Assembly (NCBI RefSeq): GCF_035918095.1
Contig: NZ_CP109137.1
Location: 4,590,001 to 4,654,000, forward strand
Origin: Streptomyces sp. NBC_01750
Lineage (GTDB): Bacteria; Actinomycetota; Actinomycetes; Streptomycetales; Streptomycetaceae
Length of the DNA stretch: 64,000 nt
Reading direction: 5' to 3'
The position numbers were made by a program, and so were the translations under genes. A model generated the notes under the pieces. The model was not told where the DNA came from. It was given only the letters and a program-made list of their open reading frames with translations, and searched no databases. This document shows positions 1-64,000 of this stretch, piece by piece. Position 1 is the first letter of the stretch. Every line of letters starts with the position of its first letter.

Positions 1-62
1 CTTCGCGCTGTACGCCTACCCCGGGAGACGGCCCCGTGTGCGAGCAGGCCTACTCTCCTCGG

Positions 63-605
63 ATGGACGACGCCACTTGCTTCTGCCTCCTCTGCGCCCC
101 GACGGAATGGGGCGGCCCCGTGTCGGAGGAACGCGACAACCGCATAGCCAAGAGTGTCGCGGACTTCGGCTGGCACGTCATGGGCGTGGCCGGCGGTGAT
201 GCCCCCGGCGATTGGGGCTACTCCATCGGTCTCTGGCACACACTGCGTAGTCCCGAGGTAAGCGTGTTCGGCCTGCCATCGCAAACCGCGATGCGCGTGG
301 CGAACGCCGCTGGGGCAGCGATACGGGATGGCAACCCACTCGAGCCCGACCAGCGCCGGGGAGACGTCCTCAACGGCTACGACGTGGCCGTCCGGCCCGT
401 GCATCCCAGCTGGTACCACGACTTCTTCGGCGCAGGCATCGACTTCTACCAGACCCCGCCACTGCCAATCACGCAGCTGTTCTGGCCGGACAAGGCCGGG
501 CGGTTCCCCTGGGATGAGGGAGCAGACGAGCGCTGCCGCACGGGCCAACCGCTGCTCTGGATTCCAAAAGACGAGACCACCGGTCCATGGACCGAAGTCG
601 CGTGA
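63..605 (+). CDS. DUF4262 family protein
   Basis: A 180-residue soluble protein matching the DUF4262 family, whose biochemical role is not known. A CFCLLC cysteine cluster sits at residues 6-11, and the family core begins near residue 35 with FGWHVMGVAG followed by WGYSIGLWHT, then a HPSWYHDFF segment near 120. ATG 63 was preferred over GTG 36 because it begins just before the cysteine cluster; neither has a strong ribosome-binding site. It has no co-directional partner close by. Many DUF4262 genes lie in accessory DNA, which fits the other unrecognised genes beside it, but no function can be inferred here. Confidence 0.75.
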   Translation: MDDATCFCLLCAPTEWGGPVSEERDNRIAKSVADFGWHVMGVAGGDAPGDWGYSIGLWHTLRSPEVSVFGLPSQTAMRVANAAGAAIRDGNPLEPDQRRGDVLNGYDVAVRPVHPSWYHDFFGAGIDFYQTPPLPITQLFWPDKAGRFPWDEGADERCRTGQPLLWIPKDETTGPWTEVA

Positions 606-693
606 GTTCGGTGGGCCGGGGCACGGCAGCATGCTGAGTGGAGCAACTCCCCCTGGAGTGTCCTGCCCGTAGTACGCAAGTCTGGCGAGCCGC

Positions 694-1008
694 TCATTCC
701 GTCGAAGGAAGCGCTCTGACCTGCGGCTCTTCTCCGGTCGGCCGTTGGTACCCACACTCCAACGCGGTGCCACCTTCGTCAACCACCTCATAGCCGACGA
801 TCACCTTGCAGGGGTCACCGTCCTCATAGAGCCAGACGGTGATGTGGTCAGCCGCGAGGACGACGGAGAACTGAACATCGATTCCGTCGGCAGCGGGTGC
901 GACGGTGAAGACTTCCCCAGGCTGCAGCCAGAAGTCTTCGCCATACGGCTCGATGAAGAGGCTGACGAGATCCGCACCTGCGTTCTGAACTGGAAGCCTG
1001 TTCTTCAT
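694..1008 (-). CDS. Hypothetical protein, 104 residues
   Basis: Not recognised. The frame encodes a small acidic soluble protein with alternating hydrophobic strands (for example SVVLAADHITVWLY near the middle), suggesting a mostly beta fold; there is no signal peptide or membrane segment. The start at 1008 (MKNRLPVQN) is preferred because the 32 residues upstream are low-complexity Gly/Pro/Ala and look non-coding. It stands alone, convergent with the DUF4262 gene. Third-position GC is lower than in the core genes of the window, consistent with accessory DNA. It could be a small immunity-like or phage-derived protein, but nothing in the sequence decides this. Confidence 0.5.
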   Translation of the reverse strand: MKNRLPVQNAGADLVSLFIEPYGEDFWLQPGEVFTVAPAADGIDVQFSVVLAADHITVWLYEDGDPCKVIVGYEVVDEGGTALECGYQRPTGEEPQVRALPSTE

Positions 1009-1304
1009 CCGCGCCACCCTAGAAGGAGCTGGCCACCCTGCCGCTGTGGCCCCCGGCTGTGGACCACCGCTTTGTAAGCCTGGCATCGATCTCAAAGCGG
1101 TCATGCCAGGTCAGCAGGCCCGCAGCTGAGCTGAACCTGCCAGCTGGTGTTTGCACCTTCCCGCGCCCCAACTGACCGTGAATGACCGCACGATCTGGCA
1201 CGCATCTGGCACGTAACTACGTTCGATCCCCCGTATTACCAAGTGGTAGAGTCACGCTCTTCGCCAGGCTTCCCCTGTGCGGAGTCCCTGCGGTTGGTCG
1301 TGCC

Positions 1305-2096
1305 ATGTCCGATCCTCTTAACCTCGATCCGTACACGGTGTGGCGGCACGCGATCGCCGAAGCTGACCGGGTCTTCGCATCGCCTCCCGAACTCGACCGA
1401 CCGGTGGACGGCTGCACCTATTGCACCCCGGAGTCCGAGCTGCAAATTCTCGGTGGCGATCCCGCCGCCGTACCAGATGATCTCCTCGGGCATTTCATGC
1501 GCGAAGTCGTCAGCCACTGGGACGCGGACCAATACCCCGTCCTATGGCGTCGTCTCATGCCCCGTGCGCTGCGCTATTGGGGGCCCGAGGGTCATGACAT
1601 TGATCCATCCGGGGAAATCGGTCATCTCGGCCAACACGGGGCCAAGTTCGTTGACTGGCCCGCCCCCGAACGTGCCGTGGTAGAGCAGGCCTTCCGAGCG
1701 CTGCTGGCCCTCGCCCTGGTTGATGGCACTCCCGGGGACATCGCCGAACTCGTGGAAGGAATCGCCCACGCAACGGGTGATCTGGAGCCGTGGTTGGAGC
1801 ACATCGCCGGGCTCTCAGGCTCCAAGGCGGACGCCGGCCTCGTCCGCCTCGCCTTCGACTGGGCCACCGACCTTCTCTGGGACGAGCTTCAGTTCACGTG
1901 GTGGTACGACGGCGACCCCCAGGTGATCGCTGCCTGGCTGCCCACCCAGCGCGCCCGCATCGCCACCTTCGCCACACAGCACCCGCGCTGCAAGACCGCG
2001 GCGGACGCGCTGATCGCGATCGACCGCATCCAAGCCGGTGACCATAGCCCATGGTTGTACCCGTACGGCAGGAAGTTCCTCAGGCTGGCCCCATGA
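1305..2096 (+). CDS. Hypothetical protein, 263 residues
   Basis: Not recognised. The protein is rich in Trp and acidic residues and looks mostly helical. A short cysteine pair (GCTYCTPES, near residues 36-44) follows the N-terminal helix, as in proteins that bind a metal through CxxC. No signal peptide or membrane segment is visible. ATG 1305 was chosen because the 41 upstream in-frame residues (from GTG/ATG-like codons at 1182) are basic and atypical. It is a lone plus-strand gene between two unrecognised minus-strand genes. The same architecture, a CxxC start and a helical body, occurs in orphan actinomycete proteins of unknown role. Confidence 0.6.
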   Translation: MSDPLNLDPYTVWRHAIAEADRVFASPPELDRPVDGCTYCTPESELQILGGDPAAVPDDLLGHFMREVVSHWDADQYPVLWRRLMPRALRYWGPEGHDIDPSGEIGHLGQHGAKFVDWPAPERAVVEQAFRALLALALVDGTPGDIAELVEGIAHATGDLEPWLEHIAGLSGSKADAGLVRLAFDWATDLLWDELQFTWWYDGDPQVIAAWLPTQRARIATFATQHPRCKTAADALIAIDRIQAGDHSPWLYPYGRKFLRLAP

Positions 2097-2455
2097 CCAG
2101 ACCGGTCGATGTTTCGGCAGCACAGACGACATCGGCCTCGCGTACCCCCGCTTTAGGAGCGTGGTGGGGCGAGTCGTGCCCTGACCTGCGGTATGCCAAC
2201 GTCGGCGAATCCTGCCCGTTGCCCCTGTCAGCCACTGCAGTTCCCCGTGAGTCCCCGCCTGATCTGGCGCGGTTGTGGCACGGGGAACATCTGATCCGTA
2301 GCTCTAGCCGGATAGGTCAGCGACGGTCATTCCGGCCACTACGAGGCCCCGGAGGGACGGGAGCGGACGGGGGCGCGGATGCTGGGGTTGCGGTACCGGC
2401 CTGCTGCACAACGACCAGAGGTCGACCAGCCTACGGGCACCCCGCCAGGTCACAC
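2097..2455. other. Gene-free interval
   Basis: No convincing gene was found in these 359 bases. Open frames exist on the plus strand (for example through 2051-2656) but their translations are Pro/Arg/Gly-rich and overlap real genes antisense, so they look like chance frames in GC-rich DNA. No hairpin terminator or tRNA-like sequence was recognised. Confidence 0.5.
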
Positions 2456-2869
2456 TCAGCCCCCGTCGGGCCAGCCGCCGGGTCCGTCTGTGCGGATGAG
2501 GATCCCGGGGTCGTCCGGATCAACCTCACCCGTGAAGTGGCTCGGCCAGAACGCCCGGCGGGTGCGCGGCAGAGGTATCTCCACGAGTCGGCCGTCGTGG
2601 ATCATCCACAGGCCAAAGCACTCGTCCTCCTCGTCGTGAACCAGCACCTGTACTGAGTGTGGTGATTTCCAGGGCAACGACTCAAGGTGTTCCAGCAATC
2701 CGAGCCATCTGGACCGCCGCACGAACTCAATGGCCCAGCCGCCGAACATGCCATGTCCGATATCGTTGAAACATCCTGACCACTTTCGACTGTCGTCTGG
2801 CTGGGTCAGCGGCTCCATGGTCTCTTCTTCGTTACTGGCCAGCACGATGACTTCGGCAAATCTGCTCAT
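2456..2869 (-). CDS. Hypothetical protein, 137 residues
   Basis: Not recognised. A soluble acidic protein starting MSRFAEVIVLASNEEE, with aromatic clusters (GMFGGWAIEF, KSPHSVQVLVHDEEDE) and strand-like segments that could form a small alpha/beta fold. ATG 2869 is preferred; an upstream ATG at 2905 would add only 12 residues. It is the last gene before the junction at about 3110 where the potassium-channel gene is interrupted. No export signal is seen. It might be one of the small immunity-like proteins that commonly sit in accessory islands, but this is only a guess from size and context. Confidence 0.55.
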   Translation of the reverse strand: MSRFAEVIVLASNEEETMEPLTQPDDSRKWSGCFNDIGHGMFGGWAIEFVRRSRWLGLLEHLESLPWKSPHSVQVLVHDEEDECFGLWMIHDGRLVEIPLPRTRRAFWPSHFTGEVDPDDPGILIRTDGPGGWPDGG

Positions 2870-2984
2870 GAGGGAGTATCGCCAGCGGTTGGGCAGGACG
2901 GGCAACCGAGTTCTTTGCCTGGGTGATGTCCCGCCCGGTTAAGGGGCGGAATCCCTTCTTGGTCCCTGTGGTGTCGGTAGCGTC

Positions 2985-3797
2985 GTGCCCATCGGTACCG
3001 GGGCCATCGTCGGGCTCGAAGGAAAGCCGGACGAGACCGGCCCAGTTCTGGCCTTCAAGATCGCCCCAGCGTGCCCGCTTCACGAGATCGTCGCTCGTGT
3101 TCTTAGGTTACTTTCGGGAAAGCGCTGGAGGCTTCGCTTGCGTGAGCACACGGTCATCGTCGGCTTCGGCACCAAGGGCCGGTCCGCGATTCAGACGCTG
3201 ACCGCCACGGGTCTGAAGAAGGAACAGGTCATCGTCGTCGACCCCAGCACCAAGGTGATCGAGGCCGCCAATGCCGAGGGCTATGTGGGGGTGATCGGCG
3301 ATGCGACCCGCAGCGATGTGCTGATCCGCGCCGAGGTGCAGAAGGCACGTCAGATCGTCATCGCGACGCAGCGGGACGACACCGCGGTTCTGGTCTCGCT
3401 GACCGCGCGCCAGCTCAACCGGGGTGCGAAGATCGTCGCCGCGGTGCGCGAGGAGGAGAACGCGCCGCTGTTGCGTCAGTCAGGCGCGGATGCGGTGATC
3501 ACCAGCGCGAGCGCGGCCGGCCGGCTGCTGGGACTGTCCGTGCTCAGCCCCAGCGCGGGAACGGTGATGGAGGACCTGATCCAGCAGGGCAGCGGCCTTG
3601 ACCTCATCGAACGGCCGGTGACAAAGGCCGAGGTGGGCCGCAGTGTGCGGGAGACCGACGATCTGGTGGTGAGCGTGCTGCGCGGGCACCGCCTGATCGG
3701 ATACGACGACCCGGCGGCGAGTCCGCTGCAGCTGACGGATCGCCTGATCACGATCGTGCGTGCGTCGAACGTCCAGCCCCTCACCACCTCTGAGTAG
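2985..3797 (+). CDS. TrkA-N (RCK) protein, 5'-truncated potassium channel
   Basis: The last ~225 residues are a canonical NAD-binding TrkA-N plus TrkA-C module of the bacterial two-helix K+ channel family: the Rossmann glycine motif VGFGTKGRS, then VVDPSTK at the end of strand 2, IGDATRSD, and ITSASAAGRL before the C-terminal domain. In intact Streptomyces homologues this module follows two membrane helices and a TVGYGD-like filter, about 110 residues that are absent here. Homology begins at about position 3122 (KRWRLRLREHTV); residues encoded by 2985-3110 do not resemble the family and have no membrane helix. GTG 2985 is merely the first usable start and lacks a clear ribosome-binding site. 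The product, if made, could be a soluble RCK-like protein; a decayed gene is more likely. Confidence 0.75.
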   Translation: MPIGTGAIVGLEGKPDETGPVLAFKIAPACPLHEIVARVLRLLSGKRWRLRLREHTVIVGFGTKGRSAIQTLTATGLKKEQVIVVDPSTKVIEAANAEGYVGVIGDATRSDVLIRAEVQKARQIVIATQRDDTAVLVSLTARQLNRGAKIVAAVREEENAPLLRQSGADAVITSASAAGRLLGLSVLSPSAGTVMEDLIQQGSGLDLIERPVTKAEVGRSVRETDDLVVSVLRGHRLIGYDDPAASPLQLTDRLITIVRASNVQPLTTSE

Positions 3798-3823
3798 GCC
3801 CACTCCGGAGTAGCCTCGCGGCC

Positions 3824-4813
3824 ATGCATTCGATCACGATTCCCGAACCTGGTGGCCCCGAAGCGCTTGTGTGGGCCGAGGTGCCCGATCCCGTACCCGG
3901 CGAGGGAGAAGTCCTCGTCGAGGTCGTCGCGAGCGCCGTCAACCGTGCCGATCTGTTGCAGCGCCAGGGCTTCTACGATCCGCCCCCCGGCTCGTCCCCG
4001 TACCCCGGCCTCGAGTGCTCGGGCCGGATCACGGAGCTCGGGCCAGGCGTCTCGGGGTGGGCCGTGGGCGACGAGGTGTGCGCGCTGCTGGCGGGTGGCG
4101 GTTACGCGGAGAAGGTCGCCGTGCCGGCGGGGCAGCTGCTGCCGGTGCCGAAGGGGCTCGATCTTGTCACGGCCGCGGCGTTGCCCGAGGTGACGTGCAC
4201 GGTGTGGTCGAACGTCTTCATGATCGCGCACTTGCGGCCGGGTGAGACGCTGCTGGTCCAGGGTGGTGCGAGCGGTATCGGCACGATGGCGATCCAGCTC
4301 GCGAAGGCGGTGGGTGCGCGGGTGGCCGTCACCGCGGGTGGGCCCGAGAAGCTGGCGCGCTGTGCGGAGCTGGGCGCGGACATCCTGATCGACTACCGCG
4401 AGCAGGACTTCGTTGAGGAACTGCGGAAGGCGACTGACGGGGCGGGCGCGGACGTCATCCTCGACATCGTCGGCGCGAAGTATCTGGACCGGAATGTGAA
4501 GGCGCTGGCGGTCAACGGCCGCCTTGCCGTGATCGGCCTGCAGGGTGGCGTCAAGGGCGAGCTGAACCTGGCGACGCTGCTCGGCAAGAGGGCCGCCATC
4601 ACGGCGACGTCGTTGCGGGCCCGCCCGCTCGGCGAGAAGGCGTCGATCGTGGCGGCCGTACGGGAGCATGTATGGCCCCTGATCGAGGGCGGCCGGGTCC
4701 GTCCGGTGGTGGACCGCACGGTTCCGATGCCGGACGCGGCGGAGGCGCACAGGGTGCTCGAGTCGGGCGCGAATGTCGGCAAGGTGCTGCTGGTGGCGCC
4801 TGCGGCGGGCTGA
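3824..4813 (+). CDS. NAD(P)H-quinone oxidoreductase (PIG3-type, MDR superfamily)
   Basis: Zinc-free medium-chain dehydrogenase/reductase of the quinone oxidoreductase/PIG3 group, 329 residues, cytosolic; it is expected to reduce quinones or enones with NADPH. The N-terminal GroES-like domain holds VNRADLLQRQGFYDPPPG and YPGLECSG (about residues 40-70). The Rossmann domain has the dinucleotide motif GGASGIGTMAIQLAK near residue 147 and SLRARP near the C-terminus, a feature of this subgroup. The ATG lies 26 bases after the stop of the TrkA-N gene, so the two may be co-transcribed. A 10-bp hairpin follows the stop. Confidence 0.9.
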   Translation: MHSITIPEPGGPEALVWAEVPDPVPGEGEVLVEVVASAVNRADLLQRQGFYDPPPGSSPYPGLECSGRITELGPGVSGWAVGDEVCALLAGGGYAEKVAVPAGQLLPVPKGLDLVTAAALPEVTCTVWSNVFMIAHLRPGETLLVQGGASGIGTMAIQLAKAVGARVAVTAGGPEKLARCAELGADILIDYREQDFVEELRKATDGAGADVILDIVGAKYLDRNVKALAVNGRLAVIGLQGGVKGELNLATLLGKRAAITATSLRARPLGEKASIVAAVREHVWPLIEGGRVRPVVDRTVPMPDAAEAHRVLESGANVGKVLLVAPAAG

Positions 4814-4832
4814 CCCGACCCGCCCCGCCCTT

Positions 4833-4855
4833 GTGGGGGTACGAGGTACCCCCAC
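4833..4855 (+). terminator. Hairpin after quinone oxidoreductase gene
   Basis: A perfect 10-bp inverted repeat (GTGGGGGTAC / GTACCCCCAC) with a 3-base loop lies 19 bases after the oxidoreductase stop. There is no long T tract, as is usual in this GC-rich genome. Confidence 0.55.
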
Positions 4856-5037
4856 GCCCCCGGCGGGGTCTGAAAGCCGCCGCGGCGGCTTCACCGCACG
4901 GGCGGTGGCGATAGGTCGCCGCGGGTGGGGCGGTCGCGTCCGATCAGTCCCGCCCTGGGGCGGGCAAGGCGTCGGTCGGCTGCCCGGTGTACCAGGCACG
5001 GGTGTGGGTGTGGCGTAGACCCCGGCCGGCGTCGACC

Positions 5038-5079
5038 GGCGGTGGCGGTGGCGGTGGCGGTGGCGGTGGCGGTGGCGGT
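5038..5079 (+). repeat. (GGTGGC)n hexanucleotide microsatellite
   Basis: About seven near-perfect copies of the unit GGTGGC lie in the middle of an approximately 400-base non-coding interval (4856-5260). The interval has no convincing gene: frames crossing it translate to poly-Gly or Arg/Pro-rich text. Copy number is likely to vary between strains by slippage. Confidence 0.8.
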
Positions 5080-5260
5080 AAGAGTCTCGGGCGACCGCGA
5101 CCGGCGGTGGCGCTGTCTCGGGCGCGGGCCGAGAAGGTGCGGCTTCGCCGCACGGTGCGGGCGCGGTGGTTCGTGCGGGCACGGCGGCTTCGGGGTGCCG
5201 CGTCGCACCCGGCCGCCCCGGCCGGCGCCGTGCCCCTTCCACCGACGCGGGCACACAGAT

Positions 5261-5290
5261 GTGTGGGGGGTGCCGAAGCACCCCCCACAC
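5261..5290. terminator. 13-bp GC hairpin
   Basis: A perfect inverted repeat (GTGTGGGGGGTGC / GCACCCCCCACAC) with a CGAA loop. It lies beyond the 3' end of the minus-strand bpa gene and separates bpa from the repeat-containing gap, so it probably acts as a terminator. Confidence 0.5.
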
Positions 5291-5319
5291 CTGAGTCATG
5301 CAACAGCAGCGTCGCGGCC

Positions 5320-5340
5320 TGTAGGGCCGGCGGCCCTACA
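5320..5340. terminator. Hairpin overlapping the bpa stop codon
   Basis: TGTAGGGCCG is followed after one base by its complement CGGCCCTACA. The repeat overlaps the last codon of the minus-strand bpa gene, so it is a plausible part of a compound terminator with the stronger hairpin at 5261-5290. Confidence 0.4.
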
Positions 5341-5878
5341 GGTAGGGTCCCGAGCGGATCGCGCCGTGGGGGCCCTCTTCCTCCGACTCGTGGAGGGCGC
5401 CGGGCGGGAGGGCGCGGCGCATCTGTTCGAGTTGGGCGCGGGCGGCCATTTGCTGGGCGAACAGCGCCGTCTGGATTCCGTGGAAGAGACCCTCGAGCCA
5501 GCCCACCAACTGTGCCTGCGCAATGCGCAGTTCAGCCTCGGAGGGGATCGCCTCGTCGGTGAAGGGGAGGCTGAGGCGTTCGAGTTCCTCGACAAGCTCC
5601 GGGGCGAGGCCGTCTTCCAGCTCCTTCACGGAGCTGTGGTGGATTTCTTTGAGCCGGACCCGGCTCGCCTCGTCCAGAGGAGCTGCCCTGACTTCCTCCA
5701 GCAGCTGCTTGATCATGCTTCCGATGCGCATGACCTTCGCAGGCTGTTCGACCATCTCTGTCACCGGGACCTCGCGCGACTCGTCGTCACTGTCACCGCC
5801 GCCGAGAGCCATGCCGTCCTGTCCCACGACAAAGACGTGGGGGCTCTCCTGCGACCGTTCATTCCTCGGCATCTCCAT
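5336..5878 (-). CDS. bpa: Bacterial proteasome activator (Bpa/PafE family)
   Basis: A 180-residue cytosolic protein of the Bpa/PafE family (formerly DUF2587). In mycobacteria this protein forms a ring that docks on the 20S proteasome and opens it without ATP. A disordered acidic N-terminus (residues 1-45) precedes a helical bundle containing MRIGSMIKQLLEEVRAAPLD and VGWLEGLFHGIQ. The C-terminus ends in GPYL, close to the GQYL tail that inserts into the proteasome in Mycobacterium tuberculosis, so docking is likely conserved. The MEMPRNE start at 5878 is preferred; an ATG at 5896 is an alternative. It is monocistronic, isolated by hairpins on both sides. No proteasome genes are in the window. 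Confidence 0.9.
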   Translation of the reverse strand: MEMPRNERSQESPHVFVVGQDGMALGGGDSDDESREVPVTEMVEQPAKVMRIGSMIKQLLEEVRAAPLDEASRVRLKEIHHSSVKELEDGLAPELVEELERLSLPFTDEAIPSEAELRIAQAQLVGWLEGLFHGIQTALFAQQMAARAQLEQMRRALPPGALHESEEEGPHGAIRSGPYL

Positions 5879-5915
5879 GCCGCCATTCTCTCGCATCGGT
5901 GCCTCACCACACGGT

Positions 5916-5956
5916 GTGCCCCCGTACGAGGGTGATCTACCCTCGTACGGGGGCAC
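5916..5956. terminator. 18-bp perfect hairpin between ABC operon and bpa
   Basis: A perfect 18-base inverted repeat begins with GTGCCCCCGT and ends with ACGGGGGCAC, with the 5-base loop GATCT. It lies 20 bases beyond the stop of the minus-strand ABC permease gene and 38 bases before the bpa start, so it most likely ends the exporter transcript and insulates bpa. Confidence 0.8.
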
Positions 5957-5976
5957 AAAGCGCCTGGTTGCGCCGG

Positions 5977-8841
5977 TCAGGTCGCCTCGCGGCGGGACAG
6001 CGCCCCACGGGAGCGGGTGACCACTGCCGCCAGGAGCGCGGCGCCCAACGGAACGGCTATGAGCAGCGCGGCCAGGGTTCCCCAGGGCACGATGATCGGT
6101 ACGTACGGTGCCGAGTGGACCGAGCCGAAGCCCTGGTCCAGCGCCTCCTGGTAGAACTTCAGCTGCTGGCGCTTCTCGGCGAGCAGCAGCCCGACCGCCG
6201 GGAGCACACCCGCCGCCGAGCCGAGCAGCACACCCATCGTGGCCACCACACCGCACTGGAACCCGCTGAGCGTCCTGCGGACCCGCGGCGGCGCGCCGAC
6301 CGCGGCGAGCGTCTTCAGATCGGCCTCCGCATCGGCCTGGGCGAGTCCCGTCGCGATACCGGCCGCACCGATCGTGATCAGTCCGGCGAAGACGGTCAAC
6401 GCCAGCAGGATGATGCTGTTCTCGCTGGTGTAGCCCTCCTCGATATGGAGCTCGATGTTGGAGCCGGTCTTGTCGAGCTCTCCGTCCAGCCGCTGGCGCT
6501 GCTCGCTGCTCGGCATCTTGTCGGTGGAGTAGTACGCGCCGAGCGGGACGGTGGTCACACCGGCGGCCTTGGCCGCGCCGGCCGGCACGATCATCGAGAT
6601 GCCGTACGACTTGGGCTCACCGGTGACCTGGTGCGTGGAGAACGTCTTGATCTCGCCGGGGGTCTCCTTGCCCTTCGACGCGGCCTCGTCGGCTTTCTTG
6701 GTATCGGTGACCAGACGGATGCTGATCTTTCCCTTGGTGTCGAGGTTGCGCTTGTCGAACGAGACGATCTGCCCGGCAGCAAGTGCCTTCTCGGCCGTCG
6801 TGTCCTCGATTCCGAGCACCTTCAGCAGCTTCGCGTCGCCGACCAGCACACCGCTGTCGGCGTAGATGGAGCCCGAGCCCGAGCTCTCCTTGCAACGCCA
6901 GTCATCGCTGAGCTTGCGGCGTTCGGCCTTGCTGAATTTCGACGCAGGGTCCTCATCCGGCTTGGCCGGGTCGGTCATCCACAGTGGGCACTGGTTGGCC
7001 TTGGGCACGACGACCTCGTAGCGGCCGCAGCCCTCTTCACCGCCGTACATCGAGCAGTTGGCCTTCCCGACGGAGATTCGGTCCACGTCGGCCCGTACGT
7101 CGATCGGCAGCAGTTTCTGCACGGTGCCGCGCACCGCGGGCATGTCCCGTCCGCCGGCCTCGTCGAGCATCACGGAGACCGCGCCGTGCGGCAGGCGTGC
7201 CTCGTACTGGGCCCTGCCCTGGGCGTCGTTGCTCGCGGCGTAGGTCGCCACGGCCACCGTGCCCGCGACGGCGGCCAGTACCGCGGCCACCGCGGGAGCC
7301 GTACGGCCCCGGTTGCGTACCGCGTCACGCAGCGCGAGGCGCGGCGAGAGCGGAAGGATGCGTCCGGTCCGGCCGAAGAGGCCCACCAGGGCGGGGGTCA
7401 GCGCGACCACGCCCAGCTCGGCGATGGCGCTGCCGCCCGCGACGACCGCGGACTGGTCGGTCATCGTCGACCCGTAGAGCGCGATCGCAGCGCCCAGACC
7501 GACCGCGATCAGCCCGATCACCGGGAGTACCCGGCTGCTCTTGCGTACACCGCGACGGCCGGTGAGCGATGCGAGCACGCTCTGCCGGGAGGAGGTGATG
7601 GCCGGGACGATCGCGGCCATCAGGCCGGTGAACACGGCGAGCAGCCCGATGCCGAGCAGCTCCAGCGGCCGTACGTCGAAACTGCCGAAGCGCTTGCCCA
7701 TGTAGTCCTCGAGCAGCGGCTGCAGCACGAAGGTGAGGAGCAGGCCGAGGATGGTGCCGACCACGGCCGCGGCGAACCCGATCACCAGGCCGCCGGCGAG
7801 GACGATGGCTCGGATATGGCGCCGGTCACCGCCGTTGGCGCCGACCAGGCCGAGCTGGCGTCGCGAGCGCCGGGCGCCGACCGCGAAGGCGGGCCCTGCC
7901 AGCAGGCAGATCTCCAGCATCGCGAGCCCGACGACGGTGCCGACGGCCGCGAGGGCCGCGGCCTTGGCGGCCGTGCTCTCCTCGTAGTCGCCCCAGCCCT
8001 CTTGCTGGTAGATCGGGATCTCGGACTTGGCCGGCGGGTCGAGGGCGACGGCGCGCGAGTTGACCTTCACGCCCTTGGCGTTGGCCTGCTTGACCATGTT
8101 CCACGTGAAACCACCGGAGAGGCTCACCAGCTGTGTGGTGGTCGTTTCGGTGCCGGGCAGTCCGGACTTTTCCAGAGCCTTGTCGAGCGGGGCGAGCAGC
8201 GCGCCGGGCAGCGCGTTGACCTGGTCGGTCTTCAGCGCGTCGGGGAGCTCGTACGCACCGACGATCTTGTATTCGCGGTCGAGTCCGCGCGCTGTGAGCG
8301 TGGAGCCCACCTTCAGACCGCTGGACTCCAGGAAGTGCGTGGTCGCGGCGACCTCGTCGGCCGTCCGCGGGAGCCGACCGTGGTCGACGGCCATGATGCC
8401 CTTGGCTATCGGGTCCGAGGACTTCAACTCGCGGATCTCGGTGTTCAGCAGACCGTGCGTAGTACGCAGCTTGCCCGAACCCATGGAGTCCGTCAGGGAC
8501 TTGGCGCCGGCGGGCAGCGCCTTGTTGATATCGGTCCTGCCTTCGGGCCACGGCTTGTTCTCGAAGTCCCCCACCGGGGTGGAGCTGTTGGCGTCCGGTG
8601 TCTGCATGATGGGCAGAGTGCCGTAGCCGGGGTCCGCCAGCCGTGCGTCGGCCGCCCCCAGCGAACGCCCAAGGCTCTGCTCGGTGGAGAGTTCGGCGCT
8701 GCGCAGGGTCAGATCCGCGGCGCTCACGCCGAGGATGGGAAGGGCGATCATGGCCAGGACGAGAAAGCTGCGTCCCTTGGAGCGCCAGGCGTCGCGGCGG
8801 GCGATACGGATCGCGGCCCGCCAGGAGTGGTACCAGGTCAT
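5977..8841 (-). CDS. FtsX-type ABC transporter permease
   Basis: A 954-residue membrane protein with the layout of large actinomycete FtsX/MacB-type permeases: one N-terminal helix (about residues 26-45), a large extracytoplasmic domain, a central group of helices (about 300-560), a second extracytoplasmic domain with several cysteines, and three C-terminal helices. Such permeases do not move substrates like classical importers; they couple cytoplasmic ATP hydrolysis to extraction or export at the outer face. The start ATG 8841 shares one base with the stop of the upstream ATPase gene (TGATG), which indicates translational coupling. Upstream GTG 8844 is possible. The substrate cannot be told; the PadR gene upstream suggests induction by a toxic small molecule. 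Confidence 0.88.
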   Translation of the reverse strand: MTWYHSWRAAIRIARRDAWRSKGRSFLVLAMIALPILGVSAADLTLRSAELSTEQSLGRSLGAADARLADPGYGTLPIMQTPDANSSTPVGDFENKPWPEGRTDINKALPAGAKSLTDSMGSGKLRTTHGLLNTEIRELKSSDPIAKGIMAVDHGRLPRTADEVAATTHFLESSGLKVGSTLTARGLDREYKIVGAYELPDALKTDQVNALPGALLAPLDKALEKSGLPGTETTTTQLVSLSGGFTWNMVKQANAKGVKVNSRAVALDPPAKSEIPIYQQEGWGDYEESTAAKAAALAAVGTVVGLAMLEICLLAGPAFAVGARRSRRQLGLVGANGGDRRHIRAIVLAGGLVIGFAAAVVGTILGLLLTFVLQPLLEDYMGKRFGSFDVRPLELLGIGLLAVFTGLMAAIVPAITSSRQSVLASLTGRRGVRKSSRVLPVIGLIAVGLGAAIALYGSTMTDQSAVVAGGSAIAELGVVALTPALVGLFGRTGRILPLSPRLALRDAVRNRGRTAPAVAAVLAAVAGTVAVATYAASNDAQGRAQYEARLPHGAVSVMLDEAGGRDMPAVRGTVQKLLPIDVRADVDRISVGKANCSMYGGEEGCGRYEVVVPKANQCPLWMTDPAKPDEDPASKFSKAERRKLSDDWRCKESSGSGSIYADSGVLVGDAKLLKVLGIEDTTAEKALAAGQIVSFDKRNLDTKGKISIRLVTDTKKADEAASKGKETPGEIKTFSTHQVTGEPKSYGISMIVPAGAAKAAGVTTVPLGAYYSTDKMPSSEQRQRLDGELDKTGSNIELHIEEGYTSENSIILLALTVFAGLITIGAAGIATGLAQADAEADLKTLAAVGAPPRVRRTLSGFQCGVVATMGVLLGSAAGVLPAVGLLLAEKRQQLKFYQEALDQGFGSVHSAPYVPIIVPWGTLAALLIAVPLGAALLAAVVTRSRGALSRREAT

Positions 8842-9593
8842 CACAGTTCTGCCGCCTGGCCGGAGAGCAGCGAGTCGGCCTGGCTGCGGATGGTCTGGTC
8901 GACGACGGCGCCGTCGCGCAGGAAGACCACGCGGTCCGCCCAGGCCGCGAAGCGCGGTTCGTGAGTGACGAGAATGCCGGCCGCGCCGCTGTCGCAGCGT
9001 GAGCGCAACAGGGCGAGAACGGACTCGCCGGTCTCGGAGTCCAGCGCGCCGGTCGGCTCGTCGGCGAGGACGAGACGCCGCTCGCCGACCAGGGCCCGAG
9101 CGATGGCCACCCGCTGCTGCTGACCGCCCGACATCTCGTCAGGGAAGCGGTCGGCGAGATGGCCGAGGTCCATCTCCTCCAGAGCGGCGACGGCCTCGGT
9201 ACGGGCCTTGCGTGCGGAGACTCCGTCGAGTTCGCGCGGCAGGGAGACGTTCTCGGCGGCGGTGAGGGCCGGGATGAGGTTGTAGTCCTGGAAGACGTAG
9301 CCGATGCTGCGCCGGCGCAGGGCGGCGAGCGTCTTGCGCCCGGCTGTGGTGATGTCGGTGTTTTCGACGATCACCCGTCCCGAGGTGGGCGCGTCGAGGC
9401 CGCCCGCGATGGTGAGCAGCGTGGACTTGCCGGAGCCCGACGGGCCCATGACCGCGACGAGTTCGCCGGGAAAGACATCGAGGTTGATGCCGCGCAGGGC
9501 ATGCACCTCGGTGGCGCCGCTGCCGTGGACACGGGTCAGTTGCTGGAGTTGCAGCACGGGCTGCTGCGATGACTGTGACTGGTGGTCGGACAT
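8841..9593 (-). CDS. ABC transporter ATP-binding protein (MacB/LolD type)
   Basis: A 250-residue ATPase with all catalytic motifs: Walker A GPSGSGKST near residue 52, the Q-loop (FQDYNLIPALT), signature MSGGQQQRVAIARAL, Walker B LVLADEPTGALD and switch histidine in VTHEP. The closest family is LolD/MacB, which pairs with FtsX-type permeases such as the one encoded immediately downstream with overlapping codons. The protein acts at the inner face of the membrane. The ATG lies 131 bases after the stop of a PadR regulator gene on the same strand, so the three genes may form one regulated unit. Confidence 0.92.
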   Translation of the reverse strand: MSDHQSQSSQQPVLQLQQLTRVHGSGATEVHALRGINLDVFPGELVAVMGPSGSGKSTLLTIAGGLDAPTSGRVIVENTDITTAGRKTLAALRRRSIGYVFQDYNLIPALTAAENVSLPRELDGVSARKARTEAVAALEEMDLGHLADRFPDEMSGGQQQRVAIARALVGERRLVLADEPTGALDSETGESVLALLRSRCDSGAAGILVTHEPRFAAWADRVVFLRDGAVVDQTIRSQADSLLSGQAAEL

Positions 9594-9724
9594 GGGAAGG
9601 GTCCCCCTTGGACGGATGGCGCACGTACGAGCGGACGTACAGAGACTCGATGGTCGGGTGACTGGGCGGCTCGGTGGCTCGAGATGAGCGGGGAGCCGCA
9701 GGAAGCGCGGGAAGCCCGGTGGGA

Positions 9725-10423
9725 CTACGTCGGCGGTGCCGGCCGTGCGTGCGCCGGAGACGTGGGCTGCGTCGAGGACGCGGGGTGCGGCGGAGATACG
9801 GATTGCGGCGGCGATGTGGTCTGCGGCGGGGGCGAGGTCGGGGAAGCTGCCGTCGAGTGTCCGGCTGCCCGCTCGGCCGCTGCGGAGAGACGGATCAACC
9901 GCACCTCGCAGTGGTCGAGCCAGCGGGCCTCGGCCTCGGTCTGGAAGATCAGCTGCTCCAGGACGAGCAGCCAGGCCACGTCGTCACGCTCCTGCGAGCC
10001 CGCGCCCTCGAGAGCGGCGAGCGCCTGTGCCTTGAGCCGGGTGTAGTCCTGCATCGCCTTCACGGTGTGGTGGCGCTGGGCCTGGATGACGGCACGGATG
10101 TCCACGCCCGGCGCACCGACCGCCATCGCGAGCTTGATGGCCAGCTCGTCACGCGGCGGACTGCTGCGGTCCACCGGCGTCTCGAACCAGCTCCTCAGCT
10201 CGGCGCGCCCGGCATCAGTGATGACGTACAGCGCATGCCCGGCGTCGTCCTCGCCGCCCTGGGCGACCATGCCGTCGCGCTCCAGGCGGTTGAGGGTCGT
10301 GTAGACCTGCCCGACGTTGAGCGGCCAGGTGGCACCGGTGCGCGACTCGAACTCCGTACGGAGCTGGGAGCCGTAGCGAGGGCCGGGCTCGAGGAGGGCG
10401 AGAAGCCCGTGGCGGATGGACAT
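9725..10423 (-). CDS. PadR family transcriptional regulator
   Basis: A 232-residue PadR repressor. The N-terminal winged helix-turn-helix is clear: MSIRHGLLALLEPGPRYGSQ, then VGQVYTTLNRLERDGMV and the wing YVITDAGRAEL. A helical dimerisation domain follows (about residues 95-180), and the last ~45 residues are a Ser/Thr/Pro/Gln-rich tail. PadR proteins usually repress an adjacent efflux gene and release DNA on binding a phenolic or drug ligand; the ABC exporter downstream fits. ATG 10423 lies at the edge of a 24-bp palindrome, which implies autorepression, and a possible -10 hexamer ends 8 bases before the ATG, so the transcript may be leaderless. Confidence 0.88.
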   Translation of the reverse strand: MSIRHGLLALLEPGPRYGSQLRTEFESRTGATWPLNVGQVYTTLNRLERDGMVAQGGEDDAGHALYVITDAGRAELRSWFETPVDRSSPPRDELAIKLAMAVGAPGVDIRAVIQAQRHHTVKAMQDYTRLKAQALAALEGAGSQERDDVAWLLVLEQLIFQTEAEARWLDHCEVRLIRLSAAAERAAGHSTAASPTSPPPQTTSPPQSVSPPHPASSTQPTSPAHARPAPPT

Positions 10424-10445
10424 ACTCAGTATGTATACCGAGTAT
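10422..10445. promoter_or_regulatory. Candidate PadR operator
   Basis: A 24-base imperfect palindrome with outer arms ATACTC / GAGTAT and inner GTAT/ATAC steps matches at 10 of 12 paired positions. It overlaps the PadR start codon and a TATACA hexamer on the minus strand. ATAC/GTAT half-sites are typical of PadR operators, so binding here would block transcription of the regulator's own gene. Confidence 0.65.
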
Positions 10446-10507
10446 GGCCGACCCGGCAACCACCGAAAGGCGGAGCCTGTGGGTCCGTCTTGAGGGGGAC
10501 ATGATGA

Positions 10508-11110
10508 TCAACGGCGCCTCAGCCGCACGCCCAGGAAGCCGATTCCGAGCCCCATGAGCGTCATCCCCGCCCCCAGCGACAGCGGCGAGATCTGGCGCCC
10601 GACGACCTCGGGGACTGCCTGCGGGGCCTGCTGACGTGCGGCCGCGGGGAGGGAAGGCGTCGGAGTGGGCAGCGGATCCTCCTGAAGATCCTCCTGCTTG
10701 TCCGTCTCGAGTTCCTCATCCTCCGCGGGAGGGGGCTCGGAGGCGGACAGCCCTGCATCGGACGGGTCGGCAGATGCGGATGGTGAGGAGGGCGCTGCGG
10801 CAGACGGCGTACGGTGCGGTCGGTCCGGATGTACCGGATGTTCCTGACGTTCCGGTTGGTCCGGATGTTCCGGTCGGTCCGGGTGCTCCCGGCTCTCGGA
10901 ATCACTCGGGCTCGTGCTTCTGGGTGACCGCCCAGGCCGCGGACGTCCCTCCCCGGCGTGCCGCCCCGCGAGGGACTCCGAGCCGCTCGGCGCGGCCGTG
11001 GGAGTGCGGTCGGGGGTCTCGGACTCCTCGTCGGCGTACGCGCAGGGCGTTGCCAGCAGCACGAGCGACGCGACCGTGATCGCGCACTGTGTGCGGAGCC
11101 TTGGAGTCAC
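10508..11110 (-). CDS. Secreted Pro/Ser-rich protein with C-terminal membrane anchor
   Basis: Function not recognised. The 200-residue product starts with a signal peptide (CAITVASLVLLATPCAYA, cleaved near residue 25). It continues with about 130 residues of low-complexity Pro/Ser/Glu text containing a HPDRPEHPDQP-type repeat, and ends with a hydrophobic segment (LGAGMTLMGLGIGFLGVRL) and RRR. That tail resembles a stop-transfer or sortase-like end but no LPXTG-type motif precedes it. GTG 11110 was chosen because a GGAGGGGG ribosome-binding site lies just upstream. It could be a cell-wall-spanning structural protein. It is isolated between the PadR locus and the kinase terminator. Confidence 0.65.
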   Translation of the reverse strand: MTPRLRTQCAITVASLVLLATPCAYADEESETPDRTPTAAPSGSESLAGRHAGEGRPRPGRSPRSTSPSDSESREHPDRPEHPDQPERQEHPVHPDRPHRTPSAAAPSSPSASADPSDAGLSASEPPPAEDEELETDKQEDLQEDPLPTPTPSLPAAARQQAPQAVPEVVGRQISPLSLGAGMTLMGLGIGFLGVRLRRR

Positions 11111-11196
11111 CGGGTGACCCCCTCCCGTGCCGAGTCGCCGAGATATCGGACTCAGCGTCACATGTCGTGACGTTTCCGGCATCTCGAGGCAAGGGA

Positions 11197-11243
11197 ACGG
11201 GGAACGGCCCGGCACGCGAAGCGCGTGCCGGGCCGTTCCCCGT
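11197..11243. terminator. 22-bp perfect hairpin after kinase gene
   Basis: A 22-base perfect inverted repeat with a 3-base loop; the outer ends are ACGGGGAACG and CGTTCCCCGT. It sits 28 bases beyond the stop of the minus-strand Ser/Thr kinase gene and is the strongest hairpin seen in the window. A short direct repeat (GTGAATGCC twice) follows. Confidence 0.85.
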
Positions 11244-11271
11244 GAATGCCGTGAATGCCGTGCGGGTCGGG

Positions 11272-12897
11272 CTAGCCGGCCTTGCCCGTGGAGATCGTGA
11301 GCTCGAACTCCTGGCTCTTCGGTACGACAGCCTCGCCGGAACTCGGGTACTGCATGATGACGGCGTCCTTGGGGTACTGAGGGTTGTTCTCCTCGGTCAC
11401 CTTCCAGGTCCAGCCGGCGGCCCGCAGGCAGTCCTTGACCGAGAGGAGGTCCTTATAGAGCAGTTGGGGGGCCTGGACCTTTGCCGGGTCAGTGCCGTCC
11501 TCCGACGCTTCCGAGCACTTTGTCGCGTCGATGGTCCGCGTACGGTCCGGGCCCAGGACCCCGGCCTGCGCCGACTCGCTCGAGCTCGGGTCACCGCCCG
11601 CGTTGTCCCCGCTCCCGCCACCCGGGTCCTTGTTCAGCGCGATCGCCGCGATCAGACCGCCGATCGCCAGCAGGGCCACCACAATGGCCCCCACGATGAC
11701 CGGCATGTTCCTGCCGCCGCCGCTGCCGCCCGAAACCGGCTGCGGCTGCGGCTGCGGCGAGATGGTGTACGGAGGCGGCGTCGAGGACACCGGGCCGGGC
11801 GTCTGGTACGCCGATACCGGTGCGGGCGTCTGCGGGTACCCGTAATGCGGCGTGGGGGCCGGGGTCGGCGCGCCGTAGGGACCCGGCTGGTACGGCGTCT
11901 GCACGCTCTGCGGAGCCGGAGCCGGAGTCGACTGATCCAGCGGCGGGAAGACCGCGGAACCGACGCCCGCGCCACTGCTCGGCGGCGCGCCGCCGATGAT
12001 CACCGGCGCGCCCGTCTGTCCGGCGCCCGCCACCCGCGCGCACTCGTCGCGCATCGCCGCTGCGCTGGGGAAACGCTCGTTCGGGTTCTTCTTCAGCGCC
12101 CGTGCCACCAGCGCGTCCATCGCCGGAGTGACGGAACGGTTGATCGTGGACGGAGCGACCGGTTCCTCCTGCACATGCGCGTACGCGATCGCCAGCGGCG
12201 AGTCCGCGTCGAAGGGGATCCGCCCGGTCAGCAGCTGGAACAGCATGATGCCGACCGAGTAGAGGTCGGACCGCGCGTCGACGCCGCGTCCCAGCGCCTG
12301 CTCGGGAGACAGATACTGCGGCGTTCCGACCACCATGCCGGTCTGCGTCATCGAGGTGACGCCCGACTGCATGGCGCGCGCGATGCCGAAGTCCATCACC
12401 TTGACGATGCCGCGCTTGGTCATCATCACGTTGCCGGGCTTGATGTCGCGATGGACCAGGCCCATTTCATGGCTGGTCTCCAGTGCGGCCAGCACATCGG
12501 CCGTCACCTTCAGTGCCTTGTCCGCCGGCATCGCGCCGTACTGCTGGATGTCCGCCTGCAGTACGGATCCCAGCGGCTGGCCCTCGACGTACTCCATGAC
12601 GATGTACGGCATCAGCGAGCCGTCGAGCTCGTCCTCACCGGTGTCGAAGACCGACACGATATTGGTGTGCGACAGCTTGGCGACGGCCTGCGCCTCGCGC
12701 CGGAAGCGCTCGCGGAAGGACTGCTCGCGTCCCAGCTCCGTGTGCAGCGTCTTGATGGCGACCTGGCGGTCCAGCGCGGAGTCGTACGCCAGATACACGG
12801 AGGCCATGCCGCCTTCGCCGAGCAGGTCGCGTAGCTGATACCGGCCGCTCGCTACGGAACCACCCGCGTAGCGGCCCTGTGCGCCGTCCTGGCTCAT
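11272..12897 (-). CDS. Membrane Ser/Thr protein kinase with C-terminal PASTA-like domain
   Basis: A 541-residue Hanks-type kinase. The glycine loop LGEGGMASVY (about 26-35), catalytic Lys49 in VAIKTL, HRDIKPGN at 149-156, DFG at 169-171 and GTPQYLSPEQ are all present, so it should be active. A Pro/Ala/Tyr-rich juxtamembrane linker leads to one membrane helix near residue 405 and an extracellular end. The last ~65 residues (SVKDCLRAAGWTW ... VVPKSQEFELTIS) resemble a single PASTA repeat, a peptidoglycan or lipid II sensor. ATG 12897 is used; an upstream GTG-type start adds 14 poor residues. It diverges from a second kinase gene. Confidence 0.9.
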   Translation of the reverse strand: MSQDGAQGRYAGGSVASGRYQLRDLLGEGGMASVYLAYDSALDRQVAIKTLHTELGREQSFRERFRREAQAVAKLSHTNIVSVFDTGEDELDGSLMPYIVMEYVEGQPLGSVLQADIQQYGAMPADKALKVTADVLAALETSHEMGLVHRDIKPGNVMMTKRGIVKVMDFGIARAMQSGVTSMTQTGMVVGTPQYLSPEQALGRGVDARSDLYSVGIMLFQLLTGRIPFDADSPLAIAYAHVQEEPVAPSTINRSVTPAMDALVARALKKNPNERFPSAAAMRDECARVAGAGQTGAPVIIGGAPPSSGAGVGSAVFPPLDQSTPAPAPQSVQTPYQPGPYGAPTPAPTPHYGYPQTPAPVSAYQTPGPVSSTPPPYTISPQPQPQPVSGGSGGGRNMPVIVGAIVVALLAIGGLIAAIALNKDPGGGSGDNAGGDPSSSESAQAGVLGPDRTRTIDATKCSEASEDGTDPAKVQAPQLLYKDLLSVKDCLRAAGWTWKVTEENNPQYPKDAVIMQYPSSGEAVVPKSQEFELTISTGKAG

Positions 12898-13023
12898 GAC
12901 TGTGCATCCCCCTCGGCGCGACGGCTCGGTGGCCCGCAATGGTCCGCGTTGCCCGCTGATCTGTGCGCTGTGCTGTGTGATGTGTGCCGCGTGACTCTGT
13001 GCCCCGGACCGGTATTCCGTGAT

Positions 13024-13034
13024 CCGTATTACGG
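13024..13034. promoter_or_regulatory. Palindrome in the divergent kinase promoter region
   Basis: The sequence CCGTATTACGG is a perfect palindrome around one base in the 317-base region between the two divergent kinase genes (12898-13214). A related CCGTGATCCG step precedes it. It may be an operator or simply chance; no regulator is assigned. Confidence 0.25.
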
Positions 13035-13214
13035 GGCAAGTCTGCCCGAGGGGCCCTGCACGTCAAGCCAGGTGCCCGTTCCGTGACCGTACGCACAAGA
13101 AGCGTCTCGGAAGCGTTACAGGAAGAGCATGGAATTTGCCTGCCCGTACCGGCAGCAGGTTTGATGGCCGGTCCATCTCGAATCGGGCCTGTCGCGCGGA
13201 GGCTGTAGCGTGAC

Positions 13215-14846
<1,632 letters not shown>

Positions 14847-14926
14847 CACGGCCCAAGCCGCCATGCCGTACGCCCCGTTGCCCCCGCTCGCCCTGCAGAT
14901 CTCGTCCCCGACCTCGTTCGCGCCGC

Positions 14927-15934
14927 TCATCCCGCGAAGGCTTCGCACACCGCCTCGTACTCTCTCGTCCACCACACCGCCAGGGCCGACGCCGCAGGAA
15001 ACTGCGGGTCGGCCCTTCGGTCGTGCAACTGGTAGCGCCAGCGCAGTATCCAGAAGTCGTTGAGCCGCTCCCACCACACACGGTGCACGGCGGCCGCGAG
15101 CTCCGCCGCGTCTGCCCCGGCCGCTCGCCGGTAGGCCTGTGCATACGCCCGTACCTTCGTCAGTTCCAGCTCCCCCGCCGGTTGGACGAAGAAGATCGCC
15201 GCGGCCCGCACCGCCTCCTCGGCGCGCGGCTGCACCCCCAGCCGGTCCCAGTCGACGATCGCGGCCGGCTCGCCGCCCCGGTAGAGCAGATTCAGCGGGT
15301 GGAAGTCGCCGTGCACCCAGCCCCCGGCGGACGCCGGCGAGGGCCTGCGGTCGGAGTGGAGCTCCAGCAGCGCCCGGCGCTCGAGCAGCCGGTGCTCGGC
15401 GAGCGTGTCGAAGGTGTCCCGGGGCCGGGCCGCCCGCGCCAGCGCCAACAGCTCGTCGATCAGTGCGAAGGTCTCCTTGGGATCGGCGCTCTCGTACTCC
15501 CGCCGCTCCGTGGCGTCCACCGGCATGACCTGTTCCAGACAGGTGTGGACGAGTCCGAGGAGCGAGCCGAGCCGCGTCGACTGGACGGCCGTCAGCTGCG
15601 TCCCGTCGCGGTGTCGTCCGTCGATCCAGGGGTGCAGGGCGTAACACCGTCCGCCGATCACCGCGACCGTGTCGCCGTGCGTGTCCTCGACGGGCGGTGC
15701 GACCGGTACGCCGAGGGCCCCGAGCCGCTGGGTGGCGCGGTGCTGGCGGGTGATGGACTCGCGGTCGCCGTCGAGGTGGTGCTTGAGGAAGTAGGAGCCA
15801 CGGGTGGTGGCGAGCCGGTAGCCGCGGTTGAGCAGGCCCTGGGTGACGGGCTCGCAGGAGAGCGGTACGCCCGTGTCCTGGTAGCGGCGCAGGAGTGCAC
15901 CGACGGGTGGGGCAGTTGCAGATGAGCGCGGCAC
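14927..15934 (-). CDS. Aminoglycoside phosphotransferase (APH) fold protein
   Basis: A 335-residue cytosolic kinase-fold protein of the APH/choline kinase superfamily. The catalytic loop is VHGDFHPLNLLY (about residue 210) and the metal-binding Asp is in AAIVDWDRLG, so phosphotransfer or phospho-dependent activity is possible. The N-lobe has the Lys in SYFLKHHLDGDRES. This subgroup is often annotated as a phosphotransferase enzyme family protein; the substrate is more likely a metabolite such as homoserine, a sugar or choline than an antibiotic. The start is GTG 15934. It is convergent with the second kinase gene, leaving about 80 bases between stops. Confidence 0.85.
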   Translation of the reverse strand: MPRSSATAPPVGALLRRYQDTGVPLSCEPVTQGLLNRGYRLATTRGSYFLKHHLDGDRESITRQHRATQRLGALGVPVAPPVEDTHGDTVAVIGGRCYALHPWIDGRHRDGTQLTAVQSTRLGSLLGLVHTCLEQVMPVDATERREYESADPKETFALIDELLALARAARPRDTFDTLAEHRLLERRALLELHSDRRPSPASAGGWVHGDFHPLNLLYRGGEPAAIVDWDRLGVQPRAEEAVRAAAIFFVQPAGELELTKVRAYAQAYRRAAGADAAELAAAVHRVWWERLNDFWILRWRYQLHDRRADPQFPAASALAVWWTREYEAVCEAFAG

Positions 15935-16481
15935 TCGCCAGATGTTAGATCACGGAGCGTGGCCGGGTGACGGCTCTTCGGGATAATCCAGCCTGTGCGC
16001 GGTCACGAAGTGCGGCTCGACGCGTATGGAGACCGGATCGAAGCCCTCGCCGACCACATCGGCGCCATCCTCGACCGAGGCGGCTCAGTGGCGCCGCAGC
16101 GGACAGCTTCGTGGCTATCCAGCGTAAATAGACTGATTTTTCCAGCTTCACGCGAGAAAGCGGTCTCACCCATCTACTCTTCCCGTGCCCGGGGTCTGCG
16201 GGATAACGTGCCGGTGTTCCGGCGGCCTGCAAGGCTGTGACCAGTGGTTGTTCCCGTATTTCTCGATTTACTTGGAAATCCAAGCAAAATCGCAGGTCAA
16301 ATGGGGTTTCGCAGTAATGCGACACACTGGGTAACGTGCCTTTGGCAGGGCGCTCGCCGGGGCACCTGTCACGCCTGATCCCGGCCGAGCGGCACCCACC
16401 CCGTGCACGGGTACGGATACCAGGCGAGCCGCACTGGCTCCCGGCGGACCCCGGGGGCCGGACCGACGGAGGAGCACGCAC
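15935..16481. other. Long leader region upstream of bkdA
   Basis: 547 bases without a convincing gene between the APH gene and bkdA. An 81-codon frame (15995-16240) begins in a normal-looking way but degenerates into basic residues with no recognisable family. The second half is locally AT-richer than its neighbours and carries the inverted repeat listed at 16271-16284, so it probably holds the bkd promoter and control sites. Confidence 0.55.
16271..16284. promoter_or_regulatory. Candidate operator upstream of bkdABC
   Basis: CTTGGA and TCCAAG form perfect 6-base arms separated by two A residues, in AT-richer DNA about 200 bases before the bkdA start. Lrp/AsnC-type regulators (BkdR) control bkd operons in related bacteria, but I cannot match this site to a known consensus and no regulator gene is adjacent. 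Confidence 0.3.
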
Positions 16482-17630
16482 GTGACCGTGGAGAGCACTG
16501 CCGCGCGCAAACCGCGACGCAGCACCAAGCGCGTCAGCGCCGCGAAAGAGCCGCAGAATTCCGAGCCCCAGCTCGTACAGCTGCTGACGCCCGAGGGTGA
16601 GCGCGTCGAGCACCCCGAGTACGAGATCGACCTGACCCCGGACGAGCTGCGCGGGCTGTACCGGGACATGGTCCTGACCCGCCGCTTCGACGCCGAGGCC
16701 ACCTCTCTGCAGCGGCAGGGCGAGCTCGGACTGTGGGCGTCGCTGCTGGGCCAGGAAGCCGCACAGATCGGCTCCGGCCGGGCGCTGCGCGATGACGACT
16801 ATGTCTTTCCGACCTACCGCGAGCACGGCGTCGCCTGGTGCCGTGGGGTCGACCCGACCAATCTGCTCGGCATGTTCCGCGGTGTGAACCACGGTGGCTG
16901 GGACCCCAGCACCAACAACTTCCACCTGTACACGATCGTGATCGGCTCGCAGACGCTGCACGCCACCGGCTACGCGATGGGCGTGGCCAAGGACGGCGCC
17001 GACTCCGCCGTCATCGCCTACTTCGGCGACGGCGCGTCCAGCCAGGGCGATGTAGCCGAATCGTTCACCTTCTCCGCGGTCTACAACGCCCCGGTCGTGT
17101 TCTTCTGCCAGAACAACCAGTGGGCGATCTCCGAGCCGACCGAGAAGCAGACCCGCGTGCCGCTCTACCAGCGCGCGCAGGGCTTCGGCTTCCCCGGCGT
17201 CCGGGTCGACGGCAATGACGTACTCGCCTGCCTGGCCGTGACCCGCTCCGCGCTGGAGCGGGCCCGCCGGGGCGAGGGCCCGACCCTGGTCGAGGCGTTC
17301 ACCTACCGGATGGGCGCGCACACCACCTCGGACGACCCCACGAAGTACCGGGCGGACGAGGAGCGTCAGGCCTGGGAGGCCAAGGACCCGATCCTGCGGC
17401 TGCGTACGTATCTGGAGAACGCCGGCCATGCCGACGAGGCGTTCTTCACGTCCCTGGACGAGGAGAGCGAGACACTCGGCAAGCGGGTGCGAGAGGCGGT
17501 GCGGGCCATGCCCGACCCCGACCACTTGGCGATCTTCGAGAATGTCTACGCAGACGGGCACGCCCTCGTCGACGAGGAGCGCGCCCAGTTCCTCGCGTAC
17601 CAGGCGTCCTTCGCCGAGGAGGGCAACTAG
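16482..17630 (+). CDS. bkdA: Branched-chain 2-oxoacid dehydrogenase E1 alpha subunit
   Basis: The thiamine-diphosphate-binding alpha subunit of the E1 component, 382 residues. With BkdB it decarboxylates the 2-oxoacids of Val, Leu and Ile and transfers the acyl group to the lipoyl arm of BkdC. The ThDP motif is GDGASSQGDVAES ... FCQNNQWAIS (about residues 183-215), and phosphorylation-loop-like YRMGAHTTSDDPTKYR is present. The first ~35 residues are a basic, disordered extension. The GTG start follows a GGAGGAG ribosome-binding site. The first gene of a tight operon: bkdB starts 2 bases after its stop. In Streptomyces the products feed branched fatty acid and polyketide starter synthesis. Confidence 0.95.
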   Translation: MTVESTAARKPRRSTKRVSAAKEPQNSEPQLVQLLTPEGERVEHPEYEIDLTPDELRGLYRDMVLTRRFDAEATSLQRQGELGLWASLLGQEAAQIGSGRALRDDDYVFPTYREHGVAWCRGVDPTNLLGMFRGVNHGGWDPSTNNFHLYTIVIGSQTLHATGYAMGVAKDGADSAVIAYFGDGASSQGDVAESFTFSAVYNAPVVFFCQNNQWAISEPTEKQTRVPLYQRAQGFGFPGVRVDGNDVLACLAVTRSALERARRGEGPTLVEAFTYRMGAHTTSDDPTKYRADEERQAWEAKDPILRLRTYLENAGHADEAFFTSLDEESETLGKRVREAVRAMPDPDHLAIFENVYADGHALVDEERAQFLAYQASFAEEGN

Positions 17631-17632
17631 TC

Positions 17633-18613
17633 ATGGCCGTACAGAAGCTCCCGCTCGCGAAGGCGCTCAACGAGTCGCTGCGCAAGGCTCTCGACACCGA
17701 CCCCAAGGTCCTCATCATGGGTGAGGACGTCGGCAAGCTCGGCGGCGTCTTCCGGGTCACCGACGGACTGCAGAAGGACTTCGGCGAGGACCGGGTCATC
17801 GACACCCCGCTCGCCGAGTCGGGCATCGTCGGCACGGCGATCGGTCTGGCCCTGCGCGGCTACCGGCCCGTCGTGGAGATCCAGTTCGACGGCTTCGTCT
17901 TCCCCGCGTACGACCAGATCGTCACGCAGCTCGCGAAGATGCACGCCCGCGCGCTCGGCAAGATCAAGATGCCGGTCGTCATCCGTATTCCGTACGGCGG
18001 CGGCATCGGCGCGGTCGAGCACCACAGCGAGTCCCCGGAGGCGCTCTTCGCGCATGTCGCGGGACTCAAGGTCGTCTCGCCGTCCAACTCCTCCGACGCG
18101 TACTGGATGCTCCAGCAGGCCATCCAGAGCGACGACCCGGTCATCTTCTTCGAGCCGAAGCGGCGCTACTGGGACAAGGGCGAGGTCGATGTCGAAGCCA
18201 TCCCTGGTCCGCTGCACAAGGCCCGGATCGACCGGAGCGGCTCCGACATCACGCTCGCCGCGTACGGGCCGATGGTGAAGGTCTGCGTCGAGGCGGCGGC
18301 CGCCGCTGCCGAGGAAGGCAAGTCGGTGGAGGTCCTGGACCTGCGCTCGATGTCCCCGATCGACTTCGACACCATCCAGAAGTCGGTGGAGAAGACGGGC
18401 CGGCTCGTCGTGGTCCACGAGGCCCCCGTCTTCTACGGCTCCGGTGCGGAGATCGCCGCTCGTATCACCGAGCGATGCTTCTACCACCTGGAGGCCCCGG
18501 TGCTGAGGGTCGGCGGCTACCACGCCCCGTACCCGCCGGCGCGCCTCGAGGAGGAGTACCTCCCGGGACTTGACCGGGTGCTGGACGCCGTCGACCGCTC
18601 GCTCGCGTACTGA
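17633..18613 (+). CDS. bkdB: Branched-chain 2-oxoacid dehydrogenase E1 beta subunit
   Basis: A 326-residue E1 beta subunit that completes the alpha2-beta2 thiamine enzyme. Family hallmarks are MGEDVGKLGGVFRVTDGL near residue 30, the ESGIVGTAIGLALRG segment, RIPYGGGIGAVEHHSESPE (about 125) and the C-terminal transketolase domain with VVHEAPVFYGSGAEIAA. It lies between bkdA and bkdC with almost no spacing, so it is co-translated. Length and motifs are complete. No feature separates branched-chain from pyruvate specificity absolutely; the three-gene order without an adjacent E3 gene and the overall similarity favour the branched-chain complex. Confidence 0.95.
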   Translation: MAVQKLPLAKALNESLRKALDTDPKVLIMGEDVGKLGGVFRVTDGLQKDFGEDRVIDTPLAESGIVGTAIGLALRGYRPVVEIQFDGFVFPAYDQIVTQLAKMHARALGKIKMPVVIRIPYGGGIGAVEHHSESPEALFAHVAGLKVVSPSNSSDAYWMLQQAIQSDDPVIFFEPKRRYWDKGEVDVEAIPGPLHKARIDRSGSDITLAAYGPMVKVCVEAAAAAAEEGKSVEVLDLRSMSPIDFDTIQKSVEKTGRLVVVHEAPVFYGSGAEIAARITERCFYHLEAPVLRVGGYHAPYPPARLEEEYLPGLDRVLDAVDRSLAY

Positions 18614-18621
18614 GGAGTGCC

Positions 18622-20067
18622 GTGACCATGACTCAAGACACTTCACTTCGCTTCCGCGAGTTCAAGATGCCCGACGTGGGCGAGGGACTCACCGAGGCCG
18701 AGATCCTCAAGTGGTACGTCCAGCCCGGTGACACGGTGACGGACGGCCAGGTCGTCTGCGAGGTCGAGACGGCGAAGGCGGCCGTGGAGCTGCCGATCCC
18801 GTACGACGGTGTGGTGCACGAGCTGCGCTTCGAGGAGGGCACCACCGTCGACGTCGGCACCTCGATCATCACGATCGATGTGGCGCCGGGCAGCGCCGAC
18901 GCACCTGCCGAGGCAGTGGTGGAGACGCCTGTCGCGCCCGCCGCCGAGGAGGCAGCGCCCAAGGGCCGCCAGCCGGTTCTCGTCGGCTATGGCGTCGCGG
19001 AGACGTCCACCAAGCGCCGGCCGCGCAAGCCGGCTGCCGGGCAGGCTGTTCCCGACCAGCCGGCTCCCGAGGCCGCGAGCACGTACCACCAGCAGGCGCC
19101 CGCCGCCGCGGCGGTGCAGGGCGAGCTGAACGGCCACGGCGGCACCGCCACCGCGGCCCGCCCACTCGCCAAGCCCCCGGTCCGTAAGCTCGCCAAGGAC
19201 CTGGGCATCGATCTGGCGACGGTCACTCCGACCGGTCCCGACGGCGTCATCACACGGGAGGACGTCCACGCGGCGGCCGCTCCGGCTGCCGCTCCGGCGC
19301 CCGTGCCCGTACAGGCACAGCCGGAGCCGGTTCAGTCCGAGCCGTTCGCGCCTTCGGCGGGCGGTGCGCGGGAGACACGTATCCCGATCAAGGGCGTACG
19401 GAAGGCCATCGCTCAGGCGATGGTCGGCAGCGCTTTCACCGCGCCGCATGTCACGGAGTTCATCACGCTCGACGTGACGCGGACGATGAAGCTCGTCGAG
19501 GAGCTCAAGGCCGACAAGGACATGGCGGGGCTGCGGGTCAACCCGCTGCTGCTGATCGCCAAGGCGCTGCTGGTCGCCATCAAGCGCAACCCGCAGGTCA
19601 ACGCCGCCTGGGACGAGGCCAACCAGGAGATCGTGCTCAAGGAGTACGTCAACCTGGGCATCGCGGCGGCCACACCGCGTGGCCTGATCGTCCCGAACAT
19701 CAAGGACGCGCACGCCAAGACGCTGCCGGAACTGGCCGCCGCGCTGGGCGAGTTGGTCTCCACCGCCCGCGAGGGCAAGACGACTCCGGCGGCGATGCAG
19801 GGCGGCACGGTGACCATCACCAACGTCGGCGTCTTCGGCGTCGACACCGGTACGCCGATCCTGAACCCCGGCGAGTCCGCGATCCTCGCGGTCGGTGCCA
19901 TCAAGCTCCAGCCGTGGGTCCACAAGGGCAAGGTCAAGCCGCGTCAGGTCACCACGCTCGCGCTCTCCTTCGACCACCGTCTGGTCGACGGCGAGCTGGG
20001 CTCCAGGGTGCTGGCGGACGTTGCCGCGATCCTGGAGAACCCGAAGCGGCTGATCACCTGGGCCTGA
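18622..20067 (+). CDS. bkdC: Branched-chain 2-oxoacid dehydrogenase E2 (dihydrolipoyl acyltransferase)
   Basis: The core acyltransferase, 481 residues. One lipoyl domain (about 10-85) carries the lipoyl-lysine in EVETAKAAVELP. An Ala/Pro-rich linker, a peripheral subunit-binding domain (RKLAKDLGIDLATVTPTG, about 190-220), a second linker and the catalytic domain with SFDHRLVDG near residue 450 follow. The complex passes acyl groups to CoA; the E3 subunit is not encoded here. GTG 18622 and ATG 18628 are both possible starts after GAGGAG. A 15-bp hairpin about 50 bases after the stop ends the operon. Confidence 0.95.
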   Translation: MTMTQDTSLRFREFKMPDVGEGLTEAEILKWYVQPGDTVTDGQVVCEVETAKAAVELPIPYDGVVHELRFEEGTTVDVGTSIITIDVAPGSADAPAEAVVETPVAPAAEEAAPKGRQPVLVGYGVAETSTKRRPRKPAAGQAVPDQPAPEAASTYHQQAPAAAAVQGELNGHGGTATAARPLAKPPVRKLAKDLGIDLATVTPTGPDGVITREDVHAAAAPAAAPAPVPVQAQPEPVQSEPFAPSAGGARETRIPIKGVRKAIAQAMVGSAFTAPHVTEFITLDVTRTMKLVEELKADKDMAGLRVNPLLLIAKALLVAIKRNPQVNAAWDEANQEIVLKEYVNLGIAAATPRGLIVPNIKDAHAKTLPELAAALGELVSTAREGKTTPAAMQGGTVTITNVGVFGVDTGTPILNPGESAILAVGAIKLQPWVHKGKVKPRQVTTLALSFDHRLVDGELGSRVLADVAAILENPKRLITWA

Positions 20068-20117
20068 TGCATCAGGCACGATCCACAGGTCTGATGCGAC
20101 AGGTTTGAACCGCAGGT

Positions 20118-20152
20118 CACAAGGCCCGGGCGCGCGACGCCCGGGCCTTGTG
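20118..20152 (+). terminator. 15-bp hairpin ending the bkd operon
   Basis: A perfect inverted repeat (CACAAGGCCCGGGCG / CGCCCGGGCCTTGTG) with a 5-base loop lies about 50 bases after bkdC. It implies that the HAD phosphatase gene downstream has its own promoter. Confidence 0.8.
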
Positions 20153-20265
20153 GCGTGATCGTTCGGTGTGCTCGAAGGAGCAGCCCGAACTGCCCTTGTC
20201 CGTCAGCCCATGACTGGGCAGGCTCGGGCGGGGCCGCACACGATGACGGGGAATGGGGGAGCACC

Positions 20266-20958
20266 ATGACTTCTGCGCGCCGTTCGGCGTTCTTCGATGC
20301 CGACGAGACGGTGATCACTGCCAAGAGCATGTTCGCCTTTCTGCGCCACTGGATGGGTCAGAACGGAGATTCCGGTTCCGGGTACGACAGGGTCATGGCG
20401 GACATCAGATCGCTGGCCGCCGACAACGTCGACCGCATCGAGATCAATCGCACCTACTACCGGCTTTTCAAGGGCGTGCCTCAGCGGGAGCTGGTGGCGG
20501 CGGGCCGCGATTGGTACGACAGGTACCGGAACGGGCCCGGCGCATTCGTCGGGGCCACGCTCGACGCCCTGGACAGGCATCGCGCGGCCGGCGATCTGAT
20601 CTGCCTTGTCTCCGGCTCGTTCCGTGCCGTTCTCGAGCCGCTTGCCGAGGAGATCGCGGCGGAAACCATCCTGTGCACCGAGCCCGTGGTCGGCGAGGAC
20701 GGGCTCCTCACCGGTGAGGTGCACCAGCCGATGATCGGCGCGGCGAAGACCGCCGCGGTAGCCGGCGTGATCGCCGCCCACCGCCTCTCACCTGCGGATT
20801 GCTATGGATACGGCGACCATTTGTCCGACCTGGGGCTGCTGGAACAGGTCGGTAACCCGCATGTCGTCGATGTCGACCCGGCGCTGGTGGCCCTCGCGAA
20901 GGAGCGGGGCTGGCCGGTGCTGCCGGCCGCTCCCGCGGCTCTGCGACAGCGCGACTGA
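20266..20958 (+). CDS. HAD-IB family phosphatase
   Basis: A 230-residue haloacid-dehalogenase-superfamily hydrolase of the SerB-like IB subfamily. The nucleophile motif is FFDADETVIT (Asp11/Asp13), followed by motif II in CLVSGSFRAVLEP and motif III/IV in AKTAAVA and GYGDHLSDLGLL. The helical cap lies at about 20-100. It should remove phosphate from a small metabolite. ATG 20266 has a GGGGGAGC ribosome-binding site. It is flanked by hairpin terminators, so it is monocistronic. It sits at the edge of the accessory block; a phosphatase is needed in AfsA-type butenolide pathways, which makes it a candidate cluster member, but this is inference. Confidence 0.85.
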   Translation: MTSARRSAFFDADETVITAKSMFAFLRHWMGQNGDSGSGYDRVMADIRSLAADNVDRIEINRTYYRLFKGVPQRELVAAGRDWYDRYRNGPGAFVGATLDALDRHRAAGDLICLVSGSFRAVLEPLAEEIAAETILCTEPVVGEDGLLTGEVHQPMIGAAKTAAVAGVIAAHRLSPADCYGYGDHLSDLGLLEQVGNPHVVDVDPALVALAKERGWPVLPAAPAALRQRD

Positions 20959-20992
20959 CCCCCGCCCGTACCGCGGCAATTCATTCTGAATT

Positions 20993-21034
20993 AACCCCCG
21001 GAATTTTTGCGCCGGGGGTTCTTTCGTTCTCTTT
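20993..21034 (+). terminator. Rho-independent terminator after the HAD phosphatase gene
   Basis: AACCCCCGG pairs with CCGGGGGTT across an AT-rich 10-base loop, and a T-rich tract (CTTTCGTTCTCTTT) follows. This is the most canonical intrinsic terminator in the window. Confidence 0.85.
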
Positions 21035-21210
21035 CCTGCCGTGTTGCCAATTTATTAACGGAATCACCGGACGAGTCATTCGGGTATATGCATTCGGTCC
21101 AATGGTTATGCGGTAAACTTTTTAGTACCCCTTTCAAATTGTCCATGGTGAGCTATATCACATGAGATGGCTGAATCTCGTCGGTATCCTTGACTTGTGC
21201 GCGGAGTCGG
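21035..21210 (+). promoter_or_regulatory. AT-rich upstream region of the LuxR-type gene
   Basis: About 175 bases of unusually AT-rich DNA (for example AATTTATTAACGGAATC and AAACTTTTTAGTACCCC) lie between the terminator and the regulator gene. It contains no gene and is the natural place for the regulator's promoter and operators. The base composition contrasts sharply with the flanking core DNA. Confidence 0.45.
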
Positions 21211-21939
21211 ATGACCGCCGGCGCGCATCAAAGCAACAGGGGGGTAGTCTTGCTGGGCGTCTCGGAAATCAGGGAAAGAGAGATCTGTGTACGACGCGTC
21301 GTCGTGGCAATCGGGAATGGTCTGCTGCGTTACGGCGTCGAGAGGATGCTTCAACTGCCATCGGAAGTCGAGGTGCGTTCCCTGCCCGGGATCGTCGATG
21401 CGCTTTCTGACGGTCTCGACGAGGGCGACATACTCATCGCCCTGCTGGGCGAGGTCGACGATACGGTGGCTGCGAAATTACGCAGGAACGAGGAGCGCGG
21501 TGTACGCATCATGCTCCTCATCGAGGACGACGATCTCGTAGATCTGCCCAAGGTGACCGGTATCAGGGCCGGTTTCGTGAAGATCAACGGGATCAACGAG
21601 GACACTCTGAACAAGGCTCTGGATGCTGTTGCCAGGGGTAACGTGCCCATCCCTCCCGAGCTCGCTCAGGATCTGCTTCTGCTCGCGACCCGGCGCAACG
21701 ACGCTCCGCGGGGTCAGCTGAGGCTGACCCCGCGGGAGCAGGAGGCGCTTGTTCTCATGGTTGAGGGGCTGAGCAACAGGCAAATTGCCCGCCGGCTTCA
21801 GATATCTGAGCACGGTGCCAAGCGTCTGGTTGCCAATATTTTGGCAAAGATGGACTGCAACAATCGCACACTCGCTGTTTCGAGGGCGCTCCGCGAAGGC
21901 CTCTACGAGCGCTATGTGAAATCCCTGGGAATGAACTGA
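21211..21939 (+). CDS. LuxR-type regulator with degenerate receiver domain
   Basis: A transcription factor of about 242 residues with NarL-like architecture. The C-terminal LuxR HTH is clear: LRLTPREQEALVLMVEGLSN, then IARRLQISEHGAKRLVANIL. The N-terminal ~120 residues resemble a receiver fold (VVVAIGNGLLRYGVERML at the start), but the acidic pair expected at strand 1 is Ile-Gly and the strand-3 phospho-acceptor region reads ILIALLGEV with no Asp at the usual place, so it is an atypical, phosphorylation-independent regulator. Such proteins often control antibiotic clusters. Start choice is open: ATG 21211 with GGAG four bases upstream, or TTG 21250 after AGGGGGG. Confidence 0.8.
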   Translation: MTAGAHQSNRGVVLLGVSEIREREICVRRVVVAIGNGLLRYGVERMLQLPSEVEVRSLPGIVDALSDGLDEGDILIALLGEVDDTVAAKLRRNEERGVRIMLLIEDDDLVDLPKVTGIRAGFVKINGINEDTLNKALDAVARGNVPIPPELAQDLLLLATRRNDAPRGQLRLTPREQEALVLMVEGLSNRQIARRLQISEHGAKRLVANILAKMDCNNRTLAVSRALREGLYERYVKSLGMN

Positions 21940-21948
21940 CAAGACACT

Positions 21949-22893
21949 CTACGAGGGAATATCGTAGAAGGCTGAATCACCCCAGGTCGCTGTCGCAAGG
22001 TGGCCCTCGGTATCGATGCCGAGGGCCACTGGCGAACTCAGCCCGGTCATGATGGACGTGACCGAACCATCCGTCTCCACCCGCTTGATCTCACCGGCCG
22101 CGCGATCGGTGACATAAACGGAACCCGCCTTGTCGGCCACGATTCCCACGCCCAGTCCCTCGAAGTCGTCGGAGTGGGTTTCCACCGTCCCGTCACGTTT
22201 GACGCGGGACAGCACACCACCCTCGTAATTCGATACATAGATCGTTCCGTCGGCGGTCTCGACCACACCCACCGGCGTGCGCAGCCCATCGGCCACCTTG
22301 CTGCTCTTCCCGTCCGGGGAGACGCTCATGAGCTCATCGGTCGCCCGGTTGGTGACCAGCAGGTTCTGCCGGGAGTCGAAGCTGATGCCGGTCGGTGTGT
22401 GGAAGCCGGAGGCGAATCTCTCCTTCTTCCCCGCGGCCGTGGCGCGGTAGACGACATCGGCGTCGTAGTCGGCGATGTAGAGCGCGCCCTGCCCGTCCAC
22501 GGCCAGACCGGCGGGGGCCTCCAGCCCGGCGGCGTAGACGGAGCGCTTTCCGTCGCGGGTGATCCGCTCCACCGTGCCGGCGGACCAGTTGGACACGAAC
22601 ACTGAGCCGTCCCGGCCGTAGGCGAGACCGGTCGGCGACGAGAATCCGGTGTACTTCGCCCTGCCGGCCTTCACCGGCTTCCCGGCAGGCCTGCCCTTGC
22701 CACCGGCGCCGCTGCCGGCGGTGGCACCGCTGCTGCCCGTGCCGCCGGACCCGTTCGGAGGGCCGGAGGACACCGAGGAACCCGGTGTCCGCGACGCGCC
22801 GCCGCGAGCCGCGTCGTCGTCGCTTCCACAGGCCGCCACGGAGGACATCAGCAGGCCGCCCACGAGAAGCTGCGGAAGGAGTGAGGAACGCAT
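21949..22893 (-). CDS. NHL/SMP-30-like beta-propeller lipoprotein
   Basis: A 314-residue exported lipoprotein. The signal peptide ends in the lipobox VAAC (Cys about residue 20), followed by a Gly/Ser/Pro-rich linker to about residue 75. The rest is six repeated blades of the form GLAYGRDGSVFVSN ... VERITRDGKR, matching NHL/SMP-30-type propellers. These folds include lactonases and gluconolactonases as well as binding proteins. ATG 22893 follows an AGAGG site. It is the last of three same-strand genes (glycosyltransferase, 3-dehydratase, this gene), with short gaps, so it may be co-transcribed with the sugar genes. Substrate unknown. Confidence 0.8.
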   Translation of the reverse strand: MRSSLLPQLLVGGLLMSSVAACGSDDDAARGGASRTPGSSVSSGPPNGSGGTGSSGATAGSGAGGKGRPAGKPVKAGRAKYTGFSSPTGLAYGRDGSVFVSNWSAGTVERITRDGKRSVYAAGLEAPAGLAVDGQGALYIADYDADVVYRATAAGKKERFASGFHTPTGISFDSRQNLLVTNRATDELMSVSPDGKSSKVADGLRTPVGVVETADGTIYVSNYEGGVLSRVKRDGTVETHSDDFEGLGVGIVADKAGSVYVTDRAAGEIKRVETDGSVTSIMTGLSSPVALGIDTEGHLATATWGDSAFYDIPS

Positions 22894-22988
22894 GACCACC
22901 TCTTGGGGGGAGTGGATGAGTGCGCCGACAGACAACGTACGAGTTGGAGCGCACTTCATCGCAAGTGCCGACCGGAGTGCGGGACGGC

Positions 22989-24341
22989 TCAACGCCCCTT
23001 GCTGCGTACGAAATCGGTCACTGACTGGGCCATGTAGTCGATCTTCTCGTCGCTGAGGCCGGGGTGCACGCCGATCCAGAAGCTGTGCTCCGTGATGATG
23101 TCGCTGTTGGTCAGATCGCCGGCCACGCGGTAATTGGTGCCCTGGTACGCCGGGTGCCGGGTCAGATTGCCCGCGAAGACCTGACGCGTGCCGATGCTCC
23201 TCGCCTCGAGGAAGGCCACCAGCTCACGGCGGGTGAAGGGCGCGTCCGGCAGCACGGTGAGCACAAAGCCGAACCAGCTCGGCTCACTGTTCGGCGTGGC
23301 GCTCGGCAGCAGCAGACCGGGCACATCCGCCAGCGCATCGTGCAGCCGCTGCCAGTTGCGCCGGCGGGCCTCGACGAAGACGGGCAGCTTGGCCAGCTGG
23401 GTGAGGCCCAGCGCGGCCTGGCTGTCGGTCGCCTTGAGGTTGTAACCCACGTGCGAGTAGATGTACTTGTGGTCGTAACCCTCGGGCAAGGTGCCGAGCT
23501 GCCAACGGAACCGCTTGGCGCACTTGTTGTCCTCGCCGGGCGCGCACCAGCAGTCCCGGCCCCAGTCGCGCAGTGACTCGACGATGCGCGCCAGATGCAG
23601 GTCACTGGTGGAGACCACCCCGCCCTCGCCCATGGTGATGTGGTGCGCGGGATAGCAGCTGAGCGTCGACAGATCACCGAACGTTCCGGTCAGTTGGCCG
23701 TCGTAACGAGCGCCCAGCGCATCGCAGTTGTCCTCGACGAGCCACAGCTCGTGTTCCTGGGCCAGCTCCGCGATCTCGCGTGCCGCGTATGGATTTCCCA
23801 GCGTGTGGGCGAGGGAGATCGCCTTGGTCTTCGGGCCGATCGCCGCGGCGATCGTGTCGACGCTCGCGTTGTAGGTGCCGAGTTCGGTGTCCACGAACAC
23901 CGGCACCAGGCCGTTCTGCAGCACCGGGTTGACGGTGGTCGGGAAGCCCGCGGCGACCGCGATCACCTCGTCGCCCGGAACCAGCCGCCGGTCGGTGAGC
24001 TGCGGTGACGTGAGTGCGCTGATCGCCAGCAGATTGGCTGACGAGCCGGAGTTCACCAGGTGCGACTTGCGTACGCCGATGGTCTTGGAGAAGCGGCTCT
24101 CGAATTCCTGCGCGGACCTGGCCGCGACGATCCGCATCTCGAGTGCGGCCTCGACGAGCGCGACACGGTCCTCGTCGTCGAAGACCGGGCCGGAGGAGTA
24201 CAGCGGAGTGACACCGGGCACGAACGGCCGGTCCGACTCTTCGGACTGGTGGAACTTGCGTACTGCGTCGAGGAGTTGGGCTTTGGCCTCTTCGCGGCTG
24301 TCCGAGCCAGGCGCCTGGCTCTGTACGGGTGCGCTGGTCAC
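22989..24341 (-). CDS. NDP-4-keto-6-deoxyhexose 3-dehydratase (E1/RfbH type, PMP and [2Fe-2S])
   Basis: A 450-residue member of the DegT aminotransferase fold that has become a dehydratase. The PLP-binding Lys of aminotransferases is replaced by His233 in SCYPAHHITMGEGG. Cys206, Cys264, Cys266 and Cys274 reproduce exactly the C-X57-C-X1-C-X7-C spacing described for the [2Fe-2S] site of Yersinia E1. The enzyme therefore should use PMP and an iron-sulfur cluster to remove the C3 hydroxyl of a 4-keto-6-deoxy sugar nucleotide, with an E3-type reductase supplying electrons. The GTG 24341 start follows AAGGGG. The substrate is presumably the RmlA/RmlB product made by the divergent genes. Confidence 0.92.
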   Translation of the reverse strand: MTSAPVQSQAPGSDSREEAKAQLLDAVRKFHQSEESDRPFVPGVTPLYSSGPVFDDEDRVALVEAALEMRIVAARSAQEFESRFSKTIGVRKSHLVNSGSSANLLAISALTSPQLTDRRLVPGDEVIAVAAGFPTTVNPVLQNGLVPVFVDTELGTYNASVDTIAAAIGPKTKAISLAHTLGNPYAAREIAELAQEHELWLVEDNCDALGARYDGQLTGTFGDLSTLSCYPAHHITMGEGGVVSTSDLHLARIVESLRDWGRDCWCAPGEDNKCAKRFRWQLGTLPEGYDHKYIYSHVGYNLKATDSQAALGLTQLAKLPVFVEARRRNWQRLHDALADVPGLLLPSATPNSEPSWFGFVLTVLPDAPFTRRELVAFLEARSIGTRQVFAGNLTRHPAYQGTNYRVAGDLTNSDIITEHSFWIGVHPGLSDEKIDYMAQSVTDFVRSKGR

Positions 24342-24410
24342 ACTGGACCCCTTGTCTTGTCTTCGTCGGGAGAGAGAAAGCAGGGCTGATCGCGATCGGC
24401 GGTGCGGTGC

Positions 24411-24447
24411 GGGGCTGGGCTGGGCCGGGCTGGGCTGGGCTGGGCTG
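24411..24447. repeat. (GGGCT)n pentanucleotide tract
   Basis: Seven tandem GGGCT units, one with a T-to-C change, fill the gap between the glycosyltransferase stop and the dehydratase start. It is a slippage-prone tract in the presumed mRNA between the two genes. Confidence 0.75.
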
Positions 24448-24448
24448 G

Positions 24449-25591
24449 TCAGCGTGTCTCGGTTTCGAAGGCCGTCTCGAGCAGGCGGACCGTCTCCTCG
24501 AGACCGGTGCGCGCGGCGTTCGCGTGTCGCAGCCGCCACGCGACCTCCTGCAGGCCGGGGTCCTCCAGCACGCTGCGCATGGATGCCCTGATGGCCTCCG
24601 CCGAGGCCTCCTCCGGGTGCAGTACGTGCGCGGCGCCGACCGCCGCGATCCGGTCCGCGTGCTGGTACTGGACGCACATCTGCGGCAGCCCGAGCTGAGG
24701 AATTCCGGCTACGGTCGCGGCCATCGCGCTGCCCGCGCCGCCGTGGTGGATGACGGCGGTGCAGGACGGCAGCACCTGTGAGAGCGGCAGGGTGTGGATC
24801 AGCCGGGTGCGTGCCGGGCGGTCGCGCAGCTGGTCCAGCTTGATGTGGTCGCCGACCGCGATGATCACATCGATGTCGAAGGCGGTCAGCGCCTGGACGG
24901 TGCGCTGGAGCACATTGGCGTGGTCGCCACCGATCGGCGCATTGCCGAGGGTGACGAGCACCCGCGGCGCCTCGGGCTCCTCGAACAACCAGTCCGGCAT
25001 CAGGCCGGCCCCGTTGAAGGGGACGTACCGGCTGGGGACGGCGTTGGCCGGCGGGGTCCGCCACTGCAGTTCGGGCGGGCAGTTGTCGATGATCTTCCAA
25101 TGGGTGTGCGCGTCCTCGCCGAGGCCCCACTTGCGGCGCACGGGCCGCAGCGCCTCGGCGATCGGCTCGTCGACCGCGGTGTCCGCCAGCAGTCCCCAGC
25201 CGTGCAGAACCGTCGGCACGCCGATCAGGTCGGCCGCCAGGGGGGCCGCGTACTCCCAGTCGGTGCACACGATCAGATCCGGCCGCCAGGACTTCGCCAG
25301 CGCCACGGTCCGGTCCACGGTGCGCTCGGTGGCCGGCACGTAGTAGTCGATGATGTGGTCGGTCAGCTCCTCGATCGACGAGCCCTGCTGGGCCCTCCGA
25401 GTGCCGAGGTCGCCCAGCCGGAAGTCCTCGGCGACCGCCACGGACGAGATTCCCGCCTCGGCGGTGAGCCGCGCGAACCTGTCGGGCAGCGCGGCCAGTA
25501 CCTCGTGACCGGCGTTCCGCAATGCCCACAGCGTCGAAATCATTGGATAGAGATGCCCCTGGTTGGGAGCACTGGTCGCCAGAATTCGCAT
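24449..25591 (-). CDS. GT1 family glycosyltransferase (macrolide/antibiotic type)
   Basis: A 380-residue GT-B enzyme of family GT1, like those that glycosylate polyketides. The N-terminal acceptor domain starts MRILATSAPNQGHLYPM with the His that usually serves as base (His13). The C-terminal nucleotide-sugar domain has the PSPG-like stretch VIHHGGAGSAMAATVAGIPQ near residue 300 and QYQHADRIAAVGAA. It acts in the cytosol and would move a deoxysugar from dTDP onto the cluster's aglycone. The group resembles activator-dependent enzymes, but no P450-like activator gene is present here. It diverges from rmlB across 175 bases and leads a leftward operon. Confidence 0.9.
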   Translation of the reverse strand: MRILATSAPNQGHLYPMISTLWALRNAGHEVLAALPDRFARLTAEAGISSVAVAEDFRLGDLGTRRAQQGSSIEELTDHIIDYYVPATERTVDRTVALAKSWRPDLIVCTDWEYAAPLAADLIGVPTVLHGWGLLADTAVDEPIAEALRPVRRKWGLGEDAHTHWKIIDNCPPELQWRTPPANAVPSRYVPFNGAGLMPDWLFEEPEAPRVLVTLGNAPIGGDHANVLQRTVQALTAFDIDVIIAVGDHIKLDQLRDRPARTRLIHTLPLSQVLPSCTAVIHHGGAGSAMAATVAGIPQLGLPQMCVQYQHADRIAAVGAAHVLHPEEASAEAIRASMRSVLEDPGLQEVAWRLRHANAARTGLEETVRLLETAFETETR

Positions 25592-25766
25592 TGCTCGAAC
25601 ATAAGGAATCCATATTCCATCGGTCAATGCCCGCCAATTATCAGCCCTTTGGGTGTAGCCGTCTGGTGCATGCCCTCACGGGCAGCCCAGAAGCGCCTTG
25701 TCGGGCGGACGGTGGCGCTGGCAGGGTCGTCGGCAATCGTCCTCGAATGCTGGACAGGTGAATTCC

Positions 25767-26741
25767 ATGCGCATTCTGGTTACCGGCGGGGCAGGTTTCA
25801 TTGGTTCGCACTATGTGCGCAGCCTCCTCGGCACCGATCCGAACGGCGGCGCGGTGGAACGGCTCACCGTGCTCGACAAGCTGACCTACGCCGGAGACAA
25901 GAGCAATATCGCGCCACATCTGGCCGACCCTCGCCTGACATTCGTGCACGGCGACATCGTTGATCCGGAGCTGGTCGACGAGGTCATGGCCGGCCAGGAC
26001 GTCGTGGTGCACTTCGCCGCCGAATCGCACGTCGACCGGTCCATCGCCGAAGCGTCGGTCTTCGTCCGTACGAACGTGCTCGGCACAGAAGTGCTGCTCA
26101 GCGCGGCCCGACGGCATGACGTCGGCACCTTTGTGCATGTCTCCACCGACGAGGTCTACGGCTCCCTGGAGCGGGGCTCATGGCCCGAGACCGACCCGGT
26201 CGACCCCAACTCGCCCTACGCGGCCAGCAAGGCTTCCTCGGATCTGCTGGCCCTCGCCTACCACCGCACGTATGGAATGGACGTACGGATCACGCGCTGC
26301 TCCAACAACTACGGCCCGTATCAATTCCCCGAGAAGGTCATTCCTTTGTTCGTGACCAATCTGCTCGAAGGGAAGAAGGTACCGCTCTACGGCGACGGAA
26401 CGAACGTGCGCGACTGGCTGCATGTCGACGACCACTGCAGCGGAATCCGGCTGGTGGTGGAGAAGGGGCAGCCGGGTGAGATCTACAACATCGGCGGCGG
26501 ACAGGAACTGGCCAATATTGAACTGGCCGATCTGCTCCTCGATGCCCTGGGTCACGGCCGGGAAATGATCGAGTACGTCGAGGACCGCAAAGGACACGAC
26601 CGCCGCTACTCCGTGGACTGGTCGAAAGCGCGCGCGGAAATCGGCTATGAGCCCAGGCACGACTTCTCATCCGGACTCGCCGACACCATCGCCTGGTACC
26701 GGGAAAACCGCGACTGGTGGACAGCTCTGAAGAAAAGGTGA
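25767..26741 (+). CDS. rmlB: dTDP-glucose 4,6-dehydratase
   Basis: A 324-residue extended SDR that converts dTDP-glucose to dTDP-4-keto-6-deoxyglucose. The NAD motif GGAGFIGSHYVR begins at residue 8, and the catalytic set is complete: Thr/Asp/Glu in HVSTDEVYGSL and YxxxK in SPYAASKASSD. RCSNNYGPYQFPEK is the family signature. ATG 25767 is chosen because the Rossmann strand follows at once; its ribosome-binding site (GGACAGG) is weak. It is followed 7 bases later by rmlA. The product is the expected substrate of the iron-sulfur 3-dehydratase on the other strand. Confidence 0.95.
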   Translation: MRILVTGGAGFIGSHYVRSLLGTDPNGGAVERLTVLDKLTYAGDKSNIAPHLADPRLTFVHGDIVDPELVDEVMAGQDVVVHFAAESHVDRSIAEASVFVRTNVLGTEVLLSAARRHDVGTFVHVSTDEVYGSLERGSWPETDPVDPNSPYAASKASSDLLALAYHRTYGMDVRITRCSNNYGPYQFPEKVIPLFVTNLLEGKKVPLYGDGTNVRDWLHVDDHCSGIRLVVEKGQPGEIYNIGGGQELANIELADLLLDALGHGREMIEYVEDRKGHDRRYSVDWSKARAEIGYEPRHDFSSGLADTIAWYRENRDWWTALKKR

Positions 26742-26748
26742 ATCGCTG

Positions 26749-27615
26749 ATGCGTGGAATCATCCTGGCGGGAGGCGCCGGCACCCGGCTTCGGCCGCTGA
26801 CCTCGGTGACATCGAAACAGCTGCTCCCGGTCTACGACAAGCCAATGATCTACTACCCGCTCTCGGTCCTGCTGCTGGCGGGGATCCGCGAGATCCTGAT
26901 CATCACCACCCCGGAGAGCCATCAGGACTTCCACCGGCTCCTCGGGGACGGCGAGCGGCTCGGTATCCGGATCGAGTACGCCCAGCAGGACGAGCCGCGG
27001 GGCCTGGCCGACGCCTTTCTGCTCGGCCGCCGCTTCATCGGTGACGACCAGGTCTGCCTGGTGCTGGGCGACAACATCTTCCACGGCCAGGACCTGCCGA
27101 CCACCGTCCGCAAGGAGGTCGCGCAGCTCGAAGGGGCGACCCTCTTCGGCTACCAGGTCGACGATCCCCGGCGGTACGGCATCGCGGTACTGGACGAGGA
27201 AGGGCGGCTGCTCGACATCGAGGAGAAGCCCACCGAGCCGAAGTCGGACCTGGCGGTCACCGGTCTCTACCTCTATGACAACGATGTGGTGTCGTACGCG
27301 GCGGAGCTGTCGCCCTCCGCGCGCGGCGAACTGGAAATCACCGACATCAACCGGCGCTATGTGGAGCAGGGCAGGGCGCGGCTGGTGAATCTGGGATCCG
27401 GCACGGCATGGCTGGACACCGGCACCCACGACAGCCTCTTCGAGGCGGCGGGCTATGTGCATGCCGTGCAGACGCGGCAGGGAGTGCAGATCGCCTGCAT
27501 CGAGGAGGTCGCCTTCCAGATGGGGTTCATCGGCGCCGCCGATGTGGCCAACAGCATTGACACCTACGGGCCTTCGTCGGACTACGGGCGCCATCTGGCG
27601 CGGCTGCTGGCCTGA
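26749..27615 (+). CDS. rmlA: Glucose-1-phosphate thymidylyltransferase
   Basis: A 288-residue sugar nucleotidylyltransferase that joins glucose-1-phosphate to dTTP. The signature GGAGTRLRPLT is at residues 8-18, with SKQLLPVYDKPMIYYPLS close behind, LGDNIFHG near 110 and EEKPTEPKSD near 160. This is the short form without extra domains. It begins the dTDP-deoxysugar branch and is co-transcribed with rmlB. A dedicated copy inside the cluster is usual for antibiotic sugars and separate from the cell-wall rhamnose copy expected elsewhere in the chromosome. A strong hairpin follows. Confidence 0.95.
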   Translation: MRGIILAGGAGTRLRPLTSVTSKQLLPVYDKPMIYYPLSVLLLAGIREILIITTPESHQDFHRLLGDGERLGIRIEYAQQDEPRGLADAFLLGRRFIGDDQVCLVLGDNIFHGQDLPTTVRKEVAQLEGATLFGYQVDDPRRYGIAVLDEEGRLLDIEEKPTEPKSDLAVTGLYLYDNDVVSYAAELSPSARGELEITDINRRYVEQGRARLVNLGSGTAWLDTGTHDSLFEAAGYVHAVQTRQGVQIACIEEVAFQMGFIGAADVANSIDTYGPSSDYGRHLARLLA

Positions 27616-27650
27616 GCGGGCAGCAGGGCGGCAGGGCAGCTGAACAGATG

Positions 27651-27682
27651 GATGGCCGTCCCCGGGTGCGGGGACGGCCATC
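27651..27682. terminator. Bidirectional terminator between rmlA and ACP gene
   Basis: GATGGCCGTCCCC and GGGGACGGCCATC form a perfect 13-bp stem with a 6-base loop, extended by CAGAT/ATCTG-like flanks. It lies between the convergent rmlA and ACP genes and can serve both. Confidence 0.85.
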
Positions 27683-27712
27683 TGTTGTCGGTCGGTCCGG
27701 GAGCCGGTGGCG

Positions 27713-27967
27713 TCAGGAGGTGGTGGCGCCAGCCGTGGTGAGCTTCTGCGCCAGCAGGTTCAGCACATCGTCGAGGGTGTGCTCGACGGTGATCTCCTCC
27801 TCGTCGACGGGGGTGGAGAACTCGGCCTCCAGGGCCGTGGCGAACTCCACCAGGGCCAGCGAGTCGAACTCCAGGGACTCCAGCGTCGGGCTGCCCGCCA
27901 GCGCGGCGGGCTCGAGGCCGAACGTGGAAACCAGGATTCCGGTCACCCGGCTCTTCAGGTCGCTCAT
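27713..27967 (-). CDS. Acyl carrier protein
   Basis: A free-standing acidic ACP of 84 residues. Ser36 in EFDSLALVEF is the phosphopantetheine site (DSL motif), between predicted helices I and II; the third and fourth helices follow (DEEEITVEHTLDDVLNLLAQ). It carries acyl intermediates as thioesters. The GAGGAGAAG ribosome-binding site lies just ahead of ATG 27967. It is 29 bases downstream of the KAS III gene on the same strand, so the two are co-expressed. It differs from a housekeeping ACP in lacking the usual fabD/fabH/fabF neighbours and in being inside the cluster, so it is probably dedicated to its product. Confidence 0.92.
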   Translation of the reverse strand: MSDLKSRVTGILVSTFGLEPAALAGSPTLESLEFDSLALVEFATALEAEFSTPVDEEEITVEHTLDDVLNLLAQKLTTAGATTS

Positions 27968-27996
27968 GGGTCGCTTCTCCTCATCGGTGGTTGACG

Positions 27997-29028
27997 TCAA
28001 GCGGTGACTGCGGTGACATCCGGCCAGCGCAGCACGGTCGATGCCCAGGTCAGCCCGCCGCCGAAGGCCGTGAGCAGGACGCCCTGGCCCTGTCGCAGAG
28101 TGCCGGAGGCGGCGGCGTCGGCGAGCGCGAGCGGGATCGAGGCGGCGGAGGTGTTGCCCACCCGCTCGATGTGGGAGACGAGCCGCTCGCTCGGGATCTC
28201 CAGATCGGCGGCGACGGCGTCGAGGATGCGCTGGTTCGCCTGGTGGGCGACGACATGGTCGAGGGTGTCGGTGGTCCAGCCCGCGCTCGCCAGCACCCGC
28301 CGCGCGGACTGCGACATATGGGCCACGGCATTGCGGTAGACCCTTTTGCCCTGCATCTGGAAGTAGTGGTCGGCCCGTTCGACGCTCCGCCCCGGGGCCG
28401 AACGCTGCCGGGAACCGCCCGCGGGCACCGTGATCAGATCGGCGAGTGCGCCGTCGCTGCCCAGGTCGTACGGTCCGAGCGCGCCCTCCTCGTCCGCTCT
28501 GCCCGCACGGACCACCACAGCGCCCGCCCCGTCCCCGAACACCGCACGGGTGGTGCGGTCCTGCGGGTCCAGGATGGTCGAGTAGGCGTCCGCGCCGATC
28601 ACCAGCACCCGCTCGGCGATGCCGGCGGCTATGAATCCCGAGGCGACGGCGAGGCTGTAGACGAATCCGCTGCACACGGCCGCCACATCGAAGGCGGGTA
28701 CGGGGCCGAGACCGAGCCGTCCTGCCACATCGGGTGCGGTGGCCGGGCAGGGCCGGTCCGGCGTGGTGGTGGCCACCACCACCGCGTCCACGTCCGAGGC
28801 ACCGGACGACTTCAGGGCGCGCAGGCCCGCTTCGACGGCGAGGTCCGAGGTGGCCATTCCCTCGTCGATCACATGCCGCTGGGCGATGCCCGTACGGCTG
28901 CGGATCCATTCGTCGCTGGTGTCCAGTTCGGCGGAGAGGTCATGGTTGGTGACCACTCGGGCCGGCAGCCAGGAACCGATACCGGTGATGACCGCGGCCC
29001 TGTGGTGACTGTGCGCTTCTGAAACCAT
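27997..29028 (-). CDS. Beta-ketoacyl-ACP synthase III (KAS III, FabH-like)
   Basis: A 343-residue thiolase-fold enzyme that condenses an acyl-CoA starter with a malonyl-ACP. The catalytic triad is intact: Cys119 in AAVCSGFVYS, His262 in VVAHQANQR and Asn292 in RVGNTSAAS. The N-terminus carries SDEWIRSRTGI and the C-terminus FGGGLTWAS, as in FabH. ATG 29028 has AAGGGG nine bases upstream; the ATG at 29037 directly abuts that site. It leads a two-gene operon with the ACP and diverges from the AfsA-like gene. FabH enzymes of streptomycetes often accept branched starters, which the nearby BkdABC could supply. Confidence 0.93.
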   Translation of the reverse strand: MVSEAHSHHRAAVITGIGSWLPARVVTNHDLSAELDTSDEWIRSRTGIAQRHVIDEGMATSDLAVEAGLRALKSSGASDVDAVVVATTTPDRPCPATAPDVAGRLGLGPVPAFDVAAVCSGFVYSLAVASGFIAAGIAERVLVIGADAYSTILDPQDRTTRAVFGDGAGAVVVRAGRADEEGALGPYDLGSDGALADLITVPAGGSRQRSAPGRSVERADHYFQMQGKRVYRNAVAHMSQSARRVLASAGWTTDTLDHVVAHQANQRILDAVAADLEIPSERLVSHIERVGNTSAASIPLALADAAASGTLRQGQGVLLTAFGGGLTWASTVLRWPDVTAVTA

Positions 29029-29119
29029 GTCATTCATCCCCTTGTCGAAGCCTCGTTGAAGTCTTCCAAGTGATGCCAGGTATAGGGAATTTCATGGAAG
29101 CCTGCTTCGAAAGTATTCA

Positions 29120-29149
29120 TTGAATTCGGCGAGCGTCAACGAGTATCTA
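29120..29149 (+). promoter_or_regulatory. Candidate promoter of the AfsA-like operon
   Basis: TTGAAT and TATCTA separated by 18 bases resemble a vegetative -35/-10 pair, within the 266-base AT-richer region (29029-29294) between the KAS III and AfsA-like genes. Transcription from here would give a leader of roughly 135 bases. No gamma-butyrolactone-receptor (ARE) palindrome was recognised in the region. Confidence 0.4.
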
Positions 29150-29294
29150 GGCGATGCTTGCAGGTCACATCGGGCGGCGTAGCCGATCGGCCACCCCGGT
29201 CTGGCAGTTGTGCCGCGGCAATTCAGGAAACTAATGTCCATGACGTACTTCCTGTGCGGTTGTTACGCCGCAATTACCGGGAGAGGAACAGTAG

Positions 29295-30041
29295 ATGAGC
29301 ACCAACGTCATGGTGGTCGCGGACCGCTTCACCGGATTTGTTCAGTCGGACGACGTCCGCACCGTCTCCGGGCTCACCGCGGAGATCAACAAGGGCGTGT
29401 TCGACGACGGACACGGCGAGGTCCTGCTGCACGGCGGCCAGGGCGTCGGCAGCTTCGAGCGCGGGTACCTCCAGCAGGCCATCGACCGGCGCAAACTGAC
29501 CGACCGGATCCGCTTCACCGGCGAGCAGGTGGAGCCGGAGGGCCGCGATGTGGTGCACAAACACAGCGAGAACAACGTTCTGCTGGCCAACCTCCACCGG
29601 GTGGACGGCGCACGCTACACCGCTGACATCCGGGTGCACGGCGACAATGAACTGCTGCTGGACCACCAGACCGGAGAGCATGTCCAGGGCATGGTCATCG
29701 TCGAGGCGGTGCGTCAGCTCTTTGTCGGAGTCTTCGAGTGCGGGTACCGCAACCGCTGGCCCCTCAGCGATTTCTACATAGTCTGGAACTCCGTGAACCT
29801 GACGTTCGAAAACTTCCTCTTCCCGCTTCCCGCGGAAATTCACTGCACAGTGAACGAACTTTCGGTCGAAAAGCCCGAAAGGCAGCTGGACTTCGCCCTC
29901 GATGTGGAGCTGCAGCAGAGCGGAAAGCTGACGGCTTCGGGCCGGGTCGGCTTCTCCGGATTTCCCCGCCAGAAGATCGCCGTACTCGAGCGTCGAAAGG
30001 CCCACAAAGCGCTCAAGGGTCTCCTTGAGACCAGCGCCTGA
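29295..30041 (+). CDS. AfsA-family hotdog protein with a single AfsA repeat
   Basis: A 248-residue protein. Residues ~87-230 align by eye with the first half of Streptomyces griseus AfsA: VHKHSENNVLLA against VHRTRPEDAF, EHVQGMVIVEAVRQ (Glu137, Arg140) against DPLLVAEAMRQ, then ECGY and the strand NLTFENFLFPLPAEIHC. Classical AfsA has two such hotdogs; here only one is present, preceded by an ~85-residue N-terminal region of unknown fold. AfsA enzymes join a 3-oxoacyl thioester to dihydroxyacetone phosphate to start a butenolide; MmyD in methylenomycin biosynthesis is a relative that is thought to use another sugar-like partner. First gene of a seven-gene operon. Confidence 0.85.
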   Translation: MSTNVMVVADRFTGFVQSDDVRTVSGLTAEINKGVFDDGHGEVLLHGGQGVGSFERGYLQQAIDRRKLTDRIRFTGEQVEPEGRDVVHKHSENNVLLANLHRVDGARYTADIRVHGDNELLLDHQTGEHVQGMVIVEAVRQLFVGVFECGYRNRWPLSDFYIVWNSVNLTFENFLFPLPAEIHCTVNELSVEKPERQLDFALDVELQQSGKLTASGRVGFSGFPRQKIAVLERRKAHKALKGLLETSA

Positions 30042-30082
30042 CCTCTTCACTTCTCCAGTTCACTTTCCAGGAGGAAATCCTC

Positions 30083-30700
30083 GTGTCCGCACGCCTGTTG
30101 CTCGTGACCGAAGTGCCGGTGCAGAGCGAAGAGATCGACAAGACCATCGCGGCCTGGACCGCGCACAACGCCGCCTCCGAGCACGGCGGCTCCGTGCTCT
30201 ACCGCTCGATCGACGACGCGGACCTGCTGGTGGAGCTGACGCCGGTCACCGGCCTCGCCGAGATCGCCGAGCGCGACGCGGCCCACCGAGAGCTCGCTGC
30301 CACCATCGCGCCCGCCCTCGCCGGTGACTTCCGCCGCCAGGTCGTCGAGTTCGTCGAGGCGCCGAAGGACACGGACGAGCCGCTGCCGGCGACTGCGTAC
30401 ATCCAGCTGAGGCATGTCGAGGTGAAGCCCCCGGTGCACGACGCGTACCGGGAGTGGCGGGACCGCACGATCTTCGACGTCGTACGCACACACGACGAGG
30501 TCGAGGTCTTCCTGGCCTACCACTCCCTGCTGAGCACCGAGCCCGGCGTGCTGTTCGTCTCCGGATTCTCCGTCGAACCCGATGTATACCAGGCGGTGTT
30601 CACCTCCCCCCGGTACCAGGACATCGTCAAGCAGGCCGGCGACACGTACATCACCGACCGGGGTCTCTACACCCGGATCTACGCCCGCGTCGAGAACTGA
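30083..30700 (+). CDS. Unrecognised 205-residue protein, possible tandem alpha-beta barrel
   Basis: No family assigned. Two halves (about 1-95 and 103-205) each show a pattern of strand, helix, strand, strand, helix, strand: LLLVTEVPV and ADLLVELTPV in the first, AYIQLRHVEV and VEVFLAYHSL and GVLFVSGFSV in the second. This resembles a tandem of ferredoxin-like domains, as in antibiotic biosynthesis monooxygenases and some cyclases. No metal or flavin motif is visible and there is no signal peptide. The GTG start follows GGAGGAAATCCTC, a strong ribosome-binding site. Its place directly after the AfsA-like gene suggests an early tailoring role. Confidence 0.75.
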   Translation: MSARLLLVTEVPVQSEEIDKTIAAWTAHNAASEHGGSVLYRSIDDADLLVELTPVTGLAEIAERDAAHRELAATIAPALAGDFRRQVVEFVEAPKDTDEPLPATAYIQLRHVEVKPPVHDAYREWRDRTIFDVVRTHDEVEVFLAYHSLLSTEPGVLFVSGFSVEPDVYQAVFTSPRYQDIVKQAGDTYITDRGLYTRIYARVEN

Positions 30701-30712
30701 GGGGCCCGGACG

Positions 30713-31525
30713 ATGACTGAGCTGAAGCAGACGGACCGCGAAGTGGCCGTCGTCAGCGGCGCCACCGGCGGAATCGGCGGCGCGGTCGTGGAGCGGCTGG
30801 CCGCGGACGGGGCCCACGTGGTGCTGCTCGGCCGTGACGCGGCCCGGCTGGAGGCGGCGAGGAAGCGTATCGCCGGCGTGCTCGACAAGGAGGGCGACGG
30901 TGGGCACGAGCTCACCGCCGTGGTTCTCGACATCAACTCGACCGCGTCGGTCGAGGAAGGCATCGCCTGGGTGGTCCAGCATTTCGGCCGGATCGACGTG
31001 CTGGTGAACGCCGCGGGCGACGGCCCGGTGGCTCCCCTGCTCGAATCCACCGACGAGCAGTGGAACACCACGGTCAACAGCAAGCTGTTCGGCGCGATAC
31101 GGCTCACCCGGGCGGTCGCCCGGGCGATGGCGGAGCGCGGAACGGGCCGGATCGTCTTCATCAACGGTTCGTTCCGCCGCGAGCCCGATCCACTCTTCGT
31201 GATCAACGCGGTCGCCAACGCCGGACTCGGCGGATTCGCCAAGGCGATCTCCCGCGACCTGGGCCGGAGCGGACTGCGGGTCAACACCGTGGACCCGGGT
31301 GCGACCGACACCGATCTGTGGACGCAGACCCTCGCGGACCTCGGCCGGCGCTTCGGCATCAGCCCCGAGCAGGTGGGCGAGGACTTCCTCGGCAAGACGC
31401 CGTACGGATCGCTGCCGACGCCCGCCGATGTCGCCGAGGCGGTGGCCTATCTCGTTTCGCCCGGCGCCGCGCAGATCAACGGCGCCTCGATCACCGTCGA
31501 CGGTGGCGCCTCGGTGGCGCTGTAG
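30713..31525 (+). CDS. SDR family oxidoreductase (FabG-like)
   Basis: A 270-residue classical short-chain dehydrogenase. The cofactor motif is SGATGGIGGAVVERL (about residues 15-29), with LLGRDAARLE after strand 2 giving a likely NADPH preference, and NAAGDGPVAP. In the catalytic region, FINGSFRREPDPLFVINAVAN occupies the place of the Ser and YxxxK motif; the expected Tyr is not evident there (F or a shifted residue instead), which should be checked by structure alignment. The C-terminal PGATDTDLW and NGASITVDGGAS are typical of FabG-like enzymes. It starts 12 bases after the previous gene. It probably reduces a keto group on the acyl or butenolide intermediate. Confidence 0.85.
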   Translation: MTELKQTDREVAVVSGATGGIGGAVVERLAADGAHVVLLGRDAARLEAARKRIAGVLDKEGDGGHELTAVVLDINSTASVEEGIAWVVQHFGRIDVLVNAAGDGPVAPLLESTDEQWNTTVNSKLFGAIRLTRAVARAMAERGTGRIVFINGSFRREPDPLFVINAVANAGLGGFAKAISRDLGRSGLRVNTVDPGATDTDLWTQTLADLGRRFGISPEQVGEDFLGKTPYGSLPTPADVAEAVAYLVSPGAAQINGASITVDGGASVAL

Positions 31526-31540
31526 GTGGAGGAAGCCGAG

Positions 31541-32773
31541 ATGGTCACCACGGCACAGACATCCTCCTCCGCCGCCGAGCGTTCCACGGCGGCGGCCTGG
31601 CGCGCGGCCGTCGTCGCCGCGGCCGCGACCTGCTGCGCGGTCTCCACCATCTACATGACGCAGCCGGTCTTCCCCGAGATCGCCGCGTCCTTGAAGGTCG
31701 GCCCGGAGGACGCCCGGTTCGTCTTCACCGTGGCGACCTTCGCGTACGCCCTGTCGTTCTTTCTCTTCGGGCCGCTCTCCGACCGGTTCAGCAGCAGGGC
31801 GCTGGGCGGCAGCGGAGCGGTGACGGTCGCCGCGCTGATCGGCGTCGCCGCGGTGGTGCCCGACTTCACGGTGTTCGCGCTGCTGCTCGCGGTGGCCGGG
31901 ATCGCGGCCGCCGCGGTACCGGCCGCGATGATCGCGCTGATGCCGAGAATCGCTCCCGACGGTCTGGTCGGGGTCTTCTTCGGACTGATCATCGGGGCCA
32001 CGGTCGCCGGCATCACCCTTGGACGCTCCTTCACCGGCGTCGTCGCCGGATGGGCCGACTGGCACAAGGCGGTGCTGCTGCTCGCGGCGCTCAATGTGCT
32101 GACCGCGGTGCTGCTGCGGCTGCTGCCGACACCGCGCGCGGACCACCTCCGGGCCCGCAAGCCGGTGGGGCAGGCGTATCTGGCGGCACTGCGGATGTTC
32201 GGACAGGGGCCCGTGGTGCGGTTGTTCGGCGTCGGCGCGCTGCTGTTCTTCGGCTATCTCGGACTCGTCACGTTTCTGACGTACCGGCTGCAGGGCGCTC
32301 CGTTCCACTACACCGCCGGTGCGATCGGCACGGTGAGCCTGATCGGTCTGACCGGTGTGCTGGGCGCACCGCTGGCCGGCCGGCTGAGCAGCCGGATCGC
32401 GCCGCGCCAGGTGGTGCTGCTGGGCCTCGGCCTGGTGATGGCCGGTGTCGCCGCGCTCGGGGCGGCGTCGGGCACCGCGCTGCTGGTGGTCGGGATGCTG
32501 CTGCTCTTCCTGGGCGTCTTCTCGTGCCAGCCGGCCGTGCTGGTGCTGCTGGCCCGGGCCGTGCCCCAGGAACAGCGCGGCGCCGCCTCGTCCATGTACA
32601 TGCTCGTCTGCCTGCTCGCGGGCAGCGCCGCCAGCGCCGCGCTCGGTCCGGTGTGGACCGGTGGCGGCTGGGGTGCCGTGGTGGCCACCGGCGCGGGCTC
32701 CGTGGGACTCGCGGCCGCACTCGCGGCGCTCGGTTTCCGGGACAGCACAGCGGAAGGGAGTGGCTCGCGATGA
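31541..32773 (+). CDS. MFS transporter
   Basis: A 410-residue inner-membrane protein with about 12 predicted helices of the major facilitator superfamily. The intracellular loop 2-3 motif is GPLSDRFSSRALG, and drug-exporter-like Pro/Gly-rich helices follow. The N-terminus is a 35-residue cytoplasmic segment. ATG 31541 was preferred over GTG 31526 because GGAGG lies at ideal distance. It lies inside the biosynthetic operon with tight spacing on both sides and shares ATGA with the next gene, so it is a good candidate for exporting the cluster product and giving self-protection. The substrate cannot be read from sequence. Confidence 0.9.
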   Translation: MVTTAQTSSSAAERSTAAAWRAAVVAAAATCCAVSTIYMTQPVFPEIAASLKVGPEDARFVFTVATFAYALSFFLFGPLSDRFSSRALGGSGAVTVAALIGVAAVVPDFTVFALLLAVAGIAAAAVPAAMIALMPRIAPDGLVGVFFGLIIGATVAGITLGRSFTGVVAGWADWHKAVLLLAALNVLTAVLLRLLPTPRADHLRARKPVGQAYLAALRMFGQGPVVRLFGVGALLFFGYLGLVTFLTYRLQGAPFHYTAGAIGTVSLIGLTGVLGAPLAGRLSSRIAPRQVVLLGLGLVMAGVAALGAASGTALLVVGMLLLFLGVFSCQPAVLVLLARAVPQEQRGAASSMYMLVCLLAGSAASAALGPVWTGGGWGAVVATGAGSVGLAAALAALGFRDSTAEGSGSR

Positions 32774-33615
32774 GCCGTTCGCAGAGCTACCGGCTCAGCC
32801 CCACCACCCAGGGGCCGTCGTATCCGCCCAGTGAGATCGTCGACGCCGACGGAGACTTCGTGGTGATCGGGATGATCAACCGGGAGGGGCCTTCGGGCGG
32901 TGTCGAACGGTCCTGGGGATCCGCGATCGTGAGCCCCAAGAGCGATCTGCCGCCGTTCGGCGAGCAGCTCCCGTACACCGTCGTACGTGAGCTGGGCAGC
33001 GAACTCGGTCCGGCGGACCAGGACATGGTGCTGTACACGCTGCCGCTTCCGCTGCCGTGCAACAACTACCCGATGGTCTTCGCCCCCGAGCAGCGGCCGG
33101 ACGCGAACGAGATCGTACGGCCGAGCTATCCGCTGCATCAGGCGCCGATCCCCGATCTGCGGCCCGAGGACGGGCCGAAGGTGACCGAGCCGATCACACT
33201 CGGCCGGTGGGTCCAGGCGGAGGGGGTGCTGGAGGTGGAGCTCACTCCGGACGGCCGGAGCGCCGTTTTCCGGATGGAGTTCGGCGGGCTGGTCCCCAAC
33301 AGCCTCTACACGGTGATGTCCCTGCGGCAGCACGACCTGGACCCGGCGGGGCCCACCCGGCCGGGGCCGCTGGGCGTGCCCAATGTCTTCGTCACCGACG
33401 AGGACGGCAGCGCGCGTTACCGCGCGACCATGCCGCACCCCTTCCCGGCGCCCGGCACGCCGGGAGGGAACCGCATCATCAATGTCGTGGTGCTGTGGAT
33501 GAGTTATCAGCAGAACTACGGCGGTGCCATCGGCTGGTTCGGCCTGGGTGGCGACATTCATGCTCAGTTGAAACTTCAGAAGCCGGAATTTCACGAATTC
33601 GTAACGACGGAATGA
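32770..33615 (+). CDS. Unrecognised 281-residue protein, beta-rich
   Basis: No family assigned. The N-terminal half (1-130) is Pro-rich with short strands; the C-terminal half has a repeated strand pattern (AVFRMEFGGLVPNSLYTVMS, then GPLGVPNVFVTDEDGSARYR) that resembles a beta-sandwich in which a domain of the type seen after GLxPxxxYTV is followed by a TDxxGxAxY strand. No signal peptide, so cytosolic. It overlaps the MFS gene by four bases (ATGA), so it is translationally coupled to it. It may be a cyclase or a binding partner for the intermediate; both are speculation from context. It is the least familiar large protein of the operon. Confidence 0.75.
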   Translation: MSRSQSYRLSPTTQGPSYPPSEIVDADGDFVVIGMINREGPSGGVERSWGSAIVSPKSDLPPFGEQLPYTVVRELGSELGPADQDMVLYTLPLPLPCNNYPMVFAPEQRPDANEIVRPSYPLHQAPIPDLRPEDGPKVTEPITLGRWVQAEGVLEVELTPDGRSAVFRMEFGGLVPNSLYTVMSLRQHDLDPAGPTRPGPLGVPNVFVTDEDGSARYRATMPHPFPAPGTPGGNRIINVVVLWMSYQQNYGGAIGWFGLGGDIHAQLKLQKPEFHEFVTTE

Positions 33616-33631
33616 ATTGAGGTTGGTGGCT

Positions 33632-33847
33632 GTGCCGTTCATCACTGTGACCACGTGGCCGAATCAGACGGATGAGAAGAGTCAGGAGCTGATCGAGGAG
33701 ATAACCAAGGCCACGCACAAGGTCACCGGAGCGCCGCTCGACAAGATAGCGGTGGTCATTCAGGAGATTCCCCAGAATCGTTGGGGCGAGGGTGGGATCA
33801 TGGCTACGAACCCGGAATTTCCGGAGTTGAGCCGACGCCGGAACTGA
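33632..33847 (+). CDS. 4-oxalocrotonate tautomerase family protein
   Basis: A 71-residue tautomerase-superfamily subunit. After removal of the GTG-encoded Met, the mature N-terminus is Pro1 (PFITVTTWPN), the catalytic base of this family, and the fold follows as beta-alpha-beta with TEKSQ-like helix and IAVVIQEIPQNRWGEGG. Such enzymes shift keto-enol double bonds. The start at 33632 is set by the need for Pro at position 2; a TTG five codons upstream would bury it. A GAGG site precedes it. It is the sixth gene of the operon, so it probably tautomerises an enol or exocyclic alkene of the intermediate. Confidence 0.88.
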   Translation: MPFITVTTWPNQTDEKSQELIEEITKATHKVTGAPLDKIAVVIQEIPQNRWGEGGIMATNPEFPELSRRRN

Positions 33848-33890
33848 GCCGGCGCAGGTCCTGAACCATGGAACAAGGAGTCTTCCAGGC

Positions 33891-34718
33891 ATGGCAGTTG
33901 AGTCCCACAGCGAAAAGGACCGCTACACCAGGGGGTTGGCCATCCTTCAGCAACTGGCCGCTGAGGAACGTCCTTCGGTGCTCGACAGCTTCTCCGACAT
34001 CGCACCGGATCTCGGCCGGTTCACGGTGGAGTTCCCCTACGGCGACATCTATGCGCGCTCATCACTCACGCTGCGTCAGAGGCAACTGGCGACAGTGGGT
34101 GCCCTGACGGCTCTCGGACATGCCGCACCGCAGCTGAAGTTCCATATCTCGGGAGCGCTCAATATCGGTGTGACCCGGCGTGAGATCGTCGAGGCGATCC
34201 TTCATGTCGTGGTGTACGCGGGATTCCCGGCGGCCATCAATGGCCTGAATGTCGCCAAGGCGGTGTTCGCGGAGCGTACGGACGACAGCGACGAGGCCCC
34301 GCACGCCGTCAGCGAGCATGACGAGGCGCCGCGCTACGACCGTGGCTGGGACGCGCTCGCCGAGATCGACGGCGACGCGGGCGAGGCCGTGATCGAGAGT
34401 CTCAAGGACATCGCTCCCGATCTCGCCCGCTACATCGTGGAGTTCTCCTTCGGGGACATCTATACGCGGGGTGGTCTCGACCTGCATGCCCGCGAAGTGG
34501 TGACGATCGCCGCCTGCACAGCGCTGGGTACGGCCCGCCCCCAGCTCAAGGTTCATGTGAACGGGCTGCTCAACGTCGGCGGCACCCAGGACGAAGTCGT
34601 CGAGACCATCCTGCAGATGGCTGTCTACGCCGGCTTCCCCGCCGCGATCAACGGCATCACGGCCGCCCGTGAGGTCTTCGCGGAGCGGGCGGAGCGTTCG
34701 GGCCCGTCCGGCGACTGA
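33891..34718 (+). CDS. Tandem carboxymuconolactone decarboxylase-fold protein
   Basis: A 275-residue protein with two consecutive CMD/AhpD-fold domains (about 10-125 and 150-265). Both have the pattern LRQRQLATVGALTALGHAAPQL ... HISGALNIG and GTQDEVVETILQMAVYAGFPAA, with the His in PQLKFHISG and PQLKVHVNG. No CxxC is present, so these are decarboxylase-like rather than AhpD peroxidase-like. The first domain differs slightly from the second (LNIG vs LNVG), consistent with an internal duplication. It closes the seven-gene operon and could act on a ring-opened lactone or enol acid next to the tautomerase. Confidence 0.85.
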   Translation: MAVESHSEKDRYTRGLAILQQLAAEERPSVLDSFSDIAPDLGRFTVEFPYGDIYARSSLTLRQRQLATVGALTALGHAAPQLKFHISGALNIGVTRREIVEAILHVVVYAGFPAAINGLNVAKAVFAERTDDSDEAPHAVSEHDEAPRYDRGWDALAEIDGDAGEAVIESLKDIAPDLARYIVEFSFGDIYTRGGLDLHAREVVTIAACTALGTARPQLKVHVNGLLNVGGTQDEVVETILQMAVYAGFPAAINGITAAREVFAERAERSGPSGD

Positions 34719-34752
34719 GTACGCCGCGTTTTCCGGACGGGCCGGTCACCGA

Positions 34753-35814
34753 CTAGTCCCTCAGGTTCGGGAACGCGCGGGCGGCGCGCGGCGGCACGGC
34801 GAAGGTGGCCCGGCTCCGGACATCCATCACGGAGTTGATGCCGTTGTTCCTGCGGACGCCGATACCGCCGTGGTGCCCGCCCGCGTCGGCCGCGTTCATC
34901 ACCGCGCGGGTGGCGTTGAAGTCCTCCATGGTGCGCTGCAGGGACACGAAATGTGTCCCGGGCGCGCCATGGTCGAGCGTCGCGAAGTCGCGCCGGTTGA
35001 TCCGGGGACGCCCGTACAGCCGGGCGCGTCCGGTGGCCTGCGCATGGCCGACCTGTCCGTGCGCGGCGGCCAGCGCCGGCATCCGGTCCGCGTCGCTCTT
35101 CGCGTCGTCCACCAGCTTCTCGGCCTCGTCGGCGCCGATGCCGGGCGCGTACATCTGCGCGCTGCGGGTGTCGCGGTCCTGCTCGTACCAGCTGTCGAGG
35201 TCGAGCTCGATATGGCTCACATGCATGGTGGTGCCGCCGGCCAGCGGGCCCTCGATGATGGTGATGCTCTCCTCGGTGGCCTGGTTGCCGCGCAGACCCG
35301 AGTGGAAGCCGAGCAGCAGCGGCGCCTTTGGGGAGAGCCCGCGTTCGGGCAGTCGCTCGGCGGGCAGCCCGCTCCCGACGAAACCGGTGCGTACCTCACG
35401 AATCCGCAGCCGGGTGCGCTGGTCGAGCGGGCCGGGTCCGAAGAGCGCCTCGGTGATCTCGGCGAGGCGGTCCTCGTCGTCGGACGCGAGATGCAGACAG
35501 GCGTCGATGTCCTCCAGCACCGGGTTCTCCCAGCGCGCCATGGGGATCGCTCGGGGTACGGGGGAACGGACGGCGGTGTGCCGCGCATACCACCCGAAGC
35601 CCCAGCCCAGGCAGCTGAGCAGCCCGTGGGGTCCGTGCGGGAATCGCTCCTCCAGGGCAGCGAGCGCATCCTCCAGGCGCTCGGCGTCCGCGGCGGTGGG
35701 GCGGTCCACGACATCGAGCATGAGCAGCCGGTGGAAGCGCGGCGCGAGCGGGCGCCCCACCTCGTCGGTGAGAAAGGTCGATTCCCATGCGTGCTGGGCC
35801 TCGGGCAGTTTCAT
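34753..35814 (-). CDS. Dyp-type-peroxidase-like protein
   Basis: A 353-residue cytosolic protein with a distant resemblance to Dyp-type peroxidases or the DUF7405 group: RFHRLLMLDVVD near residue 25, a GFHSGLRGNQATEE stretch near 170, and several His/Arg that could bind heme (for example GQVGHAQATGRARL near 270). I am not sure of the heme ligand, so the name is tentative. It is convergent with the biosynthetic operon and overlaps the downstream-coded reductase gene by four bases (ATGA), so the two are co-expressed. It may be a separate oxidative stress unit or a late oxidase. Confidence 0.55.
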   Translation of the reverse strand: MKLPEAQHAWESTFLTDEVGRPLAPRFHRLLMLDVVDRPTAADAERLEDALAALEERFPHGPHGLLSCLGWGFGWYARHTAVRSPVPRAIPMARWENPVLEDIDACLHLASDDEDRLAEITEALFGPGPLDQRTRLRIREVRTGFVGSGLPAERLPERGLSPKAPLLLGFHSGLRGNQATEESITIIEGPLAGGTTMHVSHIELDLDSWYEQDRDTRSAQMYAPGIGADEAEKLVDDAKSDADRMPALAAAHGQVGHAQATGRARLYGRPRINRRDFATLDHGAPGTHFVSLQRTMEDFNATRAVMNAADAGGHHGGIGVRRNNGINSVMDVRSRATFAVPPRAARAFPNLRD

Positions 35815-36512
35815 ACGGGTTCCTTGTCGGGCGCGGCGTCGGGCCGAGGTACGGACTGCGGATCGGGCTGGGTGTCGGGCCGAGGACCGGACTGCGGACC
35901 GGACTGGACGTCGGGCTGAAGGCGGGCGTATGCGGCGGCCCAGTCGGCAGGTGGCGTGCCCGGCTCGCTGAACAGCCCGAAGGTCGTACGGACGGCTCTC
36001 CCGCTCTCGATGGCCGCGACCAGCGCCACCGCGATGTCCGCACGGGAGACCATGCCGTCGGCCTGCGGATCCTGGGTGAGGGTGATGGCGTGCGCACCGG
36101 GCGGATCGTCGGTGAGCCAGGTGGGGCGGACGATCGTGTACGGCAGACCGCCGGCGCGCAGATCCTCTTCGGAGGCGATCCTGGCCGGCAGTTGGGTGGC
36201 ATCGACCCGGCTCAGCGGGTGGGCATTCCCGTGGCCGACGACGAAGGAGCTCACCAGCAGGATGCGCGGGGGCGTGGGCAGTTCGGCGGCAGCGGCGAGC
36301 AGGGTACGCATGGCCTGCTGGGCGTGCAGGCGGGCATCCCCGCGCTTGGGGACGAGGACGGCGGCGTCGGTGCCGGCGAGCGCCCGGCGGACGGGCCCGA
36401 CCTCGTCGTAGGTGCTGAGCCGGCGTACGTCGTGCCCCCCGGCGCCGGCGAGTTCCGCGAAGTGCACCGCGGTGGTGCCGGGCGACATGGTCCCGGCGAT
36501 GGCAAGTCTCAT
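35811..36512 (-). CDS. NmrA-like NAD(P)-binding atypical SDR
   Basis: A 233-residue atypical short-chain dehydrogenase. It starts at MRLAIAGTMSPG, a slightly degenerate nucleotide-binding loop; the strand 5 region LLVSSFVVGHGNA and the YTIVRPTWL motif are those of SDR_a5/NmrA-like proteins. The last 30 residues are a low-complexity Pro/Asp/Gln tail. Proteins of this kind act as NADPH sensors or reductases. It is the first gene of a two-gene unit with the peroxidase-like gene and diverges from a LysR regulator gene, the usual arrangement for LysR control. Confidence 0.7.
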   Translation of the reverse strand: MRLAIAGTMSPGTTAVHFAELAGAGGHDVRRLSTYDEVGPVRRALAGTDAAVLVPKRGDARLHAQQAMRTLLAAAAELPTPPRILLVSSFVVGHGNAHPLSRVDATQLPARIASEEDLRAGGLPYTIVRPTWLTDDPPGAHAITLTQDPQADGMVSRADIAVALVAAIESGRAVRTTFGLFSEPGTPPADWAAAYARLQPDVQSGPQSGPRPDTQPDPQSVPRPDAAPDKEPV

Positions 36513-36613
36513 GGCAGCACGGTAGGAGCGGGAAACGGCGGAGGGGAAAGACCGAACCGATCTCAACTCATAGGCCACGGTGATGAATTCGCTGCGATCC
36601 GTATCCTGGCTCC

Positions 36614-37522
36614 ATGATTCCGGAGGCGAGGCTGCTGCGCTATTTCCTCGCCGTCGCCGAGGAACGGAACTTCACCCGCGCCGCCGAGCGACTGCACATC
36701 GCACAGCCGTCGTTGAGCGCACAGATCCGCAGGCTGGAGTCCCAGCTGGGTGTACGGCTTCTGGAGCGGACCACCCGTGTGGTGCGGCTGACCGAAGCGG
36801 GCCGTGCGGTCCAGGAGCGTGGCCCGGCCGCGCTGGCGGCGCTCTTCGAGGTCTGGGACGCCGCGCGCCGCGCGGGCCGCGGCGAGCTCGGCCGGATCCG
36901 TATCGTCTACAGCGCGAGTACCGGGTACGGCACCGTCCCCCACCTGGTGGAGTCGCTGCACCGGCATCATCCCGACATCGAGGTGAGCGCCGAGATGCTT
37001 CGCACGCCCGATATCGGTCCGGCTGTGCTGGAGGGCCGTGCCGACGTCGGTATCGCGCGTACTCCGGAGCCGGCCGGGGGTGTGCGCGTGCGGCCACTGC
37101 GCTGGGAGCGCCGGGGGATCCTGGTCGCCGCGGGCCATCCGCTCGCGGCCGCGGCACCAGGCGTCCACCCGGCTGCGATCGCCGCGTTCCCCGTGCTGGC
37201 GCATCCGCGCGAGGCCAACCCGGCCCACTACGACGAGCTGGTGGAACTGTTCCGCCGGGCCGGCGTACGGCCCCGGCTGGTCGAACGGCCGGTGGCCTTC
37301 GACCCCACCCAGCGGGTCCTGCGCGACGCGGAAACCGTCGCCCTGGTCGGCGAGGCCTCCGCGGACGGACTCTCTCCGTGGCTGCGGTGGCTGCCGCTGG
37401 CCGAGCCCCATGACCGGCTGCTGGTCGCGCTCGTGCTGCCGGACCCCGCGCCCCCGTCGGCCGAGCGCTTCGAGCGAGTGGCGCTCGAGGCGGCGGCGGA
37501 GGCCGGCTGGCTGCCCGGCTGA
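36614..37522 (+). CDS. LysR family transcriptional regulator
   Basis: A 302-residue LysR regulator. The winged HTH covers residues 1-60 (RYFLAVAEERNFTRAAERLH, then SLSAQIRRLESQLGVRLLERT), with a periplasmic-binding-protein-like effector domain after residue 90. It is divergent from the NmrA-like/peroxidase-like pair, and 101 bases separate the starts, so it probably regulates that pair and itself. A link to the biosynthetic operon is not demonstrated by the sequence. It is convergent with dacA across a strong bidirectional hairpin. Confidence 0.92.
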   Translation: MIPEARLLRYFLAVAEERNFTRAAERLHIAQPSLSAQIRRLESQLGVRLLERTTRVVRLTEAGRAVQERGPAALAALFEVWDAARRAGRGELGRIRIVYSASTGYGTVPHLVESLHRHHPDIEVSAEMLRTPDIGPAVLEGRADVGIARTPEPAGGVRVRPLRWERRGILVAAGHPLAAAAPGVHPAAIAAFPVLAHPREANPAHYDELVELFRRAGVRPRLVERPVAFDPTQRVLRDAETVALVGEASADGLSPWLRWLPLAEPHDRLLVALVLPDPAPPSAERFERVALEAAAEAGWLPG

Positions 37523-37547
37523 CCCGGTCCACCGGCCGCCGTCACAA

Positions 37548-37580
37548 CGAGACGCCGACGCGTATCGCGTCGGCGTCTCG
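37548..37580. terminator. Bidirectional terminator between lysR and the carboxypeptidase gene
   Basis: A 15-bp perfect stem (CGAGACGCCGACGCG / CGCGTCGGCGTCTCG) with a TAT loop, placed between two convergent genes. It marks the right edge of the accessory block. Confidence 0.85.
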
Positions 37581-37597
37581 GTCGCTGGGCAGCCGGG

Positions 37598-38533
37598 TCA
37601 GTCGCGCTGGGCGCCCCTCGGCAGGGTCCGCAGCTCCATGGTCTGCGCGGTGCTGGAACCGAAACCGAAGTCCAGCAGCTTGGCCGCGTCGTTGTAACGG
37701 TCGGTGCCGTTGAGGACGACTCCGACGTAGGTCTTCGTGCCGCGGGTGGCCGCGAAGACCAGGCAGGGGCCGGCCGTCGTGCCGGTGCCGGTCTTTATGC
37801 CGACGGCGCCGCTGTAGGAGCCGAGCAGCTTGTTGGTGTTGTACCAGGTGTACGTGCGGGTGCCGCCGGTGCTCGTGGTGGCGGTCGTCTTGTACTGCGT
37901 CGCCTTGACGACATCGCGGAAGGCGGCGCTGCTGAAGGCGTGCCGGGCCATCTTCGCGAGGTCGGCCGGGGTCGTGTAGTTGCTGCCGGCCGAGGAGATG
38001 CCGTCGAACGAGTCGTACTTGGTGTTCTTCAGACCGAGCTGGGTGGCCTTCGCGTTCATCTTCCCGATGAACGACTTGGTGCGCGCGGCGGTCGTCGTGC
38101 CGGTGCCGAAGGTGTCGGCCAGCGCGTACGCGGCGTCGCAGCCGGAGGGCAGCATCAGCGCGGACAGCAGCTGACGGACGGTCACCTTGTCGCCCGTCTT
38201 CAGGTCCGCGGTGCTCGCGCCCTCCCGGACGACGTAGTCGCGGTACGCCTGCTTGATGGTCACCTTGCGGTTGAGATCGACACCGGGGGTGGTGAGGACC
38301 ACTATCGCCGTCGTGACCTTCGTCGTGCTGGCCATCTGGCGGCGGAGGTCGTTGGCCTTGCCGTAGACCGCCTTGCCCGTCGTCTGGTCGAGCAGGAAGC
38401 CGCCCTTGCCGCTGATGGTCGGTATCGGCTGCGCCGCCTGGGCGGGCGCGGCCAGCGGCGAGGCCGTCACCAGCAGGCCACCTGCAAGGACGACCGTGGC
38501 GGCTCTGCGCAGGCCGGTGTGGCTGAGTGTCAA
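37598..38533 (-). CDS. D-alanyl-D-alanine carboxypeptidase (class A low-mass PBP)
   Basis: A 311-residue exported serine DD-peptidase that trims peptidoglycan stem peptides. A signal peptide (residues 1-34, ending AAPAQA) leads into the penicillin-binding fold. The motifs are SxxK as Ser69-Thr-Thr-Lys72, KTG as KTGTGTT, and SGC in place of the usual SGN/SxN. TTG 38533 is chosen because a GGAG site lies at proper distance and the signal peptide begins at once; ATG 38590 would add 19 residues. It is monocistronic, with its own terminator, and is read towards the accessory block. Confidence 0.9.
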   Translation of the reverse strand: MTLSHTGLRRAATVVLAGGLLVTASPLAAPAQAAQPIPTISGKGGFLLDQTTGKAVYGKANDLRRQMASTTKVTTAIVVLTTPGVDLNRKVTIKQAYRDYVVREGASTADLKTGDKVTVRQLLSALMLPSGCDAAYALADTFGTGTTTAARTKSFIGKMNAKATQLGLKNTKYDSFDGISSAGSNYTTPADLAKMARHAFSSAAFRDVVKATQYKTTATTSTGGTRTYTWYNTNKLLGSYSGAVGIKTGTGTTAGPCLVFAATRGTKTYVGVVLNGTDRYNDAAKLLDFGFGSSTAQTMELRTLPRGAQRD

Positions 38534-38723
38534 GGGAAACGCTCCGAGTTCGCAAATGCGTTGAAAAAGGACCGATAGGACCCGAGGCACAGGAGGGTCC
38601 CGTTACGAGACCCATGAGCGCGCCAAAAGGATGTACGTGACGGCGCGCCAGTTGTGCCCGGTCTTCGTCCTGCATCCTGGACGCGGCTTCCTGATGCACC
38701 TGTGTTGTATCTAAGCTGTGCGC

Positions 38724-39365
38724 ATGCCCGCCGCCGCTCCCGCCGCAGAACGTGTCTACACCCACATCAAGCAAGCAGTCCTCGACCGCCGTTACGAGGG
38801 CGGCACCCTCCTCACCGAGGGCGAGCTGGCCGACGCGGTCGGCGTCTCGCGCACCCCCGTCCGCGAGGCGCTGCTCAAGCTCGAGGTCGAGGGCCTGATC
38901 AAGCTCTATCCGAAGAAGGGCGCACTCGTGCTCGCCGTCTCCGCGCAGGAGATCGCGGATGTGGTGGAGACCCGGCTGCTGGTCGAGGAGCACGCGGCCC
39001 GCAAGGCCGTACCGGCGTCACCGCGGCTGCTCGCCCGGCTCGAAGAGCTTCTTGAGCAGCAGAAGCGGCAGGGTGAGGCGGGCGACCTGGCGGCCGTCGC
39101 CGTCACCGACCGCTGTTTCCACGCCGAGATCGTGCGCAGCGGCGGCAACGAGATCCTCTCCCGCCTCTATGACCAACTCCGCGACCGCCAGCTGCGGATG
39201 GGCGTCGCCGTGATGCACTCCCACCCCGACCGGATCACCAAGAACGTCGCCGAACACAGCGAGATCCTCGAGGCACTGCGCGCCGGCGACCCGGACGCGG
39301 CAGCCGCGCTCGTGCACCGGCACGTCGGCTGGTTCAGCAATCTGGCACGGGGCGAGGTCCGATGA
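38724..39365 (+). CDS. GntR/FadR-type transcriptional regulator
   Basis: A 213-residue regulator with an N-terminal winged helix-turn-helix (VYTHIKQAVLDRRYEGG, then LADAVGVSRTPVREALLKLE) and an all-helical FCD ligand domain with metal-ligand-type His residues (CFHAEIVRSGG, VAEHSEIL, VHRHVGWF). FCD regulators bind small organic acids. ATG 38724 is preferred to GTG 38718; the putative promoter -10 (TATCTAAG) is only about ten bases upstream, so the transcript may be nearly leaderless. It overlaps the MFS gene by four bases (ATGA), so it very likely controls that transporter. Confidence 0.9.
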   Translation: MPAAAPAAERVYTHIKQAVLDRRYEGGTLLTEGELADAVGVSRTPVREALLKLEVEGLIKLYPKKGALVLAVSAQEIADVVETRLLVEEHAARKAVPASPRLLARLEELLEQQKRQGEAGDLAAVAVTDRCFHAEIVRSGGNEILSRLYDQLRDRQLRMGVAVMHSHPDRITKNVAEHSEILEALRAGDPDAAAALVHRHVGWFSNLARGEVR

Positions 39366-40663
39366 GCGCCTCCGCCGTCACGCTGCCCGGCGATCCACCC
39401 GGCGGCCGGCGGGCCGCCGCGGTGTGGGGCATCGGAGTCGCCGTCTACTTCGTCGCCGTCATCTTCCGTACGTCGCTGGGCGTCGCCGGCCTCGACGCCG
39501 CCGACCGCTTCGACGTCAACGCCTCCGCACTCTCCACCTTCTCCATCCTCCAGCTGCTGGTCTACGCCGGGATGCAGATACCCGTCGGCCTGATGGTCGA
39601 CCGCCTGGGCACCAAGAAGGTCCTCACCCTCGGGGTGGTGCTGTTCACCGTCGGTCAGCTGGGCTTCGCGCTCTCACCCTCGTACGGAACGGCACTCGCC
39701 TCGCGCGCACTGCTCGGCTGCGGCGACGCCATGACCTTCATCAGCGTGCTGCGGCTCGGCTCGCGCTGGTTCCCGGCCCGGCGCGGACCGCTGATCGGGC
39801 AGGTCGCCGCGCTCTTCGGGATGGCGGGCAATCTCGTCTCGACGGTCCTCATCGCGCGGATGCTGCACGGGCTCGGCTGGACCGCCACGTTCGCGGGCAG
39901 CTCGGTGGCCGGACTGGTCGTGCTGGTGCTGCTGTCGCTCTTCCTCAAGGACCACCCGGAGGGCCACGAGCCACCGCCCGCCCAGCACGCGGGATCCGCG
40001 TTCGTACGGAAGCAGATCGCCGAGTCCTGGCGTGAGCCCGGCACCCGGCTCGGTATGTGGGTGCACTTCACCACCCAGTTCCCCGCCATGGTGTTCCTGC
40101 TGCTGTGGGGGATGCCGTTCCTGGTCGAGGCACAGGGTCTCTCCCGGGAGACCGCCGGCGAGCTGCTGACGCTGGTGGTGCTCTCCAACATGATGGTCGG
40201 GCTGGTGTACGGGCAGGTCATCGCGCGGCACCACGCGGCACGGGCCCCGCTGGCCCTCGGCACGGTCGGCGCGACCGCACTGCTGTGGGCGACCACCATC
40301 GCGTACCCGGGTGACCATGCCCCGATGTGGCTGCTGATCACCCTGTGCACGGTGCTCGGGGCGTGCGGGCCCGCGTCGATGATCGGGTTCGACTTCGCCC
40401 GGCCGGCCAATCCGCCGCAGCGGCAGGGGACGGCGTCGGGAATCGTCAACATGGGTGGTTTTGTGGCCTCGATGACGACCCTGCTGGCGGTCGGAGTGCT
40501 GCTGGACGTGACCGGCGACAACTACCGGATCGCGTTCTCGTCGGTGTTCGTGCTGGAGACGCTGGGCATCACGCAGATCCTGCGGCTGCGGGCACGCACG
40601 GCACGGCGCGAGCGGGAGCGGCTGGTGGCCAGCCGGGTGGAGGCCGTGCACGTACCGGCGTGA
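39362..40663 (+). CDS. MFS transporter
   Basis: A 433-residue major facilitator with 12 predicted helices. Loop 2-3 has the typical GLMVDRLGTKKVL and the central loop is charged (FLKDHPEGHEPP). It lies in the inner membrane. Translation is coupled to the preceding GntR regulator by a four-base overlap, so its substrate is probably the regulator's ligand, an organic acid or sugar acid. It differs from the exporter in the accessory block in length and sequence and belongs to the conserved core segment. Confidence 0.9.
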   Translation: MSASAVTLPGDPPGGRRAAAVWGIGVAVYFVAVIFRTSLGVAGLDAADRFDVNASALSTFSILQLLVYAGMQIPVGLMVDRLGTKKVLTLGVVLFTVGQLGFALSPSYGTALASRALLGCGDAMTFISVLRLGSRWFPARRGPLIGQVAALFGMAGNLVSTVLIARMLHGLGWTATFAGSSVAGLVVLVLLSLFLKDHPEGHEPPPAQHAGSAFVRKQIAESWREPGTRLGMWVHFTTQFPAMVFLLLWGMPFLVEAQGLSRETAGELLTLVVLSNMMVGLVYGQVIARHHAARAPLALGTVGATALLWATTIAYPGDHAPMWLLITLCTVLGACGPASMIGFDFARPANPPQRQGTASGIVNMGGFVASMTTLLAVGVLLDVTGDNYRIAFSSVFVLETLGITQILRLRARTARRERERLVASRVEAVHVPA

Positions 40664-40738
40664 GTGGTCCCCGGCGGACGACGGTGCCCGCAGGCCGCCG
40701 ACCGCTCGAGGTCGTCCCGGCCGCCTCGCCCGGCGGCC

Positions 40739-41563
40739 CTACGGCGTGACCGCGAACTCCCGCAGGATCGCCGCCGCCAGTTCCGCGTCACCGTCCACCT
40801 TGACCCGGTCCGAGACCGCGGTCGCCCGCACCCGGCCGCAGGCCAGCCGGTAGAAGGTCTCCCAGTCCAGCGCGAGGGTCACCACGGGGCCGAGCGAGGG
40901 CGCGCCGTCGACCGTGCCGCGGCCGTCCGCGTCCACCCGCACCGTACGGAGGAACTCGACCGGGCCGTGCACATCGAAGACGACGGCCGAGTTCGCCGGG
41001 GCGCCCGCGTCCTTGGCCACCACCTTGGGCAGGGCCTCCAGAAGGCAGTCACGGGCGATGTAGGCGCCGGGGGAGTCGAGGTTGCCCGGGTTGCCCAGCG
41101 TCGAGCGCAGATCCTGCTCATGCACCCAGGTGTCGAACGCGCGCATCCGCATGGCCACTTCGAGAGTCTGCTCGGTGCCCAGCGGGGCGCGGACCATGGT
41201 GTCGGGGCCGCGGCTTTCATTGCGCAGCTGACGGGCCCGGCGGATGATCGTGTACTCCAGCTCGGAGGTCATCTCCGGCGCCGTGTGGTGCCGGCGCACA
41301 TCCACCTGCATCTCCATGTAGCGCGCGAACTCGCTCTGCACATGGTAAAGATCACGCGGCAGTGTGTGGATGGGCCGCGGATCACCGAGCATCTCGCACT
41401 CCATGCCGATGACATGCGAGACCAGGTCGCGCACGGACCAGCCGGGGCACGGGGTGGGCCGGTTCCACTCGCCCTCCACGAGCGGCTGCACCAGCTCGGC
41501 TATCGATTCAATGGAGTGGGTCCAGGCGTCGGCGTAGGTCTGGAGGCTGGGATGGACGGTCAC
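40739..41563 (-). CDS. Mycothiol-dependent maleylpyruvate isomerase family protein
   Basis: A 274-residue protein of the DinB-like MDMPI family. The N-terminal helical bundle has ECEM and HV residues placed for metal binding (SHVIGMECEM near 50), and the C-terminal domain has the family strand VDGDAELAAAILREF. In actinobacteria such enzymes use mycothiol as thiol cofactor for isomerisation or detoxification; the exact substrate is unknown. GTG 41563 follows GAGGGG at correct spacing; the longer upstream frame is Pro/Ser-rich and unlikely to be translated. It stands alone, convergent with the MFS gene. Confidence 0.85.
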   Translation of the reverse strand: MTVHPSLQTYADAWTHSIESIAELVQPLVEGEWNRPTPCPGWSVRDLVSHVIGMECEMLGDPRPIHTLPRDLYHVQSEFARYMEMQVDVRRHHTAPEMTSELEYTIIRRARQLRNESRGPDTMVRAPLGTEQTLEVAMRMRAFDTWVHEQDLRSTLGNPGNLDSPGAYIARDCLLEALPKVVAKDAGAPANSAVVFDVHGPVEFLRTVRVDADGRGTVDGAPSLGPVVTLALDWETFYRLACGRVRATAVSDRVKVDGDAELAAAILREFAVTP

Positions 41564-41726
41564 GGGACCCCTCGGCGGTTCTGCGGTACGCGGGCTGGGC
41601 TGCTGACTGCTGGGCTGCGTGGGAGGCTCGGCAGTTAAGTTACGCTGCCGGACGGCACCCCGGCAGTGCTTTCGTGTGACGATCGTAGGCCCGTGATGAC
41701 GGCTCGAATGCCAGGACGGTGGTAGT

Positions 41727-42545
41727 GTGCGCGCCTCCCTCATCCAGATCGCAGTAGACCCGGACGAATCGGTCAATTCGCGCAGGCGGCGCGTCGCCGC
41801 GCTCGTCCGGGAGCAGCGGGGCGCCGACCTGGTGGTGCTTCCCGAGTTGTGGGCCGTCGGAGCATTCGCCTATGAGTCGTTCGCCGACGAAGCCGAATCG
41901 CTGGACGGCGCCACGTACGAGGTGATGGCCAAGGCCGCGAGCGACGCCGGAGTGTGGCTGCACGCGGGTTCCATCGTCGAGAAGGCGGCATCCGGCGGTG
42001 GCGCCGCCGCGGGCTCCGGCACCCTCTACAACACCTCCCTCGTCCTCTCCCCCACCGGCGAACTGGTCCGCTCCTACCGGAAGATCCACCGCTTCGGCTT
42101 CGACAAGGGCGAGGCGGTGATGATGGGCGCGGGCGACGAACTCGTGACCGTCCCGCTGCCCGGGACCGAGTCGTCGCCGGGTCTCACCCTCGGCCTCGCG
42201 ACCTGCTACGACCTGCGCTTCCCCGAGCTGTTCCGGGGGCTGGTGGACGCGGGTGCGCAGGCGTTTGTCGTCCCGGCGGGCTGGCCGGCCCGGCGCCGGG
42301 AGCACTGGACGCTGCTGGCCCGCGCCCGCGCCGTGGAGAACCAGGCGTACGTCCTGGCCTGCGGCACCGCAGGTACCCACGCCGGTGTCGAGCAGGCGGG
42401 GCACAGCATCGTGGTCGACCCCTGGGGCGAGATCCTCGCCGAGGCGGGCCCGGACGAGGAGGTCCTGAGCGTCGAGCTGGACCCGGCCAGGGTGGCGACG
42501 ACACGGGAGCAGTTCCCCGTACTCAAGGACCGCCGGCTCGATTGA
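41727..42545 (+). CDS. Carbon-nitrogen hydrolase (nitrilase superfamily)
   Basis: A 272-residue hydrolase with the complete nitrilase triad: Glu in VVLPELWAVG, Lys in YRKIHRFG and the nucleophile Cys in LATCYDLRFPELFR. Its length and the DLRFPE context place it with omega-amidase/Nit-type enzymes that hydrolyse small amides or repair metabolites. It is cytosolic. The GTG start is at the beginning of strand 1 (RASLIQIAVDP). The gene is divergent from the mycothiol-dependent protein and convergent with the LURP-fold gene. Confidence 0.9.
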   Translation: MRASLIQIAVDPDESVNSRRRRVAALVREQRGADLVVLPELWAVGAFAYESFADEAESLDGATYEVMAKAASDAGVWLHAGSIVEKAASGGGAAAGSGTLYNTSLVLSPTGELVRSYRKIHRFGFDKGEAVMMGAGDELVTVPLPGTESSPGLTLGLATCYDLRFPELFRGLVDAGAQAFVVPAGWPARRREHWTLLARARAVENQAYVLACGTAGTHAGVEQAGHSIVVDPWGEILAEAGPDEEVLSVELDPARVATTREQFPVLKDRRLD

Positions 42546-42582
42546 GGAGCGGGGTCGAGGGCGGAGCCCGGGTCGGCGAGGT

Positions 42583-43083
42583 TCAGTCGTCGTCGCCCGC
42601 TCGCTCTTTCTCCGCCATGTGGATCACACAGACCGCGACCGCGATCATGAGCGCCGCGTCCGCGTCCTCCCGTACGACATTCACGGCGTACGTCTCCCGT
42701 ACCCGGAACCACTGCCGGGAGATGTGCGCCAGCAGCTCGCCGTCGTACTCGACCGCGAACTCCCGGTCCAGGATCCGTCCGCTGACATCGAGCTCGGTGC
42801 CCTCGACGAGCGTCACGCGGTAGTGATTGCGCAGCAGTGACAGCCGCTTCCTGCGGATGGTGGCGAGCGGCGCGTCGTCGCGCTCGATGGTCATCGTGTC
42901 CCGCAGGCTCAGCAGCTTTTTGCGCAGCGTGATCAGGACGAGTCCGGTCGGATCCTTGAGCTCCAGGGTGTCGCGCAGGCTCAGTGCCTTGCCGTCGACG
43001 AGGAAGGCCTGGTTGCCGGAGTCGTCCTCGATCCAGTAGTCGTCGCCGATGGCGAAGATCTTGTCGCGCACGAGGTATTTCAT
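42583..43083 (-). CDS. LURP-one-related family protein
   Basis: A 166-residue protein of the LURP-one/DUF567 family, a 12-strand barrel around a central helix related to Tubby and phospholipid scramblases. Repeated strand pairs (KALSLRDTLELKDPTG, RKKLLSLRDTMTIERDD) and the C-terminal amphipathic helix near 140 support this. Function in bacteria is unknown; membrane-lipid binding has been suggested for relatives. Its ATG lies only 41 bases from the divergent thioredoxin-NHL gene, so the promoters overlap and the two may share regulation. Confidence 0.85.
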   Translation of the reverse strand: MKYLVRDKIFAIGDDYWIEDDSGNQAFLVDGKALSLRDTLELKDPTGLVLITLRKKLLSLRDTMTIERDDAPLATIRRKRLSLLRNHYRVTLVEGTELDVSGRILDREFAVEYDGELLAHISRQWFRVRETYAVNVVREDADAALMIAVAVCVIHMAEKERAGDDD

Positions 43084-43124
43084 GCCTGGAATGACTACCC
43101 CGCTCCGTGTTGTTGGATGGGGGT

Positions 43125-44918
43125 ATGGCTACACGTGCACGCGTTCGGGCTCCCGAGCTGACCGGCAAGGGCGGCTGGCTCAATACCGGCGAGAAGCAGT
43201 ACACCCTTGCTGACCTGCGAGGTCGTATCGTCGTTCTGGATTTCTGGACATTTTGTTGCATCAACTGTCTGCATGTCCTGGACGAGCTGCGTGAGCTCGA
43301 GGAGAAGCACCGCGACACCCTGGTGATCATCGGGGTCCATTCGCCCAAGTTCGTGCACGAGGCCGAGCACCAGGCCGTGGTCGACGCCGTCGAGCGCTAC
43401 CAGGTGCACCACCCGGTGCTGGACGACCCCGAGCTGGCCACCTGGAAGCAGTACGCCGTCCGGGCCTGGCCGACCCTCGTCGTCATCGACCCCGAGGGCT
43501 ACATCGTCGCTCAGCACGCCGGCGAGGGGCATGCCCACGCCATCGAGAAGCTGGTCGAGGAGCTCGAGGCCGAGCACGCCGCGAAGGGGACACTGCGGCG
43601 CGGTGACGGGCCGTATGTCGCGCCCGAGCCGGTCGCCACCGATCTGCGCTTCCCCGGCAAGGCCCTGCTGCTGCCCTCCGGGAACTTCCTTGTCTCCGAC
43701 TCGACCCGGAATCAGCTGGTCGAGCTGGAGCCGGATGGTGAGAGCGTCGTCCGGCGCATCAGTGGCAGCGGCAGCGGCAGCGGCGGCGGCGAGTTCAACG
43801 AGCCGCAGGGCCTCGCGCTGCTGCCCGACGGCCGGGTCGCGGTCGCGGACACCGTGAACCACACCATCCGCGCCTACGATCCGGAAACCGGGGCGGTCGA
43901 GACCCTCGCAGGCACCGGCAAGCAGTGGTGGCAAGGCTCGCCGACGAGCGGACCGGCCCTCGATGTGTCGCTCTCCTCGCCGTGGGACGTGGCCTGGTGG
44001 GGTGGGAAGCTGTGGATCGCGATGGCGGGCGTCCACCAGTTGTGGACCTACGACCCGGCGGCCGGGACCGTGCAGGTCGGGGCCGGTACCACCAACGAAG
44101 GGCTCGTGGACGGGCCGGCGGCCGAGGCGTGGTTCGCGCAGCCGTCCGGGCTCGCGGCGACCGAGGACCGGCTGTGGATCGCCGACTCGGAGACCTCCGC
44201 GGTGCGCTGGATCGACCGCGATCTGGTGGTGCACACGGCAGTCGGCACCGGCCTCTTCGACTTCGGGCACCGGGACGGTGCCGCCGGGCAGGCGCTGCTG
44301 CAGCATCCGCTGGGTGTCACCGCGCTGCCCGACGGGTCGGTCGCCATCAGCGACACCTACAACCATGCGCTGCGCCGCTTCGACCCCGCGAGCGGCGAAG
44401 TGACCACGCTCGCCACCGATCTGCGGGAGCCGAGCGGCGCCGTGCTGGCCGGCGACGACATCGTGGTGGTGGAGTCCGCCAGGCACCGGCTGACCCGGCT
44501 GCGGCTGCCGGAGGAGGCGGTGCGCGTCGAGGCCGTCGCCCACCGCACCCGGCGCGCCGCCACCGAAGTCGCCCCGGGCAGGCTCCGGCTGGACGTGGTC
44601 TTCCAGGCCCCGGCCGGACAGAAGCTCGACACCCGGTACGGCCCCTCGACCCGGCTGCTCGTCTCCTCGACCCCGCCCGGGCTGCTGAGGGGCGGCGAGG
44701 GCACGGGCACCGATCTCTCGCGCGAGCTGGAGATCGACCCGTCGGTGGCCGAGGGCGTACTGCATGTCTCGGCGATGGCGGCATCCTGCGACGACGACCC
44801 GGAGAACGAGTACCCGGCCTGCCATATGCACCAGCAGGACTGGGGTGTCCCGGTTCGGGTGAGCGCCGAAGGGACCACGCGGCTGGGGCTCGTACTGGCC
44901 GGGATGGACCAGGGATAG
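43125..44918 (+). CDS. Thioredoxin-like/NHL beta-propeller fusion protein
   Basis: A 597-residue protein related to eukaryotic NHLRC2. The N-terminal domain is a thioredoxin-like fold with the redox motif FCCINC near residue 45 and LVVIDPEGYIV later. After residue ~170 come NHL-type propeller blades (GEFNEPQGLALLPDGRVAVAD and similar). A small C-terminal beta domain ends the chain. No signal peptide is seen, so it is probably cytosolic. ATG 43125 follows GGATGGGGGT; an upstream TTG/ATG frame at 43107 is less likely. Confidence 0.88.
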   Translation: MATRARVRAPELTGKGGWLNTGEKQYTLADLRGRIVVLDFWTFCCINCLHVLDELRELEEKHRDTLVIIGVHSPKFVHEAEHQAVVDAVERYQVHHPVLDDPELATWKQYAVRAWPTLVVIDPEGYIVAQHAGEGHAHAIEKLVEELEAEHAAKGTLRRGDGPYVAPEPVATDLRFPGKALLLPSGNFLVSDSTRNQLVELEPDGESVVRRISGSGSGSGGGEFNEPQGLALLPDGRVAVADTVNHTIRAYDPETGAVETLAGTGKQWWQGSPTSGPALDVSLSSPWDVAWWGGKLWIAMAGVHQLWTYDPAAGTVQVGAGTTNEGLVDGPAAEAWFAQPSGLAATEDRLWIADSETSAVRWIDRDLVVHTAVGTGLFDFGHRDGAAGQALLQHPLGVTALPDGSVAISDTYNHALRRFDPASGEVTTLATDLREPSGAVLAGDDIVVVESARHRLTRLRLPEEAVRVEAVAHRTRRAATEVAPGRLRLDVVFQAPAGQKLDTRYGPSTRLLVSSTPPGLLRGGEGTGTDLSRELEIDPSVAEGVLHVSAMAASCDDDPENEYPACHMHQQDWGVPVRVSAEGTTRLGLVLAGMDQG

Positions 44919-44959
44919 CAGTCCGGGGGACGGCGGCCGACGAGCCGGGCCGGTGGGCC

Positions 44960-45331
44960 CTAGTGGAACATGCCCTGCTTCTCGGGCGGCCGGCCCGCCG
45001 CGCCGTCCAGACAGCCGGTCACCCACAGACCGGCGTCGTAGGTGGCCTTGCGCCCGCCCCGGCCGGCCGCCCGCAGCCGTTCGCAGCCGCCGGCCAGGAG
45101 GTTCTTCGCCTCCCGGCCGGTCGGGTCGTACTGCCTGATGCGGTTGCCCTGGATGAAGCCCGCTTCGTACGCGATGTCCTGGGCCCAGGGCGGCCGTTCG
45201 TTGTGCCGCTGGATCACCAGCCAGCAGCCGGCGAGCAGGACCGCGCCCGCCGAGGCGAGCACGAGGAGCAGGGTGCGGCGCGACGGGCCGTGGGGGCGCA
45301 CATCGACCGTCGGATGACCGAGCAGAACCAT
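44960..45331 (-). CDS. Hypothetical membrane-anchored protein, 123 residues
   Basis: Not recognised. One hydrophobic helix (TLLLVLASAGAVLLAGCWLVI, about residues 20-40) is followed by a small outside domain with two Cys residues (GGCERLRAAG and VTGCLDG) that could form a disulfide. It might be an anchored or secreted small protein. ATG 45331 is chosen; an alternative start lies three codons upstream. It is convergent with the thioredoxin-NHL gene and separated from the next minus-strand gene by about 70 bases. Confidence 0.6.
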   Translation of the reverse strand: MVLLGHPTVDVRPHGPSRRTLLLVLASAGAVLLAGCWLVIQRHNERPPWAQDIAYEAGFIQGNRIRQYDPTGREAKNLLAGGCERLRAAGRGGRKATYDAGLWVTGCLDGAAGRPPEKQGMFH

Positions 45332-45403
45332 GTGCACCACCGTGCCCGGCCGGGCCTTTCCCGGATGTTTCGCGAATGGGCGCCAACACCGGACCAGGCA
45401 GGG

Positions 45404-46978
45404 TTACTTCACGTCGACGTAGCCCGAGACCTTCGGGTTCATCAGGTGATTCGAGTCCGTGTCGATGTGCAGCGCGAAGACCGTGCCGTCGCCCCGCTCC
45501 TTGAAGCTCTTCTTGAACGTGCCGTTGGCCGCGGTCGTCACCTCGCCCAGCAGGTACGACTCCCTCGGCTTGCCCTTGGGCGAGAAGAAGATCGTCACCT
45601 TCCTGCCGCCGTACGCCTTCCAGGCCGGCGCGGCGTGCTGCAGCGTGCCGGAGACGGCGATCGTGCCGCGCTTCTTGACCTTCGGCGTGACCTTGTAGTC
45701 CTTGATACGGGTCTGGATGAGGCTCGCCTTGAGGACCGGGCTCACCGACCCCCGCACGTTCGCGGAGCCGGAGTAGACCGCGCGGTAGTGGCCGGACGCC
45801 GGTGCGGGGATGTCCGCCCGGAAGTACCTGTCCTTGGTGAGCGTCAGCGTCTTGAGCTTCGTCCAGCCGTCCTTGCCGTTCCTGGATACCTGGATGTCGA
45901 GCTTGTTGTGCGGTCGCGGAGCGCCCTGGACGTCCAGCAGACCGGAGACGGTCAGCTTCGAGTCGAAGCCGAGCTTGATCTCGAACTGGTCGATGGAGCT
46001 GTAGCCGGTGGTGCGGAAGGTGAGCGGGGCGGTCGGCTTGTTGGAGAACCAGTCGCCGTAGCCGACCTTCAGCTGCCTCTTGTCGCCCGCGAAGGGGATC
46101 TTTGTCTCGAGGCTGAAACGCCCGTCCTCGGCGGTGACGGCGCTCCCCTCCCACGTCCCCGCCGCGTTCACGACCTCCACGTCCGCGTAATTCGTCGTCT
46201 TCCAGACGCCGTTGAGCTCGTACTCGACCTTGCCGGTGACCTTGACCGGCGCGCCGAACGTGCCGCTGAAGTCGGACTTGTCGAGCGTGACGCGGGCGGG
46301 CAGGCCCTTGGGCGCGACCTGCAGCAGCTCGCTCGACAGGTTCCCGTAGTACGCACGGACCGGCCTGGGCCCGGAGTCCGCGATGAACCAGTCGGAGAAC
46401 CTGCCGTCCGCGTCCGTCCTCACCGTCTCGACGTAGGACCCGTTCTGGATGCGCACGCTCGAATCGGCGACGGGCTTGCTCTCGTGCGTGATGGGCTGCC
46501 ACTCGGCGAGCCGGCCGCTCGCGGTGACCTTCTGGTCGTCGACGGTCGGGTGGGGCCGGTCGACGCCGAATTCCTGGAAGTACTTCCTGGCCGTGTAGTC
46601 GTATGTGCCGACGTCCTTGAGGGTCGTCTCGTCACCGTCGGACTCCCTGACGATCAGGTCGACGGCGAATACGCCGGTGATCTCGAGCTTGACGGCCTTC
46701 TTGGTGATCCAGTCGCCCGTCCTCCTGTTGCCCGACGCGAGCTCGAAGTCGTGGACCCACTCGACGGCAACGTTCTCGCCCGGCTTGTGGACGACGGCGC
46801 TGATGCCGGTCACGTCGCTGTCGGTCTTCAGGTCGTCGACGAAGAGGCGGCCGAACTGCTTGTCGTGGCCGGAGACCTTGAGGGCGGTCGGCCCCGCGGC
46901 GGCGACGGCGGTGGCGGGCACCGCGAGTACACCCAGTACCACAGAGGTGGACAGGGCAAAGGAAATGCTGCGCTTCAC
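45404..46978 (-). CDS. Secreted multi-domain beta-sandwich protein
   Basis: A 524-residue exported protein of unknown function. A signal peptide (SFALSTSVVLGVLAVPATAVAAA) is followed by repeated Ig-like modules with strands such as GPTALKVSGHDKQFG, KKRGTIAVSGTLQHA and ARVTLDKSDFSGTFG, and YGG/DGRFS turns. No membrane anchor or wall-binding motif was found, so release to the medium or wall association is likely. GTG 46978 follows a GGGGGGA site and begins the signal peptide directly. Such calcium-free Ig-like proteins are frequent in streptomycetes. Transcribed alone. Confidence 0.75.
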   Translation of the reverse strand: MKRSISFALSTSVVLGVLAVPATAVAAAGPTALKVSGHDKQFGRLFVDDLKTDSDVTGISAVVHKPGENVAVEWVHDFELASGNRRTGDWITKKAVKLEITGVFAVDLIVRESDGDETTLKDVGTYDYTARKYFQEFGVDRPHPTVDDQKVTASGRLAEWQPITHESKPVADSSVRIQNGSYVETVRTDADGRFSDWFIADSGPRPVRAYYGNLSSELLQVAPKGLPARVTLDKSDFSGTFGAPVKVTGKVEYELNGVWKTTNYADVEVVNAAGTWEGSAVTAEDGRFSLETKIPFAGDKRQLKVGYGDWFSNKPTAPLTFRTTGYSSIDQFEIKLGFDSKLTVSGLLDVQGAPRPHNKLDIQVSRNGKDGWTKLKTLTLTKDRYFRADIPAPASGHYRAVYSGSANVRGSVSPVLKASLIQTRIKDYKVTPKVKKRGTIAVSGTLQHAAPAWKAYGGRKVTIFFSPKGKPRESYLLGEVTTAANGTFKKSFKERGDGTVFALHIDTDSNHLMNPKVSGYVDVK

Positions 46979-47098
46979 GTGTGCGTCCCCCCGGACGATT
47001 CGAGGGGCGCGTGAGAGAAGAGACAACAAAGTGGTCAATGAGACGCGCCCCGAACCCCCATGCTAAGCGGGCCCGGGGCGTGTCGGACAACGGATTTG

Positions 47099-48391
47099 TC
47101 AGCCCGTCAGGAATGACACAAGCGCGTTGGCCAGCAGATACGGATCCTTCGCGCCGCACAGCTCACGCGCACTGTGCATCGACAGGATCGCGACGCCGAT
47201 GTCGACGGTCTGGATGCCGTGCCGGGCGGCGGTGATCGGGCCGATGGTCGTGCCGCAGGGCATCGCGTTGTTCGACACGAACGTCTGCCACGGCACGTCG
47301 GCCCGCTCGCAGGCCGCGGCGAAGACGGCCCGGCCGCTGCCGTCGGTGGCGTACCGCTGGTTCACGTTGACCTTGAGGATCGGGCCGCCGTTGGCGCGCG
47401 GGTGGTGCGTCGGGTCGTGGCGCTCCGCGTAGTTGGGGTGGACGGCGTGGCCGGTGTCGGAGGACAGGCACACCGTGCCCGCGAAGGCGCGCGCCTTGTC
47501 CTCGTACGCACCGCCGCGCGCGAACACCGAGCGCTCCAGCACATTGCCGAGCAGCGGGCCGTCGGCGCCGGTGTCGGCCTGTGAGCCGTTCTCCTCGTGG
47601 TCGAAGGCGGCGAGTACCGGGATGTACGGCAGGTCCCCGGACTCGGCGACCGCGGCGAGCGCGGCCGTGCCCGCGTGCACCGACAGCAGGTTGTCCATCC
47701 GCGGCCCGGCCACCAGCTCCTGGTCACGGCCCAGATAGGCCGGCGGCTCGATGGAGTGCACCATCAGGTCCCAGCCGGCCACCTCGCCCTGCGCGAGCCC
47801 CGTCTCCTGCTCCAGGAACCGGATCAGGTCGCCCTCCTCGACGTGGCCGAGGCCCCAGATCGGCTGGAGGTGCTTCTGCCGGTCGAGCTTGAGCCCGTCG
47901 GTGTTGACGGAGCGGTCCAGGTGGACGGCGAGCTGCGGTACGCGCAGCAGCGCCCGGTCGATGTTGACCAGGCGGGGGCTTCCGTCGCGCAGGGTGAGCC
48001 GGCCCGCGAGACCCAGATCCCGGTCCAGCCAGGTGTTGAGCAGCGTCCCGCCGTACACCTCGACGGCGATCTGGCGCCAGCCGTACGCCCCGGTGTCCGG
48101 CTCCGGCTTCACCCGCAGATTCGGGGAGTCGGTGTGGGCGCCGACGATCCGGAACGGGGTGTGGGCCTGAGCGCCCTCGGGCACGTACCAGGCGATGATC
48201 GCCCCGCCGCGCAGCACGTACTTGCCGCCGGTGGTGCCGTCCCAGGCATCCGTCTCCAGCACCTGGCGGAAGCCGGCCTTCTCCAGCCGCGCGGCCGCGT
48301 TGGCCACCGCGTGGTACGGCGAAGGGCTCGCCGCGAGGAAGGTCATCATGTCGTCGGTGTGGCCGCGGTCGAAGCGGGCGGGTGTGCTCAT
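47099..48391 (-). CDS. M18 family aminopeptidase
   Basis: A 430-residue cytosolic metallo-aminopeptidase of family M18 (aspartyl aminopeptidase-like). The expected two-zinc ligand set is present: His in VGAHTDSPNLRVK, Asp in RMDNLLSVHAG, Glu pair in DHEENGSQADTG and the C-terminal His in HAVHPNYAERH. It releases N-terminal residues in peptide turnover. ATG 48391 is used because upstream codons are Ala/Pro-rich and non-conserved-looking. A hairpin-free gap of about 120 bases separates it from the secreted protein gene downstream. Confidence 0.93.
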   Translation of the reverse strand: MSTPARFDRGHTDDMMTFLAASPSPYHAVANAAARLEKAGFRQVLETDAWDGTTGGKYVLRGGAIIAWYVPEGAQAHTPFRIVGAHTDSPNLRVKPEPDTGAYGWRQIAVEVYGGTLLNTWLDRDLGLAGRLTLRDGSPRLVNIDRALLRVPQLAVHLDRSVNTDGLKLDRQKHLQPIWGLGHVEEGDLIRFLEQETGLAQGEVAGWDLMVHSIEPPAYLGRDQELVAGPRMDNLLSVHAGTAALAAVAESGDLPYIPVLAAFDHEENGSQADTGADGPLLGNVLERSVFARGGAYEDKARAFAGTVCLSSDTGHAVHPNYAERHDPTHHPRANGGPILKVNVNQRYATDGSGRAVFAAACERADVPWQTFVSNNAMPCGTTIGPITAARHGIQTVDIGVAILSMHSARELCGAKDPYLLANALVSFLTG

Positions 48392-48470
48392 GGGGTTCAC
48401 CTTAACGAGGGGGGTGCGCGGGGCGGCGGCCGCCGAATCATGGGTCGGCAGCCGGAGCCGGGCATGGAGA

Positions 48471-48499
48471 CGGCCCGCCCCCGGAGAGGGGGCGGGCCG
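48471..48499. terminator. 12-bp hairpin after the acyl-CoA dehydrogenase gene
   Basis: CGGCCCGCCCCC pairs with GGGGGCGGGCCG around a 5-base loop, about 60 bases beyond the stop of the minus-strand dehydrogenase gene. Confidence 0.75.
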
Positions 48500-48557
48500 C
48501 TTCAATGCACAGGCTGTGGACGCGCCGCGCGGTCTGGAACAGGGACTGCGCCGCGGA

Positions 48558-50384
48558 TCAGAACGCGGCCTCGTCCAGCTCCATCAGGGAGTTGTCGACG
48601 GTCTCGGCGAGCGCCCGCTCGGCCGAGACGCCCGGCAGGACGTTGGCGGCGAAGAACTTCGCGGCCGCGATCTTGCCCTGGTAGAACGGGACATCCTTGG
48701 CGGCCGCGGTCTCGAGCTTCTCCGCGGCGACGGCCGCGCCGCGCAGCAGCAGGTAGCCGACGACCACATCGCCGGAGGCCATCAGCAGGCGGGTGGTGTT
48801 GAGGCCCACCTTGTAGATGTTCTTGACGTCCTCGCCGGTGGCGATGAGGTCGTTCGTCATCGTGCCGACGATCGCCTCGAGGTCGACGGCGGCCTTGGCG
48901 AGCGCGTCGCGGGCCGGGGCCAGCTCCTCGCCGCCGGTGCCGACCGCCAGGAACTTCTTGATCTCCTCGGAGAGGGTGTTCAGTGCCTGGCCCTGGTCGC
49001 GGACGATCTTCCGGAAGAAGTAGTCCTGGCCCTGGATGGCCGTGGTGCCCTCGTAGAGGGTGTCGATCTTGGCGTCCCGGATGTACTGCTCGACCGGGTA
49101 CTCCTGGAGGTAGCCGGAGCCGCCGAAGGTCTGCAGCGACTGGGCCAGCTGCTCGTACGACTTCTCGGAGCCGTAGCCCTTCACGATCGGCAGCAGCAGG
49201 TCGTTGAGGGCGACGAGCGACTTGGCGTCCTCGCCCGCGGCTTCCTTGAGGGCGATCTCGTCCTGGACCGACGCGGTGTACAGCACCAGGGCGCGCATGC
49301 CCTCGGCGTAGGCCTTCTGCGTCATCAGCGAACGGCGCACGTCGGGGTGGTGAGTGATGGTGACCTTGGGCGCGGTCTTGTCCGCGAAGTTCACCAGGTC
49401 CTGGCCCTGGACGCGCTCCTTGGCGTACTCCAGTGCGTTGAGGTAGCCGGTCGACAGGGTCGCGATGGCCTTCGTGCCGACCATCATCCGGGCGAACTCG
49501 ATGATCATGAACATCTGGCGGATGCCGTCGTGCTTGTCGCCGATCAGCCAGCCCTTGGCCGGGTGCTGGTCGCCGAATGTCATCTCGCAGGTGTTGGAGG
49601 CCTTGAGACCCATCTTGTGCTCGACGTTCGTGGCGTAGACGCCGTTGCGCTCGCCCAGCTCGCCGGTCTCCCAGTCGAAGTGGAACTTCGGCACGAGGAA
49701 GAGCGACAGGCCCTTGGTGCCGGGGCCGTGGCCCTCGGGGCGGGCCAGCACGTAGTGAAGGATGTTCTCCTCCATGTCGTGCTCACCGGAGGTGATGAAG
49801 CGCTTCACGCCCTCGATGTGCCAGGAGCCGTCCGGCTGCTCGACGGCCTTGGTGCGGCCGGCGCCGACGTCCGAGCCGGCGTCCGGCTCGGTGAGCACCA
49901 TGGTGGAGCCCCAGCGCTTCTCGACGGCTATCTCGGCGACCTTCTTCTGCGCCTCGTTGCCCTCCTCGAAGAGGATGCCGGCGAAGGCCGGGCCCGAGGA
50001 GTACATCCAGATGGCCGGGTTCGAGCCGAGCAGCAGCTCCGCGTACGACCAGATCAGGGAGCGCGGGGAGGTGGTGCCGCCGATCTCCTCGGGCAGGCCG
50101 AGGCGCCAGTACTCGGAGTCCATGAAGGCCTGGTAGCTCTTCTTGAAGGACGCCGGGACGGGCGCGGTGTTGGTGGCGGGGTCGAAGACCGGCGGGTTGC
50201 GGTCGGAGTCCGCGAAGGATTCAGCCAGCTCGTTCTCGGCGAGGCGGGCGATCTCTTCGAGGATCGACTTGGCGGTGTCGACATCCATCTCCGCGAACGG
50301 GCCGGTGCCGTACAGCTTGTCGCGCCCGAGGACCTCGAAGAGGTTGAACTCGATGTCGCGGAGATTCGACTTGTAGTGCCCCAT
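48558..50384 (-). CDS. Acyl-CoA dehydrogenase (large, FadE/AidB-like)
   Basis: A 608-residue flavoenzyme of the acyl-CoA dehydrogenase superfamily, larger than the ~380-residue mitochondrial type. The FAD-binding middle domain has [20 protein letters not shown] and FITSGEHDM; the C-terminal region holds [17 protein letters not shown], and an extra ~150-residue helical domain with two ACAD-like halves follows. It oxidises acyl-CoA in the cytosol, feeding electrons to ETF. ATG 50384 is chosen over an upstream GTG-type start. It is a monocistronic gene with a possible operator upstream. Confidence 0.93.
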
Positions 50385-50716
50385 GGCGACGGCTCCGTAA
50401 AGATCGGGAGGCGGATGGATCATCCACGTACCAGTAAGTAGCTACGATGATGCTACCCGTCGGTAATAAGAAGCAACCCCTATTGGGCTATCTGTGACAT
50501 GGCTCGCTGCCGGGCCGTGTCCGAGCATGCCGGGCGACGGCGGTCCCTGTCCCCGGTTCGCGGGGGATTGGCGGGCAACAGCGGGTGGTCAAGGGGGCGG
50601 TGGCGTTCATGGCCCGAAGCCGACCGGGGCTGTTCTGCGCGTAGCCGGCGTCGGGTTGCCGACCGGGTGACCCGGCCCTGCCCACCGGACCCGGCCGCCT
50701 CGGTACTCTTGCGGTC
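50385..50716. promoter_or_regulatory. Intergenic region with candidate operator for the acyl-CoA dehydrogenase gene
   Basis: 332 bases without a gene. An AT-richer patch at about 50426-50475 holds GTAGCTAC (50438-50445), a perfect 8-base palindrome, and a GTAGC/GCTAC pair, 40-70 bases before the dehydrogenase start. Fatty-acid genes are often controlled by TetR-type repressors at such sites, but no consensus match can be claimed. Confidence 0.3.
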
Positions 50717-51166
50717 ATGTACGGCTACGACCAGAACCCGGGTGCCCAGCAGCAGTATGTGCCCCAGCAGCCCTCCTACGGGGAGCAGCCGCTGTACCCC
50801 GAGCCGTCGCCGCCCTCGCTCGCCGACGCGGTGCGGGCCTTCACCACCGCGTCGCTGTCCGCGGAGGACTTCCAGCAGATCTTCGCGACCTCGAAGGTCT
50901 ACTGCCCGCGTGGTGACAACCCTGGGTTCCTGGCGCTGCACAACACCCAGCAACCTGTCATCCCGATGTTCACTTCGCTCAAGGAGCTGCGCCGATACGC
51001 GGGCAAGGAGTCCAAGTACTTCGTGATCACGGGCGCGGAGGTGATCGACCTTCTGCCGACCGGGTACGGCTTCGTTCTCGACATGGAGGGTGATCACCGG
51101 ATGGTCTTCGACGCGAAGGCCGTGGAGCAGATGGTGGACTTCGCGATGCGGCGGATGTACGGCTGA
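50717..51166 (+). CDS. SseB-family protein
   Basis: A 149-residue protein. The first 30 residues are Gln/Pro/Tyr-rich and disordered. The rest matches the SseB N-terminal domain: ADAVRAFTTASLSAEDFQQI, then VPIPMF-like VIPMFTSLKELRRYAG and TGAEVIDLLPTGYGFVLD. The molecular function of stand-alone SseB domains is not established; in type VII/ type III systems they relate to secreted enhancers. It is short, soluble and followed by a terminator. Confidence 0.8.
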   Translation: MYGYDQNPGAQQQYVPQQPSYGEQPLYPEPSPPSLADAVRAFTTASLSAEDFQQIFATSKVYCPRGDNPGFLALHNTQQPVIPMFTSLKELRRYAGKESKYFVITGAEVIDLLPTGYGFVLDMEGDHRMVFDAKAVEQMVDFAMRRMYG

Positions 51167-51204
51167 CGGCCGGGGGTGCGGCTGGACGGGTCTGGATCTC
51201 TGGG

Positions 51205-51230
51205 CGCCCGGGAGGAATTCCTCCCGGGCG
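51205..51230 (+). terminator. 26-base perfect palindrome after the SseB-family gene
   Basis: The arms CGCCCGGGAGGAA and TTCCTCCCGGGCG join without a loop, so the hairpin would open with a few central bases unpaired. It lies about 40 bases after the stop and ends that transcript. Confidence 0.75.
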
Positions 51231-51295
51231 TCGTGCGTTCCAGGTGACAAGAAGTTCAGTCTTCAACTATACTGGCCGCACAAGGAGGTCCCGTC

Positions 51296-52249
51296 ATGCC
51301 CGCAGTGACTGTCGAGAACCCGCTCACCCTGCCGCGCGTCTCCGCGTCGGCCGGGGCCGTGCCGCGCCCCGTGCTCGCCGTGACAACGGCGCCGGGGGGT
51401 TTCGAGGGGGAGGGCTTCCCGGTGCGACGCGCCTTTGCCGGGATCAACTACCAGTACCTCGACCCATTCATCATGATGGACCAGATGGGCGAGGTGGAGT
51501 ACGCGCCGGGCGAGCCGAAGGGCACGCCGTGGCATCCGCACCGCGGCTTCGAGACGGTCACGTACCTGATCGACGGAACCTTCGTCCACCAGGACAGCCA
51601 CGGCGGCGGCGGAACCATCCAGAACGGCGACACCCAGTGGATGACAGCGGGCTCGGGTCTGCTTCATATCGAGGCGCCGCCGGAGTCGCTGGTCGTGTCG
51701 GGCGGGCTGTTCCACGGGCTCCAGCTCTGGGTGAACCTGCCGGCGAGCGACAAGATGATGGACCCCAGGTACCAGGACATCCGCGGCGGCCAGGTCCAGC
51801 TTCTGACCTCGCCGGACGGGGGCGCGCTGCTGCGGGTCATCGCGGGTGAGCTCGACGGGCATGAGGGCCCGGGCATCACGCACACGCCGATCACGATGAT
51901 CCACGCGACGCTGCGGCCGGGTGCGGAGATCACGCTGCCGTGGCGGGAGGAATTCAACGGTCTGGCGTATGTGCTGGCGGGCCGCGGTGCGGTGGGTACG
52001 GACCGGCGCCCGGTGCACAAGGGCCAGACGGCGGTGTTCGGGGCGGGCGGGTCTCTCACGGTCCGCGCGGACGAGTCCCAGGACTCGAACAGCCCGGACC
52101 TGGAGGTCGTACTGCTGGGCGGGCGCCCGATCCGGGAGCCGATGGCGCACTACGGTCCGTTCGTGATGAACAGCCGCGCGGAGCTGCAGCAGGCCATGGA
52201 CGACTTCCAGGCGGGCCGCCTGGGCACGGTCCCGGTGGAGCGGGGCTGA
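51296..52249 (+). CDS. Pirin family protein
   Basis: A 317-residue bicupin of the pirin family. The N-terminal cupin has the metal-binding HPHRGFETVTYL near residue 80 and GSGLLHIEAPPE near 120, with His/Glu ligands intact. Bacterial pirins are described as quercetinases or redox regulators (for example of pyruvate dehydrogenase); the activity here is not predictable. The gene starts with an AAGGAGG ribosome-binding site. It is monocistronic between the SseB gene and the AI-2E transporter gene. Confidence 0.92.
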   Translation: MPAVTVENPLTLPRVSASAGAVPRPVLAVTTAPGGFEGEGFPVRRAFAGINYQYLDPFIMMDQMGEVEYAPGEPKGTPWHPHRGFETVTYLIDGTFVHQDSHGGGGTIQNGDTQWMTAGSGLLHIEAPPESLVVSGGLFHGLQLWVNLPASDKMMDPRYQDIRGGQVQLLTSPDGGALLRVIAGELDGHEGPGITHTPITMIHATLRPGAEITLPWREEFNGLAYVLAGRGAVGTDRRPVHKGQTAVFGAGGSLTVRADESQDSNSPDLEVVLLGGRPIREPMAHYGPFVMNSRAELQQAMDDFQAGRLGTVPVERG

Positions 52250-52357
52250 GACCTTGCGCATGACGGGGTGATCACCCGGGGGTGTGGCGGTTCTCCGGTG
52301 GAACACCAACCGGAGCAACTACCAACCCCCCGGCCTCCGTGACGGGGTGACGACCGG

Positions 52358-53494
52358 GTGACTGACCCGGGTGGGGTCCCCCGGCGGGCCCGTCGTCGTG
52401 GCCCGTGGTCACGTGGGAGCGTGCAGACTCCGAAGCCGCTTCTGCCCGACGTCGCCCGGCGGGTCGCCGCATGGTGCGCTGTCGTGCTGCTCGTCAGCGG
52501 CGTGGTCGCCGTCGGGATCTGGCTTTGTGCCACCTTCAAGGCCGCCGTCACGCCCGTGCTCCTCGCGCTGCTCGGGACGGCCCTTCTCGGGCCCCTGCAC
52601 GAGCGGCTCGTCAGGATGCGGATGAATCGCTCGCTCGCCGCCGCGCTGACCTGTGCCGCCGTCGTCGCCGTCGTCGGCGGGGCCATGTACATCATCGTCA
52701 ACGCACTGGTCGGGACCGGCGACCAGATCATCTCCGCGCTGCGGCGTGCCGCCAAGGATCTCACCAAGTACTTCGGGGCCGCCGGGACCTCGCTCGACGA
52801 CATCGCCGCCAACTCGAAGGAGCTGCTGGGGAAGTTCGGCGGGACCGCCGCGTCCGAGGTGATCAGTGGGCTGAGTGTGGTGGGTGAACTGATCGCCACC
52901 GCCGTGCTGGCGCTGCTGTTCAGCTTCTTCTTTCTGCGGGACTCGTACAGGGCCGCGGGCGTCCTGCGGTCCCTGGTGCCCGGTACGAGCGGGGAGGTCC
53001 TTGAGGCCATGGGGCGGCGGGCCTTCGAGGCCGTCGAGGGGTTCATGCGCGGGACGACGTTCATCGCGCTCATCGACGCGATCTGCATCACCGTCGGGCT
53101 GCTGATCCTGCGCGTCCCCGGCGCTGTCGGGCTCGGCGCGCTCGTTTTCGTCGGGGCGTACATCCCCTACCTCGGCGCCTTCATCTCCGGCGCCGTCGCC
53201 ATCCTCGTGGCACTCGCCGACCGTGGGTTCGTGATCGCGCTCTGGGCGCTGGGGGTGGTCCTGGCGGTGCAGCTGCTGGAGGGGCATGTGCTCCAGCCGG
53301 TGATCCAGAGCCGTATGGTGCGGATGCACCCGGCCGTCGTGATGCTGGCGATCACCGCGGGGGCGTCCGTCGCCGGCATTCTCGGGATGCTGCTCTCCGT
53401 ACCGGTCACCGCCGCCGCGTTCGGCGTGATCGGCGAGCTGCGGAGGCGTTACGCGGCCGGGTCGGGGACCGGTCCCGGCGCCGCCGACTCGTAG
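52358..53494 (+). CDS. AI-2E family transporter (UPF0118/PerM)
   Basis: A 378-residue membrane protein with about eight predicted helices. The family hallmark is the central cluster [18 protein letters not shown] text (here [20 protein letters not shown]) and [15 protein letters not shown] near residue 270, followed by [17 protein letters not shown]. The first 40 residues are basic and cytoplasmic; GTG 52421 ([11 protein letters not shown]) is an alternative start. Members include AI-2 exporters and Na+/H+ antiporters, so the substrate remains uncertain. It lies upstream of aspS, about 130 bases apart. Confidence 0.88.
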
Positions 53495-53628
53495 GGCCCC
53501 GGGTATTCCGATCTTCATGGCGGCCTGCCGGGCCATGGCATGCGTATGTCAATGAGGCGAACGGGGCCCGGGCGGTAACCTTGACGCGGCCCACTCCTCT
53601 CGAATCGCTAAGACTGGATGAAACGACG

Positions 53629-55401
53629 ATGCATCGGTACAGGTCCCACACCTGCGGCGAGCTCCGCGCCTCTGACGTCTCCGCCGACGTCCGGCTGAGC
53701 GGCTGGCTGCACAATCGCCGAGACCTGGGCGGCATCCTCTTCATCGATCTGCGCGATCACTACGGCATCACGCAGCTTGTCGCCCGCCCCGGCACCCCCG
53801 CCTACGAGGCTCTCGACAAGATCAACAAGGAGTCGGTCGTCCGCGTCGACGGCAAGGTCGTCTCGCGCGGGGCCGAGAACATCAACCCCGAGCTGCCCAC
53901 CGGCGAGATCGAGGTCGAGGTCTCCTCGGTCGAACTGCTCGGCGCGGCTCAGCAGCTGCCGTTCCAGATCAACACCGACGACGGGGTCGGCGAGGAGCGG
54001 CGCCTGGAGTACCGCTTCCTCGACCTGCGCCGCGAGCGGATGCACCGCAACATCATGCTGCGCACGGCCGTCATCTCCGCGATCCGGCACAAGATGACCG
54101 CCCTCGGCTTCAACGAGATGGCGACCCCGATCCTGACCGCGACCTCCCCCGAGGGCGCGCGCGACTTCGTGGTGCCGTCCCGGCTGAACCCGGGCAAGTT
54201 CTACGCGCTGCCGCAGGCCCCGCAGCAGTTCAAGCAGCTGCTCATGATCTCCGGCTTCGACCGCTACTTCCAGATCGCGCCCTGCTTCCGCGACGAGGAC
54301 GCCCGGGCCGACCGCTCGCCGGGCGAGTTCTACCAGCTCGACGTCGAGATGAGCTTCGTCGAGCAGGAGGACGTCTTCCAGCCGATCGAGAAGCTGATGA
54401 CCGAGCTCTTCGAGGAGTTCGGCAACGGCCGCCACGTCACCTCGCCGTTCCCGCGGATCCCGTTCCGCGAGGCGATGGTGAAGTACGGCAACGACAAGCC
54501 GGACCTGCGCGCCCAGCTGGAGCTCGTCGACATCTCGGACGTCTTCGAGGGCTCGGAGTTCAAGGCCTTCGCGGGCAAGCATGTGCGTGCCCTGCCGGTG
54601 CCGGACACGGCCGGCCAGTCGCGGAAGTTCTTCGACGGCCTCGGCGACTTCGCCGTCCAGCACGGCGCGAAGGGCCTGGCCTGGGTGCGCGTCGGCGAGG
54701 ACGGCTCGCTGACCGGCCCGATCGCCAAGTTCCTCACCGAGGAGAACATCAAGGTCCTCACCGAGCGTCTCTCGCTGGCGCCGGGCCACGCGATCTTCTT
54801 CGGCGCGGGTGAGTTCGACGAGGTCTCCAAGATCATGGGCGCGGTCCGCGTCGAGGCCGCCAAGCGCGCCGGCCACTTCGAGGAGGGCGTGTTCCGGTTC
54901 TGCTGGATCGTCGACTTCCCGATGTACGAGAAGGACGAGGAGACCGGCAGGATCGACTTCTCGCACAACCCGTTCTCGATGCCGCAGGGCGGCCTCGAGG
55001 CCCTGGAGACCCAGGACCCGCTGGACGTTCTGGGCTGGCAGTACGACATCGTCTGCAACGGCGTCGAGCTGTCCTCGGGCGCGATCCGTAACCACGAGCC
55101 CGAGATCATGTTCAAGGCCTTCGAGATCGCCGGCTACTCCAAAGAGACCGTCGAGCACGAGTTCTCCGGCATGCTCCGCGCCTTCCAGTTCGGCGCCCCG
55201 CCGCACGGCGGCATCGCGCCGGGCGTCGACCGCATCGTGATGCTGCTGGCGGACGAGCCGAACATCCGCGAGACGATCGCCTTCCCGCTCAACGGCAACG
55301 CGCAGGACCTGATGATGGGCGCGCCGACCGAGCTGGACGAGTCGCGTCTGCGGGAGCTGAACATCGCGCTGCGCAAGCCGGTCGCCAAGTCCGGCGAGTA
55401 G
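53629..55401 (+). CDS. aspS: Aspartate-tRNA ligase
   Basis: A 590-residue class II aminoacyl-tRNA synthetase. It has the N-terminal OB-fold anticodon domain ([20 protein letters not shown]), the class II motif 2 ([20 protein letters not shown] and [15 protein letters not shown]), the bacterial GAD insertion (residues ~300-400) and motif 3 near residue 535 ([13 protein letters not shown]). This is the housekeeping enzyme. ATG 53629 is the natural start at [13 protein letters not shown]-rich hairpin follows the stop. Confidence 0.97.
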
Positions 55402-55426
55402 TCGACGGAGCACGTCGCACGCTGAG

Positions 55427-55458
55427 AAGGCCCCGGAACCGAAAGGTTCCGGGGCCTT
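55427..55458 (+). terminator. 14-bp hairpin after aspS
   Basis: AAGGCCCCGGAACC and GGTTCCGGGGCCTT with a GAAA tetraloop, followed by CTTG. A typical stable terminator for a housekeeping gene. Confidence 0.85.
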
Positions 55459-55812
55459 CTTGCGTGCCGCGGGCACCCCGTGCGGCACTCACCGCGTTCC
55501 GGCGCTGTGGGAGGCCGAACGGGGCAGCGACGGCGGCACGGTGGGCCCGGGCGGCAGCGACGGCGGCTTCCAGGCATGCGTGGCTGCCCGCGGGCAACCG
55601 CTGCTGCGGACGGCCCGGCCGCCGACCGGCGACGCGCAGCTCGCCGAGGACCTCTCTTCTTCAGCCTTTGTGTCTCCGGCGACGCCTCCCACGCTCCGGC
55701 CGAAACACAGCAGATGATCCTATATGTCCGGTTTCAATGTTGTCGGAGCGGAGGCCGATCCCACCCCGACTCCGAAGCAGCACATCAGGCTCTCGAACTG
55801 AAAGGCCCGCAC
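55459..55812. other. Gene-free interval upstream of the L,D-transpeptidase-like gene
   Basis: 354 bases with no supported gene; frames through it are Arg/Ala-rich. The last 100 bases before the start are AT-richer (GATGATCCTATATGTCCGG) and likely hold the promoter of the downstream lipoprotein gene. Confidence 0.5.
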
Positions 55813-56583
55813 ATGCCCCTCCGCACAGGACCGTTTCCGGCGGTCGCACTTACCGTCGCCGGTCTGCTGCTCACCGGCTGCGCGGGCGATCCCGGTGACA
55901 CAGCGCCCGCGGCCGCGAACAGATCCACGCGCGAAGCGGCGAAGTCGGGCCCCAACGCGCGCTCCGGCGCCGAGGGGCAGCTGGTCCGGGCGCAGGTCAT
56001 CCCCGCCCTCGGACCGGGGACCAGCGCCAAGATCACCGCAGCGAACAAGCAGGCGGTCGTGGTGGTCGGTGACGACCCCGATTCCAACAAGTCCGTCGCC
56101 ACGCTCTACGAGCGCGATCCCGTGCTGGGCTGGAAGCCGGTTTCGGAGCCATGGCCGGCGCACAACGCGCTTCTCGGCTGGACCGAAGACCACCACACGG
56201 CCGACCATCGCTCGCCGATCGGGGTCTTCGGCCTCACGGACGCGGGCGGCATGCTGCCCAACCCGGGCACAAAGCTCCCGTACGACGAGGGACCCGCCTT
56301 CGACGCACCCGGCACCGGTTTCGAGGGGGAGCCGCTCGAGGGGTCCTTCGACTATGTCGTTGCCATCAACTACAACCGCGAGCCGGGGAACTCCCCGCTG
56401 GACTGGACCCGGCCGCTGGGCATGGAGAAGGGCGGCGGTATCTGGATCCACGTCGATCACGGCGGGCCCACACAGGGCTGTGTCGCGCTGCCGAGGGCCC
56501 GGATGAAGGAGCTGCTGAGGTGGCTGGATCCGGCGAAGCAGCCGGTGGTGGTGATGGGTGACCTGACAGGGCTGGGCCGCTGA
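55813..56583 (+). CDS. L,D-transpeptidase-fold lipoprotein
   Basis: A 256-residue exported protein. The signal peptide ends in a lipobox (LLLTGCAGD, Cys about 22), so it is a lipoprotein anchored outside the membrane. The C-terminal half is the YkuD domain: the catalytic motif HVDHGGPTQGCVAL has His216 and Cys223. YkuD enzymes form 3-3 peptidoglycan cross-links or attach proteins to peptidoglycan. The spacing of this protein, with a long loop and an unusual domain start (TADHRSPIGVFGL), places it among YkuD-like proteins of actinomycetes. It starts after a monocistronic promoter. Confidence 0.85.
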   Translation: MPLRTGPFPAVALTVAGLLLTGCAGDPGDTAPAAANRSTREAAKSGPNARSGAEGQLVRAQVIPALGPGTSAKITAANKQAVVVVGDDPDSNKSVATLYERDPVLGWKPVSEPWPAHNALLGWTEDHHTADHRSPIGVFGLTDAGGMLPNPGTKLPYDEGPAFDAPGTGFEGEPLEGSFDYVVAINYNREPGNSPLDWTRPLGMEKGGGIWIHVDHGGPTQGCVALPRARMKELLRWLDPAKQPVVVMGDLTGLGR

Positions 56584-56714
56584 GCCAAGGTACGTCCACC
56601 GGGGGTTCCGCCGCCGGCCGGGTCGTCGGCCGGGTCGTCGGGCGGTTCGAAGCGCGGCCTCCCGGCGGCCGTGGGACACGGGAAAGGCGGGCGGCCGAGG
56701 CCGGAAACGGGAAA

Positions 56715-56748
56715 GGGCGGGCCCGGGGAGGATCCCCCGGGCCCGCCC
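56715..56748. terminator. 14-bp hairpin after metG
   Basis: GGGCGGGCCCGGGG pairs with CCCCGGGCCCGCCC over a 6-base loop, about 8 bases from the stop of minus-strand metG. It may also serve the convergent lipoprotein gene. Confidence 0.75.
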
Positions 56749-56756
56749 CTCACGCA

Positions 56757-58373
56757 CTACGCCTTCTTCGGCTCCTCCAGACGCGGGAACAGCACCGCGC
56801 CCTTCGTCACCGTCACGCCCGCCGGGAGCCTGCCCCACTCACCCGCGTGCTGGACCCGCTGGTCCGCGAGGGCGCCCAGCACGGCCTCGGCGCCGAGCGA
56901 GTCCCACAGGCTCTGCGAGGTCTCCGGCATGACCGGGTTGAGCAGCACCGCGACCGCGCGCAGCGATTCGGCGGCCGTGTAGAGGATCGTCGCGAGGCGG
57001 GCCCGGCCCTCCTCGGACTCGTCCTTGGCGACCTTCCACGGCTCCTGCTCCGTGATGTAGCCGTTGACCTGCTTCACGAAGTCGAAGACGGCCAGGATGC
57101 CGCCCTGGAAGTCCAGCTCCTCGCCGATCTTCCGGTCGGCCTCGGCGACAGCCTTGGCCAGGCCCTCCTGGACAGGCTTCTCCGCATCGCCGGCCGCGGT
57201 GGCCTCGGGCAGTACGCCGCCGAAGTACTTGCCGACCATGGCCGCGACGCGCGAGGCGAGGTTGCCGTAGTCGTTGGCCAGCTCCGAGGTGTACCGGGCG
57301 GTGAAGTCCTCCCAGGAGAACGAGCCGTCCTGGCCGAACGCGATCGCGCGCAGGAAGTACCAGCGGTACGCGTCCACGCCGAAGTGCGCGGTCAGGTCCT
57401 GCGGCTTGATGCCCGTGAGGTTCGACTTCGACATCTTCTCGCCGCCGACCATCAGCCAGCCGTTCGCGGCGATGCGGCCCGGCACCGGCAGGCCGTTCGC
57501 CATCAGCATCGCGGGCCAGATGATCGCGTGGAAACGGAGGATGTCCTTGCCGACCAGATGGACATCGGCCGGGAAGGTCTCCTCGAACTTCGCAGGGTTC
57601 TCGTTGTAGCCGACGGCCGTGGCGTAGTTGAGAAGAGCGTCGATCCACACGTAGATGACGTGCTTCTCGTCCCACGGCACCGGGACGCCCCAGTCGAACG
57701 TCGAGCGCGAGATGGAGAGGTCCTGCAGGCCCTGCTTGATGAAGTTCACGACCTCGTTGCGCGCGGACTCGGGCTGGATGAAGCCCGGGTTGGCCTCGTA
57801 GAGCTCCAGCAGCCTCGGTCCGTACTCGCTGAGCTTGAAGAAGTAGTTCTCCTCCTTGAGGATCTCCACCGGCTTCTTGTGGATCGGGCAGAGCTTCTGC
57901 CCGGCGAAGTCGCCCTCGCCGTCGATCAGGTCGCCGGGGAGCTTGTACTCCTCGCAACCCACGCAGTACGGGCCTTCGTACCCGCCCTTGTAGATCTCGT
58001 CCTTGTCGTACAGGTCCTGCACGAACTCCTGCACACGGTCGGTGTGCCGCTTCTCCGTCGTGCGGATGAAGTCGTCGTTCGCGATGTTCAGGTGCTCCCA
58101 GAGGGGCTTCCAGGCCTCCTCCACGAGCTTGTCGCACCACTCCTGGGGCGTGACGTTGTTCGCCTCGGCAGTGCGCATGATCTTCTGACCGTGCTCGTCC
58201 GTGCCGGTGAGGTACCACACCTTCTCGCCACGCTGACGGTGCCAGCGTGTGAGCACGTCGCCTGCGACGGTCGTGTAGGCGTGGCCCAGGTGAGGAGCGT
58301 CGTTGACGTAGTAAATGGGGGTCGAGACGTAGAACGCCTTCGCCCCCTGCTTCTCGGATCCAGTGGCCGCCAT
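56757..58373 (-). CDS. metG: Methionine-tRNA ligase
   Basis: A 538-residue class I synthetase. The HIGH-type signature is HLGH at residues 28-31 and the KMSKS loop is present as KMSKSNLTG. The zinc knuckle starts CVGCEEYKLPGD and ends LCPIHKK, so two of the four usual zinc ligands at the second pair are Cys and His. The C-terminal anticodon domain is short, without the EMAP dimerisation domain. ATG 58373 follows the N-terminal Met. Housekeeping gene; no clear operon. Confidence 0.96.
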   Translation of the reverse strand: MAATGSEKQGAKAFYVSTPIYYVNDAPHLGHAYTTVAGDVLTRWHRQRGEKVWYLTGTDEHGQKIMRTAEANNVTPQEWCDKLVEEAWKPLWEHLNIANDDFIRTTEKRHTDRVQEFVQDLYDKDEIYKGGYEGPYCVGCEEYKLPGDLIDGEGDFAGQKLCPIHKKPVEILKEENYFFKLSEYGPRLLELYEANPGFIQPESARNEVVNFIKQGLQDLSISRSTFDWGVPVPWDEKHVIYVWIDALLNYATAVGYNENPAKFEETFPADVHLVGKDILRFHAIIWPAMLMANGLPVPGRIAANGWLMVGGEKMSKSNLTGIKPQDLTAHFGVDAYRWYFLRAIAFGQDGSFSWEDFTARYTSELANDYGNLASRVAAMVGKYFGGVLPEATAAGDAEKPVQEGLAKAVAEADRKIGEELDFQGGILAVFDFVKQVNGYITEQEPWKVAKDESEEGRARLATILYTAAESLRAVAVLLNPVMPETSQSLWDSLGAEAVLGALADQRVQHAGEWGRLPAGVTVTKGAVLFPRLEEPKKA

Positions 58374-58533
58374 GGGCAAAATCCTAACGGCCCGCGGATG
58401 GTCCACTCACCTCGATAAGCGGGCGGGCCGACGGGCGGAGACGTCCGCGAAACATCTTGTCCCGTAAAAAGACGCATCCTGGAGGAGAAGCGGCGCGGCG
58501 GGGTGCAAGGGGAAGAGCGGGGGGGACGGCACT

Positions 58534-59187
58534 ATGCGGGTACTGGTCGCCGAGGACGAGGAAGTCCTGGCCGAGCTGGTCGCCACCGGGCTGCGACGGG
58601 CCGGATTCGCCGTCGACACCGTGTTCAGCGGCGACGCCGCCCTCGCTTGTCTCGGACTGCACGACTACGACGTCGTGGTCCTCGACCGCGATCTGCCGCG
58701 GGTGCACGGGGACGAGGTGGCGCGCGAACTCGTCGCCACCGCCTCGCGCACCCGGATCCTGATGCTGACCGCGTCCGCGTCCACGGAGGACCGGGTGGAG
58801 GGCCTGGACCTGGGCGCGGACGACTACCTGGGCAAGCCCTTCGAGTTCCCCGAGCTGGTCTCGCGGGTGCGCGCGCTGCGGCGGCGCAGCGCCCGGCCGG
58901 TGCCGCCGCTGCTGGAGCGGCACGGGGTGCGGGTGGACACCGTGCGCAGGACGGCCGAGCGGGACGGGCGGGATCTCGACCTGTCGCCGAAGGAGTTCTC
59001 CGTACTGCAGATCCTGCTGGAGGCGGACGGGGCGACGGTCTCGGCGGAGGAGCTGCTGGAGCGCGCCTGGGACGCGCACGCGGATCCGTTCACGGGTGCG
59101 GTCCGGGTCTGTATGAGCAAGCTGCGGGCCAAGCTGGGGGAGCCGGCCCTGATCCGTACGGTGCAGGGAGTGGGGTACGGGCTGTGA
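58534..59187 (+). CDS. OmpR/PhoB-type response regulator
   Basis: A 217-residue response regulator. The receiver has Asp8 and neighbours, phospho-acceptor Asp51 (VVVLDRDLP), Thr79 and Lys101 (GADDYLGKPF). The C-terminal winged helix is of the PhoB type (LDLSPKEFSVLQILLEADG, then RVCMSKLRAKLG). ATG 58534 lies ahead of the histidine kinase gene, which it overlaps by four bases (GTGA), so the pair is a translationally coupled two-component system. The stimulus is unknown. Confidence 0.95.
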   Translation: MRVLVAEDEEVLAELVATGLRRAGFAVDTVFSGDAALACLGLHDYDVVVLDRDLPRVHGDEVARELVATASRTRILMLTASASTEDRVEGLDLGADDYLGKPFEFPELVSRVRALRRRSARPVPPLLERHGVRVDTVRRTAERDGRDLDLSPKEFSVLQILLEADGATVSAEELLERAWDAHADPFTGAVRVCMSKLRAKLGEPALIRTVQGVGYGL

Positions 59188-60497
59188 ACGGCGCACGCGA
59201 GGCGGCCGGGCCGCCGCGGACGAGGACGCTTGCCGCTGTTCCGCCCAGCGGTTCGCCGGGCGGTTTGCCGGGCGGGCGGAGAAGGGGGCACCGGCGCCGC
59301 CCGGACGTCAGCTCCACGGGGGAGCGGAACAGCGCGGCGATCGGTCCCGGCTCGGCGATCGGTCCCGGCTCGACGATCCGTACACGGATCGCCCTCGTCT
59401 ACGGCGCTGTCTTCCTGGTCCTCGGCGGCCTGCTGCTGGGGATCGTGAATCTGCTCTCCCGTGCCGGTACGGAGGACGAGGTCGCGGCGATCAGGCAGCG
59501 CGCCGCCCCCGCGCTTCCGGTGACGGACGTGCGCGGGGTAACGGTCCATCAGCTGACCGACAGTGTCCGGGACGCGGCGGGGCAGCAGATGCTTGTCTGG
59601 TCGGTGTTCGCGCTGCTGGGGACGGCGCTGTGCGCGGTCGTGGTGGGGTGGTGGACGGCGGGGCGGGTGCTGCGGCCCGTGCACGCGATGACGGCGAAGG
59701 CGCGGTGGCTGTCGGAGCGGACGCTGCCGATCCTCCCCCCGGACGGAGTCTGGGGGAGGATCGGGGCGAGCGGTCCCGACGACGAGCTGAAGGAGCTCGG
59801 CGACACGCTGGACGCGCTGCTGGCACGGCTGGAGAAGGCGTTCGACAGCCGGCGGAGGTTCATCGCGAACGCCTCGCACGAGCTGCGGACGCCGCTGGCG
59901 ACGCAGCGCACCGCGATCCAGGTGGGGCTCGACGAGTCCGCCTCGGCGGAGGAGCTGGCCCGTACCAAAGCGGTGTTGCTCGACAACAACCGGCGCAGCG
60001 AGCGGCTCATCGAGGGGCTGCTCGTACTGGCGCGGAGCGAGCGGGGGCTGGCGGAGCGGGAGGACGTCGACCTGGGGGAGGTCGTGGCCGAGGAGGCGGC
60101 GCGGCACGAGGTGAAGGCGGCGGTGTCCTCGGGCGGGGCTGGCGGGGCGCGCGGGGCTGGCGGGGTCGTACGGGGGAACCGGATGCTGCTGGCGCAGCTG
60201 GCGGGCAACCTGCTGGCCAATGCCGTCGCGTACAACGTGCCCGGCGGGACGGTCGACGTGTCCGTCGAGGCCGGGGTGCTGAGGGTGCGGAACACCGGTC
60301 CCGTCATCGCGGAGGCGGACGTCCCGGCGCTCTTCGAGCCCTTCCGGCGGGGCGAGGGCCGCGACCGGATGGGGCCGGGGGCGGGGCTGGGCCTGTCGAT
60401 CGTACGGTCGATAGCGCAGGCCCACGGCGGCACGGTGACGGCCTGGCCGGGCCCAGAGGGCGGCCTGGCCGTCACCGTGACGCTGCCGACGACCTAG
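59184..60497 (+). CDS. Sensor histidine kinase
   Basis: A 437-residue membrane kinase. About 65 cytoplasmic residues rich in Arg/Pro/Gly precede TM1 (69-90); a ~45-residue outside loop and TM2 (137-157) lead to a HAMP domain. The phospho-accepting His232 is in [14 protein letters not shown], followed by a HATPase domain with N-box LANAVAYN and G-box [11 protein letters not shown]. The short periplasmic loop implies sensing in or near the membrane. It overlaps the regulator gene by four bases, and its stop shares the bases CTAG with the stop of the convergent VWA gene. Confidence 0.92.
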
Positions 60498-62299
60498 TTG
60501 CGCCAGGTGGCGAGGAGCCCCTGGTAGAGGTCGGCGTCCGGGAGCTCGCGCGGCGCGGGCCCGGCGTGGAAGAACGAGGCGTTCTCCAACTGGAGCTTGC
60601 GGAGGTAGTCGAAGGCCTTCGCGTCGTGCTCGCCGAACGCGACGAACTGCCAGAAGACCGGCCTGTCGGCGGCCTCGGCGAGGGCGGCGCTGGCGGCGGT
60701 CCTGGACTCGGGCGCGCCGTCGGTCTGGAAGATCACGAACGCGGGTGCGTCGGTGTCCGCCTTGGCGTGCAGGGCGAGGACCTCTGCCACGGCGAGGTGG
60801 TAGTTCGTACGCCCCAACCGGCCGAGAGAGTTGTGGAGCTCGTCGACCCTTCCTTCGTACGTGTCGAGCGTGAGCTCACCGGTGCCGTCGATCTCGGTCG
60901 AGAAGAAGACGACGCTGACGGCTGCGGCGCCGTCGAGGTGCGCGGCGAGTGCGAGAGCCTGCTCCCCGAGCCGCTGTGCGCTGCCGTCCTTGTAGTACGG
61001 ACGCATGGACCCGGACCGGTCCAGCACCAGATACACCCGCGCCCGGGCCCCGGCGAGCCCCTGCTTCTCGAGCTCGGCACCGGCGGCCGTGTACGCCTCG
61101 ACGAGCTGGGGGGCGCGGGCCTCGACCTGGGCGAGGGAGTGGGCGGAGGCGGGTGCCTTCGTGGGGGTGGCGTCGGCCGCGGCGGCCACCGGCTCGGGCA
61201 CGGTGCCGGTCTGCGGTGCGGCGTCCTGCGCCTTCGGCTCGGGCTCGGGCTCGGGGTCGGCCTGGGCGGCCGCTGCCACCCCGGGCTCGGCCGGAGCGTC
61301 TGCGTCTGCGACGGTCCCGGGTACGGGCTCGGTCGCCGTTACCGGCTCGGTGGGGCCCTCGTCCGCGGCGTCGGCGGGCTCGGCCACCGGCTCCGGCGCG
61401 GCCGGGGCCTCGTCGTCTGCCGGGGACGTCACGGGCTCGGCCGCCTCGGGCTCGGTCTTGGTCTCGGCGTCGGTCGCGGCCACGGGCTCGGCCGCCTCGG
61501 GCTCGGTCACGGCTTCCGGCTGGGCGGAAGCCGAGGTGTCGTCCGCCGGGGCGACGGTCTCCGCGGTTGCGGGCTCGTCGTCGGCCTGCGGCTCGGTCAC
61601 GGGCTCGGCGGTCGTGGCCGGCTCGCCGTCGGACCCCGCCGCGGCGGTCTCCGGCTCCGACTCGGCCGGAGCGGTCTCCGTCTCAGCGGCTGCGGTCTCG
61701 GCCGGAGCGGTCTCCGTCTCAGCGGCCACGGGCTCGGCCGCCTCGGGCTCGGTCTTGGTCTCGGCGTCGGTCGCGGCCACGGGCTCGGCCGCCTCGGGCT
61801 CGGTCACGGCTTCCGGCTGGGCGGAAGCCGAGGTGTCGTCCGCCGGGGCGACGGTCTCCGCGGTTGCGGGCTCGTCGTCGGCCTGCGGCTCGGTCACGGG
61901 CTCGGCGGTCGTGGCCGGCTCGCCGTCGGACCCCGCCGCGGCGGTCTCCGGCTCCGACTCGGCCGGAGCGGTCTCCGTCTCAGCGGCCACGGGCTCGGCC
62001 GCGGCAGGCTCGGCAGCCGCCGGCTCCGGCTCGACGGGGGTGACCGGCTCGGCAGCCGCCGGTACCGGCGCCGGATCCGGCGAGGACTGGGCCGGGACCG
62101 ACTTACGGCCCCGGCGGGGCTGCTTGTCGAAGGCCGCCGAGACCAGGTCCGCCGCGCGCTCCGCCGGCGACGGGGCCGGCACCGTCGCGGTGGCCGGTTC
62201 TGTGCGCTCGGTCTGGGGCGGGACGGAGGCTGTCGTCGACCCGTTACTCTCCGAACGGTCGCTTCCAAACACCTTGCGCAGCAAGCTCCGAATGCCCAT
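60494..62299 (-). CDS. TerF-type VWA protein with Ala/Glu/Pro/Thr-rich tandem repeats
   Basis: A ~601-residue cytosolic protein. The C-terminal ~220 residues form a von Willebrand A domain with a complete MIDAS start ([13 protein letters not shown]), the TerF-type context [18 protein letters not shown] and a late IFQTDG; such proteins belong to the tellurite-resistance-associated stress system. The first ~360 residues are an acidic Ala/Glu/Pro/Thr low-complexity region, with a 99-residue unit repeated exactly (see the repeat). ATG 62299 is preferred to 62317. It is convergent with the histidine kinase, overlapping by four bases. Confidence 0.85.
61430..61689. repeat. 260-bp direct repeat, copy 1
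   Basis: Every base of 61430-61689 recurs at 61727-61986 with an offset of 297 bases (99 codons), within the VWA gene. The identity at DNA level, including silent positions, indicates recent duplication or gene conversion. The 37 bases between the copies are a shorter related unit. Confidence 0.9.
61727..61986. repeat. 260-bp direct repeat, copy 2
   Basis: Second copy of the exact repeat described at 61430-61689. The offset is a multiple of three, so the reading frame of the VWA gene is kept. Unequal crossing over could change the length of the protein's acidic region between strains. Confidence 0.9.
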
Positions 62300-62467
62300 G
62301 GGCGAGGCCTTTCGCATGAGTTGAGTGCGGTGATTGTCCGCGCTTGGGCCGGGGGTCTATGGGGTGTCCTGGCCAGGGCGGACACGTAAGGTTAGCCGCC
62401 GCCCGCGGCGATCTCCGGCAGGGGCGGCCCAGCGTCACGAGTCCCACCGCCAACGCCGCCCGACCGG

Positions 62468-62547
62468 CCCCGGCCGCCCGCCCACCGCGCCCCGGCCGCC
62501 CGCCCACCGCGCCCCGGCCGCGCGCCCAACCGCGCCTCGGCCGCGCC
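62468..62547. repeat. 22-bp tandem repeat upstream of phoX
   Basis: Two exact copies of a 22-base unit (starting CCCCGGCCGCCCGCCC) and a third, altered copy followed by part of a fourth lie in the gap between the VWA gene and phoX (62300-62628). The gap contains no gene. The repeat lies about 80 bases before the phoX start and is probably non-functional. Confidence 0.6.
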
Positions 62548-62628
62548 GGATTCATCCCTCGTTCACTTCATGGCTGCCGCATTGCACACATGCGCACCTA
62601 ACGTCGCGGCCGGACATATTCCGACACC

Positions 62629-64000
62629 ATGTCGGCGCAGGGTGCGCCGGAGGAGGACGAAGTGCGCAAACTGCTGCCGCTGTTGAACACCAACCCCCAC
62701 GGGGGCGGACGTTCCGCTCTCACCTGCCGGTACCGCTGCGGCGACGCCTGCTTCCACGAGGTGCCGAACACCAGCGACAACGCATATGTCGGCGATGTCA
62801 TCGCGAGCGTGCTCTCCAGACGTTCTATGATGCGCGCCGCCGCCGTCGTGACCGTCGCCGCTGCCGCCGGCAGCGCGACCGTCATCGGGACGGGCGGCGG
62901 GGCGCGGGCCACCGCCGCGCCCGTCGGCTCCGAGGACCGCCACGGGACCGGCCACGGCGGCAGGACCGACGGCGCCCGCGGCCTGCGCTTCGCCGCCGTC
63001 CCGCCCAACAAGGACGACCAGGTCACCGTTCCCGAGGGCTACTCCCAGAACGTCGTCATCCGCTGGGGCGAGCCGATCCTCCGCGGCGCCCCCGCCTTCG
63101 ACTCCGACAAGCAGACCGCCACGGCGCAGGCGGGCCAGTTCGGCTACAACAACGACTTCCTGAGCCTGCTCCCCCTCCGCGGCGAGCACGGTCGCCAGGT
63201 CCTCGTCGCCAACCACGAGTACACCGACGAGATCCTGATGTTCCGCGGCTACGACCCGCAGAACCCGACGCGCGAGCAGGTCGAGATCGCCTGGGCCGCG
63301 CACGGCCTGTCCGTCGTCGTGGTCCAGGAGGAGCACCGCAGCGGCAGGCTCACCCCGGTCACCCGCCACCCGCTCAACCGCCGTCTCACCGCGACCAGCG
63401 AGTTCAAGGTCACCGGCCCGGCCGCGGGCAGCCCCCTGCTGCGTACGAGCGCCGACGGGACCGGTACCAAGGTGCTCGGCACGCTCAACAACTGCGCGGG
63501 CGGCACCACCCCGTGGGGCACCACGCTGCACGGCGAGGAGAACTTCAACCAGTACTTCGCGGGCGGGTCGAGCGCCACGGACAAGCGGTACGGCATCGGC
63601 ACCGGCGCCACCGAGCGGAAGTGGGAGCGTTTCGACAAGCGCTTCGACGTGGCGCAGGAGCCCAACGAGCCGCACCGCTTCGGGTGGGTCGTCGAGCTCG
63701 ATCCGTGCGACCCCGACTTCACACCCCGCAAGCGCACCGCGCTGGGACGCTTCAAGCACGAGGCCGCGCAGCCGCGGCTGACCGCCGACGGGCGCCCCGT
63801 GGTCTACATGGGTGACGACGAGCGCTTCGACTACTTCTACAAGTTCGTGTCGAGCAAGCGGATGAAGAAGGGTTCGAGCCGGGCCGCGCGCGAGCACAAC
63901 CTCACCCTGCTCGACGAGGGCACGCTCTACGTGGCCAAGCTGACCGGCGACAGCCCGGCCGCGGAGATCGACGGCACCGGCAAGCTCCCGGACGACGGCG
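62629..64000 (+). CDS. phoX: PhoX family phosphatase (partial, runs off the window)
   Basis: The first ~457 residues of a PhoX alkaline phosphatase, a Tat-exported enzyme using calcium and iron. The N-terminus is unusual for a secreted protein: about 65 residues (RKLLPLLNTNPHGG, RCGDACFHEVPNTS) precede a Tat-like segment SRRSMMRAAAVVTVAAAAG, an arrangement known in actinobacterial PhoX proteins. The catalytic domain starts with GYSQNVVIRWGEPI and includes LVANHEYTDE and NNCAGGTTPWGT. The ORF is open to the window end; the C-terminus is missing here. Phosphate starvation control is usual for phoX, but no Pho box was recognised. Confidence 0.88.
   Translation, partial: MSAQGAPEEDEVRKLLPLLNTNPHGGGRSALTCRYRCGDACFHEVPNTSDNAYVGDVIASVLSRRSMMRAAAVVTVAAAAGSATVIGTGGGARATAAPVGSEDRHGTGHGGRTDGARGLRFAAVPPNKDDQVTVPEGYSQNVVIRWGEPILRGAPAFDSDKQTATAQAGQFGYNNDFLSLLPLRGEHGRQVLVANHEYTDEILMFRGYDPQNPTREQVEIAWAAHGLSVVVVQEEHRSGRLTPVTRHPLNRRLTATSEFKVTGPAAGSPLLRTSADGTGTKVLGTLNNCAGGTTPWGTTLHGEENFNQYFAGGSSATDKRYGIGTGATERKWERFDKRFDVAQEPNEPHRFGWVVELDPCDPDFTPRKRTALGRFKHEAAQPRLTADGRPVVYMGDDERFDYFYKFVSSKRMKKGSSRAAREHNLTLLDEGTLYVAKLTGDSPAAEIDGTGKLPDDG

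What the first reader, a model, noticed from the sequence alone, without database searches (positions are those of the whole stretch)
20266..37522. Compact cluster combining ACP, KAS III, AfsA-type hotdog and a dTDP-3-deoxysugar pathway
A ~16 kb block between core genes holds carrier protein, condensing enzyme, AfsA-like enzyme, SDR, tautomerase, CMD-fold protein, exporter, RmlA/RmlB, iron-sulfur 3-dehydratase, glycosyltransferase and regulators. I know of no cluster with this exact set. Expected product: a small glycosylated butenolide, furan or cyclopentenone-type molecule made without a modular PKS.
Basis: partly seen in the sequence, partly recalled or inferred. Interest (0 to 1): 0.88.

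Follow-up and report, generated by a model that had tools for sequence, protein, structure and literature searches.

The report
Sugar-capped butenolide antibiotic gene island
A 17.5-kb DNA island in a probable Streptomyces carries relatives of the core genes of a locus that the marine bacterium Ruegeria pomeroyi needs to kill its competitors, together with genes predicted to make and attach a rare deoxysugar, so it likely makes a small sugar-coated antibacterial built on a five-membered lactone ring.

Summary
The block is a ~17.5-kb insertion; in three of four fetched relatives its flanking core genes lie within about 300 bp of each other.

AfsA, an HAD-IB phosphatase, a double ABM-fold protein and a 281-aa protein of no known family ('U281') form a conserved module, often with a tautomerase, a CMD protein and an acetoacetyl-making enzyme. 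It spans Actinobacteria and Alpha-, Beta- and Gammaproteobacteria. U281 occurs in 12 of 392 genus genomes (own included), each time within 3 kb of an AfsA-family gene, once a canonical ScbA/BarX-type synthase. The R. pomeroyi DSS-3 locus needed for diffusible killing (2020 paper, passages read; no molecule named there) is the same module.

The window also has a dTDP-3-deoxysugar branch and a glycosyltransferase, seen in 0 of 80 named and 0 of 12 unnamed related loci. Most likely route: acetoacetyl-ACP plus DHAP gives a C7-scale phosphorylated butenolide, which is dephosphorylated, tailored, glycosylated and exported, probably as an antibacterial. All chemistry is inferred. New variant of a known kind (AfsA-type butenolide pathways).

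The parts
20266..20958 (+). HAD-IB phosphatase; predicted to dephosphorylate the butenolide phosphate
   Evidence: TIGR01490 121 bits, cut-off 98; HAD relatives in 39 of 39 U281-bearing named loci; lies inside the insertion
21265..21939 (+). LuxR-type regulator (start uncertain, 21190 or 21265), with one TTA codon
   Evidence: PF00196 48.9 bits; TTA count
21949..22893 (-). Beta-propeller protein, Vgb/ScyE-like, with a lipoprotein-like N-terminus by eye; possible extracellular handling or immunity (inference)
   Evidence: NF033206 107.5 bits, cut-off 80; relatives of at least 100 bits in 3 of 39 U281-bearing named loci
22989..24341 (-). RfbH-type PLP/[2Fe-2S] sugar 3-dehydratase
   Evidence: NF011936 660.8 bits, cut-off 423; PDB 3bcx E 4.6e-148; CX57CX1CX7C and His in place of the PLP Lys
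24449..25594 (-). EryCIII-like glycosyltransferase
   Evidence: PF21036 105 bits and PF06722 102 bits; below the cut-off of the activator-dependent subfamily TIGR04516, 221 of 440 bits
25770..26741 (+). RmlB, dTDP-glucose 4,6-dehydratase
   Evidence: TIGR01181 438.9 bits, cut-off 365
26749..27615 (+). RmlA, glucose-1-phosphate thymidylyltransferase
   Evidence: TIGR01207 417.9 bits, cut-off 361
27713..27967 (-). Acyl carrier protein, DSL motif
   Evidence: PF00550 31.1 bits
27997..29037 (-). KASIII; predicted to make acetoacetyl-ACP; Cys, His and Asn of the (recalled) KASIII triad present by eye
   Evidence: NF006829 401 bits, cut-off 249; PDB 2x3e E 1.2e-102
29295..30041 (+). Single-hotdog AfsA-type protein; predicted phosphorylated-butenolide synthase
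   Evidence: PF03756 63.2 bits; E137/R140 invariant in 33 aligned sequences; ScbA-type substitute in G074
30083..30700 (+). 205-aa double ABM-fold protein ('EthD'), no Pfam match
30713..31525 (+). SDR reductase
   Evidence: PF13561 144 bits
31541..32773 (+). MFS exporter
   Evidence: PF07690 154.6 bits
32770..33615 (+). U281, all-beta protein of no known family, module hallmark
33632..33847 (+). 4-oxalocrotonate-type tautomerase with Pro directly after the start codon
   Evidence: PF01361 48.3 bits; TIGR00013 52.6 bits, just under cut-off 56.9
33891..34718 (+). Double CMD-domain protein
   Evidence: PF02627 142.6 bits, two stretches
34753..35814 (-). DUF7405 protein, perhaps a passenger
   Evidence: PF24152 279.6 bits; 0 of 80 named related loci at 100 bits
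35811..36515 (-). NAD(P)H-binding protein, perhaps a passenger
   Evidence: PF13460 71 bits
36614..37522 (+). LysR regulator
   Evidence: PF00126 88.7 bits and PF03466 82.2 bits
20068..37597 (.). Insertion between bkd E2 (18622-20067) and dacC (37598-38590)
   Evidence: Flanks adjacent in 3 of 4 fetched relatives

Best explanation
This island carries relatives of the AfsA, HAD, ABM-fold, U281, tautomerase and CMD genes of the R. pomeroyi killing locus, and it is predicted to make a small butenolide that is likely glycosylated with a 3-deoxysugar, likely exported, and probably antibacterial. Inferred steps: (1) KASIII and ACP make acetoacetyl-ACP. (2) The single-hotdog AfsA protein condenses it with dihydroxyacetone phosphate (DHAP) into a phosphorylated 2-acetyl-3-hydroxymethylbutenolide. 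(3) The HAD enzyme removes the phosphate. (4) Tautomerase, CMD protein, ABM-fold oxygenase, SDR and U281 remodel the C7 core (order unknown). (5) RmlA, RmlB and RfbH make a dTDP-3,6-dideoxy sugar, or a 2,3,6-trideoxy one if a 2,3-dehydratase is borrowed from the 6.7-Mb cluster. (6) The glycosyltransferase attaches it and the MFS protein exports the product. Shown here by sequence: gene content, insertion, conserved linkage, and homology to the R. pomeroyi locus. None of the chemistry is shown.
For: Module linkage: U281 in 12 of 392 genomes of the window's genus, own genome included; in 11 an AfsA relative found with the window protein lies within 3 kb (positions), and in the 12th (G074) a ScbA/BarX equivalog (208 bits, cut-off 200) lies 2.2 kb away. 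Of 80 named loci fetched with AfsA, 39 have U281; of these 39 have HAD, 31 EthD and 24 tautomerase, against 15, 0 and 1 of 41 loci without U281.

R. pomeroyi: U281 60%, EthD 61% (best segment, 159 of 205 aa), CMD 45%, tautomerase 44%, HAD 35%, AfsA 31% identity, in the locus where insertions in afsA, a flanking gene and a regulator abolish killing.

Acetoacetyl unit: KASIII in 22 of 39 U281 loci, thiolase in 8, including all 7 gammaproteobacterial ones, where no KASIII was found; an AfsA-like domain of gladiostatin synthase releases 3-ketobutyryl-ACP with DHAP in vitro.

Sugar. The sugar genes lie between the module's HAD gene and its KASIII/AfsA genes, inside one insertion.
Against: The AfsA-type protein fails the ScbA/BarX model (36 bits, cut-off 200) and shows one hotdog stretch, not two. 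Sugar genes were in 0 of 80 named and 0 of 12 unnamed related loci at 100 bits, so their link to the module rests on this one island. Eight Nocardia/Rhodococcus loci with U281 show neither KASIII nor thiolase nor EthD, so an acetoacetyl unit is not proven general. CMD is no commoner with U281 (15 of 39) than might be expected from the other loci (13 of 41), and only 5 of 39 have an MFS relative of at least 100 bits. No 2,3-dehydratase or dedicated sugar 4-ketoreductase was recognised in the island. In R. pomeroyi afsA is also needed for full expression of the cluster, so AfsA could make a signal there. I have no product, expression or activity data for the window.
Confidence: 0.55

Rival explanations
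1. The AfsA branch makes a hormone (butenolide, furan or butyrolactone signal) that switches on genes, and is not itself the exported bioactive compound.
For: AfsA-family enzymes are best known for hormones. The R. pomeroyi afsA mutant has lower expression of 10 cluster genes. A TetR-type neighbour (cluster c5) occurs at 27 of the 109 loci clustered, some of which are the same genome twice.
Against: No TetR/ArpA-type receptor was recognised among the 19 island proteins. A separate AfsA in a 343-aa frame exists at 8.66 Mb. The module has an MFS exporter and tailoring enzymes, and here a glycosyltransferase.
Confidence: 0.2
2. Two unrelated functions share one island: the AfsA module makes an aglycone, while RmlA, RmlB, RfbH and the glycosyltransferase decorate something else.
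For: Sugar genes were absent from 80 named and 12 unnamed related loci. Closely related RfbH genes occur in 102 of 392 genomes of the genus, and 16 of the 29 loci examined have a 2,3-dehydratase within about 1.5 kb, so this enzyme type is common outside the module.
Against: The sugar genes sit between the HAD and the KASIII/AfsA genes of the module, inside one insertion. The glycosyltransferase matches the EryCIII-like domains of small-molecule glycosyltransferases.
Confidence: 0.13
3. The single-hotdog protein is not a butenolide synthase but a thioesterase or dehydratase, so the product is another acetoacetate-derived compound.
For: One hotdog stretch; 36 bits against a ScbA cut-off of 200. 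Hotdog folds commonly host thioesterases and dehydratases (general knowledge).
Against: PF03756 over cut-off; Glu/Arg motif invariant in 33 aligned sequences; a ScbA/BarX-type enzyme takes its place in G074; a phosphatase relative accompanies it in 39 of 39 U281 loci, which fits a phosphorylated intermediate.
Confidence: 0.1

Closest known systems
Ruegeria pomeroyi DSS-3 killing locus on its megaplasmid (PMC7426152, passages read)
   Same: Homologues of EthD, AfsA, U281, tautomerase, HAD and CMD; MFS and LysR genes alongside. Experimentally required for diffusible killing; some of its mutants lose self-immunity.
   Different: No sugar, KASIII or ACP genes annotated in the 16.8-kb stretch read; aldo/keto reductase instead of the SDR. 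Its molecule is not identified in the passages read.
Sphydrofuran cluster of Streptomyces ambofaciens (PMC11195616, passages read)
   Same: ACP, KASIII, butenolide synthase, CMD protein, antibiotic-biosynthesis monooxygenase, phosphatase, MFS, LuxR. PKS-free small furan.
   Different: Uses an AvrD-family synthase and a histidine phosphatase. Its gene table names no tautomerase or nucleotide-sugar genes; U281 was not sought in it.
Methylenomycin cluster of S. coelicolor (PMC12593393, part 1 of 4 read)
   Same: Proposed acetoacetyl-ACP from MmyC/MmyA, condensed by a butenolide synthase.
   Different: MmyD is AvrD-like and is proposed to use a pentulose; different tailoring; no glycosylation in the part read.
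AfsA/ScbA hormone synthases and the AfsA-like domain of gladiostatin synthase (PMC7756379, passages read)
   Same: PF03756 fold; condensation of a 3-ketoacyl thioester with DHAP; phosphatase partner in some pathways.
   Different: Single hotdog of 248 aa, below the ScbA/BarX cut-off; stand-alone and tied to U281 and an ABM-fold protein.
RfbH / E1 (CDP-6-deoxy-glucoseen 3-dehydrase; PDB 3bcx)
   Same: Passes NF011936; Fe-S Cys spacing and His in place of Lys kept.
   Different: Set with RmlA/RmlB (dTDP) rather than CDP-sugar genes; no 2,3-dehydratase found in the window, whereas 16 of 29 examined relatives have one nearby.

Membership tests
R. pomeroyi-type AfsA-EthD-U281-HAD module | Homologues of all four proteins within one island | tested here: met
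   31-61% identity to the R. pomeroyi proteins; all inside 20068-37597
R. pomeroyi-type AfsA-EthD-U281-HAD module | Tautomerase and CMD protein alongside | tested here: met
   44% and 45% identity
R. pomeroyi-type AfsA-EthD-U281-HAD module | Diffusible killing of other bacteria | not testable with these tools
   Shown for R. pomeroyi only
AfsA hotdog superfamily (PF03756) | Pfam gathering score | tested here: met
   63.2 bits, cut-off 24
ScbA/BarX gamma-butyrolactone synthases (NF041195) | Equivalog score of 200 bits | tested here: not met
   36.2 bits
ScbA/BarX gamma-butyrolactone synthases (NF041195) | Two hotdog repeats | tested here: not met
   One PF03756 stretch in 248 aa
Phosphorylated-butenolide synthase (activity) | 3-ketoacyl thioester plus DHAP gives a butenolide phosphate | not testable with these tools
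   Only indirect: ScbA-type substitute in G074; literature on relatives
AvrD-type furan/methylenomycin clusters | AvrD-family butenolide synthase | tested here: not met
   No AvrD match among the 19 island proteins in Pfam scans at E 0.1 (U281 without its first 16 residues) and 0.05 (tautomerase)
RfbH-type 3-dehydratase | NF011936 score, Fe-S Cys spacing, His in place of PLP Lys | tested here: met
   660.8 bits, cut-off 423; CX57CX1CX7C; His234; the Cys-spacing rule is recalled, not from a call
2,3,6-trideoxysugar pathway | 2,3-dehydratase in the same cluster as the RfbH-type enzyme | tested here: not met
   Not found in the window; the genome's PF03559 matches lie at 6.703-6.704 Mb
A-factor-type hormone system | ArpA/TetR-type receptor with AfsA | tested here: not met
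   No TetR match among the 19 island proteins; a receptor elsewhere in the genome was not sought

The most novel reading that the evidence does not exclude
A cross-phylum family of very small (C7-scale) AfsA-made antibacterials exists in which AfsA builds the weapon rather than a hormone. It is defined by two uncharacterised enzymes, U281 (SOD-like beta-sandwich) and a fused double-ABM oxygenase. The window encodes its first known glycosylated member, exported as a sugar-capped and perhaps masked form, with the propeller lipoprotein dealing with it outside the cell.
Probability: 0.35. Interest if true: 0.87.

Novelty: new variant of a known kind. Interest (0 to 1): 0.76.

Why it matters
It joins an orphan killing phenotype in a marine roseobacter to a cluster in antibiotic-producing actinomycetes where the product could be made and isolated, and it names the enzymes to test. 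In the paper passages read, R. pomeroyi has a phenotype without a molecule. The conserved core says the molecule should be small and PKS-free, and its acetoacetyl supply (KASIII in some lineages, thiolase in others) says what it may be built from. Two protein families without annotation gain a defined context. A glycosylated version would be a new chemotype and possibly a self-protection device.

Tried and rejected
Considered and rejected. (1) That the HAD gene is a housekeeping neighbour of bkd: no HAD relative lies between E2 and dacC in three relatives, and its relatives accompany AfsA elsewhere. (2) That U281 is an AvrD-type synthase: no AvrD match at E 0.1, and a SOD-like rather than hotdog model. 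(3) That the island is a methylenomycin or sphydrofuran cluster: no AvrD. (4) That AfsA here is a plain ScbA/BarX: model not met.

Limits. Genes in relatives were called by a GC3/longest-ORF script and by tblastn score thresholds, within at most 10 kb on each side; several loci are truncated, so counts are lower bounds. One search kept the best 80 of 99 loci. Loci were fetched with AfsA, so its presence there is by construction; the reciprocal test is. RmlB-like matches of 45-51 bits (L073, L076, L083) fall under the 100-bit threshold and were not counted. The old SPOA numbers are not printed; SPOA0341 = U281 homologue and SPOA0343 = EthD homologue are inferred from gene order, with SPOA0342 (AfsA) and SPOA0344 (regulator) named in the paper.
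Full report
OBSERVATION. The window lies at C1:4590001-4654000 of an 8.98-Mb genome. Pfam recognises neither the 205-aa protein at 30083-30700 nor the 281-aa protein at 32770-33615.

BORDERS. In relatives G006, G001 and G010 the bkd E2 gene and the dacC gene are neighbours, with alignment ends about 70, 90 and 280 bp apart. In the window 17.5 kb lie between them. In a fourth stretch (G009) a dacC relative was found without E2. The whole block, HAD gene included, is therefore best read as an insertion.

LINKAGE. An AfsA alignment (33 sequences) brought in 80 named loci, the best of 99. 39 hold U281; of these HAD is in 39, EthD in 31, tautomerase in 24, KASIII in 22, SDR in 16, CMD in 15, AKR in 13, thiolase in 8, MFS in 5 and the propeller protein in 3. 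In the 41 without U281 the counts are HAD 15, EthD 0, tautomerase 1, KASIII 11, SDR 0, CMD 13, AKR 12, thiolase 3, MFS 1 and propeller 0. HAD, EthD, tautomerase and SDR thus go with U281; CMD and AKR do not by these counts. The loci were fetched with AfsA, so the independent test is the reverse one: U281 was sought in 392 genomes of the genus and found in 12, the window's own included. In 11 an AfsA relative lies within 3 kb (positions). In the twelfth (G074) one search had found none; reading the locus showed a 362-aa ScbA/BarX-type synthase (208 bits, cut-off 200) near HAD, KASIII, EthD, MFS and U281. That swap is the best indirect evidence that the window's single-hotdog protein does the same kind of reaction.

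SUPPLY OF THE ACYL UNIT. 22 of the 39 U281 loci carry KASIII. The seven gammaproteobacterial ones (Serratia, Photorhabdus, Vibrio, Ewingella, Gilliamella) carry a thiolase relative, and no KASIII was found there. Both enzyme types can make an acetoacetyl thioester (general knowledge), which points to that unit. Eight Nocardia/Rhodococcus loci show neither and also lack EthD, so the rule is not universal.

LINK TO A PHENOTYPE. U281 hits the R. pomeroyi DSS-3 megaplasmid (60% over 98% of the query). The locus reads MFS, CMD, AKR, LysR, EthD-like, AfsA, U281-like, tautomerase, HAD, and six of its proteins match the window's. PMC7426152 (passages read) reports that the six mutants that lost diffusible killing carry insertions in this one cluster: three in afsA (SPOA0342), two in the flanking SPOA0341 and one in the regulator SPOA0344; the SPOA0341 and SPOA0344 mutants also became sensitive to the parent. 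By gene order SPOA0341 is the U281 homologue (inference). The afsA mutant has lower expression of ten cluster genes, so a signalling role is not excluded.

STRUCTURES. The 205-aa protein is confidently modelled (pLDDT 94.5) as a double ABM/ferredoxin-like fold near putative monooxygenases, an anthrone-oxidase-like protein and PenE. U281 (pLDDT 89) is an all-beta sandwich weakly like Cu,Zn SOD. No function follows from that.

SUGAR BRANCH. RmlA, RmlB and RfbH pass their models. RfbH keeps CX57CX1CX7C and the His that replaces the PLP lysine (the rule is recalled). No 2,3-dehydratase was found in the window. The genome's PF03559 matches lie at 6.703-6.704 Mb, near a second RfbH (70%) and a second RmlB (63%), in what looks like an aromatic-polyketide cluster. 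RfbH relatives occur in 102 of 392 genomes; 16 of the 29 loci examined have a 2,3-dehydratase within about 1.5 kb. The sugar is therefore either 3,6-dideoxy, or 2,3,6-trideoxy with help in trans. No related locus carries sugar genes at 100 bits (0 of 80 named, 0 of 12 unnamed), so glycosylation is, as far as seen, a feature of this lineage.

SPREAD. In a U281 tree of 43 rows three betaproteobacterial sequences (Burkholderiaceae, Ideonella, Sphaerotilus) form a clade among actinobacteria, so a transfer between phyla is likely. The window groups with P0121 and Streptomyces sp. 4N509B with support 100/99.

MECHANISM AND RANK. I commit to an acetoacetyl-ACP + DHAP butenolide route, followed by dephosphorylation, remodelling, glycosylation and export, with an antibacterial role likely from the R. 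pomeroyi homology. Precedents are the gladiostatin AfsA-like domain, which released 3-ketobutyryl-ACP with DHAP (PMC7756379 passages), and the methylenomycin and sphydrofuran clusters, which use AvrD-type synthases. It is a new variant of a known kind.

Noticed in passing
G000:C1 about 6.685-6.705 Mb (L121, L122): A second deoxysugar region with RmlB, RfbH (70% to the window's), 2,3-dehydratase and oxidase- and methyltransferase-like genes by eye, probably an aromatic polyketide cluster.
   Followed up: partly
G000:C1:8663899-8664630 (L002, L003): Two AfsA-domain matches in a 343-aa frame near the chromosome end, probably the genome's ordinary hormone synthase.
   Followed up: no
L140:6353-7441 (G074): A ScbA/BarX-type synthase stands in for the single-hotdog AfsA beside U281, EthD, HAD and KASIII: a natural swap.
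   Followed up: yes
L169 (Streptomyces sp. YIM 121038 plasmid pSSP121038): The module on a linear 968-kb plasmid with a TauD/TfdA dioxygenase and an annotated KASIII-carrier protein pair.
   Followed up: partly
L038, L043, L046, L047, L049, L050, L056, L058, L061, L062, L066, L068: An Amycolatopsis group in which the AfsA relative is directly followed by a CMD protein but no U281 was found: perhaps a different AfsA-CMD pathway.
   Followed up: no
L067, L070, L073, L074, L076: AfsA loci of Catenulispora, Kitasatospora and Burkholderia share a ~967-aa neighbour family (cluster c45); not examined.
   Followed up: no
window:21265-21939: The LuxR regulator holds the only TTA codon among the 17 island genes counted, suggesting bldA control.
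   Followed up: partly
L075, P0164, P0171: Betaproteobacterial U281 proteins form a clade among actinobacterial ones, pointing to transfer between phyla.
   Followed up: partly
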